Source: Rubrivivax sp. (GTDB taxonomy: Bacteria; Pseudomonadota; Gammaproteobacteria; Burkholderiales; Burkholderiaceae_C). From it: 64,000 bases of DNA. The DNA is taken from NCBI GenBank assembly GCA_030680415.1, contig JAUXVE010000010.1:1-64000 (forward strand), given 5' to 3'. Below are positions 1-64,000 of the stretch, piece by piece; within the stretch, counting starts at the first letter, position 1; each line of letters starts with the position of its first letter. The translations under genes and the position numbers were made by a program. The notes beneath the pieces were generated by a model, which was given only the letters and a program-made list of their open reading frames with translations, made no database searches and was not told where the DNA came from.

Positions 1-3000
1 GCAGAACGGCGTCAGGGTCAACGGCGTGATCAACGCCAGCGGCACCGGCGTCTTCACGGCCATTTCCAGTACCGCCAACTTCCTCGACGGCGTCAACTTC
101 ACCGGCACGCTCGACCTCGGCTCGATCATCAATGCGCGCGAACGCATCATCAACGGCGCGACGATCAATGGCGCGGTCAACATCTCCAACGGCGCCATCC
201 TGGGCCTGGACAGCTCGGCCACTGCGGGTGGCAATCAGACCCTGGCCGGCGCGGTCGTCATCAACCTCAATGACGCGGGCGCGCGGCTGTCCATCGATGG
301 CAACGGCACGACCACGCTGGCCTCGGGCGTCACCGTGCGTGGGCAGGGCAATATCGGTACTGCTGGCTTTGCGGGCGGCACAAACACGCTCTTCAACAAC
401 GGCACCATCCTGGCCGACGGCGGCACGCTGAGCATCACCAACCCTGCCGGGAGCGGCTCGTTGGCCGGCACTGGCACGCTGCGGACCAGCGGCGGCACGC
501 TCAACCTGGCCACCACCAGCGGCAGCTCGCAGGGCCGGCTGGTGCTGGGTGGCGTAGGCTCGGCGCTGAACCTCAACACCCAGAACCTGACGATCACCAA
601 CGACTACACCAACGCGCAGTCGGGTTCCGGCAATTCGTTCGTTGCCAGGGCCGGTGTCTCCGGCACGGGAAAGATCCTGGCCGGCGGCGACGCGGCACAG
701 GCCATCACCGGCGCCAACATCAGCAATGGCAGCACCGCCAACGCTACGTTGACGATCGGCAACCTGCGCGTCGGCGCCAACACGTTCAACTACCAGATCG
801 CCAACACCGGCACCACCGGCCCGTCGCTGCGCGGCGCGATCCAGACCAGCGTGAACGGCGGCAACCTCACCGACGCGCGCCTGTCCGGCACCGGCGTCAC
901 CGCCAGCAACTACAACACCGGCGCGCCGGGCGGTGACACCGGCAATCTGGGCGTCACCTTCACCGCCGCCAACGCCGGCGCGCTGGCGCCCTTGTCCGGC
1001 CAGGTGCTGAACCTGCGCAGCAATTTCGAAAACATCGCCGACCAGAAGCTCAATATCGTGCTGGCTGGCGGCGCGGCGGCTTACAACGCGGCAGTGGGCA
1101 ATGTCGCACCGTCGCCGGTGGTCAACCTGGGCAACGTGCGCGTCGGCTCCGCGCTGTTCTTCCAACAATTGAACGTGAGGAACACGGCGGCCCCCGGCGC
1201 CTTCAGCGAGGACCTCAACGCCAGCTTCTCCGGCAACACCGGCGCTGCCGGCCACAATGGCGGCAGCATCAACGGCCTGCTCGCAGGCAGCAACAGCCTG
1301 GCCATGACCGTCTTCCTCGACGCCGCCAGTGCCGGTGCCAAGGCCGGCACCGTGACGCTGAACTACGAGACGGCCGGCAAAGTGAACGGCGTGGCCAACG
1401 GCCTGGGCACGGCCAGCGTGGGCAGCCAGGTGCTCACCCTCAACGGCAACGTGTACCAGGCCGCCAGCGGCGCGATCCAGAGCGCGCCACTGAACTTCGG
1501 CACCGTGCAGGTAGGGCAGGCGGTGAGCCAGAACCTGGTGATCCGCAACACCGCCACCGGCGCAGCCGGCTTCGTGGAAGACTTGAACGCCAGCTTCGGC
1601 GCGGCCAGCGGCACTGGCGCCGGGCTGATCAGCGGCTTGGGCTCGCTCACCGGCATCCTGGCCGGCAACAACAGCTCCGGCGCCAACGGCAGCATGACGG
1701 TGAGTGTGAACACCGGCGCCGCGGGTCTGGTCAACGGCAACATCGCGGTCAACTACTTCACCGGCGGTGCCGTGGGTGGCAGCAGCAACGGCCTGGGCAC
1801 GGCAGCGGCCGGGAGCGAGAACCACGGCGTGGCCGGCACCATCCAGGCGCAAGCCAACGTCATCAACCAGGCCAGCCCGCTCGTCAACAACCTCAGCATC
1901 AACCTGGGCGCGGTGCGCGTGGGTGCGGCATCGCCGACGGCCCATGTGAGCGTCACCAACGTGGCCACAGTGGCCCCGCAAGCAGCGCTGAGCGCCAGCA
2001 TCGCCAGCAACGGTGCGCCCATTACGGCCGGAGGCAGCTTCAACCTGCTAAACCCCGGCGCCACCAGCGCCAACCAGTTGCAGGTGGGTCTGAACACCGC
2101 CACGGCGGGCAACTTCACTGGTGCCAACGCCGGCAGCGCCACCATCGCCTTCGTCTCCGACGCCGGCAACGTGGGCGGCTGCGCGCCCAACTGCCAGCTC
2201 AACCTGGCCTCGCAGACCGTGAGCGTCAGCGGCAAGGTCTACACCCAGGCCAACGGCCAACTCGCCACGCCGGTGGTGGACTTCGGCATCGTGCGCGTCG
2301 GCGATGCGGTCGCCAGCAGGAACATCAGCGTGCTGAACACCGCCGCGGTGACCGGGCTCAACGACACGCTGCGCGCCAGCCTCGGCGGCATCAACGGCGC
2401 CTTCAGCAGCGGCGGCAGCGTGGGCGGCGTGGGCGCGCAGTCGGCAGGCGACATCAGCGTCGCGCTGAACACCGCCAGCGCGGGCAGCTTCAACCAGACC
2501 GGCTCGGTGAGCTTCGTGAGCCAGAACCCGGACATGGCCGATGTCGCGGCCGGCAACGCGGCCAACCTGTCGGTGTTCGCGCAGATCAACAACCTGGCCA
2601 ATGCCGATTTCGACTTCTTCAGCGGGCTGGGGCTGCTGACCCAGACGGGAACGAGCTACCTGCTCAATCTGGGCAATATCGTTCTCGGCAACAGCATCCT
2701 GACCTCGCTGCGGCTGGACAACGATGTCGCGGGACCAGCCGACGATCTGAGCGGGCTGTTCGACCTGCTGACCAATGCCGACGACTTCACCTACGCGGGC
2801 TGGGACCCAGTGATTTCGCTCGCCGCGGGTCAGGCCACGGGCAACCTGGGTATCGGTTTCTTCGCCGCGGCCTTGGGCCTGTCCGAGGACGTGATCACTT
2901 TCAACGGCTTCGGCACCAACGCCTCCGACACGACCGGGCTGGCGCAGAGCCGGCAACTGGTGATCCGCGCCAACGTCGTCAACCCGGGCGGTGGCGGCAC

Positions 3001-3088
3001 GGTGCCCGAGCCGGGCACGCTGGCCCTGCTGGTCATGGCCGCGTCGGCTGCGTTCGTGACCCGCCGCCGGCGCAGCGGCGCGCATTGA
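1..3088 (+). CDS. PEP-CTERM-anchored choice-of-anchor D repeat protein (5' truncated by window)
   Basis: Large secreted or surface protein with a C-terminal PEP-CTERM signal, so probably handled by an exosortase. The frame is open from base 2. The first possible start, GTG at 26, is preceded by in-frame sequence of the same composition, so the real start lies outside the window. The N-terminal third is a Gly/Ala/Asn/Thr-rich beta-repeat region like those of autotransporter passengers. Five diverged units then begin near 1118, 1489, 1900, 2273 and 2660, each opening with a version of LGxVRVG and often followed by a xDLNASF-like stretch; these resemble choice-of-anchor D/ASH-type immunoglobulin-like repeats. 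The end shows VPEPGTLALL, a hydrophobic helix and an RRRR cluster, the classic PEP-CTERM tripartite tail. The ligand or role is unknown. The assignment to PEP-CTERM proteins is firm; the repeat family is an inference from sequence feel. Confidence 0.85.
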   Translation, partial: QNGVRVNGVINASGTGVFTAISSTANFLDGVNFTGTLDLGSIINARERIINGATINGAVNISNGAILGLDSSATAGGNQTLAGAVVINLNDAGARLSIDGNGTTTLASGVTVRGQGNIGTAGFAGGTNTLFNNGTILADGGTLSITNPAGSGSLAGTGTLRTSGGTLNLATTSGSSQGRLVLGGVGSALNLNTQNLTITNDYTNAQSGSGNSFVARAGVSGTGKILAGGDAAQAITGANISNGSTANATLTIGNLRVGANTFNYQIANTGTTGPSLRGAIQTSVNGGNLTDARLSGTGVTASNYNTGAPGGDTGNLGVTFTAANAGALAPLSGQVLNLRSNFENIADQKLNIVLAGGAAAYNAAVGNVAPSPVVNLGNVRVGSALFFQQLNVRNTAAPGAFSEDLNASFSGNTGAAGHNGGSINGLLAGSNSLAMTVFLDAASAGAKAGTVTLNYETAGKVNGVANGLGTASVGSQVLTLNGNVYQAASGAIQSAPLNFGTVQVGQAVSQNLVIRNTATGAAGFVEDLNASFGAASGTGAGLISGLGSLTGILAGNNSSGANGSMTVSVNTGAAGLVNGNIAVNYFTGGAVGGSSNGLGTAAAGSENHGVAGTIQAQANVINQASPLVNNLSINLGAVRVGAASPTAHVSVTNVATVAPQAALSASIASNGAPITAGGSFNLLNPGATSANQLQVGLNTATAGNFTGANAGSATIAFVSDAGNVGGCAPNCQLNLASQTVSVSGKVYTQANGQLATPVVDFGIVRVGDAVASRNISVLNTAAVTGLNDTLRASLGGINGAFSSGGSVGGVGAQSAGDISVALNTASAGSFNQTGSVSFVSQNPDMADVAAGNAANLSVFAQINNLANADFDFFSGLGLLTQTGTSYLLNLGNIVLGNSILTSLRLDNDVAGPADDLSGLFDLLTNADDFTYAGWDPVISLAAGQATGNLGIGFFAAALGLSEDVITFNGFGTNASDTTGLAQSRQLVIRANVVNPGGGGTVPEPGTLALLVMAASAAFVTRRRRSGAH

Positions 3089-3109
3089 GCCGAAGACGGG
3101 AGACGCTTC

Positions 3110-3424
3110 ATGACACGACTTCAGTACTGGATCGCCACCGTCCTTGCTGCCGCCTGCCTGGCATTGGCGGCGGCCAATGTCGGGCTGGGCTCCGTCAACG
3201 GCGCAGCGCGATCGGACGTCAACCAGCGCCAGCAGTATGTGCAGCAGTCGGTGCAGCTCGAGGGCCTGTACCGCGAGATCATCCGTGCGCTGGCCGAGCT
3301 GAGTGCGCGCAATGACGACGGCGAGGTCACAGCAATGCTGGAGCGCCATGGCATCACCTTCAGCGTCAACCCGGCCGCGGCGCCGGCAGCACCCACCGCA
3401 CCCACGGCGTCGAAGCGCAAGTGA
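3110..3424 (+). CDS. Small single-pass membrane protein, paralogue of the next gene
   Basis: A 104-residue protein of unknown function starting 21 bases after the PEP-CTERM gene and probably co-transcribed with it. Residues about 7-27 form one hydrophobic segment (signal anchor). The rest is hydrophilic, with a predicted helical middle (QQYVQQSVQLEGLYREIIRA) and an Ala/Pro/Thr tail ending in SKRK. The part around residues 60-85 (ELSARNDDG ... LERHGITFSVN) resembles the end of the next gene's product (LAADTQ ... LRKRGITINA), so the two are probably tandem paralogues. I do not recognise a named family. The start ATG follows a GGGAGA-type Shine-Dalgarno sequence at about 3099-3104. Confidence 0.7.
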   Translation: MTRLQYWIATVLAAACLALAAANVGLGSVNGAARSDVNQRQQYVQQSVQLEGLYREIIRALAELSARNDDGEVTAMLERHGITFSVNPAAAPAAPTAPTASKRK

Positions 3425-3440
3425 CCGCACAGGATCGACC

Positions 3441-3923
3441 ATGAGAACCGTCATCAACATGCCCGGCAGTCCTGGCCAGGACGACAGCGCGTACGGCGTC
3501 CAGACCGAGTCCGAGGGTGCGGCAGAGGCCGTGTCGGCGCCGGCACCGGTCATCGAGCGCGGCCGCAGTTCACGTTCGCACCCCCACATGCAGTCGCAAC
3601 CACAGCCGGCGGCGGCGGGGCGGCACAGCCCCTTCGTGCCGCTGCTGCTCGGCGCCCTGGCGCTGCTGGGCTGGCTGGGCTTCCAGACCCATCAGCTCGC
3701 CAACGAGCGCGCGGTCCTGCTGGCGGCTCATGCGTCTCAGCAGCAGACCGTGGACAGCGCAGGCAAGCTGCGCGCCTCGCTCGACGCCCTAGCCGCCGAC
3801 ACGCAGCGCATGGCCGAGGCCGGCAACCCGAGCGCCAAGCTGCTGGTCGACGAGTTGCGCAAGCGCGGCATCACGATCAACGCCGCAGCGCCCGGCGCCC
3901 AGCGGCCGGCAGCGACCAAGTGA
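3441..3923 (+). CDS. Small membrane-anchored protein with the same C-terminal module as its neighbour
   Basis: A 160-residue protein of unknown function. An N-terminal cytoplasmic region of about 65 residues, rich in Ala, Pro, Ser and Gln, is followed by one hydrophobic helix at about residues 66-84 (PFVPLLLGALALLGWLGF). A helical stretch then follows, ending in LLVDELRKRGITINAAAPGA. The final RGITIN module matches the RHGITFSVN of the preceding gene, which lies 16 bases upstream. The upstream frame has earlier starts, but they overlap the preceding gene and read as its shadow, so ATG 3441 was chosen. Together with the PEP-CTERM gene this looks like a three-gene unit, perhaps accessory to secretion or assembly of the repeat protein. 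That role is a guess from position only. Confidence 0.7.
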   Translation: MRTVINMPGSPGQDDSAYGVQTESEGAAEAVSAPAPVIERGRSSRSHPHMQSQPQPAAAGRHSPFVPLLLGALALLGWLGFQTHQLANERAVLLAAHASQQQTVDSAGKLRASLDALAADTQRMAEAGNPSAKLLVDELRKRGITINAAAPGAQRPAATK

Positions 3924-4000
3924 CGTGGCGGGCCGCTGGTGCGTGGCGCTGATACGCGACTGGCGAACAGTGCCTTGGTGCCCGGAGATCGGGCCAGACC

Positions 4001-4015
4001 CCCCTGGATGAGGGG
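4001..4015. promoter_or_regulatory. CCCCT/AGGGG inverted repeat upstream of the BTAD regulator
   Basis: Perfect 5-bp arms CCCCT and AGGGG separated by GGATG, about 80 bases before the regulator's start, followed by TACTTTGT. The position suits an operator or activator site for the gene downstream. Which protein would bind is unknown. Confidence 0.3.
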
Positions 4016-4095
4016 TACTTTGTCGCGCCGCACCATCCGAGCAGGGCAGTTGGACCCGGCGCCGCTTGTATGCTCGCGCTTCGGCCAGCGCAAAT

Positions 4096-6915
4096 ATGCT
4101 CGCGAGCACGGACTTCATCCCATCGGCTTCCCTGTCGGCGGCAGCGGCGACCGGTGCCACCGTGGTCGACGATCCACGTTGGCAGGTTCGGCTCCTCGGT
4201 GCCGTGGAGGCGGCGGGTCTCGGGCAGACCCTGTCACGTTGGCCGTCGCGCGCCGTCGCTGCGTTGTTGGCCCGTCTGGCGCTGGCGCCCGATCGGGCCC
4301 ACCCGCGCGAAGAGCTGGTTGAGCTGCTGTGGCCTGGCGTGGGCCTGGATGTCGGCCGCAACCGGCTGCGGCAGGCGCTGTCCACGCTGAAGAGCCTGCT
4401 CGAGCCTACCGGCTCGCGTGCGGCGCCGGTGTTGCTCGCCGATCGGATGTCGGTTCGCGTCCTGCCCGGACGCATCGGCTGCGACGTGCGGCAGTTCGAA
4501 CAACACGTGCGTGCTGGCCATCGGGTCCGCGCGCACGAGCTGTATCGCGGCGAACTGATGCCGGGGTTCTATGACGACTGGGTGATCGAGGAACGAAACC
4601 GCCTTGCCCTGCACTTCGAGCGCCTGGAGTTCGTGCTGGCCGAGGATGCCGGGAAGACGACCTCCATGTTGCCACCGTTGGCCCCCCACTCGCCGCCGAA
4701 GTCAGACAGTGCCGAGATGCCACCGACGGGCCTGCCCCACTATTGGACACGGCCCTTCGGCATCGAACGGAGCGCATCGCGGCTGCGCGCCAGGGTGTGC
4801 GCGCAGCGGCTGGTGACGGTGCACGGGCCGGGGGGCAGCGGCAAGACACGCCTGGCGGTTGAGATGGCACAAGCCATGTGCGACCCGCAGGAACAGTCGA
4901 ACAACGGTGGCAACGACGTGGTGCGTTTCGACCGCATCGTCTTCGTGCCGCTGGCCCACTGCACCCGGCCTGGGCAGGTTCTGGAAGCGATAGGCACCGC
5001 TCTGCGGGAAGATCGCGGAGGTGACATCCGCGCACGCATCGTTGCCACGCTGGCGGGCCGTCGTTGGCTGCTGGTACTCGACAACCTCGAGCAACTGGTT
5101 GACAGCGCTGGCGGCGAGATCGCGCAGTTGCTGTCCGATGTGCCCACGCTGCATGTGCTGGCGACGTCGCGGCGCCTGCTGGACGTGGACGGCGAGCATG
5201 CCTTCGAGCTTAACGGGCTGACGCTGCCCGCGCCGGACGCCGGGTTCGATGACGCCGCGGACAACGCCGCGGTCGCGCTGTTCGTCGATCGGGCACGCGC
5301 GTCGCGCTCGGATTTCAGCCTCGGCATGGACAACGCCGCGACCCTGTCCAGCTTGGTGCAGATGCTCGGCGGCATGCCGTTGGCGATCGAACTCGCGGCC
5401 AGCCGAATGCGCAACCTGACGGCCAGCGAACTGCGTTCGCGATTGCTCGATGCATCCGGTACGCCGATGCTCGACCTGCTCGCGCGCGGCACGCGGCACG
5501 CCTCGGTCGATGCTCGACATGCCTCAATGCGACACGTGATGGCTTGGAGTTGGCAACAACTCACGTCGGCACAAGTGACACTGTTGCAGGTGATGTCGGT
5601 CTTTTCCGCGCCAGCCTGCCTGGACGCCGTGGCGGCTGCCGCGGCCTGCGATCGCGGGCAGACCCAATCGCTGCTCGACGACCTGGGCGATGCGTCACTG
5701 GTGCCGGCAAGCGACGCAGCCAACGACAGCACGCGCTACGCGCTGCTGCAACCGGTGCGCGAGTTCGCCGCCGAGAATCTGCCTGTGGCCGACGCACGCA
5801 CAGCGCGGCAACGGCTGAGGCGGTGGTTGATCGCCTTCGCCCGCGAAGCCGTTGTGCGCGGACCAGCCGCGGTGGTACCGGAGCTGGTCCAGGTGCATGC
5901 GGCCATCGTCAGCGCCCCCGCCGACGGTGAGCCGCGCCAGGCACTCGAACTGGCGTTGGCACTGCGACCGCTGTGGGACACCGACCACCTGCCGCTGTCG
6001 GATCTGCAGGCATTGGAGAAATCCTTGGCTAGCGTCGACGATAGGGATCTGCGCTGCGACGCGCTCGAACTGCTCGCCTTTGGTCGCGGCACGGCGGGCT
6101 TCGTGGCCGACGCGGTGGCGCACGCCGAGGCCGCGCTGGAACTGGCCCAGGACGACCGGCGCCGCAGCCTGGCCCTGGTGCGCTGGGTCTGGGTGATGTA
6201 CTACGCCGGCCGTTACGCGGCGGGGCTGGAGCCTGCGCTGACCGAAGCGTTGGCGCTGGCGCAACGCTGCGGCGACCTGGCCGCCCAGGCCACAGTCCTG
6301 CGCATGCATGGTCTGGTGGCCTGCAACTTCCATCTCGACTTCGCCCGGGCCGAGGTCATTTCGGCGCAGGCGCAGCAGCTGTGGGAGCGCCTGGGCAACC
6401 GACGCATGGCCTATGCGCGGCTTCTCGACCGTGCAACGATGTGGGCCTGGCTGGGTCGCAATGCCGAGGCCATCACGATATTCGGCGAGTGCGAGCAGGC
6501 GGCCCGGCAAGATGGCGATTGGGTCGGCCTGATGCAGATCGCCTGGCAGCTGGGCCGCGTCTTCATCCGCATGCGGCGCTGGACCGACGCCGCGGTCGCG
6601 CTCCGGCGCAGTGTGCGCATCGGCTGGCAGCGCCACTACGCGCAGGGCCTGGCCAATGCCCTGCTGCACCTGCCCGAGGCGCTGGTCATGAGCGGGCAGG
6701 CCCAGACCGCGGCGCGGCTGCAGGGCTTCGCGGTCACGCACTGGTCGCGCCTGTACAACGCCATCAACCGCATCGAGGCGCGCGAACTGCGCCGCACCCG
6801 GCTGTTGCTGCGGCTGGCCCTGGGGGCCGCGCGCGCTGAGACGCTGCGCGCCGAAGGCAGCGGCATGGCACTGGCCGATGCGGTGGCGCTGGCCTTGGGC
6901 GAGTCCAGGGCCTGA
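4096..6915 (+). CDS. BTAD-domain transcriptional regulator with NB-ARC-like ATPase and TPR-like C-terminus
   Basis: A 939-residue signal-transduction ATPase regulator of the SARP/LuxR-like STAND type. Residues about 27-100 look like a winged-helix OmpR-type DNA-binding domain (ends RLRQALSTLKSLLEP). Residues about 110-185 match the bacterial transcriptional activation domain (ELYRGELMPGFYDDWVIEER). A P-loop, GPGGSGKT, lies at about residues 244-251 and a Walker B, LLVLDNLEQL, at about 323-332. GMPLAIELAASR and later RYALLQPVREFAAENL are typical of the NB-ARC/AAA region of this family. The last 350 residues are Ala/Leu-rich helices like TPR repeats. ATG 4096 was chosen; an in-frame TTG at 4066 would add 10 residues. 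Its target genes cannot be read from the sequence; the adjacent PEP-CTERM cluster is a candidate. Confidence 0.85.
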   Translation: MLASTDFIPSASLSAAAATGATVVDDPRWQVRLLGAVEAAGLGQTLSRWPSRAVAALLARLALAPDRAHPREELVELLWPGVGLDVGRNRLRQALSTLKSLLEPTGSRAAPVLLADRMSVRVLPGRIGCDVRQFEQHVRAGHRVRAHELYRGELMPGFYDDWVIEERNRLALHFERLEFVLAEDAGKTTSMLPPLAPHSPPKSDSAEMPPTGLPHYWTRPFGIERSASRLRARVCAQRLVTVHGPGGSGKTRLAVEMAQAMCDPQEQSNNGGNDVVRFDRIVFVPLAHCTRPGQVLEAIGTALREDRGGDIRARIVATLAGRRWLLVLDNLEQLVDSAGGEIAQLLSDVPTLHVLATSRRLLDVDGEHAFELNGLTLPAPDAGFDDAADNAAVALFVDRARASRSDFSLGMDNAATLSSLVQMLGGMPLAIELAASRMRNLTASELRSRLLDASGTPMLDLLARGTRHASVDARHASMRHVMAWSWQQLTSAQVTLLQVMSVFSAPACLDAVAAAAACDRGQTQSLLDDLGDASLVPASDAANDSTRYALLQPVREFAAENLPVADARTARQRLRRWLIAFAREAVVRGPAAVVPELVQVHAAIVSAPADGEPRQALELALALRPLWDTDHLPLSDLQALEKSLASVDDRDLRCDALELLAFGRGTAGFVADAVAHAEAALELAQDDRRRSLALVRWVWVMYYAGRYAAGLEPALTEALALAQRCGDLAAQATVLRMHGLVACNFHLDFARAEVISAQAQQLWERLGNRRMAYARLLDRATMWAWLGRNAEAITIFGECEQAARQDGDWVGLMQIAWQLGRVFIRMRRWTDAAVALRRSVRIGWQRHYAQGLANALLHLPEALVMSGQAQTAARLQGFAVTHWSRLYNAINRIEARELRRTRLLLRLALGAARAETLRAEGSGMALADAVALALGESRA

Positions 6916-6933
6916 CCAGGCCGCACGGCAGCC

Positions 6934-7290
6934 TCAATGCATGAATTTGACGGCCATACGCAGGATGTCGTCCAGCGCATTGCCGTCGCCGATCATGTCC
7001 AGCATCGACGCCAACCCCGGCGTGGCCGCTTGCGCCGGCGCACCGCCGGCGGGCGTGCCGCCGAGCAGGCCCCCCAGCAAGCCGCCGAGGCCGCCGGCCT
7101 GCGCGGACGAGGGCTGCGCCGCGTCGGCGCCACCGGGCTGCGTGGTCATGTAGCCCGCCACCAGCATCGGCAGCATCTTCTTCAGCAGGCTCGGGTCCAG
7201 GCCCGAGGACGAAGCTGCGTTTTGCGCGACGGCTCGGCTCACATCCTTGGAGCCGAAGATCTGCTCAAGGACATCGTTGCCTCGGTTCAC
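6934..7290 (-). pseudogene. 3' remnant of a DUF937-family gene
   Basis: Only the C-terminal part of a DUF937-type protein is left. NDVLEQIFGSKDVSRAVAQN, SGLDPSLLKKMLPML, a Gly-rich GLGGLLGGLLGG stretch and a final DALDDILRMA-like end are all recognisable. The N-terminal half expected in the family is missing: upstream of about 7290 the frame runs into an unrelated methyltransferase scrap and then peptidase sequence. The open frame therefore continues to 7617 as a meaningless chimera. No start codon with a ribosome binding site precedes the DUF937 part. DUF937 has no established function that I know. Confidence 0.65.
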
Positions 7291-7300
7291 GTCGGTCGGC

Positions 7301-7386
7301 TGCGGCGCCAGCGTCGAACAGCGGCGCGCCGAGTTGCAGCAAGCGAAAGCCGCCGCCACGCCACTGCGCTCGCCATCGATCACGTT
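7301..7386 (-). pseudogene. Scrap of a second type III Mod methyltransferase
   Basis: About 28 codons matching the C-terminal region of Mod proteins: VIDGE, then, in another frame, GGGFRLLQLGAPLFDAG. Compare GGGGFRFMQLGAPLFDANG in the mod gene at 11818-12970. At DNA level 28 bases (7311-7338) are identical to 12155-12182. The spacing between VIDGE and GGGF is shorter than in the family, so the scrap is itself deleted. The bases around it differ from the mod gene, suggesting a separate copy rather than a recent duplication. Confidence 0.6.
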
Positions 7387-7935
7387 GGCGGTGGCGTCGT
7401 TCCAGCCGCCGCCGCCGCCGGCGCCCCAAGCGCCACCCTTGCGGTCGCCGTTGTTGGCGCCGACTGGAGCGTACCCCGCGCTGTGGGTGCTGGACGCACT
7501 CATCACGGCCCCGCTGGAGGGCAGCGCCAAGTTCACGCGGCCGATGACCGGCGGGATGGGTGGCACCGCTATTGCCAGCGCGGCAGCGGCGTCGACGATG
7601 CCCGCACCGCACCGCACCGCACCGCGCGGCCGTGCAGTCGGCGCCGGTGCCGGTGGGAAAGGCGCGGGCGCTGGACCTCAGCGCCGTCAGCACTTGAGCG
7701 TCAAGCTGGCGTTGAGTGAGAGCATCAGCGACACCTCGCCGGCCACATGCGGCGTGGCCATGCTGGTGCTCGAATACGAAGCGTAGCCGGGCGCTCCGGG
7801 GGTCGTGGTGCCGGTGTTCAGCGTCGACAAAATCGAGCCTCCCGGTGCGGTCAGTGCCACCTTCGCTTTCGGCCCGAAATTGCTGTAACTGGCTCCGGGT
7901 GCCGGTGCGCGTGGATGCGGCCACCGTGATCACGT
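7384..7935 (-). pseudogene. Broken subtilisin-like (S8) peptidase with F5/8C-like tail
   Basis: Three frames must be joined to read this gene from right to left. First, DVITVAASTRTGTR. After a frame change near 7890, SYSNFGPKAKVALTAPGGS and later SSTSMATPHVAGEVSLML (the catalytic serine box, 7741-7764), ending at a stop at 7687-7689. In the first frame again, AQVLTALRSSARAFPTGTG and TAARCGA. Back in the second frame, CGAGIVDAAAALA. A tail GYAPVGANNGDRKGG ... GGGWNDATAN resembles a discoidin (F5/8 type C) domain that is then cut off. The Asp and His catalytic boxes are missing at the 5' end. The ancestral protein would have been a secreted serine protease. Confidence 0.75.
7602..7621. repeat. 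Pentanucleotide repeat (CCGCA)x4 at a frameshift
   Basis: Four exact CCGCA units inside the S8 peptidase remnant, at the point where the coding frame changes between TAARCGA and CGAGIVDAAAA. Removing two units (10 bases) restores a continuous TAARCGAGIVDA reading on the minus strand, so slippage in this repeat probably caused this one frameshift. Confidence 0.75.
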
Positions 7936-8030
7936 CGAGCAGTCCCATGCGCATGCCGCCAATCGCATAGAAGCTGCGCAGGGCTTCCCGGGTCAGCGGT
8001 GAGCTCAGGACTTCCTTGTGGGCGTCATAG

Positions 8031-8335
8031 ACCTTCGACCCGGATGGCTTCGCTACCGGCAAGAACTACATCGGTTTCAGCCCGTCAACGACGACGCCTC
8101 CGGCAGCGGGACGGGCTTCCTGTTCTTCGAGCCCGGCAGCTTCCTCGCCAACGGTGTCTCCAACCTGGCAACGGGAACGATCACGGACGGCACCAACTTC
8201 TATGGCAGTTTCGCCACGAGCGCGACGCTCACCGTTCGCGGCATCGCTGCCGCCGACAACGGCGTGCCCGAGCCGGCGACACTAGCGCTGTCGGCGCTCG
8301 GGCTTGCCGCGCTGCTGCTGCGCCGCCGCCGCTGA
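8031..8335 (+). pseudogene. 3' remnant of a second PEP-CTERM protein gene
   Basis: The 3' part encodes a clear PEP-CTERM tail: NGVPEPATLALSALGLAALL followed by RRRRR and stop, preceded by GFLFFEPGSFLANG and NLATGTITDGTNFYGSF. At the 5' side the matching sequence (FDPDGFATGKNYIGF) lies in a different frame from about 8034 to 8080, and no start codon or signal peptide is present. The gene is therefore truncated and frameshifted. A frame starting at ATG 8018 spans the end but its first 20 residues read as shadow sequence. Confidence 0.65.
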
Positions 8336-8383
8336 AGAGGCAGTGGTGGCGCCCACAGGCCGCCACATCAACTTGGTAAGGCG

Positions 8384-8496
8384 TTACTCCACCGCCTTCA
8401 CCATCGCCTCGACCACCTTCTTCGCGTCGCCGAAGACCATCATTGTCTTGTCCATGTAGAACAGCTCGTTGTCCAGCCCGGCGTAGCCGCTGGCCA
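8384..8496 (-). repeat. Degenerate copy of the pntB 3' end (direct repeat of 14281-14393)
   Basis: 113 bases aligned without gaps to the end of the intact pntB gene, with nine mismatches by eye (about 92% identity). Translated on the minus strand it still reads ASGYAGLDNELFYMDKTM and ends with an in-frame TAA where pntB has TGA. Most differences are synonymous or conservative. It sits 10 bases beyond the stop of res and marks the left edge of the fic-mod-res islet, while the intact gene marks the right edge in the same orientation. Confidence 0.9.
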
Positions 8497-8506
8497 CCGG
8501 GTGGGT

Positions 8507-11240
8507 TCATACCAGCACCGCCTCGATCTGCTGCGCCATCGTCATGCCGCGCTCGTGCTTGTAGACCATGGCGAAGACCGCACGGCCGCCGCTGCGTTCG
8601 GCCCACACCGCGCCGACCTGGCTCTTCTCGATTTCCTTGGGTACGGCGCGCAGATGCTCGCCCTTGTACTCGGCCACGAACACGCGTCCGTCCGTCAGCT
8701 GGCAGACGAAATCGGGAAAGAAGCGGCCGAACGAGGTCGGCAGCCAGAACCCGGCCACCGGGTCCGAGTCGAGGTTCCGCACCCAGTGCAGCACCTTCGG
8801 CTGCTCGTCCAAGGCCATGGCGCAGCGCCATTCCTCGCTGCCGTCTTCAAGATCGGCCAGTACTGGGTAGTAGTGCTTGCTGAAGCGGAACTTGCCCTGG
8901 TAGCGCTTGTTGCCAGGCACCGGGTACACGGCCGGGTCGAACTTGAATTCGTGGCTGGGGCTCGCGGCGATCTCCCAGCCGCCGTCCAGCATCAACTGCC
9001 TGAACGCGGACTGGGCCGCCTTGTCGCGCAGCTCGGCGATGTGCGTCGCCAGGCGCTGCGCCAAGGGGTACTGGTGCCGCGCCAGTTGCTCCAGCGGAAT
9101 GTGTTTGTCATGGACCAGGTGGTGCACCGCGGCCAGCGCAAAGGCGCGTACAGGGGTCGGCAAGATGTCCACGGCCACGTTGCGTGAGGGGTGCTGCAGC
9201 TCTGCCGCCAGCCAGCGCGCCAGGTCGTCGGCAGTGACGGTGCCGGCCACGTGGTCCAGCGGCAGCTGTGCGGCATCGCCCCGGCCGACGCGCAGTTTGT
9301 GCCCGTCGAGATACACCTCCCACAGCGTGCCCTGCTCGGCCATCGTGAAGCCTTCCAGCGCCACCGGCTGGGCCAGCAGGTTCAAGTCCACCGTCTCCAG
9401 CACCGCCTCCCGCTCCAGCAGCACCAGATCGCCCTGGCCGCCCTGGCCGGCACGATAACAGAGCCGGGGCACCGGAACGAAAGTCGCGCCGCGGTGCGCC
9501 GGAGCTTGCGCGCCGGCCACCAGCGCGTTGTGGCGCTCGATCTGCTGCGCCACCTGCTCGCGTTGCTTGCCCTTCTGTGCGGCCACCAGGGCCTCGCCCA
9601 AGGCGGCCGGCACCGCGCCGCGCAACTGAATGCGCTGGCGGCTGCCGTCGCTGCTGATGGTCGCCACGCCTTGCGTCACGGCGTCTTGCACGGCCTGAGG
9701 CAGAACCTTGTCCGCCGGCAGGTCCACGGCCAGCGAGGGCAGGTCGGGCGGGGTTCTGGCGAACAGGGGCCCGTCATCGCGGAATTCCAGCGGCAACTGC
9801 GGCGCGATCATCGACGCCATGTCCAGCGGGTCGAAGCCCATGCCGTCGATCAGGCGGTCGGCCAGCGCGTTGGCGGCCATGCCGGTTTCGGCCTCGGTCA
9901 CGTGCGCATAGGCCTTGTTCAGCGCCGGCTGCGTGCGCCGCGTGGCGTAGGGCATGCGCAGCACGCGGCCCAGCAACTGCTCCACCGCGGTGGCCGAACG
10001 GATGCTCTGCACCGAACACAGGATGTAGGCAAACGGGCAGTCCCAGCCCTCGCGCAAGGCCTGCACGGTGATGATGTAGCGCACCGGGCAGGCGCGGCTG
10101 GCCAGGTCCAGCCCTTCCAGCCCGCGCTCGCTGCCCGTGGCCACCTTCACCTGGTCGGCCGGGATGTGCAGCTCGTCCACCAGGTGCGTGCGCAGGACGT
10201 CCACGTTCACGGGTTCGGTGCTGTTCTGCGCCTGCAGCAGCACGATGGGGCGGATATGGGCGCCCTTGTTGGGCCCGTCCCCCGCCTCCTCCTGCTGGGC
10301 CAACGCCTCCAGCAGGCGCTGGTTCTGCACCGCGTCGAATACCGCCGCTTGCCAGCCGCGCGTGTGCTCGATCAGCGTGATCGGCATCTTGATCATGTGC
10401 TCGGCCTGCAACTGCTGCGCCGAGACATGGAACAGCACGTTGGTGCACTTCGGGATCGGTGTGGCAGTCAGCTCCAGGATCAGCGCCGGGTTCAACCGTT
10501 TCAGCGCCTCGAAGCTGCGCTCGGTCTTGGTGTTGTGCGCCTCGTCGACGATGACGTAGGGTTGCCGCAACGCCAGCCAGTTGGCCAGGCTCCAGCGCGG
10601 CTGGCCGACGAAGCGCACCAGCATCTCGCGGCCGGCCTTGGCCGAGTGCGCGTCGTCGACGCTTACCAGGGCGTCGGGCAGGTCGCGCAGCGCGCATTCA
10701 GCGCCGCCGCAGGCAGGCCGCGGAAATGCGGCTCGAAGGCCCCCGAGAAGGCATAGACATTGCGCTGGTCGGCGTCTTCGACGCGAAAGCTCTGGATCGT
10801 GGCCACCACCACCACGGCGTGGGCGTCGAAGTCCTGCGGCGTCAGTGTCGCCACGGACTCCAGGTCGCACACCCGAACGCCGTCACCGCAGGCCTGGGCC
10901 AGCGCTTCGCGGAACGGGTGCCCGGGCGTCGACAGCGCCGCCAGCGTCTGTGTGCGGATGGTGTCGCTGGGCACCAGCCACAGCGCCAGCGGCTGCGCGC
11001 TGGCCACCGGCCATGCACGCGCCATGCGCCGACGGCATGCGCGGCCAGCAGCGTCTTGCCGCCGCCGGTGGGGATGCGCAGGCACACGCAAGGTGTGTCG
11101 CCGAAGGGCTCGGGGTTGTAGCCGTAGCCGGTTTCGCTTTCGAAGGCCGAACGTGCGCCGTGCAGAGGGGCCACCCGCAGGTACTTCTCCAATGCCAGCA
11201 GGGCCTGGTCCTGGTAGCGCCTGAGGGCGAAGGTGGCCAC
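8507..11240 (-). pseudogene. res: Type III restriction endonuclease subunit (Res), two frameshifts
   Basis: ATP-dependent DNA translocase and nuclease subunit of a type III restriction system. It begins with GTG at 11240 (ATFALRRYQDQALLALEKYL), has the P-loop PTGGGKTLLAAHAV, then loses frame at about 11025-11032. The next segment, ALWLVPSDTIRTQTLAAL ... TIQSFRVEDADQRNVYAFSG, runs to about 10690-10705, where frame is lost again. The remaining two thirds is continuous: VIVDEAHNTKTERSFEAL (DEAH box), ILELTATPIPKCT, LREGWDCPFAYILCSVQSI, EQLLGRVLRMPYA. Total span is about 911 codons, close to full length, so only small indels are involved. It starts 3 bases after the toxin gene, in the same operon. 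Functional enzyme is unlikely unless the frameshifts are sequence errors. Confidence 0.85.
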
Positions 11241-11243
11241 GCG

Positions 11244-11534
11244 CTAGACCCGTCCGCGCCAGTAGCCGGGGCGCTGGCGCTGGTGCGTCACGGCCAGGAT
11301 GCGGATGAGGTCTGCCTCGACGCGGTAGATCACCGCATACGGAAACCGATTCAACAAGCGCCTTCGCGCGCGCCGCCCGATCGGCGCCCAGGCCAGCGGC
11401 TGCTCGACGATCCACTCGATCGACCGCTGCAACTCGCTGGCAAAGGCATCGCCCAACTCGCCGTTGATGGTCGCGTAGTAGCGGCGCGCGGAGTCGGCCT
11501 CGTCCAGCGCCGGCTCGACGATCTCCAGCCGCAT
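11244..11534 (-). CDS. RelE/ParE-family toxin
   Basis: A 96-residue toxin of the ParE/RelE fold, expected to act on gyrase (ParE) or the ribosome (RelE). Family features are EPALDEADSARRYYATIN near the N-terminus, a basic RRARRRLLNRFPYAVIYRVE strand region and the final ILAVTHQRQRPGYWRGRV, the usual C-terminal strand with W-R. The start ATG overlaps the antitoxin stop by one base (TGATG), giving translational coupling. The pair sits between mod and res in one operon. The frame is intact, unlike both flanking restriction genes. Confidence 0.85.
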   Translation of the reverse strand: MRLEIVEPALDEADSARRYYATINGELGDAFASELQRSIEWIVEQPLAWAPIGRRARRRLLNRFPYAVIYRVEADLIRILAVTHQRQRPGYWRGRV

Positions 11535-11779
11535 CAAAGGCCCAGACGCGTTTTCGCCTCGGCCCAGGGGATCGAGCGCATCTCGCCGCGGTCGACGGCA
11601 TCCAGCCGCCGTTCCGCTTCCTCGATCCACGCAGCCTCGATTTCAGCGTCCATCGCCTGGGGCAGCGTCTGCCGCAAGCGATCGACCAGCAGTTCGCGCT
11701 CGGCCAGTGGCATGCGTTCGGCTTGTGCGACGAGTTCATCGACCGTGGGAACAAGGACGTCGGCTGCAGTGCTGGCCAT
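11534..11779 (-). CDS. Antitoxin (addiction module component, TIGR02574 type)
   Basis: An 81-residue acidic protein that should bind and neutralise the toxin encoded immediately after it. LPLAERELLVDRL-like sequence (MPLAERELLVDRLRQTLP) and the closing WAEAKTRLGL are typical of the addiction-module component family that pairs with ParE/RelE toxins. The gene begins 38 bases after the end of the mod remnant and ends in a TGATG overlap with the toxin. The frame is intact. Whether it has its own promoter in the 38-base gap cannot be told. Confidence 0.8.
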   Translation of the reverse strand: MASTAADVLVPTVDELVAQAERMPLAERELLVDRLRQTLPQAMDAEIEAAWIEEAERRLDAVDRGEMRSIPWAEAKTRLGL

Positions 11780-11817
11780 GGTGCTGCTTCCAGGGAGAGT
11801 TCAGTGCAACTGCAAGC

Positions 11818-12970
11818 TTACCGCGGCACCGCGTGCGGCAATTGCTTGAACGAGATGCCCTCGGCGGCAAGCCGCGCCTGCCCCAGCCGGCACGCTTCAC
11901 CGTAGACGACCTTGGGGCCGCCGTGCCGGCAGCTGCTGCGCAGTGCGGGCAGCACCTCGGTGGTCAGCAGGTTGCCGCTGCTCGGCCGGCGGTCGCCCAG
12001 GATGCCGTTGAAGAGCAAGACGTAGGCGGTGCCGTCGTGCGTGCCGAGCAGTGGCGTGTCGGGTGTCAGCGCCGGCAGCGCGGTGCCGGTTTCGCGCATC
12101 CAGATGAAGGCGGCCAGATCGGCGAAGCGCACGTCGGCGTGGATCTCGCCGTTGGCGTCGAACAGCGGCGCGCCGAGTTGCATGAAACGGAACCCGCCAC
12201 CGCCTTGCCAGTTGACGGCAGCGCTGATGCCGCCGGGTTCACCGGCCAGCACTTTCTGCAGTTCGCTCTTTGCTTGGCCAGTGGTACCCACTTCGGTGTG
12301 CGGCCATAGCGTCGACGGCACGAGCCCAGCCTGAACTTCAGAGAGAAACTTCTTTACTCGCGGCGCATTGCTTCCCTCTGCGCCGAACCAGATCCGGTTG
12401 TCAGCGACCATCTCGCCGAATCGCGGCTCGGTGTAGAGCCAGCAGCGGCCTGGAGGCGGATCGACGCGCCTGCCGGACGGCGTTGTGACGGTGAAGAACT
12501 GCGAAGCGCGCCTTTCGATTCTCGCGAGTGTGAGTTTTCTGCCAGAAGACGTCCGCAAGGAAATTGCCCCGCCCAAACACCTCGTCCATCAGGACCTTGA
12601 GGTAGTGCCCCTCGTTGTCGTCGATGGTCACCCAGATCGACCCGTCCTCGGCCAACAACTCGCGCAGCAACTGCAGCCGTGGCAGCATCATGCTCAACCA
12701 CTGGCTGTGTTCCAGGTTGTCGTCGTAGTGCTCGAAGGCGCTCTTGGTGTTGTACGGCGGGTCGATGAAGATGCACTTCACGCGTCCGCGGGAGAAGGGC
12801 AGCAGCGCCTTCAAAGCTTCCAGGTTGTCGCCCTGGATCAGCAGGTTGCCGCTGCCGGCTGCGGCGGCGCCGAATTCGTGGCCGGCGGCGTGCGGGCGCA
12901 GCACGCGCGTGGGCACACGCTCGGCCACGCGGAAGGCGTCGTCGCGGTTCAGCCAGTCGAGGGTGGGCAT
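11818..12970 (-). pseudogene. mod: Type III Mod DNA methyltransferase with internal deletions
   Basis: Adenine methyltransferase and specificity subunit of a type III system, now broken. The first part (from ATG 12970) is normal: NLLIQGDNLEALKALLPF, then FIDPPYNTKSAF (catalytic DPPY), WVTIDDNEGHYLKVLMDEVF and VFWQKTHTREN. After about 12510 the frame changes, and the protein resumes at SQFFTVTTPSGRRVDPPPGR, so the stretch normally lying between (part of the recognition region) is gone. Later, KSELQKVL joins directly to AGEPGGISAAVNWQGGGGF. The segment normally between these carries the FxGSGT cofactor-binding motif, and it is absent. About 380 codons remain of an expected 550-650. It cannot bind S-adenosylmethionine in the usual way, so it is very probably dead. 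Confidence 0.85.
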
Positions 12971-12973
12971 GGG

Positions 12974-14197
12974 TCAGCGTCTTCTTGTCGCGCGGCGCCG
13001 CTCGGGCGTGGGCGGCTCGGGGTCCAGTTCGGCATTCAGCAGCGCCACATAGTCGCGGTAGGCGAAGACTCGGCCGCGCTGGCGCTCGGTGAGCTCCTCC
13101 ACCAGGCCCAGCCGCTGCAGGTGCGCCAGCGTCTTGTTCACGGTGGCCGGCGTCAGCCTCGTCGCGGCGCCGAGCGCGGCCGCCGTGGCCACGGGTTGGC
13201 GCTGCAGCGCGTCGTGCAGGGTCCAGGCCGAAGGCGCGGCGCGGCCCAGCGCGGCCAGCCGCTCGCGGTCGGTGGCCACCAGCGCCAGCAGCGCCTGCGC
13301 GGTCATCACCGCCTGGGTGGCGCTCACCTGCACGGCCTCGGCGAAGAAGTCGAGCCAGCGCTCCCAGTCGCCATGCGTGCGCACCTCGTTCAGCAGCTCG
13401 TAGTACAGCGGCCGGTGGGCCTTGAAGAACAGGCTCGGGTAGAGCAGCGGCTCGTGCAGCAGCCCGTCGGCCACCAACTGCAGCACGATCAGCAGCCGGC
13501 CGATGCGGCCGTTGCCGTCCAGAAAGGGGTGGATGGTCTCGAACTGCACGTGGGCCAACGCAGCCCGCAGCAGCGGCGACGTCGGCTCCGGGTCGTCGTG
13601 CAGGAAGCGCTCGAAGGCATCGAGGCAGTCGCCCAGCCGGCCGGCCGGCGGCGGCACGAAGACCGCGTTGCCGGGACGGGTGCCGCCCAGCCACACCTGC
13701 GAGCGGCGGAACTCGCCGGGCGTCTTGCCGCGGCCGCGCGGGTGGTCGAGCAGCACGCCGTGCATGTCGCGCAGCAGGCGCAGGCTCAAGGGGAAGCCGC
13801 CGCGCAGGCGCTCGATGCCAAATGCCATGGCGGCGACACAGCGGCTGACCTCGCGGGCATCGTCCAGCGGCACGCCGGACTGTTCATCGATCTCGAACAG
13901 CAGCAGGTCGGCCAGCGACGATTGCGTGCCCTCGATCTGCGACGACAGCACCGCCTCCTTGCGCACGAAGCTGTAGAGCACCAGCTGCGCATTGGGCAAC
14001 ATCGAAGAGACGGCGTCGAGCCGGCCGAGCGCCACCAGCGCGTCGTCGAAGCGCCGCCGCAGGCCCGGCGTCCACTGGATCGGCGGCGTCGGCGGCAACG
14101 GCGCCGGAACGAAGGCGCGGAAAGGCTCGCCTTGCGTGCTGACGCTGACGGTACGGCCGGGCGGCGCGCGGTGCATGGGTTCAGGAGCCTCAAACAA
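12974..14197 (-). CDS. fic: Fic family AMP-transferase-like protein with winged-helix C-terminus
   Basis: A 407-residue protein that would transfer AMP (or a related group) to a protein target. The Fic motif HPFLDGNGRIGRLL is complete. An N-terminal SSQIEG (about residues 84-90) fits the inhibitory S/T-x-x-x-E-G helix of class II Fic proteins, which blocks ATP until relieved. The flap GEFRRSQVWLGG is present. The C-terminus (TLHDALQRQP ... TRLTPATVNKTLAHLQRLG) is a winged helix, so the protein may also bind DNA. It is the first gene of the operon, ending 3 bases before mod. A strong palindrome lies just upstream of its start and could be its own operator. Intact, in contrast to mod and res. 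Confidence 0.9.
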   Translation of the reverse strand: MFEAPEPMHRAPPGRTVSVSTQGEPFRAFVPAPLPPTPPIQWTPGLRRRFDDALVALGRLDAVSSMLPNAQLVLYSFVRKEAVLSSQIEGTQSSLADLLLFEIDEQSGVPLDDAREVSRCVAAMAFGIERLRGGFPLSLRLLRDMHGVLLDHPRGRGKTPGEFRRSQVWLGGTRPGNAVFVPPPAGRLGDCLDAFERFLHDDPEPTSPLLRAALAHVQFETIHPFLDGNGRIGRLLIVLQLVADGLLHEPLLYPSLFFKAHRPLYYELLNEVRTHGDWERWLDFFAEAVQVSATQAVMTAQALLALVATDRERLAALGRAAPSAWTLHDALQRQPVATAAALGAATRLTPATVNKTLAHLQRLGLVEELTERQRGRVFAYRDYVALLNAELDPEPPTPERRRATRRR

Positions 14198-14209
14198 GCC
14201 GGAGCGCTA

Positions 14210-14235
14210 TTTTACGTTCGAATGTCAACGTAAAA
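14210..14235. promoter_or_regulatory. Palindrome TTTTACGTT-N8-AACGTAAAA before fic
   Basis: Perfect 9-bp inverted repeat with an 8-base spacer, 12 bases upstream of the fic start on the minus strand. It is AT-rich in a 70% GC region and has helical-turn spacing (17 bp centre to centre), as for a dimeric winged-helix or HTH protein. The likely reader is the Fic protein's own C-terminal winged helix. Confidence 0.6.
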
Positions 14236-14239
14236 CAAA

Positions 14240-14261
14240 AGGGCCGGCAGCGCCGGCCCTT
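14240..14261 (-). terminator. Rho-independent terminator of the pnt operon
   Basis: AGGGCCGGC, loop of 3, GCCGGCCCT: a nine-pair GC stem read on the minus strand 20 bases after the pntB stop and followed by TTTTGTTTT. It separates the pnt operon from the fic-mod-res operon. Confidence 0.8.
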
Positions 14262-14280
14262 GCTGCGTGAGCGGCGCGCG

Positions 14281-15717
14281 TCACTCGATGGCCTTCACCA
14301 TCTCCTCGACCACCTTCTTCGCGTCGCCGAAGACCATCATCGTCTTGTCCATGTAGAAGAGTTCGTTGTCGAGCCCGGCGTAGCCGCTGGCCATTGAGCG
14401 CTTGTTGACGATCACGGTCTTGGCCTTGTAGGCCTCGAGGATGGGCATGCCGTAGATGGCGCTGCCCTTGGTGTGCGCAGCAGGGTTCACGACGTCGTTG
14501 GCGCCCAGGATGATGGCCACGTCGGCCTGGCCGAACTCGCCGTTGATGTCTTCCATCTCGAAGACCTGGTCGTAGGGCACCTCGGCCTCGGCCAGCAGCA
14601 CGTTCATGTGGCCGGGCATGCGGCCGGCCACCGGGTGGATGGCGTACTTGACCGTCACGCCCTTCTCGGTGAGCTTGGCCGCCAGTTCCTTCACCGCGTG
14701 CTGCGCGCGCGCCACCGCCAGGCCGTAGCCGGGAACGATGATCACGGTTTCGGCGTTGCCCAGCACGAAGGCGGCATCGTCGGCGCTGCCGCTCCTGACC
14801 GGACGTTGCGCACCCGCGCCGGCGGCCGGCCCGGCGACCTCGCCGCCGAAGCCGCCCAGGATGACGTTGAAGAACGAGCGGTTCATGGCCCTGCACATGA
14901 TGTAGCTCAGGATCGCGCCCGAGCTGCCCACCAGCGAGCCGGCGATGATCAGCATGCTGTTGTTGAGGCTGAAGCCGATGCCCGCCGCGGCCCAGCCCGA
15001 GTAGCTGTTGAGCATGCTCACCACCACCGGCATGTCGGCGCCGCCGATCGGGATGATGATCAGCACGCCGATCACGAAACTCAGGGCCAGCATGGCGAAA
15101 AACGCCGGCCAGTTCTCGGTGAAGGCGAAGACCAGGCCCAGCGCGACGGTGGCGATGCCGAGCACCAGGTTCAACATGTGCTGGCCGCCGAAGGTGACCG
15201 GCGCGCCCTGGAAGAGGCGGAACTTGTAGGTGCCCGAGAGCTTGCCCCAGGCGATGACCGAGCCGCTGAAGGTGATGGCACCGATGGCCGCGCCCAGGAA
15301 CAGCTCGAAGCGGTTGCCCGTGGGGATCGGCTCGCCCCTGGCGACGATGCCGAAGGCCCAGGGTTCGGCCACCGCGGCCACGGCAATGAACACCGCCGCC
15401 AGGCCGATCATGCTGTGGAAGAAGGCCACCAGTTCGGGCATCTTGGTCATCTCGACCGTCTTGGCCCGCCAGGCGCCGTAAATGGCGCCTGGCAGCAGCC
15501 CGACCAGCACCCAGACCATGCCCTGGGCCCGTGCCTGGCCCATGCTGCCGGCCAACTCCACGATCAGCGCCGCCGTGGTGAACATGGCGATGGCCATGCC
15601 GACCATGCCGAACAGGCTGCCGCGGATCGACGTCGTGGGGTGGCTCAGCCCCTTGAGCGCCTGGATGAAACAGACGCTGGCCACCAGGTACAGCAGCGTG
15701 ACGAGGCTCATGCTCAT
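14281..15717 (-). CDS. pntB: NAD(P) transhydrogenase subunit beta
   Basis: The 478-residue beta subunit of the proton-translocating transhydrogenase, which uses the proton gradient to drive hydride transfer from NADH to NADP+. The first two thirds are membrane helices (for example LVTLLYLVASVCFIQALKG and FVIGVLIIIPIGG). The C-terminal NADP-binding domain III shows VIIVPGYGLAVARAQ, HPVAGRMPGHMNVLLAEA and ANDVVNPAAHTKGSAIYGMP, all family hallmarks. ATG 15717 overlaps the stop of pntAb by four bases (ATGA). The last 113 bases are repeated at 8384-8496. Complete gene of usual length. Confidence 0.97.
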   Translation of the reverse strand: MSMSLVTLLYLVASVCFIQALKGLSHPTTSIRGSLFGMVGMAIAMFTTAALIVELAGSMGQARAQGMVWVLVGLLPGAIYGAWRAKTVEMTKMPELVAFFHSMIGLAAVFIAVAAVAEPWAFGIVARGEPIPTGNRFELFLGAAIGAITFSGSVIAWGKLSGTYKFRLFQGAPVTFGGQHMLNLVLGIATVALGLVFAFTENWPAFFAMLALSFVIGVLIIIPIGGADMPVVVSMLNSYSGWAAAGIGFSLNNSMLIIAGSLVGSSGAILSYIMCRAMNRSFFNVILGGFGGEVAGPAAGAGAQRPVRSGSADDAAFVLGNAETVIIVPGYGLAVARAQHAVKELAAKLTEKGVTVKYAIHPVAGRMPGHMNVLLAEAEVPYDQVFEMEDINGEFGQADVAIILGANDVVNPAAHTKGSAIYGMPILEAYKAKTVIVNKRSMASGYAGLDNELFYMDKTMMVFGDAKKVVEEMVKAIE

Positions 15718-16037
15718 TTCTTTTCCCCCGCCGCCGGAGCGCTCTTCGGCGCTTTCTTCTTGAACATCTCGAGCATGCGCCGCGTGACGAGGAAGCCGCC
15801 GAAGACGTTGACCGCCGCCAGCGCCATCGCCAGCACGCCCATGGTGCGGCCGAGGGTGGTCTCGGTCAGCGCCGCGGCCAGCATGGCGCCGACGATGACG
15901 ATGGCCGAGATCGCGTTGGTCACCGCCATCAGCGGCGTGTGCAGCGCGGGTGTCACCGTCCACACCACGTGGTAGCCCACGTAGATGGCGAGCACGAAGA
16001 TGATGAGGTTGGTGATGGTGGGGCTGACGATGTCCAT
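15714..16037 (-). CDS. pntAb: NAD(P) transhydrogenase subunit alpha 2 (membrane part)
   Basis: A 107-residue membrane subunit corresponding to the C-terminal part of E. coli PntA, encoded separately as in many betaproteobacteria. It has three to four hydrophobic helices (TNLIIFVLAIYVGYHVVW, then the conserved TPALHTPLMAVTNAISAIVI, then LAMALAAVNVFGGFLVTRRM). A short Lys-rich tail ends in GEKK. It starts 38 bases after pntA and overlaps pntB by four bases, so the three subunits are made from one message. Confidence 0.95.
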   Translation of the reverse strand: MDIVSPTITNLIIFVLAIYVGYHVVWTVTPALHTPLMAVTNAISAIVIVGAMLAAALTETTLGRTMGVLAMALAAVNVFGGFLVTRRMLEMFKKKAPKSAPAAGEKK

Positions 16038-16075
16038 GTTCTTGTTCCTTGATTGCGCTCGACTTCGCCGCGGAC

Positions 16076-17194
16076 TCAGGACTTGCGACGGACTTCGCCG
16101 TCGCGTGTCATCAGGCAGGCGACCACGATGTCGTCGTCCATCGGCACGTCGAAGCCACCTTCCTTGGTGACCACGAGCTTGAGGAAGTCGAGCACGTTGC
16201 GCGCATACAGCGACGAAGAGTCGGCCGCCACCAGCGCCGGGATGTTGGTCTCGCCGACGATCGTCACGCCGTGCTTGACGACGGTCCTGCCGGCCTCGGT
16301 GAGCGGGCAGTTGCCGCCGGCCGGTGCGGCCATGTCGACGATCACGCTGCCGGGCTTCATGGACCTGACCATGTCCTCGGTGATGAGCACCGGCGCCGCG
16401 CGGCCCGGGATCAGCGCCGTGCTGACGACGATGTCGGCCGCCGCGACCTTCTTCGCCACCTCGACCTTCTGGCGGTCCATCCAGCTCTGCGGCATCGGCC
16501 TGGCGTAGCCGCCCACGCCTTCGGCGGCTTCCTTTTCCTCGGCCGTCTCGTAGGGCACGTCGATGAACTTGGCGCCCAGGCTTTCGACCTGCTCCTTCAC
16601 CGACGGCCGCACGTCGCTGGCCTCGATGACGGCACCCAGCCGCTTGGCGGTGGCGATGGCCTGCAGCCCCGCCACGCCGACGCCCAGGATCACCACGCGC
16701 GCGGCCTTGATGGTGCCGGCGGCCGTCATCAGCATCGGGAACAGGCGCTGGTACTTGTCGGCGGCCATCATCACGGCCTTGTAGCCGGCGATGTTGGCCT
16801 GGCTCGACAGCACGTCCATGCTCTGCGCCCGCGTCGTGCGCGGCGCGGCCTCGAGCGCGAAGCTGGTGATGCCGGCGGCGGCCAGGCGTGCCAGGTTGTC
16901 CATGTCGAAGGGGTTGAGCATGCCGACCAGGTTGGTGCCTGGCTTCATCAGGCTCAGCTCGTCGGCGTCGGGGCTCCTCACCTTGAGCACCAGGTCGGCG
17001 GCGAAGGCGCCGGCGCGGTCGGTGATCTCGGCGCCGGCGGCGACATAGGCCTCGTCGGTGGCGCTGGCGGCCACGCCGGCACCCGACTGCACCTTGATCT
17101 GGTGACCCTGTGCCTTGAGCTTTTTGGCCGTCTCGGGCGTGACCGCGACACGAGTCTCCCCCGCCGCGGCTTCGAGCGGTACGCCTATGAGCAT
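16076..17194 (-). CDS. pntA: NAD(P) transhydrogenase subunit alpha 1 (NAD-binding)
   Basis: A 372-residue NAD(H)-binding domain I subunit, first gene of the operon. Related to alanine dehydrogenase: it opens MLIGVPLEAAAGETRVAVTP, carries the Rossmann glycine motif VVILGVGVAGLQAIATAKRLG at about residues 168-188 with the acidic residue in EASDVR, and has the mobile-loop region after ETAEEKEAAEGVGGYARPM. ALIPGRAAPVLI and PAGGNCPLTEAG are typical. Length is normal for the split alpha form. About 90 bases separate it from the divergent NUDIX gene. Confidence 0.96.
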   Translation of the reverse strand: MLIGVPLEAAAGETRVAVTPETAKKLKAQGHQIKVQSGAGVAASATDEAYVAAGAEITDRAGAFAADLVLKVRSPDADELSLMKPGTNLVGMLNPFDMDNLARLAAAGITSFALEAAPRTTRAQSMDVLSSQANIAGYKAVMMAADKYQRLFPMLMTAAGTIKAARVVILGVGVAGLQAIATAKRLGAVIEASDVRPSVKEQVESLGAKFIDVPYETAEEKEAAEGVGGYARPMPQSWMDRQKVEVAKKVAAADIVVSTALIPGRAAPVLITEDMVRSMKPGSVIVDMAAPAGGNCPLTEAGRTVVKHGVTIVGETNIPALVAADSSSLYARNVLDFLKLVVTKEGGFDVPMDDDIVVACLMTRDGEVRRKS

Positions 17195-17283
17195 GCAGGC
17201 CTCCTCGCGTTTTGTGTTGGATGGTGGTCGGCGAAGCTACCACAAACTTCCGGCCGCGCCGCTGATGCAAAGCAGGGTCTAGC

Positions 17284-17789
17284 ATGTACGCCATGAGCCC
17301 CGTTTCGCGCTGGAGCCCGAGCGTCACCGTCGCCGCGATCGTCGAGTGCGAGGGCCGTTACCTGCTGGTCGAAGAGCACACACCCGAAGGCCTGAAGCTG
17401 AACAACCCGGCCGGCCACCTGGACCCGGGCGAGTCGCCGCTGCAGGGGTGGTGCGGGAAACGCTGGAGGAAACGGCTCGTGCCTTCACGCCCGAGTCGCT
17501 GGTTGGTGTCTATCTGTCGCGCTTCACGCGCCCGGCCACCGGTGAAGACGTGACTTACCTGCGCTTCGCGTACTGCGGCCGCGTTGGCGAACCGCTGCCC
17601 GGCCGCCCGCTGGACACCGGCATCGTGCGCACCCTGTGGCTAACGCCCGATGAAGTGCGCGCCAGTGCCGCCCGCCACCGCAGCCCGCTGGTGCTGCGCT
17701 GCATCGAGGATCACCAGGCCGGGTGCCGCTACCCGCTGGACCTGCTGACCGCGGACGCGAGCATCTACGCGCCCGAAGTCAAGCGCTGA
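17284..17789 (+). pseudogene. NUDIX hydrolase, single-base frameshift in the Nudix box
   Basis: A nucleoside-diphosphate-X hydrolase of about 165 residues. The first half (WSPSVTVAAIVECEGRYLLVEE ... NNPAGHLDPGESPLQ) and the second half (VVRETLEETARAFTPESL ... YLRFAYCG ... [10 protein letters not shown]) are in different frames. One base is missing at about 17444-17448, inside the Nudix box (GHLDPGES-PLQ-x-VVRETLEET). With one base restored the catalytic box GX5EX7REXXEE is complete. ATG 17284 or 17293 starts the protein. This is the one broken gene here that a single sequencing error could explain; all other parts look under selection. Confidence 0.8.
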
Positions 17790-17890
17790 CCGCGGCCAGC
17801 CAGTCCGGCAGCAGCGCGTTCACGCGCGACGGCGACAATGGGGGTCCCGGTGCCACGTCACCGCTTCCCAACCACCCGACGACGCCGAAC

Positions 17891-18310
17891 ATGCACGACC
17901 TCGCCCCGTTTCACCTCGCCTTTCCGGTCGATGACCTGGCCGCCGCACGCCGCTTCTACGGCGGCGTGCTGGGCTGCGCCGAAGGCCGTTCCAGCAACGA
18001 ATGGATCGACTTCGACCTCTTCGGCCACCAGATCGTGGCCCACCTCGCGCCGCCGCGCGCGCGAGCGCATCACAACGAGGTCGACGGCCACGACGTGCCG
18101 GTGCCGCACTTCGGCGTCGTGCTGGACTGGGACGCGTTCCACACGCTGGCCGCGCAGTTGCGCGAGCATGGCGTGACCTTCGTCATCGAGCCCTACATCC
18201 GCTTCGCCGGCCAGGTCGGCGAACAGGCCACGATGTTCTTCCACGACCCAGCCGGCAACGCGCTGGAGTTCAAGTCTTTCCGCGACCGCTCGCAGCTCTT
18301 CGCCAAGTGA
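17891..18310 (+). CDS. VOC family protein (glyoxalase/dioxygenase fold)
   Basis: A 139-residue member of the vicinal oxygen chelate superfamily. [20 protein letters not shown] gives the first metal-ligand His and the typical first beta-alpha unit; [15 protein letters not shown] and [15 protein letters not shown] give the second half with the family E-F-K ending. Substrate unknown; such proteins in betaproteobacteria are often called glyoxalase-like or extradiol dioxygenase-like. ATG 17891 lies 101 bases after the NUDIX gene. Its stop overlaps the start of the next gene (GTGA), so the two are coupled. Confidence 0.85.
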
Positions 18311-18951
18311 CCGAACTGCTCTTCATCCGCCACGGCGAAACCGACTGGAACCGCCAGCAGCGCTTCCAGGGCCAGATCGACGTGCCGCTGAACGCCACCG
18401 GCCATGCGCAGGCGGCGCGCGTGGCCGCGCGGCTGGCGACCGACCGCCACGACGCGCTGTTCAGCAGCGACCTGCAGCGCGCCCGCGAGACGGCGGCGCC
18501 GCTGGCTGCAGCGTGGGATCTGGCGCCGTTGGCGCTGGCCGGCTTTCGCGAGCAGAACTTCGGCGTCCTGGAAGGTCTGGACGTGCCCACCATCAAGGCC
18601 CGGTACCCCGAGTTGTGGCTACGCTGGCTGGAGCACCGTGCCGACTTCGCCTTGCCCGGCGGCGAAAGCCTGCGCCAGTTTCACGACCGCGTGATGGCCG
18701 CGGTGCGCGAGCTGGCGGCGGCGCGATCCGGCATGCGCCTGGCCGTGGTCACGCATGGCGGTGTGCTGGACATGCTTTGGCGCAGCGCCCACGGCCTGCC
18801 GCTGGACGGCCTGCGCGCCTGCGAGATCCCCAACACCGGCCTCAACCGCCTGCGCTGGGCCGGCGGTGCGCTGCAGGTCGAGCATTGGGGCGACGCCGAA
18901 CACCTGGCCGGGCTGCCCGAGCAGCCGAGCACGGCGGCCGGCGAACGCTGA
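18307..18951 (+). CDS. Histidine phosphatase (phosphoglycerate mutase-like)
   Basis: A 214-residue phosphatase of histidine phosphatase branch 1. The catalytic motif [10 protein letters not shown] comes right after the N-terminus (RHG carries the phosphorylated His); [13 protein letters not shown] supplies the second conserved Arg, and [13 protein letters not shown] the second His. The protein resembles GpmB/CobC-like enzymes, so the substrate cannot be named. It starts with GTG at 18307, overlapping the VOC stop by four bases. A strong palindrome follows the gene. Confidence 0.88.
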
Positions 18952-18972
18952 CACGACGTCGCTTCTGGTCTT

Positions 18973-19004
18973 GCTCCCTCTCCCGCCCGGGCGGGAGAGG
19001 GAGC
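18973..19004. terminator. Perfect 16-bp palindrome between convergent genes
   Basis: GCTCCCTCTCCCGCCC is followed directly by its exact reverse complement, with no loop bases. It lies between the ends of the histidine phosphatase (plus) and the peptide-binding protein (minus), so it could stop transcription from both sides. There is no T tract. The CTCCC-TCTCCCGC type of sequence also looks like a REP-style intergenic repeat, and a related sequence lies inside recG. Confidence 0.6.
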
Positions 19005-19029
19005 TATACCGCCGCAGTCACGCCGGTGC

Positions 19030-20529
19030 TCACTGCCAGCTCAGCGCCGCCAGGTCGTTGACGAACAGCGGCATGTCCTTCCACAGTCCCCTGAGCCGGG
19101 CGTTGGCGACCGTGATCCAGGTCGGCTGGTAGAGGTAGGCGGCTACGGCGTCGTGCGCCACCAGCGTTTGCGCCTCGGCCATCAGCTCGTTGCGTTCGGC
19201 GGCGTCGATCGTCGCCTGCACCCTGGCCCACAGCGCGTTGAACTCGGCGGAGTCGTAGTTCCAGTAGTAGTTGGGCCGCGCGAAGTTGCCGAAGTCCAGC
19301 GGCTCGACGTGCGAGATGATGGTCAGGTCGTAGGCCTTCTGGCCGTACACGCCGCTGAGCCACTGCGCCCACTCGATGTTTTCGATCTTGGCGTTGATGC
19401 CTACCTTGGCCAGCATCGCCGCGACGACCTCGCCGCCCTGGCGCGCGTAGGGCGTGGGCGGCAGCTTCATCGTCAGTTCCAGCGGCGGCGTGATGCCGGC
19501 CTGGTGCAGCAGCGCTCGCGCCTTGGCGGGGTCGTACGGGTTGATGCCGGTGGTGTCGACGTAACCCGGTGCTCCCGGCACGTAGAAGCTGCCGATGGGC
19601 ACGCCGAAGCCGTCGGCGGCGCCTTCGATCACCGCCTGGCGGTCGATGGCCGCGGCGATGGCGCGGCGCACGCGAACGTCGTCCAGCGGCTTGCGCTTGT
19701 TGTTGATGGCGACGATGGTCTTGGCGCGCGAGCCGCCGACCAGCACCTGGAACTTCCTGTTGGCCTCGAAGGCCTTCAGGCTGCGTGCCGCCGCCACGCG
19801 CGGGAAGATGTCCACGTCGCCGGACAGCAAGGCCGCCACCTGCGCCGCCGGATCGCTGATGAAGCGCATCGTCACGCGCCGCAGCTTCACGTCCCTGGCA
19901 TCGCGGTGGCCGTCCCAGCGCACCAGGGTGACCGAGGCGCCCTTGTTCCAGGCCTCCAGCCGGTAGGGCCCGGTGCCGACGGGCTGCGTCTGGTTGCCGG
20001 CCACGCTCTTGGGCTCGACGATGATGGCCGTGGCCTGGCCCAGCTGGAACAGCAGGTCGGGGTTGCCGTTCTTCAGCTTCAGCACCACCGTGTTCGCGTC
20101 GGGCGTGTCGATGCCGGCGATGTTGGCGTAGACGGCCTTGTCCTTGTTCGTGCTGGTCTTGTCGGCGGCGCGTTCGAAGGAGTACTTCACCGCTGCCGCA
20201 TCGAACGCTTCGCCGTTGTGGAAGATGACGCCGCGCTTCAGCTTGAAGGTCCAGGTCCTGAGGTCGGGCGACACCGTCCAGCCCTCGGCCAGCAGCGGCG
20301 CGGTGCGGCCGTCGCTGGTGATCTTGATCAGCGTCTCGTAGATGTTGTACAGCGTGATCTCGGCGATGGCCGAAGCCGCGCCGGCCGTCGGGTCCAGCCC
20401 CGGCGGCTCGAGCGTCATCGCCAGCACGGCGGTGTCCTTGCCAGGCTGTGCCCGCGCCGGCACGACGGCGACGAGCAGCGCTACGGCCAGCGCAGCCGCG
20501 ATCCAGACGAGCGGGCGTGGGCGGGTCAT
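19030..20529 (-). CDS. Peptide ABC transporter substrate-binding protein (family 5)
   Basis: A 499-residue periplasmic binding protein for peptides or related ligands. It has a signal peptide (PLVWIAAALAVALLVAVVPARAQ split around residues 6-28), then LEPPGLDPTAGAASA, TWTFKLKRGVIFHNGEAFD (the family 5 signature), GTGPYRLEAWNKG and INNKRKPLDDVRVRRAIAAA. It is a close paralogue of the product of 55208-56728: GTGPY, WNKGxS, RWDGHRDA and DPxAQVAALL are shared. No permease or ATPase genes are adjacent, so it may serve the transporter at 55-64 kb or be an orphan. ATG 20529 follows a GGAGG at about 20534-20538. Confidence 0.9.
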   Translation of the reverse strand: MTRPRPLVWIAAALAVALLVAVVPARAQPGKDTAVLAMTLEPPGLDPTAGAASAIAEITLYNIYETLIKITSDGRTAPLLAEGWTVSPDLRTWTFKLKRGVIFHNGEAFDAAAVKYSFERAADKTSTNKDKAVYANIAGIDTPDANTVVLKLKNGNPDLLFQLGQATAIIVEPKSVAGNQTQPVGTGPYRLEAWNKGASVTLVRWDGHRDARDVKLRRVTMRFISDPAAQVAALLSGDVDIFPRVAAARSLKAFEANRKFQVLVGGSRAKTIVAINNKRKPLDDVRVRRAIAAAIDRQAVIEGAADGFGVPIGSFYVPGAPGYVDTTGINPYDPAKARALLHQAGITPPLELTMKLPPTPYARQGGEVVAAMLAKVGINAKIENIEWAQWLSGVYGQKAYDLTIISHVEPLDFGNFARPNYYWNYDSAEFNALWARVQATIDAAERNELMAEAQTLVAHDAVAAYLYQPTWITVANARLRGLWKDMPLFVNDLAALSWQ

Positions 20530-20617
20530 GGCGCCTCCTGGTGAGAGGGCCCGATGGTAGCCGCGCGCTGGCGACTCGGGTCTTGCCAAACTCAGGCTTC
20601 GAGGTCGCTCTGGCCGG

Positions 20618-21389
20618 TCAGTCGAACAGCGCCCGGGCATGCAGCCCCAGCCCCTGCGCGACGCTGGCATAGCGGTCACCGCGCACACGCTGCGCGGCCG
20701 GAAAACACGCCGCGATGCGGTCCACCAGCGGCGTCAGTCCGGTCGAGCCGCCGGTGAAATAAAGCACCTCCACCGCCGCCGGCGCGACATTAGCCAGCAG
20801 CGCGGTCTCGCGCGCGGCCTGCACGATGCGCGCGAGGTCGGTCTCGATCGCCGCCGCGGCGTCGGCCTCGTGCAGCGTTGCCGACAGGCCGCGCTCCAGC
20901 GCCGAGAGGTCGATCTGCGCCTGCCCGTGCTGCGCGACGTCGATCTTGGCCTGCTCGGACGCGGCGGCCAGGGCGCGTCGGCCGCAGCGACCTGTAGCCG
21001 AGCAGCGGCAGGATGCTGGCCAGTTCGACATGGCGGTCGAAGTCGGTGCCGGCGCGGTGCACGCCGTGGTTGGCCAGGATGTCGTCGCGGCGCTCGGCGC
21101 GGCCGCGGCGCGCCGGACCGATGCGCACGAGCGAGAAGTCGGAGGTGCCGCCGCCGATGTCGGCCACGGCGGCGCGGCCATACAGGCGCTCGGCTTCCAG
21201 CTGCTGCGGCGGGGTGTCGGCGCGGTAGAACACCGCCGTGGGCATGGTCTGGAAGCCGGGCTCCAGCTCGACCAGGCGCACGCCGCCGTCGGGGCGCGGC
21301 ACGGCGACGGCGGAATTGGAGGTGCCGAAGTCGATGGCCGCAAAGCCCTGCGGCGCCGGCGGCCGCGCTGCGGTTCGGGTGGGGGTCAT
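20618..21389 (-). pseudogene. Hsp70-family (YegD-like) chaperone gene with two deletions and a frameshift
   Basis: Remnant of an actin-fold Hsp70 relative. The N-terminal phosphate-1 motif GFAAIDFGTSNSAVAV and the phosphate-2 motif VADIGGGTSDFSLVRIGP are in one frame, but only about 50 residues apart, where YegD-type proteins have some 230. After LPLLGYRSLRP the frame changes, about 50 expected residues are missing, and it resumes with SEQAKIDVAQHGQAQIDLS, LYFTGGSTGLTPLVDRI (adenosine motif) and SVAQGLGLHAR. Roughly 257 codons remain of about 420-450. The large deletions exclude a sequencing error as the only cause. Confidence 0.8.
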
Positions 21390-21609
21390 GGTGCAGGCCG
21401 GTGCGGTTGCGGGCAGTGCGGCCGTTGCAAGGGGGCGCGATTGTATCGGCGGCCGTCGCTACGGCGCCACGGTACCCAGGCGCGGGCCCGACCCAAATTC
21501 CGGCAGGCTGCGCGGCCGTGAATTGCCGCACGGCGACCCCTTTGTTCGATGTTTCGCCGCGCGGGCTTGCAGTGACACTGGTTACAGCTCATTGCAAAAG
21601 GTTGCCGCC

Positions 21610-21825
21610 ATGCACAAGTCCGATACCTCGCGCCGCTGGTTCGGACTCAGGCCGGCCGCCGAACGGCCGCCGCAGGACGACCCGGCCGACCTCGGCACCG
21701 CCTTTGGCCTGGACCTCAGCCTGGGTGAGCTGCCCGACGACTCATCGCCGGCCACGGCCTCGCCGATGGATGGGCCCGACGGTTGGATGAACAGGCTGTG
21801 GACCCGGCGCAAGCCGGCGTTCTGA
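21610..21825 (+). CDS. Small hypothetical protein
   Basis: A 71-residue protein of no family I know. The composition is Pro/Asp/Arg-rich with no hydrophobic helix: basic start (HKSDTSRRWFGLR), acidic middle (DDPADLGTAFGLDLSLGELP), basic end (WMNRLWTRRKPAF). ATG 21610 is preceded by AAAGG at 21597-21601, a reasonable ribosome binding site, and codon use is like its neighbours. It precedes the TetR gene in the same direction by 94 bases. A real but uncharacterised gene is more likely than chance. Confidence 0.5.
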   Translation: MHKSDTSRRWFGLRPAAERPPQDDPADLGTAFGLDLSLGELPDDSSPATASPMDGPDGWMNRLWTRRKPAF

Positions 21826-21919
21826 GGCACCCCGGGCCGCCCGTGGCGGCCTGCACCAGCCGCAGCCTCGGGCGCGACTGATCAGTTCATCTGGTGACGG
21901 TCGCGGCTGGAATTGGCTC

Positions 21920-22537
21920 ATGGCCCGTCTTTCCTTTCGCGAACAAGTGCTGCGTGTCCGTGAGGACGCCATCGTCGAGTCGGTCAACCGCTTGCTCGCC
22001 GACAAGGGCTTCGACCTCATGACCGTGGACGAAGTGGCGGCCGACGTCGGTATCGCCAAGGCCAGCCTGTACAAGCACTTCCCGTCCAAGGAAGCGCTGG
22101 CCGCGGCAGCCATGGTGCGCTTGCTGCAGCGTACGCTGGCGGTGATCGACCAGCAGGCTGCGCGGCCCGAGGCCACCGCCATGCAGCGGCTGGAGGCGCT
22201 TACGCGCTGGGCGCTGGAACTGCAGGTGGCCGGCGAGATGCCGACGCTGCCTTCGCAGAACTCCTCGCTGCGCGCCGAACTGATGGCGCACAGGGCTTAT
22301 CTGGAGTTGCTGCTGCAGGTGAGTGAGCGCCTCGGTGAATGGATCGTCCAGGCGCAGGCCGCCGACGACATCGACGCCACGCTGCCGCCCGAGGTGGTGC
22401 TGTACACGATCTTTGCCCGTGCCTGCGATCCGGTGCCGGCCTTTCTGAAGGCCGCCGGCCAGCACAGCAACGCGCAGATCGTCGAGTGGGTGCTCTCGAC
22501 CTGCCTGCATGGGCTGCGCGGCCCGGCTGCGCGCTGA
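21920..22537 (+). CDS. TetR/AcrR family transcriptional regulator
   Basis: A 205-residue repressor-type regulator. The N-terminal helix-turn-helix is standard: VNRLLADKGFDLMTVDEVAADVGIAKASLYKHFPSKEAL split over residues 23-61, with the GIAKASLYKHF recognition helix. The C-terminal ligand-binding region (about residues 75-205) has no recognisable signature. Its target is unclear; the convergent universal stress gene shares only the 3' region, so autoregulation or control of a distant gene is likely. Confidence 0.88.
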   Translation: MARLSFREQVLRVREDAIVESVNRLLADKGFDLMTVDEVAADVGIAKASLYKHFPSKEALAAAAMVRLLQRTLAVIDQQAARPEATAMQRLEALTRWALELQVAGEMPTLPSQNSSLRAELMAHRAYLELLLQVSERLGEWIVQAQAADDIDATLPPEVVLYTIFARACDPVPAFLKAAGQHSNAQIVEWVLSTCLHGLRGPAAR

Positions 22538-22562
22538 CCCCGGCCAGCGCGCGGACTGCGAT

Positions 22563-22985
22563 TCAGCGGATCAGCAGCGCCGGTGTGTCGCAGTTGGCCA
22601 GCACCTTGGTGGTCACCGATCCCATGACCAGGTTGGTCAGCGTGCCGTGGCCGTGCGAGCCGAGCATGATCAGGTCGTAGCGCCCCTTCTTGGCCGCGTC
22701 GGTGATCATTTCGGCGGCCGGTCCGACCTTGGTCACGTAGCTGGCGTTCAGGCCATGGCGAGTGAAGAAGGTGCGGATGGGCTTGAACACCTTTTCGGCG
22801 CAATCGTCGTAGTAACCCTTGAGGACTTCCTTCTCCAGCACCATCGCAGCCCGCGGGGGTACGGCCGGCACGGCGTGGATCAGCGTGTATTCATGATGCG
22901 GGCCCAGCCAGTCGTCATGCGCGGCGATGTAAGCCAGCATGCGCTTCGTGTAAGGGCTGCCATCGACGGCGGCAAGGATCTTCAT
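22563..22985 (-). CDS. Universal stress protein UspA family
   Basis: A 140-residue single-domain stress protein. It opens MKILAAVDGSPYTKRMLAYI with the conserved ATP-binding Asp and ends with the G-x2-G-x9-G-S type nucleotide motif seen as LGSHGHGTLTNLVMGSVTTK. The central DLIMLGSHGHG strand-turn is typical of ATP-binding Usp proteins. No operon partner: it converges with TetR and is followed upstream by the phosphoesterase 116 bases away in the same direction. Confidence 0.9.
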   Translation of the reverse strand: MKILAAVDGSPYTKRMLAYIAAHDDWLGPHHEYTLIHAVPAVPPRAAMVLEKEVLKGYYDDCAEKVFKPIRTFFTRHGLNASYVTKVGPAAEMITDAAKKGRYDLIMLGSHGHGTLTNLVMGSVTTKVLANCDTPALLIR

Positions 22986-23101
22986 GTGTGCTCCGGCTCG
23001 GTGACGGGCCGCCTTGGCCCGGGCCTGCAGTGTGGCACTGCCGGCGCCGGTGGTTCTTGATCGCGCTCAGCAAACGTGCGCCGGCCTGGGGGAAACCGGG
23101 T

Positions 23102-23874
23102 TCAGATGTCCAGCACCAGCAGCGGCAGGTGCCCCTGGTCCTCGCCCTTGGTGGCCAGGCCGCGGGCATTGCAGACGACGCGGCCGGGCGCACGACCGGG
23201 GCGCGGCACCCGGTAGTCGTGGCGGCAGTGCAGATGCCCGTGCAGCCAGAGGTCGGCGCGCGGGATCAGGTCGTCGTCGGCGCTGCAGAAGCTGGCGGTG
23301 CCGGGCTGGGCGCCGTAGCGCGGGTCGGCGCACTTCAGGCTGGGCGCGAAATGCGTCACCACCAGCGTCCTGTCCCAGCGTCCGTGCGGCGCGTGCGCGA
23401 GTTCGGCCTCCAGCCAGGCGCGGCAGGCCAGTCCTTCCTCGCGCACGCCGGCGGCGTCGAAGGGCTGGCCGCCGCGCGTGGCGGCCATCAGGCGCATGAA
23501 GTATTCGGCGGCGCGCAGCGCGCGCTCGCGCTGGGCGGTGCCGAAGAGGTCGAAGTCGCTCCAGCGCGTGGCCCCGAGGATGCGCACGCGGCAGCCGTCG
23601 GCGGCGGTGAACAGCAGCGCCTCGCGCTGCAACAGCGTCAATCCGTAGCGGCCGCAGTGCGCGCGCAGCGCCGGCCAGGCATGGCCCAGCTCGCGGCCGT
23701 CGAACTCGTGGTTGCCGGCGACGACGACCACCGGCACCGGCCAGCCGGCGAAACGCTCGTAGCCGGCCCAGCTGCTGTCGATGTCGCCGGCCAGCACCAG
23801 CAGTTCGGCCCCGGGCGCCGGCTCGGGGTCGAAGACCTCGGTCTCGAGGTGCAGGTCGGACAGCAGCTGCAGCT

Positions 23875-23878
<4 letters not shown>
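23102..23878 (-). CDS. Metallophosphoesterase (calcineurin-like)
   Basis: A 258-residue dinuclear-metal phosphoesterase. Motif order is complete: LSDLHLE (D-x-H), VLAGDID (GD), [10 protein letters not shown] (GNHE), VVTHFAP and [13 protein letters not shown] (GHxH). The best start is TTG at 23878, overlapping the pckG stop in TTGA, so it is translationally coupled to pckG; no ATG gives a full N-terminal beta strand. Substrate unknown. Its place at the end of the pckG transcript may mean a link to phosphometabolism, but that is only positional. Confidence 0.85.
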
Positions 23879-25767
<1,889 letters not shown>

Positions 25768-25950
25768 GGAGTCTCCGATCAGGATGTGCAATGCAGGAAA
25801 CGGGATCGGGCCAAGCCCGTCAGCCGCCGCTCGAGGCGGCAAGACTGGGCGGGACTCGCCGAATCCCGCCTGTGGATGTGCGCATGCAGGTGCACCACGG
25901 TTGCGGGCCATCATTGTGGGATCAATGTCATCGCCCCGTCACTACCCGGG

Positions 25951-25983
25951 TGGAGGGTAGTATGCAGAATACTCATGACGCGA
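25951..25983. promoter_or_regulatory. Nested inverted repeats in the pckG-glgX divergent region
   Basis: ACTACCC-N7-GGGTAGT (25951-25971) overlaps AGTAT-N5-ATACT (25969-25983), sharing AGT. Both are perfect. The whole 300-base stretch 25768-26067 has no gene; these are the only clear structures in it, about 85 bases before glgX. They probably form an operator for one or both divergent genes; the binding protein is unknown. Confidence 0.4.
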
Positions 25984-26067
25984 TGCGCAAACGCCGGGGC
26001 GCCGTGCCGGGGTGGCGGCCTTGAGGTTGCTCAAGCGCCGGCCCCGGGGGGCCCGCAGAATGCCGCG

Positions 26068-28200
26068 ATGGTTACCGACCCCGCCTCCCGCGGCCGGCCG
26101 CACCCGCTGGGCGCCTGCCCGCAGCCCGGCGGCATGAACTTCAGCGTCTTCTCGCGCCACGCCGAGCGGCTGGATCTGCTGCTGTACGACGCCGCCGACG
26201 ACGCCGAACCGGCGCGCGTGATCACGCTCGACAACCACGGCCAGCGCAGCGGCGACTACTGGCACGCCTTCGTGCCCGGCGTGGCGCCGGGTCAGCTCTA
26301 CGCCTACCGCGCGTTCGGGCCCTTCGACCCCGAGCGCGGCCTGCGCTTCGACGCCGACAAGGTGCTGCTCGATCCCTACGGCCGCGCCGTCGCGCTGCCC
26401 GCCGGCTACCGCCGTGCCGCTGCCTGCGTGCCGGGGCGCAACGACGCGCAGGCGGCCAAGAGCGTGGCCACCGACGACCACGCCTACGACTGGGAGGACG
26501 ACGTGCCGCTGCAGCGCCCGTTCGCCGCCACCGTGATCTATGAGCTGCACCTGCGCGGCTTCACGCAGCATCCGAGTTCGGGCGTGGCGCCAAAGAAGCG
26601 CGGCACCTTCGCGGCGCTGGTGGAGAAGATCCCTTACCTGGTCGGCCTCGGCGTCACCGCGGTCGAGCTGATGCCGGTGTTCGCGTTCGACGCCCAGGAC
26701 GCGCCGCCCGGGCTCGTCAACTACTGGGGCTACTCGCCGTTCTCGTTCTTCGCGCCGCACCCGGGCTACAGCAGCGCCAGCGCGCCGCTGGCGGTGCTCG
26801 ACGAGTTCCGCGACATGGTCAAGGCGCTGCATCGCGCCGGGCTGGAGGTGATCCTCGACGTCGTCTTCAACCACACCACCGAAGGTGACGAGCGCGGTCC
26901 CACCTGCAGCCTGCGCGGGCTGGACAACACCGGCTACTACCTGATGGAGCCGGGCGGCCGCTATGCCAATCACTCGGGCTGTGGCAACACGCTGAACGCC
27001 GGCCTGTCGGCGGTGCGCCGGCTGATCCTGGACAGCCTGCACTACTGGGTGCAGGTGATGCACGTCGACGGCTTCCGCTTCGACCTTGCCGCCGCGTTCA
27101 CGCGCGACAAGCACGGCGTGCCGCAGACCGACACGCCGATGCTGTGGGACATCGCCACCGAGCCGGTGCTGGCCGGCACCAAGCTCATCGCCGAGGCCTG
27201 GGACGCCGGCGGGCTGTACCGGGTGGGGCGTTTCCCCGGCTACCACTGGAAGGAATGGAACGGCCAGTTCCGCGACGACGTGCGCGCCTTCGTGCGCGGC
27301 GACGCCGGCACCGTGCCGCGGTTGGCCGACCGGCTGCTCGGCAGCCCCGACCTGTACGGCAAGCGGCCGCGCGAACCGGCGCAGAGCATCAACTTCGTCA
27401 CCAGCCACGACGGCTTCACGCTCGAGGACCTGGTCTCCTACAACGTCAAGCACAACCATGCCAACGGCGAAGGCAACCGCGACGGCGACGACCACAACCT
27501 GAGCTGGAACTGCGGCGTCGAAGGGCCGACCGACGACCCCGAGGTGCTGGCGCTGCGCACGCGGCAGGTGAAGAACCTGCTGGCCATCACCGTGCTGTCG
27601 CTGGGCACGCCGATGCTGCGCATGGGCGACGAGATGCGCCGCACGCAGCACGGCAACAACAACGCCTGGTGCCAGGACAACGATACGTACTGGCTCGACT
27701 GGCGGCTGCTCGATCGCCATGCCGACATCCACCGCTTCGTGCGCGCGCTGATCGGGCTGCGCGCGCTGCGCGACTCGGTGCGCGAGGACCACCACCTGAC
27801 GCTGGCGCAGCTGACGAGCCAGGCCCAGGTGCGCCTGCACGGCGTGAACGCCGGGGCGCCGGACCTGGCGCCGTGGTCGCACAGCCTGGCGCTGAGCGCC
27901 GCCACGCTGTCCGGGCAGTGGCTGATGTACTTCGCGCTCAACGCCTGGCGGCAGCCGCTGGATTTCGAGCCGCTGCCTCGTCCTGCAGGCACCGGGCCCT
28001 GGCGGCGCGTGCTCGACAGCGCCCGGCAGTCGCCCGACGACCTGATCGAGCTGGCCGACCTGGCCGCGGCGCCGCCGCTGACGGCCGCGCACGTGCGCGT
28101 CGCGGCGCATGCGGTGGTGGTGCTGTTCGCGACGGCCACGCCGCCGCCAGCCGCCGCTCAGCCGCCGCGAGCGGCCGCGCGGCCGCGCTCCCAGCGGTAG
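26068..28200 (+). CDS. glgX: Glycogen debranching enzyme (alpha-1,6-glucosidase / isoamylase type)
   Basis: A 710-residue GH13 enzyme that removes alpha-1,6 branches during glycogen breakdown. N-terminal CBM48-like region (GGMNFSVFSRHAERLDLLLY), then the (beta/alpha)8 barrel: VIYELHLRGFTQHPSSGV, DVVFNHTTEGDERGP, nucleophile in HVDGFRFDLAA, acid/base Glu in KLIAEAWDAGG, and third Asp in TSHDGFTLEDLVSY. GNNNAWCQDN is a GlgX hallmark. The last 43 bases overlap the 3' end of the convergent permease gene. ATG 26068 begins at the first family-like residues; the frame stays open far upstream but that is antisense of pckG. Confidence 0.94.
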   Translation: MVTDPASRGRPHPLGACPQPGGMNFSVFSRHAERLDLLLYDAADDAEPARVITLDNHGQRSGDYWHAFVPGVAPGQLYAYRAFGPFDPERGLRFDADKVLLDPYGRAVALPAGYRRAAACVPGRNDAQAAKSVATDDHAYDWEDDVPLQRPFAATVIYELHLRGFTQHPSSGVAPKKRGTFAALVEKIPYLVGLGVTAVELMPVFAFDAQDAPPGLVNYWGYSPFSFFAPHPGYSSASAPLAVLDEFRDMVKALHRAGLEVILDVVFNHTTEGDERGPTCSLRGLDNTGYYLMEPGGRYANHSGCGNTLNAGLSAVRRLILDSLHYWVQVMHVDGFRFDLAAAFTRDKHGVPQTDTPMLWDIATEPVLAGTKLIAEAWDAGGLYRVGRFPGYHWKEWNGQFRDDVRAFVRGDAGTVPRLADRLLGSPDLYGKRPREPAQSINFVTSHDGFTLEDLVSYNVKHNHANGEGNRDGDDHNLSWNCGVEGPTDDPEVLALRTRQVKNLLAITVLSLGTPMLRMGDEMRRTQHGNNNAWCQDNDTYWLDWRLLDRHADIHRFVRALIGLRALRDSVREDHHLTLAQLTSQAQVRLHGVNAGAPDLAPWSHSLALSAATLSGQWLMYFALNAWRQPLDFEPLPRPAGTGPWRRVLDSARQSPDDLIELADLAAAPPLTAAHVRVAAHAVVVLFATATPPPAAAQPPRAAARPRSQR

Positions 28201-29213
28201 AGCGGCGCCGTGAGCGTGAGCACCGCCACGTAGCGCGTGACGTGGAAGGCAGTGACCACCGGCACCCCGAGCTGCAGCACCTTGGCGGTGATGCTCATCT
28301 CGGCAATGCCGCCGGGCGAGGTGCCCAGCAGCACCGTCGCCGGGTGCAGCCCGGCCAGCTGTGCCAGCAGCCAGGCAAATCCGGCCGAGGCGACGATCAT
28401 CGCCAGCGTGCCTGCGGCCACCGCGGCCAGCCAGCGCGGCGCCTGGCGCGCGAAGCCGGCGGTGAAGCGGCTGCCCAGGGCGACGCCGATGAACAGCTGC
28501 CCGGCGTTGCTGGCCGCCTTGGGCAGCGCTGAGAGCTCTACCCCGGCGGCGGTGAGCGCCATCGTCGCTGCCAGCGCGCCCAGCACCCAGGGGTTGGGCG
28601 CACGCAGCAGCGCCAGCAGCGCCACGCCGCCGGCGCTGGCCGTCAGCAGCAGCGCCAGGCCCAGCGGCCGCACTTCCTGCAGCGCCGGCACGGCCGGGTC
28701 GATGCCGTGGATGCCGGCGGCCTGGTAGCCGAAGGGAATCAGCACCACCACCAGCAGCACACGCAGCGAATGCGCTGCCGCCACGCGGTCGACCCGGCCG
28801 CCGTGGCGCTCGGCCAGCAGCGCCATCTCGGAGGCGCCGCCGATGGCCGCGGCGAAGAAGGAGCTGGCGCGGTCGCCGCCGCTCACGCGCAGCAGGAAGC
28901 GGTAGAAGGCGTAGCCGATGACAAAGGCCCAGGCGATGCCGGCCAGCAGCGCCGGCGCCAGCGGCAGCAGCAGCGCCACCACCGCCGGCGTGAAGTACAG
29001 CCCCAGCGCGATGCCGATCATCCACAGCCCGGCGTTGCGCAGCGCGCCCGACGCCGCCAGCCGCAGCCCGGCCATGCCGCAGCCGGCGGTGACGAGCAGC
29101 GGGCCGATCATCCACGGCAGCGGCGCGTGCAGCCGCTCGAAGACGAGTGCCGCGGCCAGCGCCAGCAGCAGCGTCAGGCCGACCCGCCACGCACGCTCAA
29201 GCCGGGGCGGCAT
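28158..29213 (-). CDS. AbrB family membrane protein (putative ammonia monooxygenase-type permease)
   Basis: A 351-residue integral membrane protein of the AbrB/DUF-type duplication family, two repeats of four to five helices. Each half has the family glycine/proline pattern: APLPWMIGPLLVTAGCGM and SFFAAAIGGASEMALLAERH in the first, ELSALPKAASNAGQLFIGVALG and LLGTSPGGIAEMSITAKVLQ in the second. The GGxxEM and GGIAEM motifs are diagnostic. Transport substrate unknown; older databases label it putative ammonia monooxygenase without evidence. It overlaps the upstream oxidoreductase gene by 17 bases and glgX by 43 bases at its 3' end. Confidence 0.88.
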   Translation of the reverse strand: MPPRLERAWRVGLTLLLALAAALVFERLHAPLPWMIGPLLVTAGCGMAGLRLAASGALRNAGLWMIGIALGLYFTPAVVALLLPLAPALLAGIAWAFVIGYAFYRFLLRVSGGDRASSFFAAAIGGASEMALLAERHGGRVDRVAAAHSLRVLLVVVLIPFGYQAAGIHGIDPAVPALQEVRPLGLALLLTASAGGVALLALLRAPNPWVLGALAATMALTAAGVELSALPKAASNAGQLFIGVALGSRFTAGFARQAPRWLAAVAAGTLAMIVASAGFAWLLAQLAGLHPATVLLGTSPGGIAEMSITAKVLQLGVPVVTAFHVTRYVAVLTLTAPLYRWERGRAAARGG

Positions 29214-30297
29214 CCAGCGTCGGGTAGTCGGTGTAGCCGGCCGCGCCGCCGCCGTAGAAGGTGGCGGCGTCGGGTGTGTTCAGCGGCGCGTCCTCGCGCA
29301 GGCGGCGGCCGAGGTCGGGGTTGGCAATGAAGGGTTTGCCGAAGGCCACCAGGTCCGCCGCCCCCGAGGCCACCGCGTCCAGCGCCAGCGAGCGCGTGTA
29401 GCCGTTGTTGACCATCCACGCGCCCTTGAAGCGCCGGCGCAGCGCTGCGTAGTCGAAAGGCGCGTAGTTGCGCGCGCCGCCGGTCTGGCCTTCGACGACA
29501 TGCAGATAGGCCAGCTGCAGCGGCGCCAGCGTCGCCACAGCGAATTCGTGCAGGGCCTGCGGGTCGCTGTCGAGCGCGGCGTCGTTGGACGGCGTCACCG
29601 GCGACAGCCGCAGCCCCGTGCGGCCGCCGCCGATGGCGCCGGCCACGGCCTGCATCACCTCGTGCAGGAAACGCACGCGGTTCTCGATCGGGCCGCCGTA
29701 GGCGTCGCTGCGGTCGTTGATGCTGTCGCGCAGGAACTGGTCGATGAGGTAGCCGTTGGCGCCGTGCACCTCGACGCCGTCGAAACCGGCGTCGATGGCG
29801 TTCAGCGCGGCGCGGCGGTAGTGCTCGACCACGCCCGCGATCTCCGCGGTGGCCAGCGCGCGCGGCGTCGAGCAGGGCGCAAAGCCGCCGGCGATGAGGG
29901 TCTTGCTGGCGGCCGGCCGCGCCGTGCTCGACACCGGCGCCCGGCCGCCGGGCTGCAGCGAGACGTGCGAGATGCGCCCGACGTGCCACAGCTGCACCAC
30001 GATGCGCCCGCCTTGCGCATGCACGGCGTCGGTGACGCGCCGCCAGCCGGCCACCTGCTCGGCGTTGTGGATGCCGGGTGCATCGAGGTAGCCCTGGCCT
30101 TCGGGGCAGACCTGGGTCGCCTCGGTGACGATGAGCCCGGCGCCGCTGGCGGGGTCGGCGCGCTGGGCGTAGTAGGCCGCCATCAGTTCGTTGGGCACCT
30201 GGCCGGGGCTGGCGCGGTTGCGTGTCAACGGGGCCATGACGATGCGCGAGGCGAGGTCGATGTCGCCGACGCGGATGGGGTCGAAGAGGGTGGGCAT
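29197..30297 (-). CDS. Alkene reductase (old yellow enzyme family)
   Basis: A 366-residue FMN-dependent ene-reductase of the NemA/OYE class, using NAD(P)H to reduce activated C=C bonds or nitro compounds. Family blocks: LASRIVMAPLTRNRASPGQV, LIVTEATQVCPEGQGY, QLWHVGRISH, DGVEVHGANGYLIDQFL, GGPIENRVRF, RLSPVTPSND and ADLVAFGKPFIANPDLGRRL. HGAN carries the paired His/Asn that bind substrate. Overlaps the AbrB gene by 17 bases, so likely a two-gene operon. ATG 30297 is clear. Confidence 0.93.
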   Translation of the reverse strand: MPTLFDPIRVGDIDLASRIVMAPLTRNRASPGQVPNELMAAYYAQRADPASGAGLIVTEATQVCPEGQGYLDAPGIHNAEQVAGWRRVTDAVHAQGGRIVVQLWHVGRISHVSLQPGGRAPVSSTARPAASKTLIAGGFAPCSTPRALATAEIAGVVEHYRRAALNAIDAGFDGVEVHGANGYLIDQFLRDSINDRSDAYGGPIENRVRFLHEVMQAVAGAIGGGRTGLRLSPVTPSNDAALDSDPQALHEFAVATLAPLQLAYLHVVEGQTGGARNYAPFDYAALRRRFKGAWMVNNGYTRSLALDAVASGAADLVAFGKPFIANPDLGRRLREDAPLNTPDAATFYGGGAAGYTDYPTLDAAPA

Positions 30298-30375
30298 GGT
30301 GCGAGGTTAGCGCATGGCAACGGCGCCGCTGGGTGCCTGGCGCCCGCCGGCCTGGCGACGTGGCACAGTCGCGGC

Positions 30376-31239
30376 ATGCTCGCCTACCGCCACGCCTTCC
30401 ACGCCGGCAACCACGCCGACGTTCTCAAGCACCTGGTGCTGATGCTGGTGCTGCAGCACATGAACCTCAAGGACAAGGGCTGGCGTTACGTGGACACCCA
30501 CGCCGGCGCCGGCGGCTATTCGCTGGAAGGCGACTACGCGAAGAAGCGCGGCGAGTTCGAGCACGGCGTCGCCCGCCTGTGGGACCGCGACGACCTGCCC
30601 GCGCCGCTGGCCGACTACGTGGCGCTGGTGCGCGCCTTCAACGGCGGCAAGAAGCTGCGCCAGTACCCCGGCTCGCCGGCGGTGGCGCAGCTGCTGATGC
30701 GGCCGCAGGACCAGCTGCGACTGTTCGAGCTGCACCCCACCGACCACAAGATCCTGGCCTCGTACCTGGGCGACGTGCCCGGCGTCGAGGTGCACCTGGC
30801 CGATGGCTTCGCGCGCCTGAAGTCGCAACTGCCGCCGCCGACCAGGCGCGGTGTCGTGCTCATCGACCCCAGCTACGAACTCAAGGCCGACTACACGCGC
30901 ACGCTGGGCGCGCTGCGCGAGGCGCTGGAGCAGTTTGCCGACGCGGTGGTGATCGTCTGGTTGCCGCAGCTGCAGCTGCTCGAGGCCACGCAACTGCCGC
31001 AGCGCCTGAAGGCCGCCGCGGTGGCCGGCGCCAGGAAGGGCTGGCTGCAGGCGCGGCTCACCGTGGTGCGCGCCGGCGAGCGCGGTTTCGGCCTCATGGG
31101 CAGCAGTGTCTTCGTGGCCAACCCGCCGCACACGCTGCACGGCGCGCTGCAGCCGCTGTTGCCGTGGCTGGCCGAGGCGCTGGAGCAGGAACCGGGGGCG
31201 CAGGGGCACGCGTTGGCCCAGGGCGCGGGCGGCGCCTGA
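30376..31239 (+). CDS. rlmJ: 23S rRNA (adenine(2030)-N(6))-methyltransferase RlmJ
   Basis: A 287-residue enzyme methylating A2030 of 23S rRNA. MLAYRHAFHAGNHADVLKH is the unmistakable family start. YVDTHAGAGGYSLEGDY is the cofactor site, LFELHPTDH follows, and VVLIDPSYELKADY holds the catalytic motif in the DPSY form (E. coli has DPPY), which I recall as common in this order. A C-terminal extension of about 10 Gly/Ala residues is unremarkable. Divergent from the ene-reductase by 78 bases. Confidence 0.95.
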   Translation: MLAYRHAFHAGNHADVLKHLVLMLVLQHMNLKDKGWRYVDTHAGAGGYSLEGDYAKKRGEFEHGVARLWDRDDLPAPLADYVALVRAFNGGKKLRQYPGSPAVAQLLMRPQDQLRLFELHPTDHKILASYLGDVPGVEVHLADGFARLKSQLPPPTRRGVVLIDPSYELKADYTRTLGALREALEQFADAVVIVWLPQLQLLEATQLPQRLKAAAVAGARKGWLQARLTVVRAGERGFGLMGSSVFVANPPHTLHGALQPLLPWLAEALEQEPGAQGHALAQGAGGA

Positions 31240-31287
31240 AACCGACCCGGGGCTGGGCGCCACTGTGCACTGCGGCCTGGCGCAGGG

Positions 31288-31734
31288 CTACGGGCAGGGC
31301 CCTGCGTCGACCATCGCTGCAAGGTAGATGTCGCAGAACTCGGGCGGCATGCGGCGCGCCCGGCCGCTGCTCAGTTCGATGCAGACCAGATCCCAGCGGC
31401 CGCGCATGATGGTCGCCTGGTCGCGATTGCGGATCAACTGAAAGCGACGCTCTAGCGTCAACTTGCCGTCGCTGGCAAGCAGCCAGGTGGCCAGGGTGAG
31501 CTCGTCATCCAGAACCGTGGGCAGCAGGTAGTCGTATTCGCCGCGGCGTATCGCCATCGCGCGATCGAGGCGCTGGTAGTCGGCCAGACTCAGGCCGAGT
31601 GCTTCCGAATGGGCCCAGCCTATCCTTTCGCACCACTGCACATAGACCGCATTGTTGGTGTGGTTCAAGCCATCGATGTCATCGCGCTGCGGCATGGCAG
31701 GCAAGGTGTAAGGCCGCGGATAGTCCCAGTCCAT
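31288..31734 (-). CDS. Acyl-CoA thioesterase (4HBT hotdog family)
   Basis: A 148-residue hotdog-fold thioesterase. DDIDGLNHTNNAVYVQWCE contains the family active-site stretch (D-x-x-x-H-x-N-N-A-x-Y), close to 4-hydroxybenzoyl-CoA thioesterase/YbgC. RRFQLIRNRDQATIMRGRWDLVCIE is the second-half beta sheet. Substrate acyl chain unknown. ATG 31734 was chosen because residues upstream in the same frame (to 31806) are Arg/Leu-rich and unlike the family. Converges with rlmJ and is followed upstream by the Crp/Fnr gene on the same strand. Confidence 0.87.
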   Translation of the reverse strand: MDWDYPRPYTLPAMPQRDDIDGLNHTNNAVYVQWCERIGWAHSEALGLSLADYQRLDRAMAIRRGEYDYLLPTVLDDELTLATWLLASDGKLTLERRFQLIRNRDQATIMRGRWDLVCIELSSGRARRMPPEFCDIYLAAMVDAGPCP

Positions 31735-31828
31735 ACGGTGCGCTCGGAGGTCGAGCCGGGATCTTAGCCACCCCAGGCTGGCCCAAGCGCGAGCGAAAGC
31801 CTGCACGTGCAGGCTCGAGGCGTTGCAG

Positions 31829-32569
31829 TCAGGCGGCGTGGACGATGCCGTGCAGCGCGGCCTCGTCCAGCACGTGGACGCAACGCTTGCTGACCACCAG
31901 CACGCCGTCGCTCTGCAACCTGGAGAAAGTCCGGCTGACCGTCTCCAACTGCAGGCCGAGGCAGCTGCCGATTTCGTCGCGCGACATGCGCAACACCAAG
32001 GCCGATGAGGAAAAGCCGCGCGCCCGCAAACGTCCGATCAGGTCGAGCAGGAAGGCCGCGACACGCCCTTCGGCGGCCACCGAACCCAGCAGCAGCATGA
32101 AGGCGTGGGCGCGCACGATCTCGCGGCTCATGGCCCTGTGGAATTCGTGCTGCAAGGCGGCGGATTCCTGCAACAGGCAGTTCAACGCGTCATAGGGAAC
32201 GACGCACACCAGTGCGTCTTCCAGCGCCACCGCAGCGACGCTGTGGCGGCCGGCACCGATGCCGTCCAGGCCGAGCAGCTCGCCGGTCATGTGGAACCCG
32301 GTGACCTGGCAGTGACCGTCCTTGTCGCTCAGGCAGGTCTTGAACACTCCCGCGTGTATCTCGTACAGTGCCGCCAGGCGGTCGCCTTGACAAAACAACT
32401 CGGCGCCGCGCGCAACGCGGCGCCGCTCGGCCGCCAACGTTTGCAGGCGCAGGCGGATTGCTGGGCCGGGCCGGCTCGCGCCCACCGGTTCGTGCCGGAT
32501 GAAGCTCGAGCGGACGGCCATTGCAGCCGGTGCATGGATGTTGTCGACCGCGGACGGGGTGGCTGACAT
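31829..32569 (-). CDS. Crp/Fnr family transcriptional regulator lacking the FNR cysteine cluster
   Basis: A 246-residue regulator. A cyclic-nucleotide-type beta roll occupies about residues 40-150 (LFCQGDRLAALYEIHAGVFKT, HMTGELLGLDGIGAGRHS). The helix-turn-helix reads MSRDEIGSCLGLQLETVSRT; its E-x-x-S-R is the FNR recognition pattern, predicting TTGAT-N4-ATCAA-like sites. The N-terminal 60 residues contain no run of cysteines (the first Cys is in LFCQG), so the oxygen-labile iron-sulfur cluster of true FNR is not expected; a Dnr-like heme/NO sensor or another signal is possible. Target genes not evident nearby. Upstream 252 bases hold no clear palindrome. Confidence 0.85.
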   Translation of the reverse strand: MSATPSAVDNIHAPAAMAVRSSFIRHEPVGASRPGPAIRLRLQTLAAERRRVARGAELFCQGDRLAALYEIHAGVFKTCLSDKDGHCQVTGFHMTGELLGLDGIGAGRHSVAAVALEDALVCVVPYDALNCLLQESAALQHEFHRAMSREIVRAHAFMLLLGSVAAEGRVAAFLLDLIGRLRARGFSSSALVLRMSRDEIGSCLGLQLETVSRTFSRLQSDGVLVVSKRCVHVLDEAALHGIVHAA

Positions 32570-32821
32570 CGTGCTTGTTCCGGTTCTCTGGGATGGAAGG
32601 AACCACGATGCAGCGGCAGCGCACCTCGCGTCTGTGCTCTGCCGAACATAGCCTCCACCTGCTCACCCGAGGCTCCCGAGAAGCCTGCCGCGTGTTCACC
32701 TGCGCCGCCATGCCCTGCAAACAGCCGGCCTCGCCCCATCGACCCCCGAGATTTTGTCAATGCCTGCGCCGCCGGCTCCAGCACTGATACGTGCCCAGGA
32801 AGAACTTCACGCGCACCGCCG

Positions 32822-33508
32822 ATGACGCCCCTGTTTCGCCGCCCCGCCTTCGTCCGCGCCGCACCCTTCGTCGCCTTCATGGCCTTCCTGGGTTGGCGCT
32901 CCCTCGCGCCGGCCGACGTCACATGGGTCGGCCTGGACCCGCGCTGGCTCTACGCACTGCAGGTCGTGGTGGTCGGTGCGATGTTGGCCTGGTGGTGGCG
33001 CGAATACGGTGAACTGGCGCGGCAGACCCTGCCCACCGCGCGCGAGGCGCTGCTTGCCGCGGCGGTGGGCGTGGTCGTGTTCCTGCTGTGGGTGCGGCTC
33101 GACGCGCCGTGGATGACCATCACCACCGGTGCCGTGTCGCCGTTCGTACCCCTCGGCGCCGAGGGCCGGCTCGACTGGGCCCTGGTCGTCCCGCGCCTCG
33201 TCGGCGCCGCGCTGCTGGTGCCGGTGATGGAAGAGTTGTTCTGGCGCTCGTTCCTGATGCGCTGGATCCAGCACCCGGTATTCGAGTCCGTGGCACCGGC
33301 GCGGGTGGGGCTGAAGGCCATCGTGCTGTCGACCTTTCTGTTCGTGCTGGCGTACACGCTGTGGCTGGCCGCCGTCGTCGCCGGCTTGGCGTATGCCTGG
33401 CTGTACATCCGCACCGGCAAGCTTTGGGTGGCGGTGATTGCGCATGGCGTCACCAACGGCATGCTCGGTGCCTGGGTGCTGGCCACCGGGAACTGGCAGT
33501 TCTGGTAG
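32822..33508 (+). CDS. CAAX prenyl protease-related membrane protein (PEP-CTERM-associated type)
   Basis: A 228-residue membrane protein of the CPBP/Abi family, of the subgroup I recall as linked to exosortase/PEP-CTERM systems (TIGR03008-like). Six to seven hydrophobic helices. Motif 1 EELFWRS is at residues 137-143 and motif 3 HGVTN at 208-212. Motif 2, expected as F-x-x-x-H, reads FVLAY at 174-178, so the usual His is Tyr. Either this subgroup tolerates the change or the protein is not an active protease. PEP-CTERM genes elsewhere in the window fit a role in that pathway. Start ATG 32822 agrees with a short cytoplasmic N-terminus. Confidence 0.8.
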   Translation: MTPLFRRPAFVRAAPFVAFMAFLGWRSLAPADVTWVGLDPRWLYALQVVVVGAMLAWWWREYGELARQTLPTAREALLAAAVGVVVFLLWVRLDAPWMTITTGAVSPFVPLGAEGRLDWALVVPRLVGAALLVPVMEELFWRSFLMRWIQHPVFESVAPARVGLKAIVLSTFLFVLAYTLWLAAVVAGLAYAWLYIRTGKLWVAVIAHGVTNGMLGAWVLATGNWQFW

Positions 33509-33532
33509 CCCACCGACTGGCGTGGGTTGGCC

Positions 33533-35849
<2,317 letters not shown>

Positions 35850-35905
35850 GGGGCAGGCCCGAAGGCCCGATGTCACGGCAAGGATAGACCGGTCAAAATT
35901 GTTCC

Positions 35906-38053
35906 ATGCCCAGCCCGCCGCCAGCGACCGCGGCCCCCAAGCCCCCACAGGACAAGCTCTCGGCGCCCGCGCGGGCGCTGCGCAAGCTCGGCCTGGCGCG
36001 TGACATCGACCTCGCGCTGCACCTGCCGATGCGTTACGTCGACGAGACGCGCATCGTGCCCATCGCCACGCTGCGCGACGGTGACACCGCGCAAGTGCAG
36101 GGCACGGTGCGCGAATGCCGCGTCGAGACACGCACGCGACGCCAGCTCGTCGTGCGCCTGGCCGACGACAGCGGCGAGCTCGTGCTGCGCCTCGTCCACT
36201 TCTACCCCTCGCACCAGAAGACGCTCGCCGTGGGCCACCTCGTTCGCGCCCGCGGCGAGGTGCGCGGCGGCTTCTTCGGCCGCGAGATGGTGCACCCCGA
36301 GTTCCGCGCCGTCGCCGCCGACACCGCCTTGCCGCAGGCGCTGACGCCGGTCTACCCGAGCAGCGCACAGCTGCCGCAGGCCTACCTGCGCAAGGCCGTG
36401 GCCTCGGCGCTGGCGCGCGCGCCGCTGGCCGAGCTGTTGCCGGCCGAGGTGCTGCCGTGCGGCCTGCCGACGCTGCGCGAGGCGCTGCTGTTCCTGCACC
36501 ACCCCAGCCCCGCGGTGCCGCTGGAAACGCTCGAAGACCACAGCCACCCGGCCTGGCAGCGGCTGAAGTTCGAGGAGTTGCTGGCGCAGCAGCTGTCGCA
36601 GGCCCAGGCGCAGGCGGCGCGCGCCCTGCTGGCGGCGCCGGTGCTGCCGCCGCGCAGCGGCGGCCTGGCGGCGCGGCTGCTGGCCACGCTGCCCTTTGCG
36701 CTGACCGCCGCGCAGCAGCGCGTGGTGGCCGAGATCGGCGCCGACCTCGGGCGCCCGCAACCCATGCACCGGCTGCTGCAGGGCGATGTCGGCTCGGGCA
36801 AGACCGTGGTCGCGGCGCTGGCCGCGGCCGTGGCCATCGACGCCGGCTGGCAATGCGCGCTGATGGCGCCCACCGAGATCCTGGCCGAGCAGCACTTCCG
36901 CAAGCTCGTCGGCTGGCTGCAGCCGCTGGGCGTGCAGGTGGCCTGGCTCACCGGCAGCCGCAAGGGCCGCGGCCGCAAGGCGATGGTCGAGAGCGTGGCC
37001 TCGGGCCAGGCCATGCTGGTGGTGGGCACGCACGCCGTGATCCAGGACGACGTTGCCTTCGCGCGGCTGGGGCTGGCCATCGTCGACGAGCAGCACCGCT
37101 TTGGCGTCGCGCAGCGCCTCGCGCTGCGTCAGAAGCTCGTCGATCAAGCTGGGCCCTCCCCCGCGAGCGGGAGCGACGGGGAGGGGGCGGGCCACAGTAA
37201 AGATCATGAGGATGGGGTTCGAGCACAGCTCGAACCCCACCTCCTCATGATGAGCGCGACGCCGATCCCGCGCACGCTGGCGATGAGCTACTTCGCCGAC
37301 CTCGACGTCAGCACCATCGACGAACTGCCGCCCGGGCGCACGCCGGTGCTGACCAAGGTCTTCGCCGACAGCCGGCGCGAGCAGGTGGTGGCGCGCATCC
37401 GCGACGAAGTCGGGCGCGGCCGCCAGGTCTACTGGGTGTGCCCGCTGGTGGAGGAGAGCGAGCACCTCGACCTGCAGAACGCCACCGCCACCCACGCCGA
37501 GCTCGGCGCCGCGCTGCCCGGCGTGGTGGTCGGCCTGCTGCACGGGCGCATGCCGCAGGCCGAGAAGGCGGCGGTGATGGCGCTGTTCACCGCCGGCGCG
37601 ATGAAGCTGCTGGTGGCCACCACCGTCATCGAGGTCGGCGTCGACGTGCCCAACGCCAGCCTGATGGTGATCGAACACGCCGAGCGTTTCGGACTGGCGC
37701 AGCTGCACCAGCTGCGCGGCCGTGTCGGCCGCGGTGAGGTGGCCAGCGTGTGCGTGCTGCTGTACACGGCGCCGCTGTCGGCCACCGGAAAGGCGCGCCT
37801 GCAGGCCATGGCCGAAACCAGCGACGGTTTCGAGATCGCGCGCCGCGACCTCGACATCCGCGGCCCCGGCGAGTTCATGGGTGCGCGCCAGAGCGGCGAC
37901 GCGCTGCTGCGCTTCGCCGACCTGCAGCAGGACAGTGCGTTGCTGCAGCACGCGCGAGCGGTGGCGCCGCGGCTGCTGCGCCACCATCCGGCGGCGGCCG
38001 AGGCGCACGTGACACGCTGGCTGGCCGGGCGCGCCGAGTTCCTGAAGGCCTGA
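35906..38053 (+). CDS. recG: ATP-dependent DNA helicase RecG (with unusual internal insert)
   Basis: A 715-residue branch-migrating helicase that regresses stalled replication forks. Wedge/OB domain at residues about 60-170 ([31 protein letters not shown]), then Walker [18 protein letters not shown], motif Ia [32 protein letters not shown] (motif II), [18 protein letters not shown] (motif III), [39 protein letters not shown] split over motifs V and VI. Between motif II and motif III lies about 30 extra residues ([20 protein letters not shown] region) encoded by two palindromes at 37151-37251. The insert keeps frame, so the enzyme is probably made. The loop is variable in the family, which makes tolerance plausible. 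Confidence 0.94.
37151..37251. repeat. Two consecutive palindromes inserted in frame in recG
   Basis: First (37151-37193): CCCTCCCC ... GGGGAGGG with GC-rich flanks, a hairpin-like, REP-style sequence. Second (37203-37251): a 21-base left arm starting ATCATGAGGA and a right arm ending TCCTCATGAT, pairing fully except for two extra bases, around the 5-base loop CACAG. Together they encode most of the extra residues in RecG and have no counterpart in the RecG proteins I know. Confidence 0.8.
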
Positions 38054-38081
38054 TGGACGCGGCGCGCGCGACAATCTCACA

Positions 38082-39005
38082 ATGACCCTGACCGAGCTCA
38101 AGTACATCGTCGCTGTCGCGCGCGAGAAGCACTTCGGCCGTGCCGCCGAGGCCTGCTTCGTCGCGCAGCCGACGCTCAGCGTGGCCATCAAGAAGCTGGA
38201 GGCGGAGCTCGACGTCAAGATCTTCGAACGCGGCACCAGCGAGGTCAGCGTGACGCCGCTGGGCGAGCAGATCGTGCGCCAGGCGCAGCAGGTCATCGAG
38301 CAGGCGGCGGCGATCAAGGAGATCGCCAAGCGCGGCAAGGACCCGGTGGCCGGGCCGCTGCGGCTGGGCATCATCTACACCATCGGCCCCTACCTGCTGC
38401 CCGACCTGGTGCGCCAGGCCATCGAGCGCGTGCCGCAGATGCCGCTGATGCTGCAGGAGAACTTCACCGCCAGGCTGCTGGAGATGCTGCGCACCGGTGA
38501 ACTGGACTGCGCGATCATGGCCGAGCCGTTTCCCGACAGCGGGCTGGCCACGGCAAAGCTGTACGACGAGCCCTTCGTCGCCGCCGTGCCCACCGGACAC
38601 GCGCTGGCCAGGCGCAAGTCGATCACGGCCGAGGAGCTGAAGCAGGAGACGATGCTGCTGCTGGGCACCGGCCACTGCTTCCGCGACCATGTGCTCGAGG
38701 TCTGCCCCGAGTACGCGCGCTTCGCCAGCGACGCCGAGGGCATCCGCAAGAGCTTCGAGGGCAGCTCGCTGGAGACCATCAAGTACATGGTGGCCTCGGG
38801 CATGGGTGTCACGGTGGTGCCGCAACTCAGTGTGCCCAAGGAGGTGCAGCCGCACATCCGCTACGTCAAGTTCACCGCCCCGGTGCCGACGCGCCGCGTC
38901 GTGCTGGCCTGGCGTCGCACCTTCCCGCGCTACGAGGCGATCGCGGCGCTGCGCAACTGCATCTATGCCTGCCCGCTGCCGGGCGTCAAGCGGCTGACGA
39001 ACTGA
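38082..39005 (+). CDS. oxyR: Hydrogen-peroxide-sensing LysR regulator OxyR
   Basis: A 307-residue LysR regulator. The N-terminal HTH reads FGRAAEACFVAQPTLSVAIK. The redox cysteines fall at exactly residues 199 and 208 (GTGHCFRDHVLEVC), the same numbering as E. coli OxyR Cys199 and Cys208, so peroxide sensing by disulfide formation is expected. SGMGVTVVPQLSV and the C-terminal RTFPRYEAI are family-like. Starts 28 bases after recG and is probably co-transcribed with it, an arrangement I recall for Burkholderiales. Confidence 0.96.
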   Translation: MTLTELKYIVAVAREKHFGRAAEACFVAQPTLSVAIKKLEAELDVKIFERGTSEVSVTPLGEQIVRQAQQVIEQAAAIKEIAKRGKDPVAGPLRLGIIYTIGPYLLPDLVRQAIERVPQMPLMLQENFTARLLEMLRTGELDCAIMAEPFPDSGLATAKLYDEPFVAAVPTGHALARRKSITAEELKQETMLLLGTGHCFRDHVLEVCPEYARFASDAEGIRKSFEGSSLETIKYMVASGMGVTVVPQLSVPKEVQPHIRYVKFTAPVPTRRVVLAWRRTFPRYEAIAALRNCIYACPLPGVKRLTN

Positions 39006-39058
39006 GCGGCGCGAGCGTCGAACCGGGTCCGGCGCGATAATTGCGGTTTCCCTGATAC

Positions 39059-39081
39059 GCGGCCCGCTTCGCGCGGGCCGC
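39059..39081 (+). terminator. GC hairpin between oxyR and prfC
   Basis: Perfect nine-pair stem GCGGCCCGC / GCGGGCCGC with loop TTCGC, followed by TTGCATTTC and then, 10 bases later, the prfC start. It may end the oxyR transcript. Because it sits where the prfC ribosome binding site should be, and no Shine-Dalgarno is visible, it could also affect prfC translation. Confidence 0.5.
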
Positions 39082-39090
39082 TTGCATTTC

Positions 39091-40734
<1,644 letters not shown>

Positions 40735-40741
40735 CACTGGA

Positions 40742-40857
40742 CGCAGGGCCGTCCCTGCGGACGGACCTGCGCCTGCGGCATCGGCCGGCGCCTGCAAGCG
40801 CCGGCGCGCCCTGCAAGGGCGATCAGGCCAGACATGCCTGGCCGCGCTGTCGCGGCC
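40742..40857. repeat. Array of five adjacent hairpins after prfC
   Basis: In 116 bases between prfC and hepT: CGCAGGG-CCGT-CCCTGCG (40742-40759); GCCGGCGC-CTGCAA-GCGCCGGC (40784-40805); GCCCT-GCA-AGGGC (40808-40820); CAGGC-N7-GCCTG (40824-40840); GGCCGCG-CTGT-CGCGGCC (40840-40857). All stems are perfect. Any one could end transcription of prfC or of hepT from the other side, but five in a row is more than a terminator needs. No T tracts. Confidence 0.65.
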
Positions 40858-40868
40858 CGGCCCGACGA

Positions 40869-41249
40869 TCAGTCCGGCGGCGGACCCCAGCGGTCCAGAA
40901 AAGCCAGCAACTGACCCTTCAGATGGGGAACGCTCTCGGTGACGACGAGCCAGAGTGTTGCGTTGTCCAGTGTGAGGTAACTGTGCGCCACGCGGTTTCG
41001 AGTTCCAATGATCTCGCGCCAGGCGATTTCGGGTGCCAGTGCTCGCACCGAGTCCGGCAACTTCAGCGCCGCGACGCCGATCAGCTCGATGTTGCGCAGC
41101 GTCGCGTCGTAACGCATGCGGTCGACCAGCAGGCCAGCCAGGTCGACACCGGCGCTGTACTGAAGCACACGATCGCAGAACTCCAGCATGTCGCGGAGAT
41201 ATAGCGCGTCGTCGCGCTCAGGCAACGGCGATGGCGTCACGTTCGACAT
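40869..41249 (-). CDS. hepT: HepT-type HEPN ribonuclease toxin
   Basis: A 126-residue HEPN toxin of the DUF86 group. The RX4HXY active-site motif is complete in RNRVAHSY (Arg, His and the Tyr that partner MntA modifies by AMPylation). Preceding helices (ALYLRDMLEFCDRVLQYSAG, YDATLRNIELIGVAALKLPD) match the family. It lies downstream of and overlaps mntA by 32 bases, the usual mntA-hepT order and coupling. The toxin would cleave RNA or tRNA when not neutralised. Located 134 bases after prfC, on the opposite strand. Confidence 0.9.
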   Translation of the reverse strand: MSNVTPSPLPERDDALYLRDMLEFCDRVLQYSAGVDLAGLLVDRMRYDATLRNIELIGVAALKLPDSVRALAPEIAWREIIGTRNRVAHSYLTLDNATLWLVVTESVPHLKGQLLAFLDRWGPPPD

Positions 41250-41511
41250 ACGGCCTGAGTTCGGGCCGCAGGGCGGTCTCGGTGACCAGATCGACTGGAA
41301 GGCCCAGAAGGTCCTCGATATAGAACTGCACGCCGAAAAAGGCCGATGGAGTCGGCGGCTCGTCAAAGCCCACGAGGATGTCGACGTCGCTGTCCTCGCG
41401 CGCCGTACCACGCGCCAGGCTGCCGAACAGCGCCAGCCGCCGCACGCCGAAGCGTTCGGCGAGCACGGGCTTGTGCAGGCTCAGCAAGGCCAGGGTGCGT
41501 TCGCGGTCCAT
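41218..41511 (-). CDS. mntA: MntA-type nucleotidyltransferase antitoxin
   Basis: A 97-residue minimal nucleotidyltransferase. The motif GSLARGTAREDSDVDILVGF supplies G-S and the two metal-binding Asp residues (D-V-D). In characterised pairs MntA adds AMP units to HepT to silence it. The C-terminal YIEDLLGLPVDLVTETALRP is also typical. ATG 41511; the coding end overlaps hepT. The upstream 20-odd bases join the remnant of a DNA methylase, so the promoter may derive from that remnant. Confidence 0.9.
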   Translation of the reverse strand: MDRERTLALLSLHKPVLAERFGVRRLALFGSLARGTAREDSDVDILVGFDEPPTPSAFFGVQFYIEDLLGLPVDLVTETALRPELRPYVERDAIAVA

Positions 41512-41534
41512 GGCCGGATCATGCCGTGCCTTGG

Positions 41535-42041
41535 GCCCCGGCGTCCATCAATCGGCAGCAAAGTCCAGGCCCTGCTGGCGGTCTCGATGTCGCCGTCCAG
41601 GCGCACGACGGGCTGCGCGAGCTCGCCCGATCGTCACAGCGAGAACGCAACGCCGTCGGTGTAGAGCAGGTTCGGCAAGGCCTGCAGGCGCTGCCACTGC
41701 TGCTTGTCGTGCGCGTCCCTGAAGCGGCGCGGGTCGGCGCCCTTGCCGGGCGCTTTCAGCTTCACGACGCCGACCAGGGCACCACCCACCGTGACGGCAT
41801 GGTCGGGGCGCGTGCGCAGTTCGGAGACCGTCAATTCGCTCACCGTGACCACCCTGCCCGGTTTGTGGCCGCACAGCACAGCCAGATCGCTGACCAGTTG
41901 CTCGAACGGGGCGCGAATCTGATCCTCGGGCTCGCCTGCGAGCTCGGCATCAGGCACTTTGGCAACGAGGCCCAGCACATGCGACGAGCGAGCACGGGCG
42001 ACTTCGTCCGCCAATTCGAACTGTCCCTTCGGCAGGGCCAG
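41535..42041 (-). pseudogene. N-terminal fragment of an N-6 DNA methylase / type IIG restriction enzyme
   Basis: The fragment encodes the N-terminal nuclease-like part of a type IIG-style or N-6 methylase protein: EPEDQIRAPFEQLVSDLAVLCG, LRTRPDHAVTVGGALVGVVK (acidic residue then K-L-K-x-P-G-K-G), DAHDKQQWQRLQALPNLLYT. A TGA stop at 41634-41636 stands where Trp (TGG) is expected; the same frame then continues as RSGELAQPVVRLDGDIETAS. Beyond about 41535 nothing methylase-like remains, so the catalytic domain is gone. The 5' end is cut where the prfC copy begins. Confidence 0.7.
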
Positions 42042-42328
42042 GTTCCGCAGCGTGGAAGTGGCCGACCCGCTGAAGACCAAGCAGCTCAAGGCCGGCCTCA
42101 CGCAGCTCGTGAAGTGGGCGCGATCCCAGTCTTCCGGCCGCTCGTCGGCGGCGAGCGCTCAAGCGCTTCACCGACGGCAACGCACACCGCGTGGCCTTTG
42201 GTGCCGTCGACGCGCCGACGGTGCTGGTGGAGTACGCGCCCGAACTGCGCGCCATCGAAAGCAACGGGCCCAAGATCAAGTTCCACGCCCTGAGTGAACA
42301 CGCCGGGCTGGTGTTCCAGAAGCGGCTG
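42042..42328 (+). repeat. Degenerate copy of the prfC 3' end (direct repeat of 40291-40725)
   Basis: Begins TTCCGCAGCGTGGA as at 40291 and ends AAGCGGCTG as at 40725, in the same orientation. Relative to the intact gene it has small indels near 42108-42136, an internal deletion of about 145 bases (CTCGTCGGC joined to GGCGAGCGC), and scattered substitutions; aligned parts are about 90% identical by eye. It lacks the prfC stop: the sequence passes directly into antitoxin codons. Confidence 0.9.
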
Positions 42329-42547
42329 CGCCAGAGTGCCACGCGCACGGGGCGCAGCACCAGCGACGTTGTTCGCGCCGCGCTGCAGGCCTACCTTGAC
42401 CAACCCGACGCGGGCCCCGCGCGCTCGGCCTTTGAACTGGGCGCCGACCTGTTCGGCCGCCACCGCGGCAGTGCCGATCTGGCGACGCAGCGCAAGCGTG
42501 TCCTGACCGCCGCCTGGGGCGATCGCCACGCCCGGCGCGGCGCGTGA
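42191..42547 (+). CDS. Ribbon-helix-helix antitoxin fused to a prfC fragment
   Basis: Frame of 118 residues from GTG 42191. Residues 1-46 are RF3 C-terminus (VDAPTVLVEYAPELRAIES, GLVFQKRL). Residues 47-118 are a VapB/CopG-like antitoxin: RQSATRTGRSTSDVVRAALQ is the helix-helix of the DNA-binding fold, and SAFELGADLFGRHRGS ... KRVLTAAWGDRHARRG is a toxin-binding tail I recall from this antitoxin group. The usual opening strand (ISVRLP-like) is absent and replaced by RF3 sequence. The stop overlaps the vapC start (GTGA). Whether translation starts at 42191 or further down is uncertain; neutralisation could survive even if DNA binding does not. Confidence 0.6.
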   Translation: MAFGAVDAPTVLVEYAPELRAIESNGPKIKFHALSEHAGLVFQKRLRQSATRTGRSTSDVVRAALQAYLDQPDAGPARSAFELGADLFGRHRGSADLATQRKRVLTAAWGDRHARRGA

Positions 42548-43026
42548 GCATCCGACGCGCGACCGCCACGGCGCAGGAACCCGCCGCCCGCCACCTGGCC
42601 CATCACGGCCCCGTGCTGGTCGACAGCGGCCCGCTGATCGCCCTCTTCAACGCGGGCGACCACTGGCACGCACCGGTGCTCGCGTGGCTGCAGGCCAACC
42701 CCGGCGCCACGCTGATCAGCACCTGGTGCGTGGCCACCGAGGTCTGCGCCCTGCTCGCCCGGCGCATGGCCAACGACTGTGCGCTCGACTTCCTGCGCTG
42801 GGCGCAGCGCGGCGGGATCACGCTCGACCGCGCCGCGGAAGGCTCGCTGACCGACGTGCTGCGCATCAGCGAGCGCTTTGTCGACCTGCCCTTCGACCTG
42901 GCCGATGCGTTCGTCGCCGAGGCGGCCACGCGACTGAAGCTCAAGCACTTGCTGTCGATCGACGCCGACTTCGACGTTTACCGCGACCGTGCCGGCCGGG
43001 CGCTGGTCAACCTGCTGCGGCGCTGA
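42544..43026 (+). CDS. vapC: PIN-domain toxin (VapC-like)
   Basis: A 160-residue PIN ribonuclease. Acidic active-site residues are present in VLVDSGPLIALFN, CVATEVCALLARR, FDLADAFVAEAA and LLSIDADFDVYR. GTG at 42544 overlaps the antitoxin stop. The N-terminus has about 22 residues before the PIN core (SIRRATATAQEPAARHLAH), longer than usual, so a later start is possible. Intact frame; expected to cleave RNA when free of antitoxin. Confidence 0.87.
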   Translation: MSIRRATATAQEPAARHLAHHGPVLVDSGPLIALFNAGDHWHAPVLAWLQANPGATLISTWCVATEVCALLARRMANDCALDFLRWAQRGGITLDRAAEGSLTDVLRISERFVDLPFDLADAFVAEAATRLKLKHLLSIDADFDVYRDRAGRALVNLLRR

Positions 43027-43224
43027 ACCGGCCCGGGCCGTCGCGCCGGCCGTGGACAAGCGGGTGCCGCGCGGGGCTTCCCCTGCCGTCCGGCACGTCG
43101 AGGCCGTTGCGCAGCCGTTGGCAAGGCTCGACTGCCGGGCGACGCTGCTGTTCCTTGGGGGTGGGATGGGCCGCAGCCCACGCCCAGGCGCCGGCAGCGG
43201 CCGCCGACTGCGGATAATCCGCGC

Positions 43225-44139
43225 GTGCCCACGCTGCCTCTGCCCCTGCCGCGCTCGCGCCTGGCGCTGTACCTCGACCTCATCCGCTGGGACCGCCCCG
43301 CCGGCTGGCTGCTGCTGCTGTGGCCGACGCTGAGCGCGCTGTGGATCGCCGCCGACGGCTGGCCGGGCTGGCATCTGGTGGCGGTGTTCGTGGTCGGCAC
43401 CATCCTCATGCGCAGCGCCGGCTGCTGCGTCAACGACGTCGCCGACAAGGAATTCGACCGCTTCGTGAAGCGCACCGCGCAGCGCCCGGTGACCAGCGGC
43501 CTGGTTTCGGTGCCCGAGGCGCTGGCGGTGGGCGCGGTACTGGCGCTGGCGGCCTTCGTGCTGGTGCTGACGACGGCGCCGCCGGCCATCCTGCTGTCGT
43601 TCACGGCGCTGGTGGTGACGGTGGCCTACCCCTACGCCAAGCGTGGCTTCGGCATGCCGCAGGCGGTGCTGGGTGTGGCCTTCAGCTTCGGCATCCCGAT
43701 GGCCTTTGCCGCCACCCTGGGCGGCACCGACTGGAGCCTGGCTGCCATCAACGCCGCCGTGCCGCCGCACGCCTGGGGGCTGCTGCTGGGCAACCTGTTC
43801 TGGGTGCTGGCCTACGACACCGAATACGCCATGGTCGACCGCGACGACGACCTCAAGGTGGGCATGAAGACCTCGGCCATCACGCTCGGCCGCTGGGACG
43901 TGGCCGCAGTGATGGCCTGCTATGCGGTCTACCTCGTGAGCTGGGCGGCGCTCGGGATGTCGCTGGGCCTGGGCCGCGTATTCCTGCTGGGCGTTGCCGT
44001 GGCGGCCGCGCAGGCGGCCTGGCACTACAGGCTGATCCACGGGCGCACGCGCGAAGGCTGCTTCAGGGCCTTCCGGCTCAACCACTGGCTGGGGTTCGCG
44101 GTGTTCTGCGGCGTGGCCGCCGACCTCGCCTTGCGCTGA
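43225..44139 (+). CDS. ubiA: 4-hydroxybenzoate octaprenyltransferase
   Basis: A 304-residue membrane prenyltransferase that attaches the polyprenyl tail in ubiquinone synthesis. Both Asp-rich motifs are present: [19 protein letters not shown] and [20 protein letters not shown], with eight to nine helices between and around. Starts with GTG 43225; the residue context ([19 protein letters not shown]) matches the family from about residue 17. Upstream 43027-43224 shows no gene. Converges with proC, four bases apart at the stops. Confidence 0.96.
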
Positions 44140-44143
44140 GACC

Positions 44144-44962
44144 CTAGACCGAGCCGAACTCGTCGCCCAGCTCACGGGCCCGTGTGCACGCCGCGTGCAG
44201 GGCGCGCACGAAAGCGGCCTTCACGCCGCTGTCTTCCAGCGCCGAGATCGCGGCAAAGGTGGTGCCGCCCTTGGACGTGACCTGCGCGCGCAAGGTCTCG
44301 GGCGGCTCGCTGGACGCGGCAGCCAATGCGGTGGCGCCGTCGAAAGTGGCCAGCGCGAGCTGGCGGCCTTGCGCGGCCGTGAGGCCCATCTCGGTGGCGG
44401 CCTGCATCATGGCCTCGACGAAGTAGAAGACATAGGCCGGGCCCGACCCCGACAGCGCCGTCACCGCGTCGAGATCGCTTTCCTGCGCCACCCAGAGCAC
44501 GGCACCGGTGGGTGCGAACAGCGCCTCGGTCTCGGCACGCTCGGCGGTGCTGACGGCGTCGCGCGCAAAGAGTCCGGCGATGCCGCGGCCGATGAGCGCC
44601 GGCGTGTTGGGCATGGCGCGCACCACGCGCTGGCTGCCGCTGGCCGCGGCCAGCGCGTCGCTGCGTATGCCGGCCATGACGCTGACCTGCAGTGCACCCG
44701 CGATGTGCGGCGCGCACGGTGCCGCCGCGGCGCCGAACGACTGCGGCTTGACGGCCCACACCACTGTGGCGGCGCCTGCCAGTCGCTCGTCGGCCGCCGC
44801 CAGCGGCGTCACACCGAACTGCTGCGCCAGCCGCTCGCGCTGCGCCGGCACCGGCTCCACGACCAGGATCGATGAAGGTGGCCTCCCGGCGCGCAGCAGG
44901 CCGCCGATCAGCGCCCCGGCCATGTTGCCGCCGCCGATGAAAACCATGGTCGATGCAGTCAT
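44144..44962 (-). CDS. proC: Pyrroline-5-carboxylate reductase
   Basis: A 272-residue enzyme for the last step of proline synthesis. N-terminal Rossmann motif VFIGGGNMAGALIGGLL; WAVKPQSF, VRAMPNTPALIGRGIAGLF and the C-terminal ALSGSGPAYVFYFVEAM and TSKGGTTFAAI are all family signatures. ATG 44962 was preferred to 44980, since it puts the glycine motif at the usual distance from the start. No operon partner; divergent from the thioredoxin-like gene. Confidence 0.95.
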   Translation of the reverse strand: MTASTMVFIGGGNMAGALIGGLLRAGRPPSSILVVEPVPAQRERLAQQFGVTPLAAADERLAGAATVVWAVKPQSFGAAAAPCAPHIAGALQVSVMAGIRSDALAAASGSQRVVRAMPNTPALIGRGIAGLFARDAVSTAERAETEALFAPTGAVLWVAQESDLDAVTALSGSGPAYVFYFVEAMMQAATEMGLTAAQGRQLALATFDGATALAAASSEPPETLRAQVTSKGGTTFAAISALEDSGVKAAFVRALHAACTRARELGDEFGSV

Positions 44963-45123
44963 GGCGGGCAGTGTAGCCACGCTGTCGATGAGGCCTGGTC
45001 ACGGGCGAGCGCCACCACCTCACGGTTCGCGACGAGCGCGGCTAACATTCGCAATGGATCGCCGTGCCGCCGGAACACTCCGGCGCGCGTGCCGACCCGG
45101 CGCCACAGGGGACGGAACAGACC

Positions 45124-46041
45124 ATGTTTTCCAAGACCAGCTTCGACACCGGCGGCTACGCCTTCAACACGCCGGCCGCGACACCGGCCCCGGCGCCGGT
45201 GCTGACGTTCGACGTCACCGAGGTCGAATTCGAGAAAGCGGTGCTCGAGCGCTCGCTCGACGTGCCGGTGCTGCTGGACTGCTGGGCGCCGTGGTGCGGG
45301 CCCTGCCGTTCTCTCGGCCCGGTGCTGGAGAAGCTGGCCCAGGCCTACGGCGGCCGCTTCGTGCTGGCGAAGCTCAACACCGACGAGGCGCCGCAGATCG
45401 CCGCGGCGCTGCAGATGCGCAGCATCCCGCTGGTGGTGTTGTTCGTCGGCGGGCGCCCGGTGGACCAGTTCGTGGGCGCCTTGCCCGAGTCCAAGGTGCG
45501 CGAATTCCTCGACCGCCATCTGCAACCGCAGACCTCGCCGGCGGACCAGTTGCGCGCCGATGCCGCCGCGGCGCCGGACGCCGAAAGCGCCGAGACGCTG
45601 CTGAAGAACGCGCTGGCACTGGAGCCCGGCCACGTGGGCGCGACGCTCGACCTCGTCGAACGGCTGCTCGACCGGCGTGCGCTCGACGACGCGCAGGCGC
45701 TGTTGGCCGGCATGCCGGCGGAGGCGCGCGACGACCGCCATGCCGCGGCCTCGGCGCGGCTGCAGTTGGCGCTGCACCGGCCGGCGGGCGACCCCGCAGC
45801 GCTGGCCGCGCGCATCGCCGCCAACGCCAGGGACTTCGACGCCCGCTTCGACCTCGCGGCGCTGCTGGCCCACGACGGTGAGTTCCGTGCTGCGTTCGAG
45901 CAGCTGCTCGAGGTCGTGTTGCGCGACAAGGGCGAACAGCGCGAGCGCGCGCGCAAGCAGCTCATCGAGTGGTTCAACGCCTGCCCGGACGCCGACGCCG
46001 TGAGCTATGGCAGGCGCTATCTGGGCATGTACCTCAACTGA
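45124..46041 (+). CDS. cnoX: Thioredoxin-domain TPR co-chaperone (CnoX/YbbN-like)
   Basis: A 305-residue protein with an N-terminal thioredoxin domain (about residues 28-137) and a C-terminal TPR-like region. The active site is WAPWCGPCRSLGP, a redox-active CGPC, whereas E. coli CnoX has lost the first Cys. The thioredoxin cis-Pro is in RSIPLVVLF. The C-terminus (AETLLKNALALEPGHVGAT ... ARKQLIEWFNACPD) matches CnoX. It probably protects or hands over proteins under hypochlorous or oxidative stress. ATG 45124 lies 12 bases after GGGGACGG. Confidence 0.88.
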   Translation: MFSKTSFDTGGYAFNTPAATPAPAPVLTFDVTEVEFEKAVLERSLDVPVLLDCWAPWCGPCRSLGPVLEKLAQAYGGRFVLAKLNTDEAPQIAAALQMRSIPLVVLFVGGRPVDQFVGALPESKVREFLDRHLQPQTSPADQLRADAAAAPDAESAETLLKNALALEPGHVGATLDLVERLLDRRALDDAQALLAGMPAEARDDRHAAASARLQLALHRPAGDPAALAARIAANARDFDARFDLAALLAHDGEFRAAFEQLLEVVLRDKGEQRERARKQLIEWFNACPDADAVSYGRRYLGMYLN

Positions 46042-46095
46042 ATTCGCACCCAAGGGGTGCCGGCTCCCGGTGCCCGTACCTTCCCAGGCCCTTTG

Positions 46096-47712
46096 ATGAC
46101 CAACGTCTTCCTGCCCGCGCGGCGCGCGGCATGCGCTGCCGTCGCGGCCTGCGCCCTGCTTGCGGCCACGCCCACGATCGCCGCCGAGCCCGACCCGCAA
46201 GCCACCCGGGCGCTGCACGCGATGTTCGAGCGCCAGTGGGAGGAAAGCGCGCGCCTGTTCCCCGAGTTCGCCACCTACCGCGGCGACCACCGCTACGGCG
46301 ACCAGCTCTCCGACGCCAGCCCCGAAGCGCAGGCTGGGCGCGACGAATGGACGCGCCGCACACTGGCCCAGGCGCACGCCGTGCCGCGCGACAAGCTCGG
46401 CGCCACCGATCGCGTGTCGCTGGACCTGTTCATCGCCAACCAGCAGCGCTACGTCGACCAGCAGGCCTTCCCCGGCTGGCGCACGATGAGCGTGGGCGCC
46501 CTGGGCGGCGCGCAGAGCCACTTCGCCAGCCTGTTGTCGGTGAGCCCGGCAGCGCGGCGCGAACAGGTCGAGCAGATGCTGGCCCGCATGGCGGCGGCCG
46601 AACGCGCCGAACTGCAGGCTGCGGCACGGCAGGCCATCGGCAGCCACGTGAGGCCGGCGCTGCAGCGCCTGCGCAGTTTCGTCGCCGACGAGTACCTGCC
46701 CAAGGCGCCGGCCGACGGCGCACTGAAGAACTACCCCGACGGCGTTCGCGTATACGAGATGCTGGTGCGCCAGCAGACCACCACGGAGCTGAGCGCACAG
46801 CAGATCCACGACATCGGTCAACGCGAGCTGCAAGGCCTGCGCGCCGCGATGGAAGCGGCGATGGCGCAAACCTCGTTCACGGGGAGGTTCGACGCCTTCG
46901 TCGAGTTTCTCAACACCGACCCACGTTTCTTCCACACCAGCCCCGAGGCACTGCTGGCCGGCTACCGCGACATCGCGAAACGGCTCGACGCCGAACTGCC
47001 GCGTCTGTTTGCCGAGCTGCCGCGCGCACCCTACGGCGTGCAGCCGATGCCGGCGCACATGGGCAGCAACCGTGCCGAGTACTACAACGGCCCGGCGCTG
47101 GACGGCAGCCGCGCAGGCATCTTCTTTGCCAACACGGCGGGTTGGCGCACCAAGCCCGCCTGGGGCATGGAGACGCTCGTTGCGCATGAGGCCGTGCCCG
47201 GCCACCACCTGCAGATCGCGCGCGCCGCCGAACTCCGCGGGCTGCCGAACTTTCGCCGCAGCGGCTTCGGCTACACCGCCTTCACCGAAGGCTGGGCCTT
47301 GTACGCCGAGACGCTGGGTTTCGAGCTCGGCCTGTATACCGACCCCCACAGCCGCTTCGGCCACCTGCAGTGGCAGGCCTTCCGCGCCGCGCGGCTGGTG
47401 GTCGACACCGGCTACCACGCGCTGGGCTGGAGCCGCCAGCGCTGCATCGACTTCATGGTCGAACGCACCGGCGTGGACCGCGACTTCGTCAGCGCCGAGG
47501 TCGACCGCTACACCTCGCAACCGGCGCAGGCGCTGGCCTACATGATCGGCAAGCTCAAGTTCGACGAACTGCGCGACCGCGCCAAGGCCAGGCTGGGCGA
47601 GCGCTTCGACATCCGCGCCTTCCACAACGCCGTGCTCGACCAGGGCGCGCTGCCGCTGTCGACGCTGGATCGTGTCGTCGACGAGTGGATCGCGGCGCAG
47701 GCCGGCGGCTGA
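46096..47712 (+). CDS. DUF885 family secreted metallopeptidase-like protein
   Basis: A 538-residue protein with a signal peptide (about residues 8-29, ending TIAAEP). DUF885 proteins resemble M1/M3-type zinc peptidases: LVAHEAVPGHHLQIARA is the HExxxH-like motif (HEAVPGHH) and FTEGWALYAETLG supplies the third ligand Glu. YMIGKLKFDELRDRAKARLG is the family C-terminal block. About 50 residues shorter than family members as I recall them, with a poorly matching stretch near residues 135-160, which may be a small deletion. Substrate unknown. The start follows cnoX by 54 bases. Confidence 0.85.
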   Translation: MTNVFLPARRAACAAVAACALLAATPTIAAEPDPQATRALHAMFERQWEESARLFPEFATYRGDHRYGDQLSDASPEAQAGRDEWTRRTLAQAHAVPRDKLGATDRVSLDLFIANQQRYVDQQAFPGWRTMSVGALGGAQSHFASLLSVSPAARREQVEQMLARMAAAERAELQAAARQAIGSHVRPALQRLRSFVADEYLPKAPADGALKNYPDGVRVYEMLVRQQTTTELSAQQIHDIGQRELQGLRAAMEAAMAQTSFTGRFDAFVEFLNTDPRFFHTSPEALLAGYRDIAKRLDAELPRLFAELPRAPYGVQPMPAHMGSNRAEYYNGPALDGSRAGIFFANTAGWRTKPAWGMETLVAHEAVPGHHLQIARAAELRGLPNFRRSGFGYTAFTEGWALYAETLGFELGLYTDPHSRFGHLQWQAFRAARLVVDTGYHALGWSRQRCIDFMVERTGVDRDFVSAEVDRYTSQPAQALAYMIGKLKFDELRDRAKARLGERFDIRAFHNAVLDQGALPLSTLDRVVDEWIAAQAGG

Positions 47713-47739
47713 ACGCCTGCCGTCCTGCCGCTTCGCGCC

Positions 47740-48020
47740 GGCCCCGTCGCTGGGCTTGACTCGACCCGGGAGCGGCCCGGCGTCGAACTGGTCGACCAGC
47801 CGCTGCACCTCGCCGGCGCCGCCGTGCAGGAAGAGGTCGGGCGCTGCCTGCGCCAGTTCGGCCGCGGCAGCTGTGCCGCCAGCGCCGAGGTCTTGCCGAA
47901 CCCGGTAGCGGCCAGCAGCAGCACCACGCGCGAGCGCTGCAGCGCCGGCCGCGCGATGCGCGAGCTGCGCGCACGCGGCGGCTGGATCTTGGTGGCGGCA
48001 AAACGCAGCGTATGTTCCAT
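47740..48020 (-). pseudogene. Remnant of a MalT/LuxR-type ATPase regulator
   Basis: Begins at ATG 48020 with [20 protein letters not shown], the typical opening of MalT-like LuxR regulators, followed by a P-loop [20 protein letters not shown]. Directly after, the frame changes and a C-terminal-like scrap [20 protein letters not shown] follows, then ends. About 800 residues of the usual protein are missing. It overlaps the glpK promoter region; the 377 bases from 47713 to 48089 hold nothing else. Confidence 0.65.
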
Positions 48021-48089
48021 CGCGGTGGCCGCGCATTGTGCTGCGCGACGGCCGGCTGTGGCAGAGTCTGCGCCACAAGGAGACCGACG

Positions 48090-49568
48090 ATGAGCAAGGA
48101 CCACCTGCTGGCGCTGGACCAGGGCACCTCCAGTTCACGCGCCATCGTATTCCACCGCAGTGGGCGCATCGTGTCGCAGGCGCAGCGCGAATTCCGGCAG
48201 ATCTTCCCGCAGCCGGGCTGGGTGGAGCACGACGCCCAGGAGATCTGGGAGACCCAGTTTGCCGTCGCCAGGCAGGCGCTGGCCGAATCGGGCCTGACGG
48301 CGGCCGACGTTGCGGCCATCGGCATCACCAACCAGCGCGAGACCACCGTGCTGTGGGACCGCCGCAGCGGCCGGCCCATCCACCACGCCATCGTCTGGCA
48401 GGACCGCCGCACCGAAGCGCTGTGTGCGCAGTTGCGCGAGCGCGGGCTGGCCGAAGCCGTGCGCCAGTCGACCGGCCTCGTCATCGACCCCTATTTCAGT
48501 GCCACCAAGATCCGCTGGCTGCTCGACCACGTCAAAGGCGCCCACATCGCCGCCGCGCAGGGCGAACTGGCCTTCGGCACCGTCGACAGCTGGCTGCTGT
48601 GGCAGCTGACGCAGGGCCGCGTGCACGCCACCGACGTCAGCAACGCCTCGCGCACGATGCTGTTCGACATCCGCCACAACGCCTGGGACCACGAGCTGCT
48701 GAAAGCGCTGCACGTGCCCGACAGCCTGCTGCCGCAGGTCCATCCGTCCAGCCACGTCTACGGTGAGACGACGCTGTTCGGCACGCCGATCCCGATCACC
48801 GGCATCGCCGGCGACCAGCAGGCGGCGCTGTTCGGCCAGGCCTGCTTCAAGGCCGGGCTGGCGAAGAACACCTACGGCACCGGCTGCTTCATGCTCATGC
48901 ACACCGGTGGCCGCTTCGAGACCTCCAAACACGGCCTCATCACCACTGCAGCGGCACAGCCGACGGCCGCGCCCGAATACGCGCTGGAGGGCAGCGTCTT
49001 CATCGGCGGCGCCGTCGTGCAGTGGTTGCGTGACGGCCTGCGCGCCATTTCCGCCAGCGGCGAGGTGCAGGCGCTGGCCGAGAGCGTTCCCGACAGCGGC
49101 GGTGTCATCGTCGTGCCGGCCTTCACCGGGCTGGGCGCGCCGTACTGGAACGTCGACGCGCGCGGCGCCATCGTCGGGCTCACGCGCGGCAGCACGGTGG
49201 CGCACATCGCGCGTGCGGCGCTGGAGAGCATCGCCTTCCAGAGTGCGGCACTGCTGCAGGCGATGAGCAAGGACGCCGCACCGGTGGTCGAACTGCGGGT
49301 GGACGGCGGCGCCTGTGTCAACGACCTGCTGATGCAGTTCCAGGCCGACCTGCTGGGCATCCCGGTGGTGCGGCCGCAAGTCACCGAAACCACGGCCCTG
49401 GGTGCGGCCTACCTGGCGGGTCTGGCGGCTGGGGTCTACCGCAGCCAGGACGAGCTGGTGGCCCTGTGGCGCGAACAGCGGCGCTTCGTGCCGACGCTGC
49501 CGCGCGAGCGCGCCGCCGAGCGCTTGGCGGCATGGGACCACGCCGTGCGCCAGACGGTGGCGCCATAG
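48090..49568 (+). CDS. glpK: Glycerol kinase
   Basis: A 492-residue FGGY kinase phosphorylating glycerol to glycerol-3-phosphate. [20 protein letters not shown] is the phosphate-1 motif; [58 protein letters not shown] and [20 protein letters not shown] complete the family. Starts at ATG 48090, eight bases after AAGGAG. No glpF or glpD adjacent. A regulator remnant lies just upstream on the other strand, suggesting that a former divergent regulator has been lost. Confidence 0.96.
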
Positions 49569-49574
49569 CGGCGT

Positions 49575-49596
49575 CGGCCGCCATGGCCAGCGGCCG
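49575..49596. terminator. Hairpin between convergent glpK and the H-NS gene
   Basis: CGGCCGC, eight-base loop CATGGCCA, GCGGCCG: a perfect seven-pair stem six bases after the glpK stop and 18 before the H-NS stop. Likely a shared terminator, though there is no T tract. Confidence 0.45.
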
Positions 49597-49614
49597 CGCC
49601 CGCGCTGCGCCTGC

Positions 49615-49974
49615 TTACTGAACGGCGAAGTCCTGCAGCGTCTTGCCTGCGGCGAGCGCGTCGCGCAGCCATTGCGGGCGCTTGCCGATGCCGCCCCAGG
49701 TGCGGCCGGCCTCGTCGCGGAACTTCACCGCACGCGCCGGCTTGGCCTTGGCCTTGGCCGACTTGCGGCGCGTCTTGGCCGCCGGCTTGCCCGCCGCCTT
49801 GGCCTTGCGCGCGGCCGCAGGCGCCAGGCCCAGGTCGGCTGCGGTCAGGCCGTAATGCTGGACTGCTTCACGGATGCGCGAAACGACACCATCGATTTCC
49901 TGGCGCCGCAGCTTGTCGGCTTCCTGCTGCAGCGTTTCGATCTGTTTGACGACTTGAGCGTAGGTTTTTTTCAT
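49615..49974 (-). CDS. H-NS family nucleoid protein (BpH3-like)
   Basis: A 119-residue xenogeneic-silencing protein. N-terminal coiled coil (KKTYAQVVKQIETLQQEADK, residues 2-30), a Lys/Ala-rich linker (residues 60-85, KAKAAGKPAAKTRRKSAKAK) and the DNA-binding C-terminal motif WGGIGKRPQWLRDALAAGKT. In betaproteobacteria the motif is T/R-W-x-G-x-G-R/K-x-P-x-W. It would bind AT-rich, horizontally acquired DNA, of interest given the islets in this window. ATG 49974 was chosen over an upstream start lacking coiled-coil features. Its promoter region has two palindromes and is AT-rich, consistent with autoregulation. Confidence 0.9.
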   Translation of the reverse strand: MKKTYAQVVKQIETLQQEADKLRRQEIDGVVSRIREAVQHYGLTAADLGLAPAAARKAKAAGKPAAKTRRKSAKAKAKPARAVKFRDEAGRTWGGIGKRPQWLRDALAAGKTLQDFAVQ

Positions 49975-50049
49975 CGGTTCATTTACGAGTGAGGGACTCC
50001 CTGGCCGGCGCGATGCAGGCAACCGGCTTCGCGGCGTCTTTTCATGTGG

Positions 50050-50094
50050 CTAATGCGCGCGTTAGTGGCGAACATTAACACATCCAGGTTAATG
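50050..50094. promoter_or_regulatory. Palindromes in the AT-rich promoter of the H-NS gene
   Basis: CTAATGCGCGCGTTAG (50050-50065, near-perfect) and CATTAAC-N8-GTTAATG (50073-50094, perfect seven-bp arms). They lie 76-120 bases upstream of the H-NS start in the most AT-rich stretch nearby, likely operator or promoter elements. No sure -35/-10 pair was assigned. Confidence 0.4.
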
Positions 50095-50182
50095 GATTAG
50101 GTTCCGTGCCGAATCCAGGGCATCGATCCGACGCGCGCTCGAGCGCAACGAGGATGTTCGGCGCGGGCGCGCCGGCTGCGCG

Positions 50183-51013
50183 TCACCAACTCAGCGGATG
50201 GGCCTGGTAGTAACGCGACAACTCGCCGTAAAGCGCCGGGTGCGCTGCCGCCAGCGCTGCCGCCTGCTCGAAGAACAGTTCGCTCACCACGGCAAAGAAC
50301 TCGGCCGGGTCGGTGGCGGCATAAGGCTCGATCAAACCCGGCTCGTCGCGGGCCAGGCGCTGCTGCAGTGCATTGAATTCGGCGCCCAGCACCGCCGACC
50401 AACGTGCGTAGCGTTCGCGCCGGCCCAGGAAGGGCGCGCCGTTGGCGCGGCCGCTCTCCTGGTCGAGCTGGTGCGCGAATTCGTGGATCACGACGTTGTG
50501 GCCATCGTCGGGGTCGGCAGCGCCGGCCAGCACGTCGTCCCACGACAGGATCACCTGGCCCTGCTGCCACGACTCGCCGGCCAAGGCCCGGCGTTCATCG
50601 CGCGCCAGACCGGCGGCGTCGGTGGCCGTGCGGTCAACGACGAAGGCGCCGGGATAGACCAGCACCTGACGCAGCTTGGGAAAGTAGCCGGCGCGGCGGT
50701 TCAGCAGCAGCAGCGCTGCTTGCGTGGCGACGAGCACGCGCATCTCGTCGCTGACCGTCAGTCCGCCGCAGCCGATGAAGGGCTTCTCGGCCAGCAGCAC
50801 CTGGGCGTGTTTCTTCAGCTGCAATTGCACGTCGGCCGGCAGGCGGGCAAAGGCCGGCATGCGCTGGCGCAGAATCTCGCGCCAGGCGGCCGGGAAGGGC
50901 TGGCGGCGCACACGCTGCCGGCGCAGCGCGGCCAGCAACGGCGGGCCCCACAGCCAGGCCGCCACGGCGAGCGCGAGGGCGATGAAGAAGCTCAGTGCGG
51001 CGAACAGCGTCAC
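50183..51013 (-). CDS. mtfA: M90 zinc peptidase MtfA family
   Basis: A 276-residue protein of the MtfA family; in E. coli, MtfA binds Mlc and is a zinc aminopeptidase. The zinc motif is NVVIHEFAHQLDQESG (HEFAH), and ATDPAEFFAVVSELFFE supplies the downstream Glu ligand (E-F-F-A-V). One N-terminal hydrophobic helix (residues 3-25) anchors it, an extra compared with E. coli MtfA but common in betaproteobacteria. WREILRQRMPAFARLPADVQ and EKPFIGCGGLTVSDEMRVL match the family. No linked partner. Confidence 0.92.
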   Translation of the reverse strand: MTLFAALSFFIALALAVAAWLWGPPLLAALRRQRVRRQPFPAAWREILRQRMPAFARLPADVQLQLKKHAQVLLAEKPFIGCGGLTVSDEMRVLVATQAALLLLNRRAGYFPKLRQVLVYPGAFVVDRTATDAAGLARDERRALAGESWQQGQVILSWDDVLAGAADPDDGHNVVIHEFAHQLDQESGRANGAPFLGRRERYARWSAVLGAEFNALQQRLARDEPGLIEPYAATDPAEFFAVVSELFFEQAAALAAAHPALYGELSRYYQAHPLSW

Positions 51014-51134
51014 CCGACCATCTGGGCGCGGTGTGCCGGGTCTTCAAGCCCCCGCCAACGGGTGCCGTGGCAGTACCCATACGCCCAGGACAAGCGGCAT
51101 CTGCCGCCGCGCGCCGTCGTGAGCACCGGCGCCG

Positions 51135-51602
51135 TCACGGGCGCGGCTCGCAACGGACCTCGCTCGTCACCGAGTTGGCGATGAAGCAGGCCTCGTGCGC
51201 GGCGTCGTGCAGCGCCGCCAGCTCGGCGGCCGTGGGCTGGTCCTCGCCGAGGACATGCACGCGCGGCCGCAGCGTCACGCTCGTCATCGCCAGCCGGCCA
51301 TCGGCACGGCGCTGCAGCGTGCCTGCGGCGTCGTCCTCGTAACAGTCGACGCGCAAACCCTGCTTCGCCGCCAGGGACAGGAACCACAGCATGTGGCAGC
51401 TGGCCAGCGAGGCGACGAACATCTCCTCGGGGTCGACCGCGCTGGCGTCCGACAGCGGCAGCGGCACCACGCTGGGCGAAGACGAGCCGGCGACCACGGC
51501 GCCGCCGTCGAAGCGCAGCAGGTGGCGACGGCTGTAGCGGTTGTCGGTGAAGGCCTCGAGCGGATCGCGCTGCCAGCTGACGTGGGCGGTGTATTCGGAC
51601 AT
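51135..51602 (-). CDS. OsmC family peroxiredoxin-like protein
   Basis: A 155-residue OsmC/Ohr-type protein. The two thiols expected for peroxide reduction are in FVASLASCHMLWFLSLAAKQ and HDAAHEACFIANSVTSEV. PEEMFVASLASCH is the family signature. More like the YhfA/OsmC-similar group than Ohr. ATG 51602 lies divergent from the GST gene with 64 bases between. It may detoxify organic hydroperoxides, fitting the neighbouring glutathione transferase and more distant OxyR. Confidence 0.88.
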   Translation of the reverse strand: MSEYTAHVSWQRDPLEAFTDNRYSRRHLLRFDGGAVVAGSSSPSVVPLPLSDASAVDPEEMFVASLASCHMLWFLSLAAKQGLRVDCYEDDAAGTLQRRADGRLAMTSVTLRPRVHVLGEDQPTAAELAALHDAAHEACFIANSVTSEVRCEPRP

Positions 51603-51666
51603 CGTGCTCCCCCCGATGACGAAGCCGCGATGCTGCCACGACGCCGCCCCATGCGATGATGGGGCC

Positions 51667-52317
51667 ATGATCACACTGCACTACCACCCCGGCAACGCCA
51701 GCTTCACGCCGCACGTGCTGCTGCACGAGATCGGCGCGCCCTTCGAGTTGCATCTCGTGGACCGCGCGCAGCGCGAGCACAAGTCGCCCGCCTACCTGGC
51801 GCTGAACCCGAACGGCCTGATTCCCGTGCTGGTGGACGGCGAGCTCGTGCTCTACGAGACCGCGGCGATCTGCCTGCACCTGGCCGACACGCATCCGGCG
51901 GCGCAGCTGGCGCCGCCGCTGGCCAGCGCCGAGCGGGCGCACTTCTACAAGTGGCTGGTGTGGCTGACGAACACGCTGCAGGCCACGCTGCTGCACTACT
52001 TCTACCCCGAGCGCATGGTCGACGACGGCAACAGCGCCGGCGCAGCGCAGGTCAAGGCCCATGCGCAGGCCCGGGTGCATGGCTGCCTGGCGCAGATCGA
52101 CGCCCAGCTCGCGGGCCACGGCGGGCCCTGGCTGCTGGGCGAACACTACAGCGCGGTCGACCCCTATGCCTTCATGCTGTGCCGCTGGACACGCGGCTTC
52201 GACGAGCGGCCGGCGCGCGAGTACGCGCACATCGGGCCCTTCCTGCAGCGTGTGCTGGCGCGGCCGGCCGTGCAGCGCGCGATCGCCACCGAGCAACTGC
52301 CCGCGCCGCTGGTCTAG
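51667..52317 (+). CDS. Glutathione S-transferase family protein
   Basis: A 216-residue GST. The N-terminal thioredoxin fold includes LHYHPGNASFTPHVLLHEIG, the conserved cis-Pro stretch NPNGLIPVLVDGELVLYETAAICLHLAD split at residues 45-72 (glutathione gamma-Glu site E-T/S-A-A-I), and an all-helical C-terminus with WLLGEHYSAVDPYAFMLCRW (N-capping box S-A-V-D). A catalytic Tyr/Ser near the N-terminus is likely Ser13 or Tyr6 and cannot be fixed by eye. Divergent from the OsmC gene, suggesting a shared oxidative-stress region. Confidence 0.9.
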   Translation: MITLHYHPGNASFTPHVLLHEIGAPFELHLVDRAQREHKSPAYLALNPNGLIPVLVDGELVLYETAAICLHLADTHPAAQLAPPLASAERAHFYKWLVWLTNTLQATLLHYFYPERMVDDGNSAGAAQVKAHAQARVHGCLAQIDAQLAGHGGPWLLGEHYSAVDPYAFMLCRWTRGFDERPAREYAHIGPFLQRVLARPAVQRAIATEQLPAPLV

Positions 52318-52345
52318 CGTTCCTCGCGCTTTTCTGCTTCGGCAG

Positions 52346-53698
52346 TCACGCGCGCGCCTGCGCCGGCAGCGCCAGGCGTTCGATCCAGTGCCGCGTCAGC
52401 GGCGTCACCGGCTTGGCCATCGTGCGTTCGTTGACCAGTGCGCGGCCGATGTCCCGCCGGCCGCCCTGCGCGGCGGCGGCGAGCAGCGTCTGGTCGATGA
52501 GGTCGCGCTGGGCGTGGCTGCCACCGAAGCGCGCCGCCAGCGCACGCACCGGATAAATCAGGTCGGCGGCGCCGTCGGCGTCGCCGTGCGCCAGCGCGAT
52601 CAGACCGCGCATCAGCGGCAGTCCGACCTCGCGCGCCATCTGGTGGTTGCTGCGGCCGGCATCGGCGGGCTTGAGCGCACGCTCGGCGCAGCGCGCGAGC
52701 CACGATTCGGCGCGCGGCAGGTCGCCGGCGCCGAGCATCGCGATCACCGCGTGCACGTCGTTGAAGGCGTAGTGGCCGGCGCTTTCATCGGCCAGTTCCC
52801 AGCCGGACAACACTTCGGCGCAGCGCGTCGACACGTCCTCGCCCAGCAGGTGCAAGCGCCAGAGCATGGCTGCGGCGTCGACGCGTTGCAGCGTGATCTG
52901 CAAGGCGTCGCCGCTGAGGTGGGCGTCGACCAGCCGCAGCACGCCGGCCGCGTCCAGCGCTTCGAGCCTGAACAGCGCCTTGTGCCACCACAGGTGGCAG
53001 GCGAAGCCATTGCCGTCGGCCCACACCGGCTGGTGCAGGCGCAGCCAGGCCGAACCGTCCTCGAAGCGGCCCTGCATTTCCATCACGTGCGCCACCGCGT
53101 GCACGGCCCAGGGCACGCGCGGGTTGATGGCCAGCGCGCGGCGGCCGGCCTCTTCGGCCTGCGGGTAGAGGTTGCTCTCTTCCAGGCCGAAGGCATGCAG
53201 CGCCAGCACGTAGCCGTACAGCGGATCGGCTTCGTCCCACTCGGGCAGCGCGCGTGCGGGGCGCAGCCGCAGACCGGCGGCGTCGCCGCGGTAGAAGTCC
53301 CACAGCTGCGCCCATTGCAGCGCCAGCGCGTCGCGCGGATGTTGCAGCAGCAAGGCATCCCAGTCGCGGCAGGCGGCGTGCCAGCGACCTTCCAGCGCCA
53401 GTTGCACGGCGTCGAGGTGGGCGCGTTCGCGCGGCGGCGCGTCCTTGGCCAACGCGCGCGCGTGCGACAAGTGGACGTCCGCCTCGCGCAGCAGCGTCGG
53501 CTCGGTGAGGCTGAGCAGGAAGCCGGCCTTCATCACATGCGGCATCGCCCAGCCGGGGTCGGCGGTCATCGCCGCATCGAGGTCGGCCAGCGGCGTGTCG
53601 TAGAAGGACATCATGCGCCACAGGGCCTGCTCGGCCGCCGCGCGCGCCGCCGCACTGGCGCTGCCGGTGGGGTTGCCGCGGAGGTCTGCGTGAGACAT
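52346..53698 (-). CDS. Tetratricopeptide-repeat protein of unknown function
   Basis: A 450-residue soluble helical protein without signal peptide. Repeats with TPR spacing can be seen (LADLDAAMTADPGWAMPHVM; EAGRRALAINPRVPWAVHAV). WAVHAVAHVMEMQGRFEDG, HLWWHKALFRLEALDAAGVL and the downstream HALF-like helices match a StaR-like TPR family found in many proteobacteria, role unknown. ATG 53698 follows the amidase by 47 bases, so it is the last gene of the ATPase - binding protein - amidase transcript and may be an accessory to it. Confidence 0.8.
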   Translation of the reverse strand: MSHADLRGNPTGSASAAARAAAEQALWRMMSFYDTPLADLDAAMTADPGWAMPHVMKAGFLLSLTEPTLLREADVHLSHARALAKDAPPRERAHLDAVQLALEGRWHAACRDWDALLLQHPRDALALQWAQLWDFYRGDAAGLRLRPARALPEWDEADPLYGYVLALHAFGLEESNLYPQAEEAGRRALAINPRVPWAVHAVAHVMEMQGRFEDGSAWLRLHQPVWADGNGFACHLWWHKALFRLEALDAAGVLRLVDAHLSGDALQITLQRVDAAAMLWRLHLLGEDVSTRCAEVLSGWELADESAGHYAFNDVHAVIAMLGAGDLPRAESWLARCAERALKPADAGRSNHQMAREVGLPLMRGLIALAHGDADGAADLIYPVRALAARFGGSHAQRDLIDQTLLAAAAQGGRRDIGRALVNERTMAKPVTPLTRHWIERLALPAQARA

Positions 53699-53745
53699 GA
53701 AGCGGAATGTAGCGCGCTCGCCGCCGGGTCCGCGCCGGCCGCTGC

Positions 53746-55146
53746 TCAAGGCGGTGCGGGCCACGGCCGCAGCGGCGGCCGCAGCCCTTCCCAGGCGTGC
53801 GCCAGGCGCAGCACGCCGAGGTCGTCGTGGCGCTGGCCGATGATCTGCAGGCCGATCGGCAGGCCACCTGCGGTGTGGCCGCAGGGCACGCTGATCGCGG
53901 GCTGTTCGCTCATGTTGTACGGCAGCGTGTAGGCGATGTGCTCCATCGCGCGCAAGGGGTCGTTGGTGGGGCTCGCCCGTTCGGCAGCGAAGGCCGATAC
54001 CGGCGCCACCGGCGAGATCACGAAGTCGTGCCGCCGGCAGGCGGCGACCGCGGCGTCGCGCAGCGCAGCGAACTGGCTGTAGCCGTGGAACAGCTCGGCA
54101 GCGCTGCAGGTCTGGCCGGCGGCCGCCCAGTCGCGGATGTACGGCAGCACCTTGGCCTGGCGCGCCGGCGGCAGCGCCGAGATGTCGAGCCACGAGCGCA
54201 GGCGCCAGAAGAGGTTGATGCCGTCGGCCATCTCGCGCGTCGTGAAAGGCGCCACGGTGTCGACGACGGCGCCGGCCTGTTCGAACGAACGCGCCGCGGC
54301 CTGCACCGCGGCAGCGATCTCGGCGTCCAGCGGCAGGCCCCAGCCGGCATCCATGAGCAGGCCGATCTTCAGGCCGCGCACGGCGGCGTGGGCTGCGGCG
54401 GCCGCCTCGCCCCAGGCGATGTCCTGCGGCGGCAGGCTGGTCGCGTCGCGCCAGTCGGGCCGGCTCAGCGTGGCCATCATCAACGCGGTGTCGGCGACGC
54501 TGCGCGTCAGCGGCCCGGCGACACGGCCGAGGTAGGGCGGCTTGATCGGCACGCGGCCGCCACTGGGCTTGAAGCCGACGACACCGCACCAGCCCGCGGG
54601 CAGGCGGATCGAGCCGCCGATGTCGGTGCCCAGGTGCAGCGGGCCGTAGCCGGCTGCGGCGGCCGCCGCAGCGCCGGCGCTGCTGCCTCCGGGGCCCTTG
54701 CTCAAGTCCCACGGGTTGCGCGACAGCGCATGGAAGCTTGACAGGCCCGACGACAGCATGCCGAAGTCGGGCATCGTCGTCTTCGCCAGCAGCAGCGCGC
54801 CGGCTTCGCGCAGTCTGGCTGCCGGCGGCGCGTCTTCGGCGGTGGGCGCGAGTTCGGTGGCGGCGCTGCCCAGGGGCACGGCAACGCCTCGCGTGGCGAT
54901 GTTTTCCTTGATCGTCACCGGCACGCCGTCAAGGGCGCCGCACGGTTGGCCGCGTTGCCAGCGCGCTTCGGAGGCGCGTGCCTGGCTGAGCACCGCTTCA
55001 GCGTCGAAACCCCAGGTGGCATGGATGTGCGGCTCCCAGCGTTCGAGGTGCGCGACCACGGCATGCGCCACCTGCAGTGGCGACAGCCGGCGCTCGCGGT
55101 AGGCAGCGACGAGTTCGGTGGCGCCGAGGTCGTGCAGGTGCGTCAT
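53746..55146 (-). CDS. Amidase (amidase signature family)
   Basis: A 466-residue amidase-signature hydrolase with the Ser-cisSer-Lys triad: Lys in VPVTIKENIATRG, the cis-Ser in GGSSAGAAAAAAAG and the nucleophile Ser in GTDIGGSIRLPAGW. PYNMSEQPAISVPCG and GLPIGLQIIGQRHDD are typical of the GatA-like branch. ATG 55146 was chosen; GTG 55164 would add six residues. Placed right after a peptide-binding protein, it probably hydrolyses the amide substrate that the transporter imports (inference from operon structure). Confidence 0.92.
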   Translation of the reverse strand: MTHLHDLGATELVAAYRERRLSPLQVAHAVVAHLERWEPHIHATWGFDAEAVLSQARASEARWQRGQPCGALDGVPVTIKENIATRGVAVPLGSAATELAPTAEDAPPAARLREAGALLLAKTTMPDFGMLSSGLSSFHALSRNPWDLSKGPGGSSAGAAAAAAAGYGPLHLGTDIGGSIRLPAGWCGVVGFKPSGGRVPIKPPYLGRVAGPLTRSVADTALMMATLSRPDWRDATSLPPQDIAWGEAAAAAHAAVRGLKIGLLMDAGWGLPLDAEIAAAVQAAARSFEQAGAVVDTVAPFTTREMADGINLFWRLRSWLDISALPPARQAKVLPYIRDWAAAGQTCSAAELFHGYSQFAALRDAAVAACRRHDFVISPVAPVSAFAAERASPTNDPLRAMEHIAYTLPYNMSEQPAISVPCGHTAGGLPIGLQIIGQRHDDLGVLRLAHAWEGLRPPLRPWPAPP

Positions 55147-55207
55147 CGCAGCCGGTCGCGTCACGCGCGGTCGAAGGCGGCGTAGAAACGCTCGACGGCC
55201 GCCCGGC

Positions 55208-56728
55208 TCACGGCTTGGTGGCCGGGGGTGCCCAGCTCACCGCCGCCATGTCGTTGGCAAAGATCGGCGAGCTGTTCCACAAGCCGCGCAGCCCGCGCCT
55301 GAAGACCGCCACTTGCGCCGGGTTCCAGACGAAGGCGTTGACGGCGTCGTCGGCGAGCTGGCGCTGGATCTCGCGCCACAACCTGGTCTTCTCGCGCTGG
55401 TCGCTGGTGGCGGCCAGCGCCGCCACCAGGCCGCGGAACTTCGCGCTGTCGTAGCCGAAGTAGTAGTTGGGGTCGGCGTAGGCGGTGGCGTAGTCCAGCG
55501 GCTCGACGTGGTTGATGATCGTGAGGTCGAAGTTGCCCTTGAAGGGGCCGGCCAGCCACTGTGCCCACTCGACGCTCTCGATCTTCGCGTTGATGCCGAC
55601 CTTGGCCAATTGCGCGGCGACGATCTCGCCGCCCTTGCGTGCGTACTGCGGCGGCGGCAGCGTCAGCGTCACGTTCAGCGGCGTGGTGATGCCGGCTTCG
55701 CGCAGCAGCGCGCGCGCCTTCTCGGGGTCGTGCGGGGTGACCTTGGTGAGGTCCAGATAGCCCAGGTCGGTGGGCGCGAAATGGCTGCCGATGGGCCGGC
55801 CCAGGCCTTCCTGGGCGCCGTCGATGAAGGCCTGGCGGTCGATGGCGTGGGTGATGGCGCGCCGCACGCGCACGTCGTCGAACGGTTTCCTGCGGTTGTT
55901 GATGGCGACAATGCCCTTGCCGGCGGTGCTGCCCACCTCGACCGTGAAACGCCGGTCGGCGCGGAACTGCTTCAGCGCCTGCAGGGCACCGAAGTGCGGT
56001 ATGCCGTCGATGTCGCCGGCCAGCAGCGCCGCGACCTGCGCCGAGGGGTCGTTGATGAAGCGGAAGGTCACGCGCCGCAGGGGCACCTTGGCCGCGTCGC
56101 GGTGGCCGTCCCAACGCGTCAGCGTGATCGAGCTGCCCTTGTTCCAGCTCTCCAGTACGTAGGGCCCCGTGCCTACCGGCTTGGTGGCGGCCTGGGCCGC
56201 GGTGTTGGGGTGCAGGATGACGGCGGTGTTCTCGCCGAGGCGGAATGGCAGCATGGCCTCGGCGTTGTTCAGTACCAGGATCACCGTGTGTGGGTCGTGC
56301 ACGACGACGCTGGAGATGTTGTCGAACACCGCTTTCTTGGCCTTGTTGGTGCTGCCCGGCGCCTTGGCGCGGTCGAAGCTGAACTTCACCGTGCTGGCGT
56401 CGAAGTCCGAGCCGTCGGAGAACTTGATGCCCTTCTTCAGGCGGAAGGTGTAGGTCTTGCCGTCCGGGGTGTGGCCCCAGGACTCGGCCAGCAGCGGCGT
56501 CACCGCGCCGTCCATCGCCACCTTGGTCAGGCCTTCGAGGATGTTGTAGTGCACGATCTCGCCGATCGTTGCCGCCGACGCGCTGGTCGGGTCCAGCCCC
56601 GGGGCCGGCTCCAGCACCATGCCGAGCACGACGCTGTCGCGGCGCGACTGTGCCCAGGCCGCCGGCATGGCGGCGGCCAGCGGCGTCCCGGCCAGCAAGG
56701 TGTTGATGGTGCGGCGAGTGAAGGTCAT
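55208..56728 (-). CDS. Peptide ABC transporter substrate-binding protein (family 5)
   Basis: A 506-residue periplasmic binding protein, twin-Arg-like start (MTFTRRTINTLLAG) with cleavage after AWAQ. Family 5 blocks: EPAPGLDPTSASAATIGEI, TYTFRLKKGIKFSDGSDFD, GTGPYVLESWNKGSSITLTR split around residue 180, RRAITHAIDRQAFIDGA. It lies between the ATPase gene and the amidase in one transcript. Closely related to the product of 19030-20529. TFTRR followed by a hydrophobic stretch could be a Tat or a Sec signal. Confidence 0.93.
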   Translation of the reverse strand: MTFTRRTINTLLAGTPLAAAMPAAWAQSRRDSVVLGMVLEPAPGLDPTSASAATIGEIVHYNILEGLTKVAMDGAVTPLLAESWGHTPDGKTYTFRLKKGIKFSDGSDFDASTVKFSFDRAKAPGSTNKAKKAVFDNISSVVVHDPHTVILVLNNAEAMLPFRLGENTAVILHPNTAAQAATKPVGTGPYVLESWNKGSSITLTRWDGHRDAAKVPLRRVTFRFINDPSAQVAALLAGDIDGIPHFGALQALKQFRADRRFTVEVGSTAGKGIVAINNRRKPFDDVRVRRAITHAIDRQAFIDGAQEGLGRPIGSHFAPTDLGYLDLTKVTPHDPEKARALLREAGITTPLNVTLTLPPPQYARKGGEIVAAQLAKVGINAKIESVEWAQWLAGPFKGNFDLTIINHVEPLDYATAYADPNYYFGYDSAKFRGLVAALAATSDQREKTRLWREIQRQLADDAVNAFVWNPAQVAVFRRGLRGLWNSSPIFANDMAAVSWAPPATKP

Positions 56729-56776
56729 CGTGTTCTCCTGTCGGCTCGTGTATCTGGCATTCTGCGGCAACGGCGT

Positions 56777-57583
56777 TCAGACCGGCGCGCGCGGCTTCAC
56801 GCCCGGCACCGCCGCCAGCAGGCGCTGCGTGTAGGGGTGCTGCGGATGGTGGAAGAGCTCGTCCGGGTGGCCCTGCTCGACGATGCGGCCGTGCTGCAGC
56901 ACGATGACCTCGTCGCACACCAGGTCCACCACCGCGAGGTCGTGGCTGATGAAGAGGTAGGTCACGCCCCAGCGGTCCTGCAGGTCCTGCATCAGGTTGA
57001 GCACCTGCGCCTGCACCGAGACGTCGAGCGCGCTCACCGGCTCGTCGGCAACGATGAGCCGGGGCCGCGTGATCAGCGCGCGCGCGATGGCGATGCGCTG
57101 GCGCTGGCCGCCCGAGAATTCGTGCGGCACCTTCACGAGGTCGGCCTCGCGCAGGCCGACGGCGTCCAGCGCCTCGATCGCGCGCTCGCGCTGCTCGGCA
57201 CGGCCCGCGCCGTGCAGCACGGCCAGCGGCTCGGCCACCGTCTGCAGCACCGTGCGGCGCGGGTCGAGCGAACCATAGGGGTCCTGGAACACCATCTGCA
57301 ACTGGGCGCGTGCGCGGCGCAGCGCCGCGGCGTCCAGCGTCTGCAGGTCCTGGCCGTCGAGCAGCACGCGGCCGGCACTGGGCTTTTCCAGCGCCATCAC
57401 CAGCCGCGCCAGCGTGCTCTTGCCCGAGCCCGATTCACCGACCAGCCCCAAGCTGCGGCCGGCCTGCAGCGTGAAGCTCACACCGTCCAGCGCCTGCACT
57501 TCGGGGGCGCGCGACAGCAGCCGTTCGCGCGGCAGGCGGTAACGCTTGGCCAGGTTTTCGACCGCCAGCAGCGCTGTGCTCAT
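56777..57583 (-). CDS. Peptide ABC transporter ATP-binding protein (DppF/OppF type)
   Basis: A 268-residue ATPase. Walker A GESGSGKSTLARLV, Q-loop MVFQDPYGSLDPRRTV (the DPYGSLDPR block typical of OppF/DppF), signature FSGGQRQRIAIARAL, Walker B LIVADEPVSALDVSV, H-loop FISHDLAVV. The short C-terminal stretch HPQHPYTQRLLAAVPG is family-typical. Start ATG 57583 lies 31 bases after the DppD-type ATPase. The two would form the heterodimeric engine of the importer with the permeases at 62221-64000. Confidence 0.94.
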   Translation of the reverse strand: MSTALLAVENLAKRYRLPRERLLSRAPEVQALDGVSFTLQAGRSLGLVGESGSGKSTLARLVMALEKPSAGRVLLDGQDLQTLDAAALRRARAQLQMVFQDPYGSLDPRRTVLQTVAEPLAVLHGAGRAEQRERAIEALDAVGLREADLVKVPHEFSGGQRQRIAIARALITRPRLIVADEPVSALDVSVQAQVLNLMQDLQDRWGVTYLFISHDLAVVDLVCDEVIVLQHGRIVEQGHPDELFHHPQHPYTQRLLAAVPGVKPRAPV

Positions 57584-57614
57584 CGGGCGCCCTCGGCGCT
57601 GCGGGTCGTTCCCC

Positions 57615-58577
57615 TCATCGCTCGATCCTGATGCAGCGCGCCTCGTGGCCGGGCCCGACGGGCACCGCCGGCGGCAGCGCGGCGCGGCAGGCGTCGACGA
57701 CGCGGTCGCAGCGGTCGGCAAAGGGGCAGCCGGCGGGCATGTCGAGCAGTTCCGGCACGCGCCCGGCGATGGTCGCCAGCCGCGTGCCGCGCGCCAGCCC
57801 CAGCCGCGGCCGCGCCGCGAACAGGCCGCGTGTGTAAGGGTGCGCCAGGCGCTCGAAGACGGCGGCCGTGGGCCCGCTTTCGACGACGATGCCGCCGTAC
57901 ATCACCAGCAGGCGCTGCACGGTGTCGGCCATCACGCCGAGGTCGTGGCTGATCAGCAGCAGGCCCATGCCGTCTTCGCGCACCAGTTCCAGGATCAGGT
58001 CGAGCACCTCGCGCTGGATCGTCACGTCCAGCGCCGTCGTCGGCTCGTCGGCGACCAGCAGGTCGGGGCCGCAGGCCAGCGCGATGGCGATCACGACGCG
58101 CTGGCGCTGGCCGCCGCTGAGCTGGTGCGGGTAGGCGTCGAGCCGCTCGCGGGCCTGCGGCAGTTGCACTCGCTCCAGCAGCCGCAGCGCCTCGGCGCGC
58201 GCCGCGCTCGCCGACAGGTCCTTGTGCAGGCGCAGCGATTCGGCGATCTGCCGGCCCACGGGGTGGAGCGGGTTGAGCGCCGTCATCGGCTCTTGGAACA
58301 CCATGCCGATGCGGTTGCCGCGCAGCCGGCACAGTTGCGCTTCGCCGAGCGTGGTGAGTTCGGTGCCGTCGAAGCGGATCGAGCCGGTGACGCGTGCACC
58401 TTCGGGCAGCAGCCCCATCAGCGCCAGTGCGGTGATGCTCTTGCCGCAGCCCGACTCGCCGATCAGCCCGAGCGTTGCGCCGCGGTCGAGCGCAAACGAG
58501 ACGCCCCGCAGTGCGTCGGCGCCGCCGCGGGACGTTTGCAGGGTGACGCGGAGGTGGTCGACTTCGAGCAGGGCCAC
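57615..58577 (-). CDS. Peptide ABC transporter ATP-binding protein (DppD/OppD type)
   Basis: A 320-residue ATPase. Walker [18 protein letters not shown]-loop [17 protein letters not shown], signature [16 protein letters not shown], Walker [18 protein letters not shown]-loop LISHDLGVM. The C-terminal oligopeptide/dipeptide domain with a cysteine cluster ([20 protein letters not shown]) identifies the DppD/OppD type, which carries an iron-sulfur cluster in some homologues. First gene of the five-gene transcript ending in the TPR gene. Upstream 210 bases contain a 9-bp minisatellite. Confidence 0.94.
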
Positions 58578-58660
58578 CGGGCGACGATAGCGCCATTTCG
58601 TGGCCCTGTCGGGCGGGGCCCAGTCGCAGGCTGCAGAGGTCGGCCGCGATCGCCCGCGGC

Positions 58661-58723
58661 GGCAGCGCCGGCAGCGCCGGCAGCGCCGGCATCGCCGAAG
58701 TCGCCGAAGTCGCCGAACTCGCC
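58661..58723. repeat. Seven tandem 9-bp units upstream of the DppD-type gene
   Basis: Three copies of GGCAGCGCC, one GGCATCGCC, two GAAGTCGCC and one GAACTCGCC in perfect 9-base register. Read on the minus strand they would encode a GDFGDAGAAGAAG-type run in a frame with no other support, so they are more likely a non-coding minisatellite about 85 bases before the ATPase start. Confidence 0.75.
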
Positions 58724-58787
58724 GCCCGGGGGCTGTTCTGGCCCGGCGCCGAGATCGATTTGTGCCTGATCTTTGGAACGGTACGAA

Positions 58788-59774
58788 TCAAGCCGCGGCG
58801 GGTCGGCCTGCGGCGGCGGGCTCGCCGACGCCGAGGTCGACGAGGGCGGCACGCACCGCTGCCGCTGGCGTCGTCCAGGGCAGCGGCCCGACGGCACGCT
58901 GTAGCGCGCGGCCGTCCAGCGCGTGCGGCACGCGCCACAGATAGCTCATGCGCGCCAGTTCACGCCACATCGGATAGACCGTGCCGACGGCGCGAATCAG
59001 GCCCCAGGGCATGCCGCCGTGGCGCCAGCCGCCGGCTGGCGCGAGGCCCAGGTCTTGTGCCGCGGACTCGACCAGCGCCAGCAGTTCACGACCCGTGAAC
59101 GTGTGGCCCGCGAAGTGCAAGCGCTCGAGGGCCGGCGCTTCGGCGCGCGACGCCACCGCGACGAAGGCGCGCGCCAGATCGGGCAGGTAGGCCCAGGCGT
59201 GTGGCACGTCGAGCGGGCCGGGATAGACCAGCTTGCCGTGCGCGATCGACTTCACGACCGCCAGGTCCAGCCAGGATCCACTGCCACAGCCGTAGAAGTC
59301 GCCGGCGCGGATGACAACGCTCTTCAATCCCTGTCTGGCGCGGCCGGCGAGTTCAGCTTCCAACTCGCAACGCTGGCGACCCTTGCCCGTGCTCGGCTGC
59401 TCGGGGGTGTTCTCGCCCAGCAGCGCCGGCATGCCGGCGCCGAAGTTGTAGACGTTGCCCGGCAGCATGAAACTGGCTCCCAGCCGCTGCGCCACGTCCA
59501 TGCCCAGGCCGGCCAGCGGCAAGGCCTCGGCGCCCCAGCGCGTGTAGATCGGATTCACCGCGTAAACCACGACGGCTGCGCCGGTGGCGATTGCGGCCAG
59601 CGCGTCGGTGGCCGCCAGCGGCGTGTCGATGGCGCTGGCGCCAGCCGGCAGCGGGTGGGCCGGGGCGCGGCGCACCTGCGCCAGCACGCGCCAGCCGGCA
59701 GCGGCGAAGGCCAGCACCGCGGCGGCGCCGAAGCGGCCGTTGGCGCCGAGGACGAGGACCGTGGGAGTGCTCAT
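58788..59774 (-). CDS. NAD(P)-dependent epimerase/dehydratase-like (extended SDR)
   Basis: A 328-residue Rossmann protein. N-terminal VLVLGANGRFGAAAVLAFAA is the glycine motif (GxxGxxG in the form GANGRFG). VVYAVNPIYTRW, PGNVYNFGAGMPALLGENTP (Y in place of the usual Y-x3-K region) and VIRAGDFYGCGSGSWLD fit atypical extended SDRs of the NAD-dependent epimerase family, with P-H-A-W-A-Y-L-P-D-L-A-R a common block. Substrate unknown. ATG 59774 is divergent from the LysR gene, 97 bases between starts, so the LysR protein probably controls it. Confidence 0.87.
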   Translation of the reverse strand: MSTPTVLVLGANGRFGAAAVLAFAAAGWRVLAQVRRAPAHPLPAGASAIDTPLAATDALAAIATGAAVVVYAVNPIYTRWGAEALPLAGLGMDVAQRLGASFMLPGNVYNFGAGMPALLGENTPEQPSTGKGRQRCELEAELAGRARQGLKSVVIRAGDFYGCGSGSWLDLAVVKSIAHGKLVYPGPLDVPHAWAYLPDLARAFVAVASRAEAPALERLHFAGHTFTGRELLALVESAAQDLGLAPAGGWRHGGMPWGLIRAVGTVYPMWRELARMSYLWRVPHALDGRALQRAVGPLPWTTPAAAVRAALVDLGVGEPAAAGRPAAA

Positions 59775-59859
59775 GGTGATCTCGCTGTCGAGGTGTCGAT
59801 GGCGGCCAGTCTGCGCTCCACCGCACCACTCGACAATTGCCGAGGCACGCAAACGAGCT

Positions 59860-59873
59860 ATACATTTCTGTAT
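59860..59873. promoter_or_regulatory. ATACA-N4-TGTAT dyad at the LysR start
   Basis: Perfect five-bp arms in an AT-rich patch (CTATACATTTCTGTATGG) overlapping the start codon of the LysR gene and lying 86 bases before the divergent epimerase gene. Size and place suit a LysR-type autoregulatory site. Confidence 0.45.
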
Positions 59874-60765
59874 GGATACCGAAGCCTTCGACTGGGCACT
59901 CGTCAGGAGCTTTCTCGCCGTGCTCGACGCCGGCAGCCTGATGGGCGCCGCACGCAAGCTCGGCGCCCGGCAGCCCACGCTCAGTCGCCACATCGCCGAA
60001 CTCGAAACCCAGCTCGGCGCGCCGCTGTTCGAGCGCACCGGCCGCGGCGTCGTGCCCACCGCCAACGCACTGGCCATCGCCGACGCGGCGCGGCAGATGG
60101 CAGACGGCGCCATTGCGCTGGGCCGCCTGCTCGCCGGTCGCCGTGACGCCACCACGGGCAGCGTGCGCATCACCACCAGCGAGGTCGCCGCGGTCTGGCT
60201 GATGCCGGCCGTGCTGGCGACGCTGGCGGCCGAGGAGCCGGGCATCCAGATCGAACTGGTGGCGTCGAACGCGCTGAGCAACCTGCTGCGCCGTGAGGCC
60301 GACATCGCGCTGCGCATGGTGCGCCCGGCGCAGGGTTCGCTGATCGCCAGGAAGCTGGCCGACATCCCCATCGTCGCCGCGGCGCACGACGACTACCTGG
60401 CACGCGCTGGCACACCCAGGCAGCCGGCCGACCTGCTGCAGCACCGGCTCGTCGGCTATGACCGCGACGAGACGGTGATCCGTGGCTTTGCTGCTCTGGG
60501 CCTACCGTTGACGCGCGAGCACTTCGCGCTACGCACCGACGACCAGGTGGCCTACGGCCGCCTCGTCGCCGCCGGCGCCGGCATCGGCTTCGTCGCGGCC
60601 TACAACCTCAGGCACTGGCCGGGTGTGCGGCCGCTGCTGCCGATGCTGAGGATTGCGCCGCTGCCGTGCTGGCTGGCCGTGCACCGCGAGATCCGCGGCA
60701 GCAAGGTGGTGCGGCGCGTCTACGACTTCCTGGCCGAGGCAATACCGCGCGGGCTCGCGGTCTGA
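59872..60765 (+). CDS. LysR family transcriptional regulator
   Basis: A 297-residue regulator. HTH: AGSLMGAARKLGARQPTLSR followed by HIAELETQLGAPLFERTGRG. The effector domain (about residues 90-295) begins GSVRITTSEVAAVWLMPAVL and has FAALGLPLTREHFALRTDD, of the group that often controls a divergent oxidoreductase. ATG 59872 lies inside a small palindrome. Divergent from the epimerase gene, convergent with the dioxygenase. Inducer unknown. Confidence 0.92.
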   Translation: MDTEAFDWALVRSFLAVLDAGSLMGAARKLGARQPTLSRHIAELETQLGAPLFERTGRGVVPTANALAIADAARQMADGAIALGRLLAGRRDATTGSVRITTSEVAAVWLMPAVLATLAAEEPGIQIELVASNALSNLLRREADIALRMVRPAQGSLIARKLADIPIVAAAHDDYLARAGTPRQPADLLQHRLVGYDRDETVIRGFAALGLPLTREHFALRTDDQVAYGRLVAAGAGIGFVAAYNLRHWPGVRPLLPMLRIAPLPCWLAVHREIRGSKVVRRVYDFLAEAIPRGLAV

Positions 60766-60788
60766 GGCAGCCGGCAGGCCGCCTTCAT

Positions 60789-61559
60789 TCAGGCTGCGCC
60801 GAGCGTCACGCGGCGTTCGCCGCGCAGTTGCGGCGAGCGGTCTTCGGCCGCCACGAAGCGCAACTCCAGGCTGACGCGGTGCTGGGTCATCGCGGGTGCG
60901 ACATGCGTGCGGTGCAGCGTGTCGCCGCTGAACAGCAACAGGTCGCCCGGGCCCATCAGCGGCCGCCAGAATTCAGCGGATGCATGCTGTTCGAAGACCC
61001 GCTGGGCGTCGAGTTCAGGCGGCGGCAGCAAACCGGCCAAGGGGGTACGCAGCAGTTCGAGCCCTGGTGCATCGCCGCCGCAGGGCGTCAACGCGATCCA
61101 GCAGGTGAGCATGCGCAATGGCACGCGGTTGGCCCGCAGCGTGCCGAAGTCGAAGTGCAGCGCGCCGTCCTGGTGCCAGCCGTGCGCGGCGTGCCCGGGC
61201 GGGGCGCGGCCGGGCGCGTACTGGCAGCGCGCCCAGCATTGGTCGGCCAGCAGCGCGACGTGGCGGCCGAGAAAGGCGTCGATCGCGCCCCGCAGGGGAC
61301 CGCGCCACAAGGGCAGGGCCACAGTGACCGGGTCCAGGCCCATGGCCGACAGTGCACGCAGGCGCAGCGACGAACTGTGCAGTGAGAAGTCCGGGTCGCC
61401 GCGGTCCGACCGGCAGCGTTCGACGCCGGCTTCGATGGTCAGCCGCCAGCCTTCGCACACCAGTGCCGGGCAGGCCAGGCGCAGCAGCCGGGGCGACTGC
61501 GCCTGGCCCGGCGCGGGCACGCAGTGCACGCGCTCGTTGTCGAGTGCTTCGTCGTGCAA
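60789..61559 (-). CDS. Putative Fe(II)/2-oxoglutarate dioxygenase (phytanoyl-CoA dioxygenase-like)
   Basis: A 256-residue protein. GWHQDGALHFDFGTLRANRV gives the H-x-D metal pair, and GDLLLFSGDTLHRTHVAPAM followed by HRVSLELRF gives the distal His and the 2-oxoglutarate-binding Arg, in the right order for the PhyH-like fold. The N-terminal 100 residues are not recognisable. Substrate unknown. Starts 15 bases after the DsbA-like gene and is the last gene of the permease transcript. Confidence 0.7.
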   Translation of the reverse strand: MHDEALDNERVHCVPAPGQAQSPRLLRLACPALVCEGWRLTIEAGVERCRSDRGDPDFSLHSSSLRLRALSAMGLDPVTVALPLWRGPLRGAIDAFLGRHVALLADQCWARCQYAPGRAPPGHAAHGWHQDGALHFDFGTLRANRVPLRMLTCWIALTPCGGDAPGLELLRTPLAGLLPPPELDAQRVFEQHASAEFWRPLMGPGDLLLFSGDTLHRTHVAPAMTQHRVSLELRFVAAEDRSPQLRGERRVTLGAA

Positions 61560-61574
61560 GGCCGACGGCCGCCT

Positions 61575-62204
61575 TCAGCCTTCGGCGGCGATCTGCCGCA
61601 GCGCCTGCTCGAAGGCCTCGGGCGGCTGGCCGCCCTGGATCAGGTGGCGCTCGTTCACGATCACCGACGGCACCGACGAGATGCCGGCGCGCTGCCAGAA
61701 GCGTTCACGCTCGCGCACTTCGTCGGCGTAGGCGTCGCTGGCCAGGACCTCGCGCGCCGCTTCCACGTCCAGGCCGACTTCGGCCGCCAGGTCCAACAGC
61801 ACGTCGTGCGCGCCCGGGTTGCGGCCTTCGGCGTGATAGGCCTTGAGCAGCGCGTGCTTGAGCTCGCGCTGGTGGCCGGCCGTCTCCGCCCAGCACAGCA
61901 GCCGGTGCGCGTCGAAGGTGTTCCAGACCCGCTCGCGGCTGCCGAAGGTGAAACCCACCGCCGCGCCGCGCTCGCGGATCGCGGCCTGGTTGACCGCGAT
62001 CTGCGCGGCCGAGATGCCGTACTTGCGCGACAGGTAGGCCACCGTGTCCTCGCCCTCGGCAGCCAGCGTCGGGTTCAGTTCGAAGGGCTGGAAGTTCAGT
62101 TCGATGTCGATGTCGTCGCCGATGCGCTCGAGCGCGCGCTCCAGCGCGTTCAGTCCCACCGCACACCAGGGGCAGGCGACGTCGGAGACGAAATCGATCT
62201 TCAT
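61575..62204 (-). CDS. DsbA family oxidoreductase (FrnE-like)
   Basis: A 209-residue thioredoxin-fold protein without signal peptide, of the cytoplasmic FrnE/2-hydroxychromene isomerase group. Active site DVACPWCAVGL (CPWC) and cis-Pro loop SSVPSVIVNE. NFQPFELNPTLAAEGED and the closing QGGQPPEAFEQALRQIA are family-typical. Starts 16 bases after the permease gene. Possible roles are disulfide exchange or chaperone activity. Confidence 0.9.
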   Translation of the reverse strand: MKIDFVSDVACPWCAVGLNALERALERIGDDIDIELNFQPFELNPTLAAEGEDTVAYLSRKYGISAAQIAVNQAAIRERGAAVGFTFGSRERVWNTFDAHRLLCWAETAGHQRELKHALLKAYHAEGRNPGAHDVLLDLAAEVGLDVEAAREVLASDAYADEVRERERFWQRAGISSVPSVIVNERHLIQGGQPPEAFEQALRQIAAEG

Positions 62205-62220
62205 GGGGTCTCCTTCAGGG

Positions 62221-63057
62221 TCATCGTTGACGCGCCAGTTTAGGGTCCATCAGGTCGCGCAGCCCGTCGCCCATGAGATTGAGGCCGAGCACGCTGAGCA
62301 CGATGGCCACGCCAGGGTACACCGCCAGCAGCGGCGCCTGGAACATCTGCGTCTGCGCCTCGTTGAGCATGCGGCCCCAGCTCGGCTGCGGCGGCTGCGT
62401 GCCCAGGCCCAGGTAACTCAGCGCCGCCTCGGCCAGGATGGCGGTGGCAAACGAGATCGTGGCCTGCACGATGAGCTGGCTGGCGATGTTGGGCAGCACG
62501 TGGTCGAGCGTGATCGCCAGCGGCCCCTTGCCGGCGGCGCGCGCCGCGGTCACGTAGTCGCGCGCCCACACCGCGTTGGCGGCGCCGCGCGTGATGCGCG
62601 CGAAGACCGGGATGTTGAAGATGCCGATGGCGACGATGCTCATCACCAACCCGGGCCCGTAGATCGCGGTGAGCATGATCGCCGACAGCAGTGCCGGAAA
62701 GGCGAAGGTGAAGTCGCTGGCGCGCATGATCAACTCTTCGACCCAGCCGCGCCGCGCCGACGCCACGCAGCCCAGCGCCACGCCCACACCCAGCCCGATG
62801 CCGACCGCGACGACGCCGACGACGATGCTGTTCTGCGCCCCCACCAGCAGCTGCGAGGCGATGTCGCGTCCCAGGCTGTCGGTGCCCAGCCAGTGCGCGG
62901 CGCCGGGGCCCTGCAGCTTGTTGGGGATGTCGATCTCGGCCGGCGGGTAGGGCGCCCAGAACAGCGACAGCAGCGCCGCCGCGGCGAGCAGCGCCGACAG
63001 CACGCCGCCGACGACGAAGCTGGGGTGGCGCCGCGCGCGCTGCCAGAAGCCCGTCAC
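62221..63057 (-). CDS. Peptide ABC transporter permease (DppC type)
   Basis: A 278-residue inner-membrane permease. N-terminal helix (PSFVVGGVLSALLAAAALLS, residues 12-31), then HWLGTDSLGRDIASQLLVGA (DppC/OppC signature), FAFPALLSAIMLTAIYGPG, and the EAA loop VTAARAAGKGPLAITLDHVLPN. Starts with GTG at 63057, overlapping the DppB-type stop (GTGA). C-terminus ends LRDLMDPKLARQR as usual. Confidence 0.94.
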   Translation of the reverse strand: MTGFWQRARRHPSFVVGGVLSALLAAAALLSLFWAPYPPAEIDIPNKLQGPGAAHWLGTDSLGRDIASQLLVGAQNSIVVGVVAVGIGLGVGVALGCVASARRGWVEELIMRASDFTFAFPALLSAIMLTAIYGPGLVMSIVAIGIFNIPVFARITRGAANAVWARDYVTAARAAGKGPLAITLDHVLPNIASQLIVQATISFATAILAEAALSYLGLGTQPPQPSWGRMLNEAQTQMFQAPLLAVYPGVAIVLSVLGLNLMGDGLRDLMDPKLARQR

Positions 63058-64000
63058 GACACGCGCAGGCGCGGGTCGACCAGCGCGTACAGCAGGTCGA
63101 CGACGAAGTTCACCAGCACCACCACCGCGGCCAGCAGCATCACCACGTCGCGGACCACGACGAGGTCGCGGTTGCTGATGGCCTGGAAAACCAGCCGCCC
63201 CACGCCCGGCAGCACGAAGACGTTCTCGACCACGATGGTGCCGGTGACGAGGTTGGCGAACTGCAGCCCGGCCACCGTCAGCACCGGGATCATGGCGTTG
63301 CGCAGCACGTGCCGCCACAGCGCCTGGCGCCTTGTCAGGCCCTTGGCGCGCGCGGTGCGCACGAAGTCCTCGCGCATCACCTCGAGCACCGCCGAACGCG
63401 TCACGCGCGCCAGGATCGCCGCCTGCACCAGCGCCAGCGACACCGCCGGCAGCAGCAGCGCCTTCAGACCTTCGGCCACGCTCAGTGTGGTGAAGCTGCC
63501 GCTGTCGGCGTCGGCCCAGCCGGGAAAGCCGCCGGCGCTGACCCATTGCAGTTGCACGGCAAAGAGCAGGATGAGCAGGATCGCGAACCAGAAGTTGGGG
63601 ATCGCGATGCCGATCTGGCTGGCCGCCATCACGCCGACGTCGCCGAGCCGGTTGTGGCGCGACGCGGCGTACAGGCCCAGCGACAGGGCCAGCACCACCG
63701 TCAGCCCCATCGCCAGCAGCGCCAGCGGCAGCGTCACCTGCAGCCGCTCGGCGATGAGCTCGGCGGTGGGGGTGTCGTAGCTGATGCTTTGCGCGGTCTG
63801 GCCGCTCAGCAGGCCGCCGACCCATGCCGTGTAACGCAGCCAGGGCGGCCGGTCCAGGCCCAGCTTGGCCTGCAGCGCGGCCAGCGATTCGGGTGTGGCG
63901 GTGTCGCCCAGGATGACCTCGGCGGCGTTGCCGGGCAGCAGTTCCAGCACCACGAACACCACCACCGAGGCCACCGCCAGCGTGGCGAGGAAGGTGGCGA
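63054..64000 (-). CDS. Peptide ABC transporter permease (DppB type), 5' end outside window
   Basis: The C-terminal 315 or so residues of the DppB/OppB permease. Frame is open to the window edge (ATFLATLA before VASVVVF...), so the start lies beyond. Blocks: LPGNAAEVILGDTATPESLA, LLLPAVSLALVQAAILARVT, and the EAA loop FVRTARAKGLTRRQALWRHV; VVENVFVLPGVGRLVFQAIS and VNFVVDLLYALVDPRLRVS end the protein. Couples to the DppC-type gene by a four-base overlap. Periplasmic insert around SAGGFPGWADADSGSFTTL is typical. Confidence 0.94.
   Translation of the reverse strand, partial: ATFLATLAVASVVVFVVLELLPGNAAEVILGDTATPESLAALQAKLGLDRPPWLRYTAWVGGLLSGQTAQSISYDTPTAELIAERLQVTLPLALLAMGLTVVLALSLGLYAASRHNRLGDVGVMAASQIGIAIPNFWFAILLILLFAVQLQWVSAGGFPGWADADSGSFTTLSVAEGLKALLLPAVSLALVQAAILARVTRSAVLEVMREDFVRTARAKGLTRRQALWRHVLRNAMIPVLTVAGLQFANLVTGTIVVENVFVLPGVGRLVFQAISNRDLVVVRDVVMLLAAVVVLVNFVVDLLYALVDPRLRVS

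Follow-up and report, generated by a model that had tools for sequence, protein, structure and literature searches.

Two unrelated housekeeping genes in a Rubrivivax sp. genome, pntB and prfC, are each intact and each followed, beyond a set of toxin-antitoxin (TA) and restriction (RM) genes, by a second, partial copy of their own 3′ end; both lie in the 64,000-nucleotide stretch that we analyzed (the window; positions 1 to 64,000 of contig JAUXVE010000010.1, assembly GCA_030680415.1). The prfC repeat is a seam between two alternative versions of the slot that follows prfC, not the border of one cargo unit. The best explanation for both repeats, which we hold with moderate confidence, is that homologous recombination at one end and an illegitimate joint at the other stacked two slot versions in series.

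Two anchor genes and their second tails

Slot 1 begins at pntB and contains, from the anchor outward:

14281..15963, minus: intact pntB (NAD(P) transhydrogenase beta), which forms the left anchor of slot 1 (PF02233, 2e-183)
14278..14393, minus: the pntB 3′ end that recurs, copy A (repeat comparison)
12974..14197, minus: fic, SoFic-like adenylyltransferase (PF02661/PF13784; PDLC03963, 1.5e-110)
12401..12970, minus: type III mod, N-terminal piece, broken (PDLC03644, 6e-67, profile 1-183 of 542)
11818..12576, minus: C-terminal part of the same broken type III mod (PDLC03644, 3e-62, strongest over profile 393-539 of 542)
11534..11782, minus: antitoxin of a ParE-type pair (Unstab_antitox, PF09720, 8e-13)
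11244..11534, minus: ParE-type toxin (PF05016, 1.5e-8, scanned as ORF 11244-11630)
10842..11240, minus: res, N-terminal piece, frameshifted (matches the N-terminal part of G028 and G065 Res)
8507..10870, minus: res, main piece (PDLC03650, 6e-152; 77% to G028 Res)
8381..8496, minus: second pntB tail (copy B), which keeps the frame and has its own stop TAA, allele-like, marking the seam (repeat comparison, relatives)
7310..7369, minus: past the seam, a short and weak remnant of another type III mod (47 nt matching 12155-12201 at 87%; ModC 121-141 by tblastn, E 0.002)
4066..6915, plus: right-hand neighbor of slot 1 (homologs downstream of pntB in G008, G012, G014, G017, G026, G084, and G094)

The direct repeat pairs 14278-14393 with 8381-8496 (107/116 identical). 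Like mod, res is broken, ORFs 10842-11240 and 8507-10870 being in different frames; the Res of the relative G028 lies about 5 kb downstream of that genome's pntB. The HPFxDGNGR motif read in the window's Fic ORF is what we take to be the SoFic-like Fic signature.

Slot 2 lies between prfC and ubiA:

39082..40734, plus: intact prfC, which forms the left anchor of slot 2 (TIGR00503, 6e-206)
40869..41222, minus: HepT-like RNase toxin (PF01934, 6.5e-20; NF047751 only below its cut-off)
41218..41511, minus: MntA-like antitoxin (NF047752, 9e-12, below its cut-off)
41529..42040, minus: N-terminal stub of a type IIG restriction-methylase (PDLC03631, 1.5e-30, profile 20-112 of 1086, over 41646-42026; stop at about 41640)
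42042..42328, plus: prfC scrap, copy B, with a 130-nt deletion and a frameshift, in the usual place of the left neighbor of vapBC (repeat comparison)
42329..42546, plus: vapB lacking its promoter region and 13 initial codons, joined in frame with the prfC scrap (RHH_1, 2.6e-4)
42544..43026, plus: vapC (64-80% to relatives' VapC in the same slot)
43225..44139, plus: ubiA, right anchor of slot 2 (PF01040, 5e-57)

The prfC repeat consists of two parts, 40290-40405 against 42042-42156 (109/116) and 40536-40725 against 42143-42328 (168/190), so that the copy lacks about 130 bp. It ends 6 nt short of the prfC stop codon and reads in frame into vapB, whose loss of promoter region and 13 codons was determined by eye against G094; because the repeat runs into this truncated vapB, vapBC lies outside it and is not intact. 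An 8-nt microhomology, AGCGGCTG, seen by eye at the prfC′/vapB junction, fits loss of the spacer between them and reads as the trace of a later deletion. The window's own vapC gave no match in a Pfam scan; its homolog L062 matches PIN.

The preliminary description of this DNA was right that direct 3′-end repeats exist at both genes (far beyond chance, E 5e-42 to 3e-64) and that a broken methylase stands beside intact-looking toxin genes at each: a broken Mod with the ParE pair and Fic, and the type IIG stub with HepT/MntA. Between the repeats lie Fic/Mod/ParE/Res at pntB and HepT/MntA with the type IIG stub at prfC; vapBC, with its truncated vapB, lies outside. Contrary to what had been proposed, the layout is not identical at the two sites: the prfC repeat separates alternative slot contents and its tail is a decayed scrap, whereas the distal pntB tail keeps its reading frame and is for the most part allele-like. 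The term degenerate clearly suits only the prfC copy, with its deletion and frameshift; the pntB copy keeps frame and stop and differs from copy A chiefly at species-variable sites.

Slot contents among relatives and elsewhere in the genome

Slot 2 was surveyed at 72 loci in 70 genomes, out of 76 with a prfC match; in 27 of the 72 the DNA beyond prfC extended for about 1.5 kb at most, so that a more distant vapBC or ubiA could escape notice. Content varies between conserved flanking genes: VapBC occurs at 13 loci and HepT/MntA at 9, and the two occur together only in the window and in G095, which has VapBC and an MntA homolog in one slot without a prfC scrap. In all 12 of the VapBC loci outside the window, 25-169 nt separate prfC from the start of the vapB match, so the prfC scrap in the window sits where the end of prfC belongs. 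HepT/MntA stands alone after prfC at 7 other loci, none of which has a second prfC tail, and such a tail was found in one of the 76 genomes; a partial prfC copy in G021 was discarded as severed by a contig end. We therefore rejected the idea of cargo inside a tail duplication at prfC, since HepT/MntA is a usual resident of the slot and vapBC usually adjoins the end of prfC.

Content likewise varies between conserved flanks at pntB-fadD/amidase, with right neighbors recognizable among relatives; at both slots the anchor genes are intact and the flanks recognizable. Because the 41 pntB loci examined closely are not a random set, several having been chosen for nearby RM matches, rates are taken from the 67 genomes in which pntB was matched: 7 of them have a fic/type III RM block, or a relic of one, no more than 5 kb from pntB, mod matches within that distance number 8 loci in 7 of the 67 (the pntB types there being only about 50% alike in protein), and a second pntB tail is found in 2. 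Specifically, i) G028 and G065 have complete fic/mod/parDE/res blocks at pntB without a second tail, so that the tail is not required for acquisition, and mod-res at G096 pntB likewise lacks one; ii) G077 has the order own pntB, foreign-type pntB tail, fic, mod::res, second foreign-type tail; iii) the left edge of the tail agrees between the window and G077 within about 4 nt, and 10-16 nt from this edge the assembly is interrupted in G067 (by a contig start) and in G099 (by a scaffold gap), observations for which common ancestry or site-specific action would also account; and iv) Limnohabitans and others have fic-mod-res without a pnt gene in the surrounding DNA examined (at most 10 kb on each side, in many cases a shorter stretch). 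A pntB-specific att borne by the fic/RM block was also rejected, pnt genes being near only 1 of 80 named Res loci (L248; over the same spans).

The expectation that such scars recur was borne out, in G077 and in the same genome. At glcB an 812-bp repeat (93.5%) encloses a 12.7-kb island with type IIG RM, PLD-helicase, and ATPase genes; the glcB tails match each other at 377/391 and G034, another species, at 374 and 370 of 391. The pattern is seen again at an amidohydrolase-like gene. About 930 kb sampled outside the window gave three tail cases, two with TA/RM genes and one without. The sample is non-random, the glcB and C12 cases coming from arbitrary contigs and the C160 case from contigs picked via integrase or RM matches, and the stretch of C16 covered was extended after the case there was seen. 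Set aside were survey matches on C22 (a repeated gene), C28 (many repeats), C25 and C100 (without clear gene tails), and C7 (a repeat enclosing an integrase); C3, C26, C33, and C19 had only a cursory look and are left out of the count. Against a background of about one defense match per 97 kb (32 PIN, 9 ParE, and 8 N6_N4_Mtase in 4.76 Mb), enrichment of tail intervals for defense genes is suggestive, three cases being too few for a test.

Origin of the second tails

The tails are mainly allele-like. Copy B of the pntB tail is 104/114 identical to copy A and up to 108/114 to other species, and differences fall at sites variable among relatives in 7 of 10 cases for pntB (p 0.002), 14 of 24 for prfC (p 0.009), and 7 of 14 for glcB (p 0.03), phylogeny being ignored in all three. 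Differences at invariant sites (3 of 10 for pntB against 0 in six control tails; 7 of 14 for glcB against 7-14 in four controls) indicate some decay after joining. Since the tails resemble alleles more than copies of the resident gene, the incoming DNA probably brought its own piece of that gene, in agreement with the preliminary description.

These comparisons bear directly on insertion of an RM/TA unit with a long target duplication, the target being copied on insertion. Such duplications, of the order of 100 bp, are known from RM systems that have no mobile element linked to them (PMC3874152, citing Furuta 2010 and Nobusato 2000; PMC3031569), and the present cases are similar in their RM cargo, direct repeats of about 100 bp, and lack of a linked mobile element; the repeats here span 116-812 bp, and those of 116 bp at pntB and 812 bp at glcB flank RM units. 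Copies of one target, identical at birth, should decay neutrally, whereas the preference for species-variable sites argues against duplication of the target: the copies have the look of separate alleles, and some other species come closer to pntB tail B than tail A does. At prfC, moreover, the repeat separates two slot contents and the unit within it normally resides in the slot without duplication, and we regard this origin as distinctly unlikely. Local self-duplication of a gene end followed by decay would account for the prfC scrap being closest to resident prfC (265/295), rather than to prfC of any known VapBC genome, and for the C12 gene copy, 98.8% identical across part of its length; it is at odds with the vapBC context at prfC and with pntB and glcB tails that differ from the resident gene as much as the alleles of other species do, and is very unlikely.

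Many islands integrate site-specifically at gene 3′ ends via tyrosine recombinases, leaving, as here, a 3′ end that is intact and duplicated. Integration of this kind at pntB, by an enzyme since lost or acting in trans, with tail A borne by the element and tail B the displaced end, fits the layout, the edge shared with G077, and the assembly breaks close to that edge in G067 and G099, and 13 tyrosine-recombinase matches exist elsewhere in the genome. Yet no tyrosine recombinase or relic was found at the pntB or prfC site in the window, as first proposed, and none matched at E≤1 in 114 slot loci with a profile that found all 11 of the 11 integrases withheld from it, the sole exception being a weak phmmer match (3e-4) at L206. 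An att core at both sites had been named as a contrary sign: the first 22 nt of the pntB repeat are indeed identical and its edge is within 4 nt of that in G077, but the 22-nt run is nearly invariant among relatives regardless. Site-specific integration also has to contend with the tail-less blocks of G028, G065, and G096 and leaves prfC unexplained; we consider it unlikely. An assembly artefact merging two strain haplotypes in a metagenome contig might be suspected from the 167 contigs, 4.18% contamination, and a second prfC on another contig. By eye, the res/pntB′ seam has no common word that could mislead an assembler, the prfC scrap has decayed internally, and a like architecture occurs in the independent genome G077, all of which makes such an error extremely unlikely.

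Stacked slot versions and their meaning

pntB and prfC each form the left edge of a slot that is filled differently among species of the genus. Under one-sided recombination with an illegitimate joint, foreign DNA with an alternative slot version would have undergone homologous recombination at one end and illegitimate joining at the other, leaving both versions in series without replacement and the torn anchor-gene tail of the second parent at the seam. The parents may have been [prfC-HepT/MntA-type IIG] and [prfC′-vapBC-ubiA] at prfC, and [pntB-fic-mod-parDE-res] and [pntB′-mod scrap-native flank] at pntB; the mode of joining, and which parent was the donor, we infer from this arrangement.

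Elements of this mechanism have been published, and together with the RM insertions cited above they do not bear out the suggestion that no named class exists. Many hotspots have no integrase, and double homologous recombination is the exchange model offered for them (Oliveira 2017, PMC5635113); a Pseudomonas aeruginosa paper describes exchange through flanking core genes as leaving no MGE-derived scars and, in its treatment of core defense hotspots, defers how they arise to future work (PMC10250203). The hotspots of these two papers share with our slots variable content between conserved genes, often no mobility genes, and an over-representation of defense genes that is here suggestive; they differ in that a gene-tail scar remains here, as expected with one illegitimate joint. 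For Vibrio T6SS modules, homology-facilitated illegitimate recombination at a conserved "anchor" has been proposed (Kirchberger 2017, PMC5361080). The likeness extends to a new module placed before the old, retained remnants, serial arrays, and no requirement for a site-specific enzyme, but in Vibrio the anchor is part of the secretion cluster and the earlier immunity genes persist, whereas our slots are anchored by unrelated housekeeping genes, carry RM/TA cargo, and bear as their scar the 3′ tail of the anchor gene itself.

We wish to raise, tentatively, a wider possibility: a recombinase-free ratchet in the genus, in which failed replacements stack cassettes and leave donor-derived anchor tails, stacks might be preferentially kept since a cell that loses a TA or RM module can die, and the tails could form a datable defense stratigraphy genome-wide. 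The two clusters in this genome seem to have grown by the joining of rival slot versions, with torn housekeeping tails as the legible fossil of a possible integrase-free gain of defense genes. Such tails would be a countable and datable footprint, recording donor allele, order of arrival, and joint; they would allow the homologous-recombination model of hotspot growth to be tested from sequence alone, and would offer an alternative reading of the "long target duplications" around RM genes.

Gene-end repeats and their cargo

The preliminary description claimed that at both pntB and prfC an intact gene is followed by cargo and then by a degenerate direct repeat of its own 3' end, and self-comparison of the window recovers both repeats (contig C155 of a 4.76 Mb, 167-contig assembly, G000):

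14278-14393, minus strand: resident pntB 3' end (tail A)
8381-8496, minus strand: distal copy (tail B), 107/116 identical to tail A
40290-40405 and 40536-40725, plus strand: resident prfC segments
42042-42156 and 42143-42328, plus strand: prfC scrap, 109/116 and 168/190 identical to the respective segments

Cargo at pntB consists of fic, a two-piece type III mod, an antitoxin/ParE pair, and a res with a frameshift; at prfC it is HepT, a MntA-like protein, and a type IIG restriction-methylase reduced to an N-terminal stub. ARAGORN found no tRNA in the window. Past the pntB seam, a short remnant of another type III mod (7310-7369) hints that this slot held an RM block before. Two paralogous stretches (19240-20491 and 55436-56696, 71% identical) also lie in direct orientation 36 kb apart.

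The two slots across the genus

The pntB tail matched in 67 of 81 genus genomes, and the gene is of two kinds, type 1 (window-like) and type 2, with about 50% protein identity between them. Seven of these 67 genomes (G000, G018, G023, G028, G065, G077, and G096) have pntB and a mod match on one contig no more than 5 kb apart, for a total of 8 loci with two contigs in G023; the G018 match is a scrap (E 4e-4), and both pntB types occur among the eight. As read from translations, the toxin modules between pntB and mod vary from locus to locus: HigBA-like in G065, G096, and one G023 locus, VapBC-like in G028, and Fic at 6 of the 8. In a non-random set of 41 fetched pntB loci, 6 have fadD no further than 400 bp from pntB, and in others fadD, an amidase, or a homologue of the window's right-hand neighbor gene (4066..6915, plus strand) lies further away. 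Type-1 pntB is present in two copies in G085, G024, and G086, on one contig in G085.

Among the 67 genomes, a second, partial pntB tail was found only in G000 and G077. G077 has its own type-2 pntB, followed by fic/mod::res with type-1-like tails on either side; tails and cassette were thus probably transferred together. A repeat at the same point is possible in two further genomes: relative to the position matching the start of tail B, the G067 contig (C235, L190) begins, at its position 1, 16 nt before, and in G099 (C202, L191) a 100-N scaffold gap (9382-9482) lies 10 nt before.

prfC is present in 76 of the 81 genomes. Downstream DNA read at 72 prfC loci in 70 genomes, window counted in, holds VapBC only at 11, HepT/MntA only at 7, and neither at 52, "neither" meaning that these two families are absent from a slot that can hold other genes; sigma factors, Indigoidine_A proteins, and more occur among the other slots. 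One slot (G095) has VapBC with a MntA homologue, and the window alone has both modules plus the repeat. ubiA is within 160 nt of prfC in 12 of the 38 slots with ubiA in reach. As to other second partial prfC matches, that in G021 is a gene truncated by the contig end, and those in G010 (48%) and G090 (30%) are weak and were not taken for prfC tails. The window's own genome has a second prfC (C25:98000-110615, L114; 82% at the DNA level), perhaps contamination or a paralogue, after which come a MazE-like/PIN pair, an example of other slot contents, and ubiA.

The vapB match starts 25-169 nt past prfC in the 12 VapBC loci other than the window, where the order is prfC, HepT/MntA, type IIG stub, prfC scrap, vapBC, ubiA; the scrap thus occupies the place of vapBC's natural left neighbor. 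Absent from this joint is the spacer that usually contains the stop codon of prfC, a TAATAC...GTATTAC palindrome, and the first 13 codons of vapB; read by eye, AGCGGCTG at the joint is common to prfC (AAGCGGCTGGAG) and the G094 vapB (GAGCGGCTGCGC). At 42190-42546 the scrap runs in frame into vapB, which has lost the usual promoter region of vapBC, and the stretch could encode a predicted PrfC'-VapB fusion of ~117 aa.

Alleles or copies, and recurrence

Tail B is identical to tail A at 104/114 positions, and to tails of other species at up to 108/114. Seven of its 10 differences fall on sites variable among 36 relatives' tails (28/114; Fisher p 0.002) and 3 on invariant sites, and 7 of 14 differences between the glcB tails (below) are at variable sites (p 0.03), these p values being guides since sites are not independent of phylogeny. 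Six control pntB tails from other species have 4-6 differences each, all at variable sites. Tail B is thus allele-like with some later change. Of 24 differences counted when the scrap is compared with prfC, 14 are at positions that vary across 29 relatives and 10 at invariant ones, so the scrap combines allele-like differences with decay on top. Judged by sequence, the repeated gene tails look like alleles more than copies.

A scan of 31 non-random stretches of the same genome (929,782 bp; direct repeats of at least 60 bp, at least 76% identical, at most 20 kb apart) gave three cases of gene-piece repeats around cargo, with defense or TA genes in two: i) an 812-bp, 93.5% identical glcB repeat around 12.7 kb encoding a PLD-SNF2 helicase, a Schlafen/AlbA protein, a type IIG enzyme, and an AAA ATPase; ii) two decayed amidohydrolase-like pieces with a PIN toxin and an AbrB-like gene between them; and iii) a dioxygenase-like gene and a decayed copy of it enclosing a regulator and OsmC-like genes, a non-defense cargo (amidohydrolase, dioxygenase, AbrB, regulator, and OsmC being names from reading translations). 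In the glcB locus (L379, C16:6500-26000), the 812-bp unit includes the end of the malate synthase G gene, a small membrane-protein-like gene, and an older scrap of glcB, whose presence in both copies suggests a third, older layer. Elsewhere, C25 at ~19-48 kb has eight PIN/ParE toxin matches and several short repeats in ~30 kb, which could be an integron-like cassette array.

Among 121 slot loci of relatives (1,020,747 bp; repeats of at least 70 bp, at least 78% identical, at least 200 bp apart), five have repeats: the G077 pntB tails flanking fic/mod::res; rhs-like gene pieces in G003 (L068, pntB slot, 4667-9688; 89-96% identical, separating PIN-type toxin genes) and in G018; a short repeat without a clear gene in G085; and, in G029 (L073, pntB slot, 11361-15139), tricarboxylate-transporter-like genes adjoining pntB and enclosed by a repeated regulator gene tail, which appears to be the same type of scar with non-defense cargo (rhs, PIN, regulator, and transporter names by reading).

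Origin of the scars

We consider the best explanation to be two slot versions joined in series, with the anchor-gene tail of the second parent left at the seam. Site-specific integration at the pntB tail is kept alive as an alternative by a recurrent edge in that tail. None of the genome's 13 Phage_integrase matches lies on C155 or C16, and a profile built from 11 of them (leave-one-out recovery 11/11, worst E 8e-6) gave no match at E<=1 across 114 slot loci; a phmmer search of slot loci gave one weak match (3e-4, in L206).

Joining in series would proceed by homologous joining at one side and an illegitimate joint at the other. This would account for the second parent's anchor tail lying at the seam, for its allele-like sequence, for the intact resident gene, for stacking, and for the finding of no recombinase of the tyrosine type, the type searched. 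Such one-sided joining is rare by experiment, according to PMC5361080, and this rarity fits the small number of loci that carry scars.
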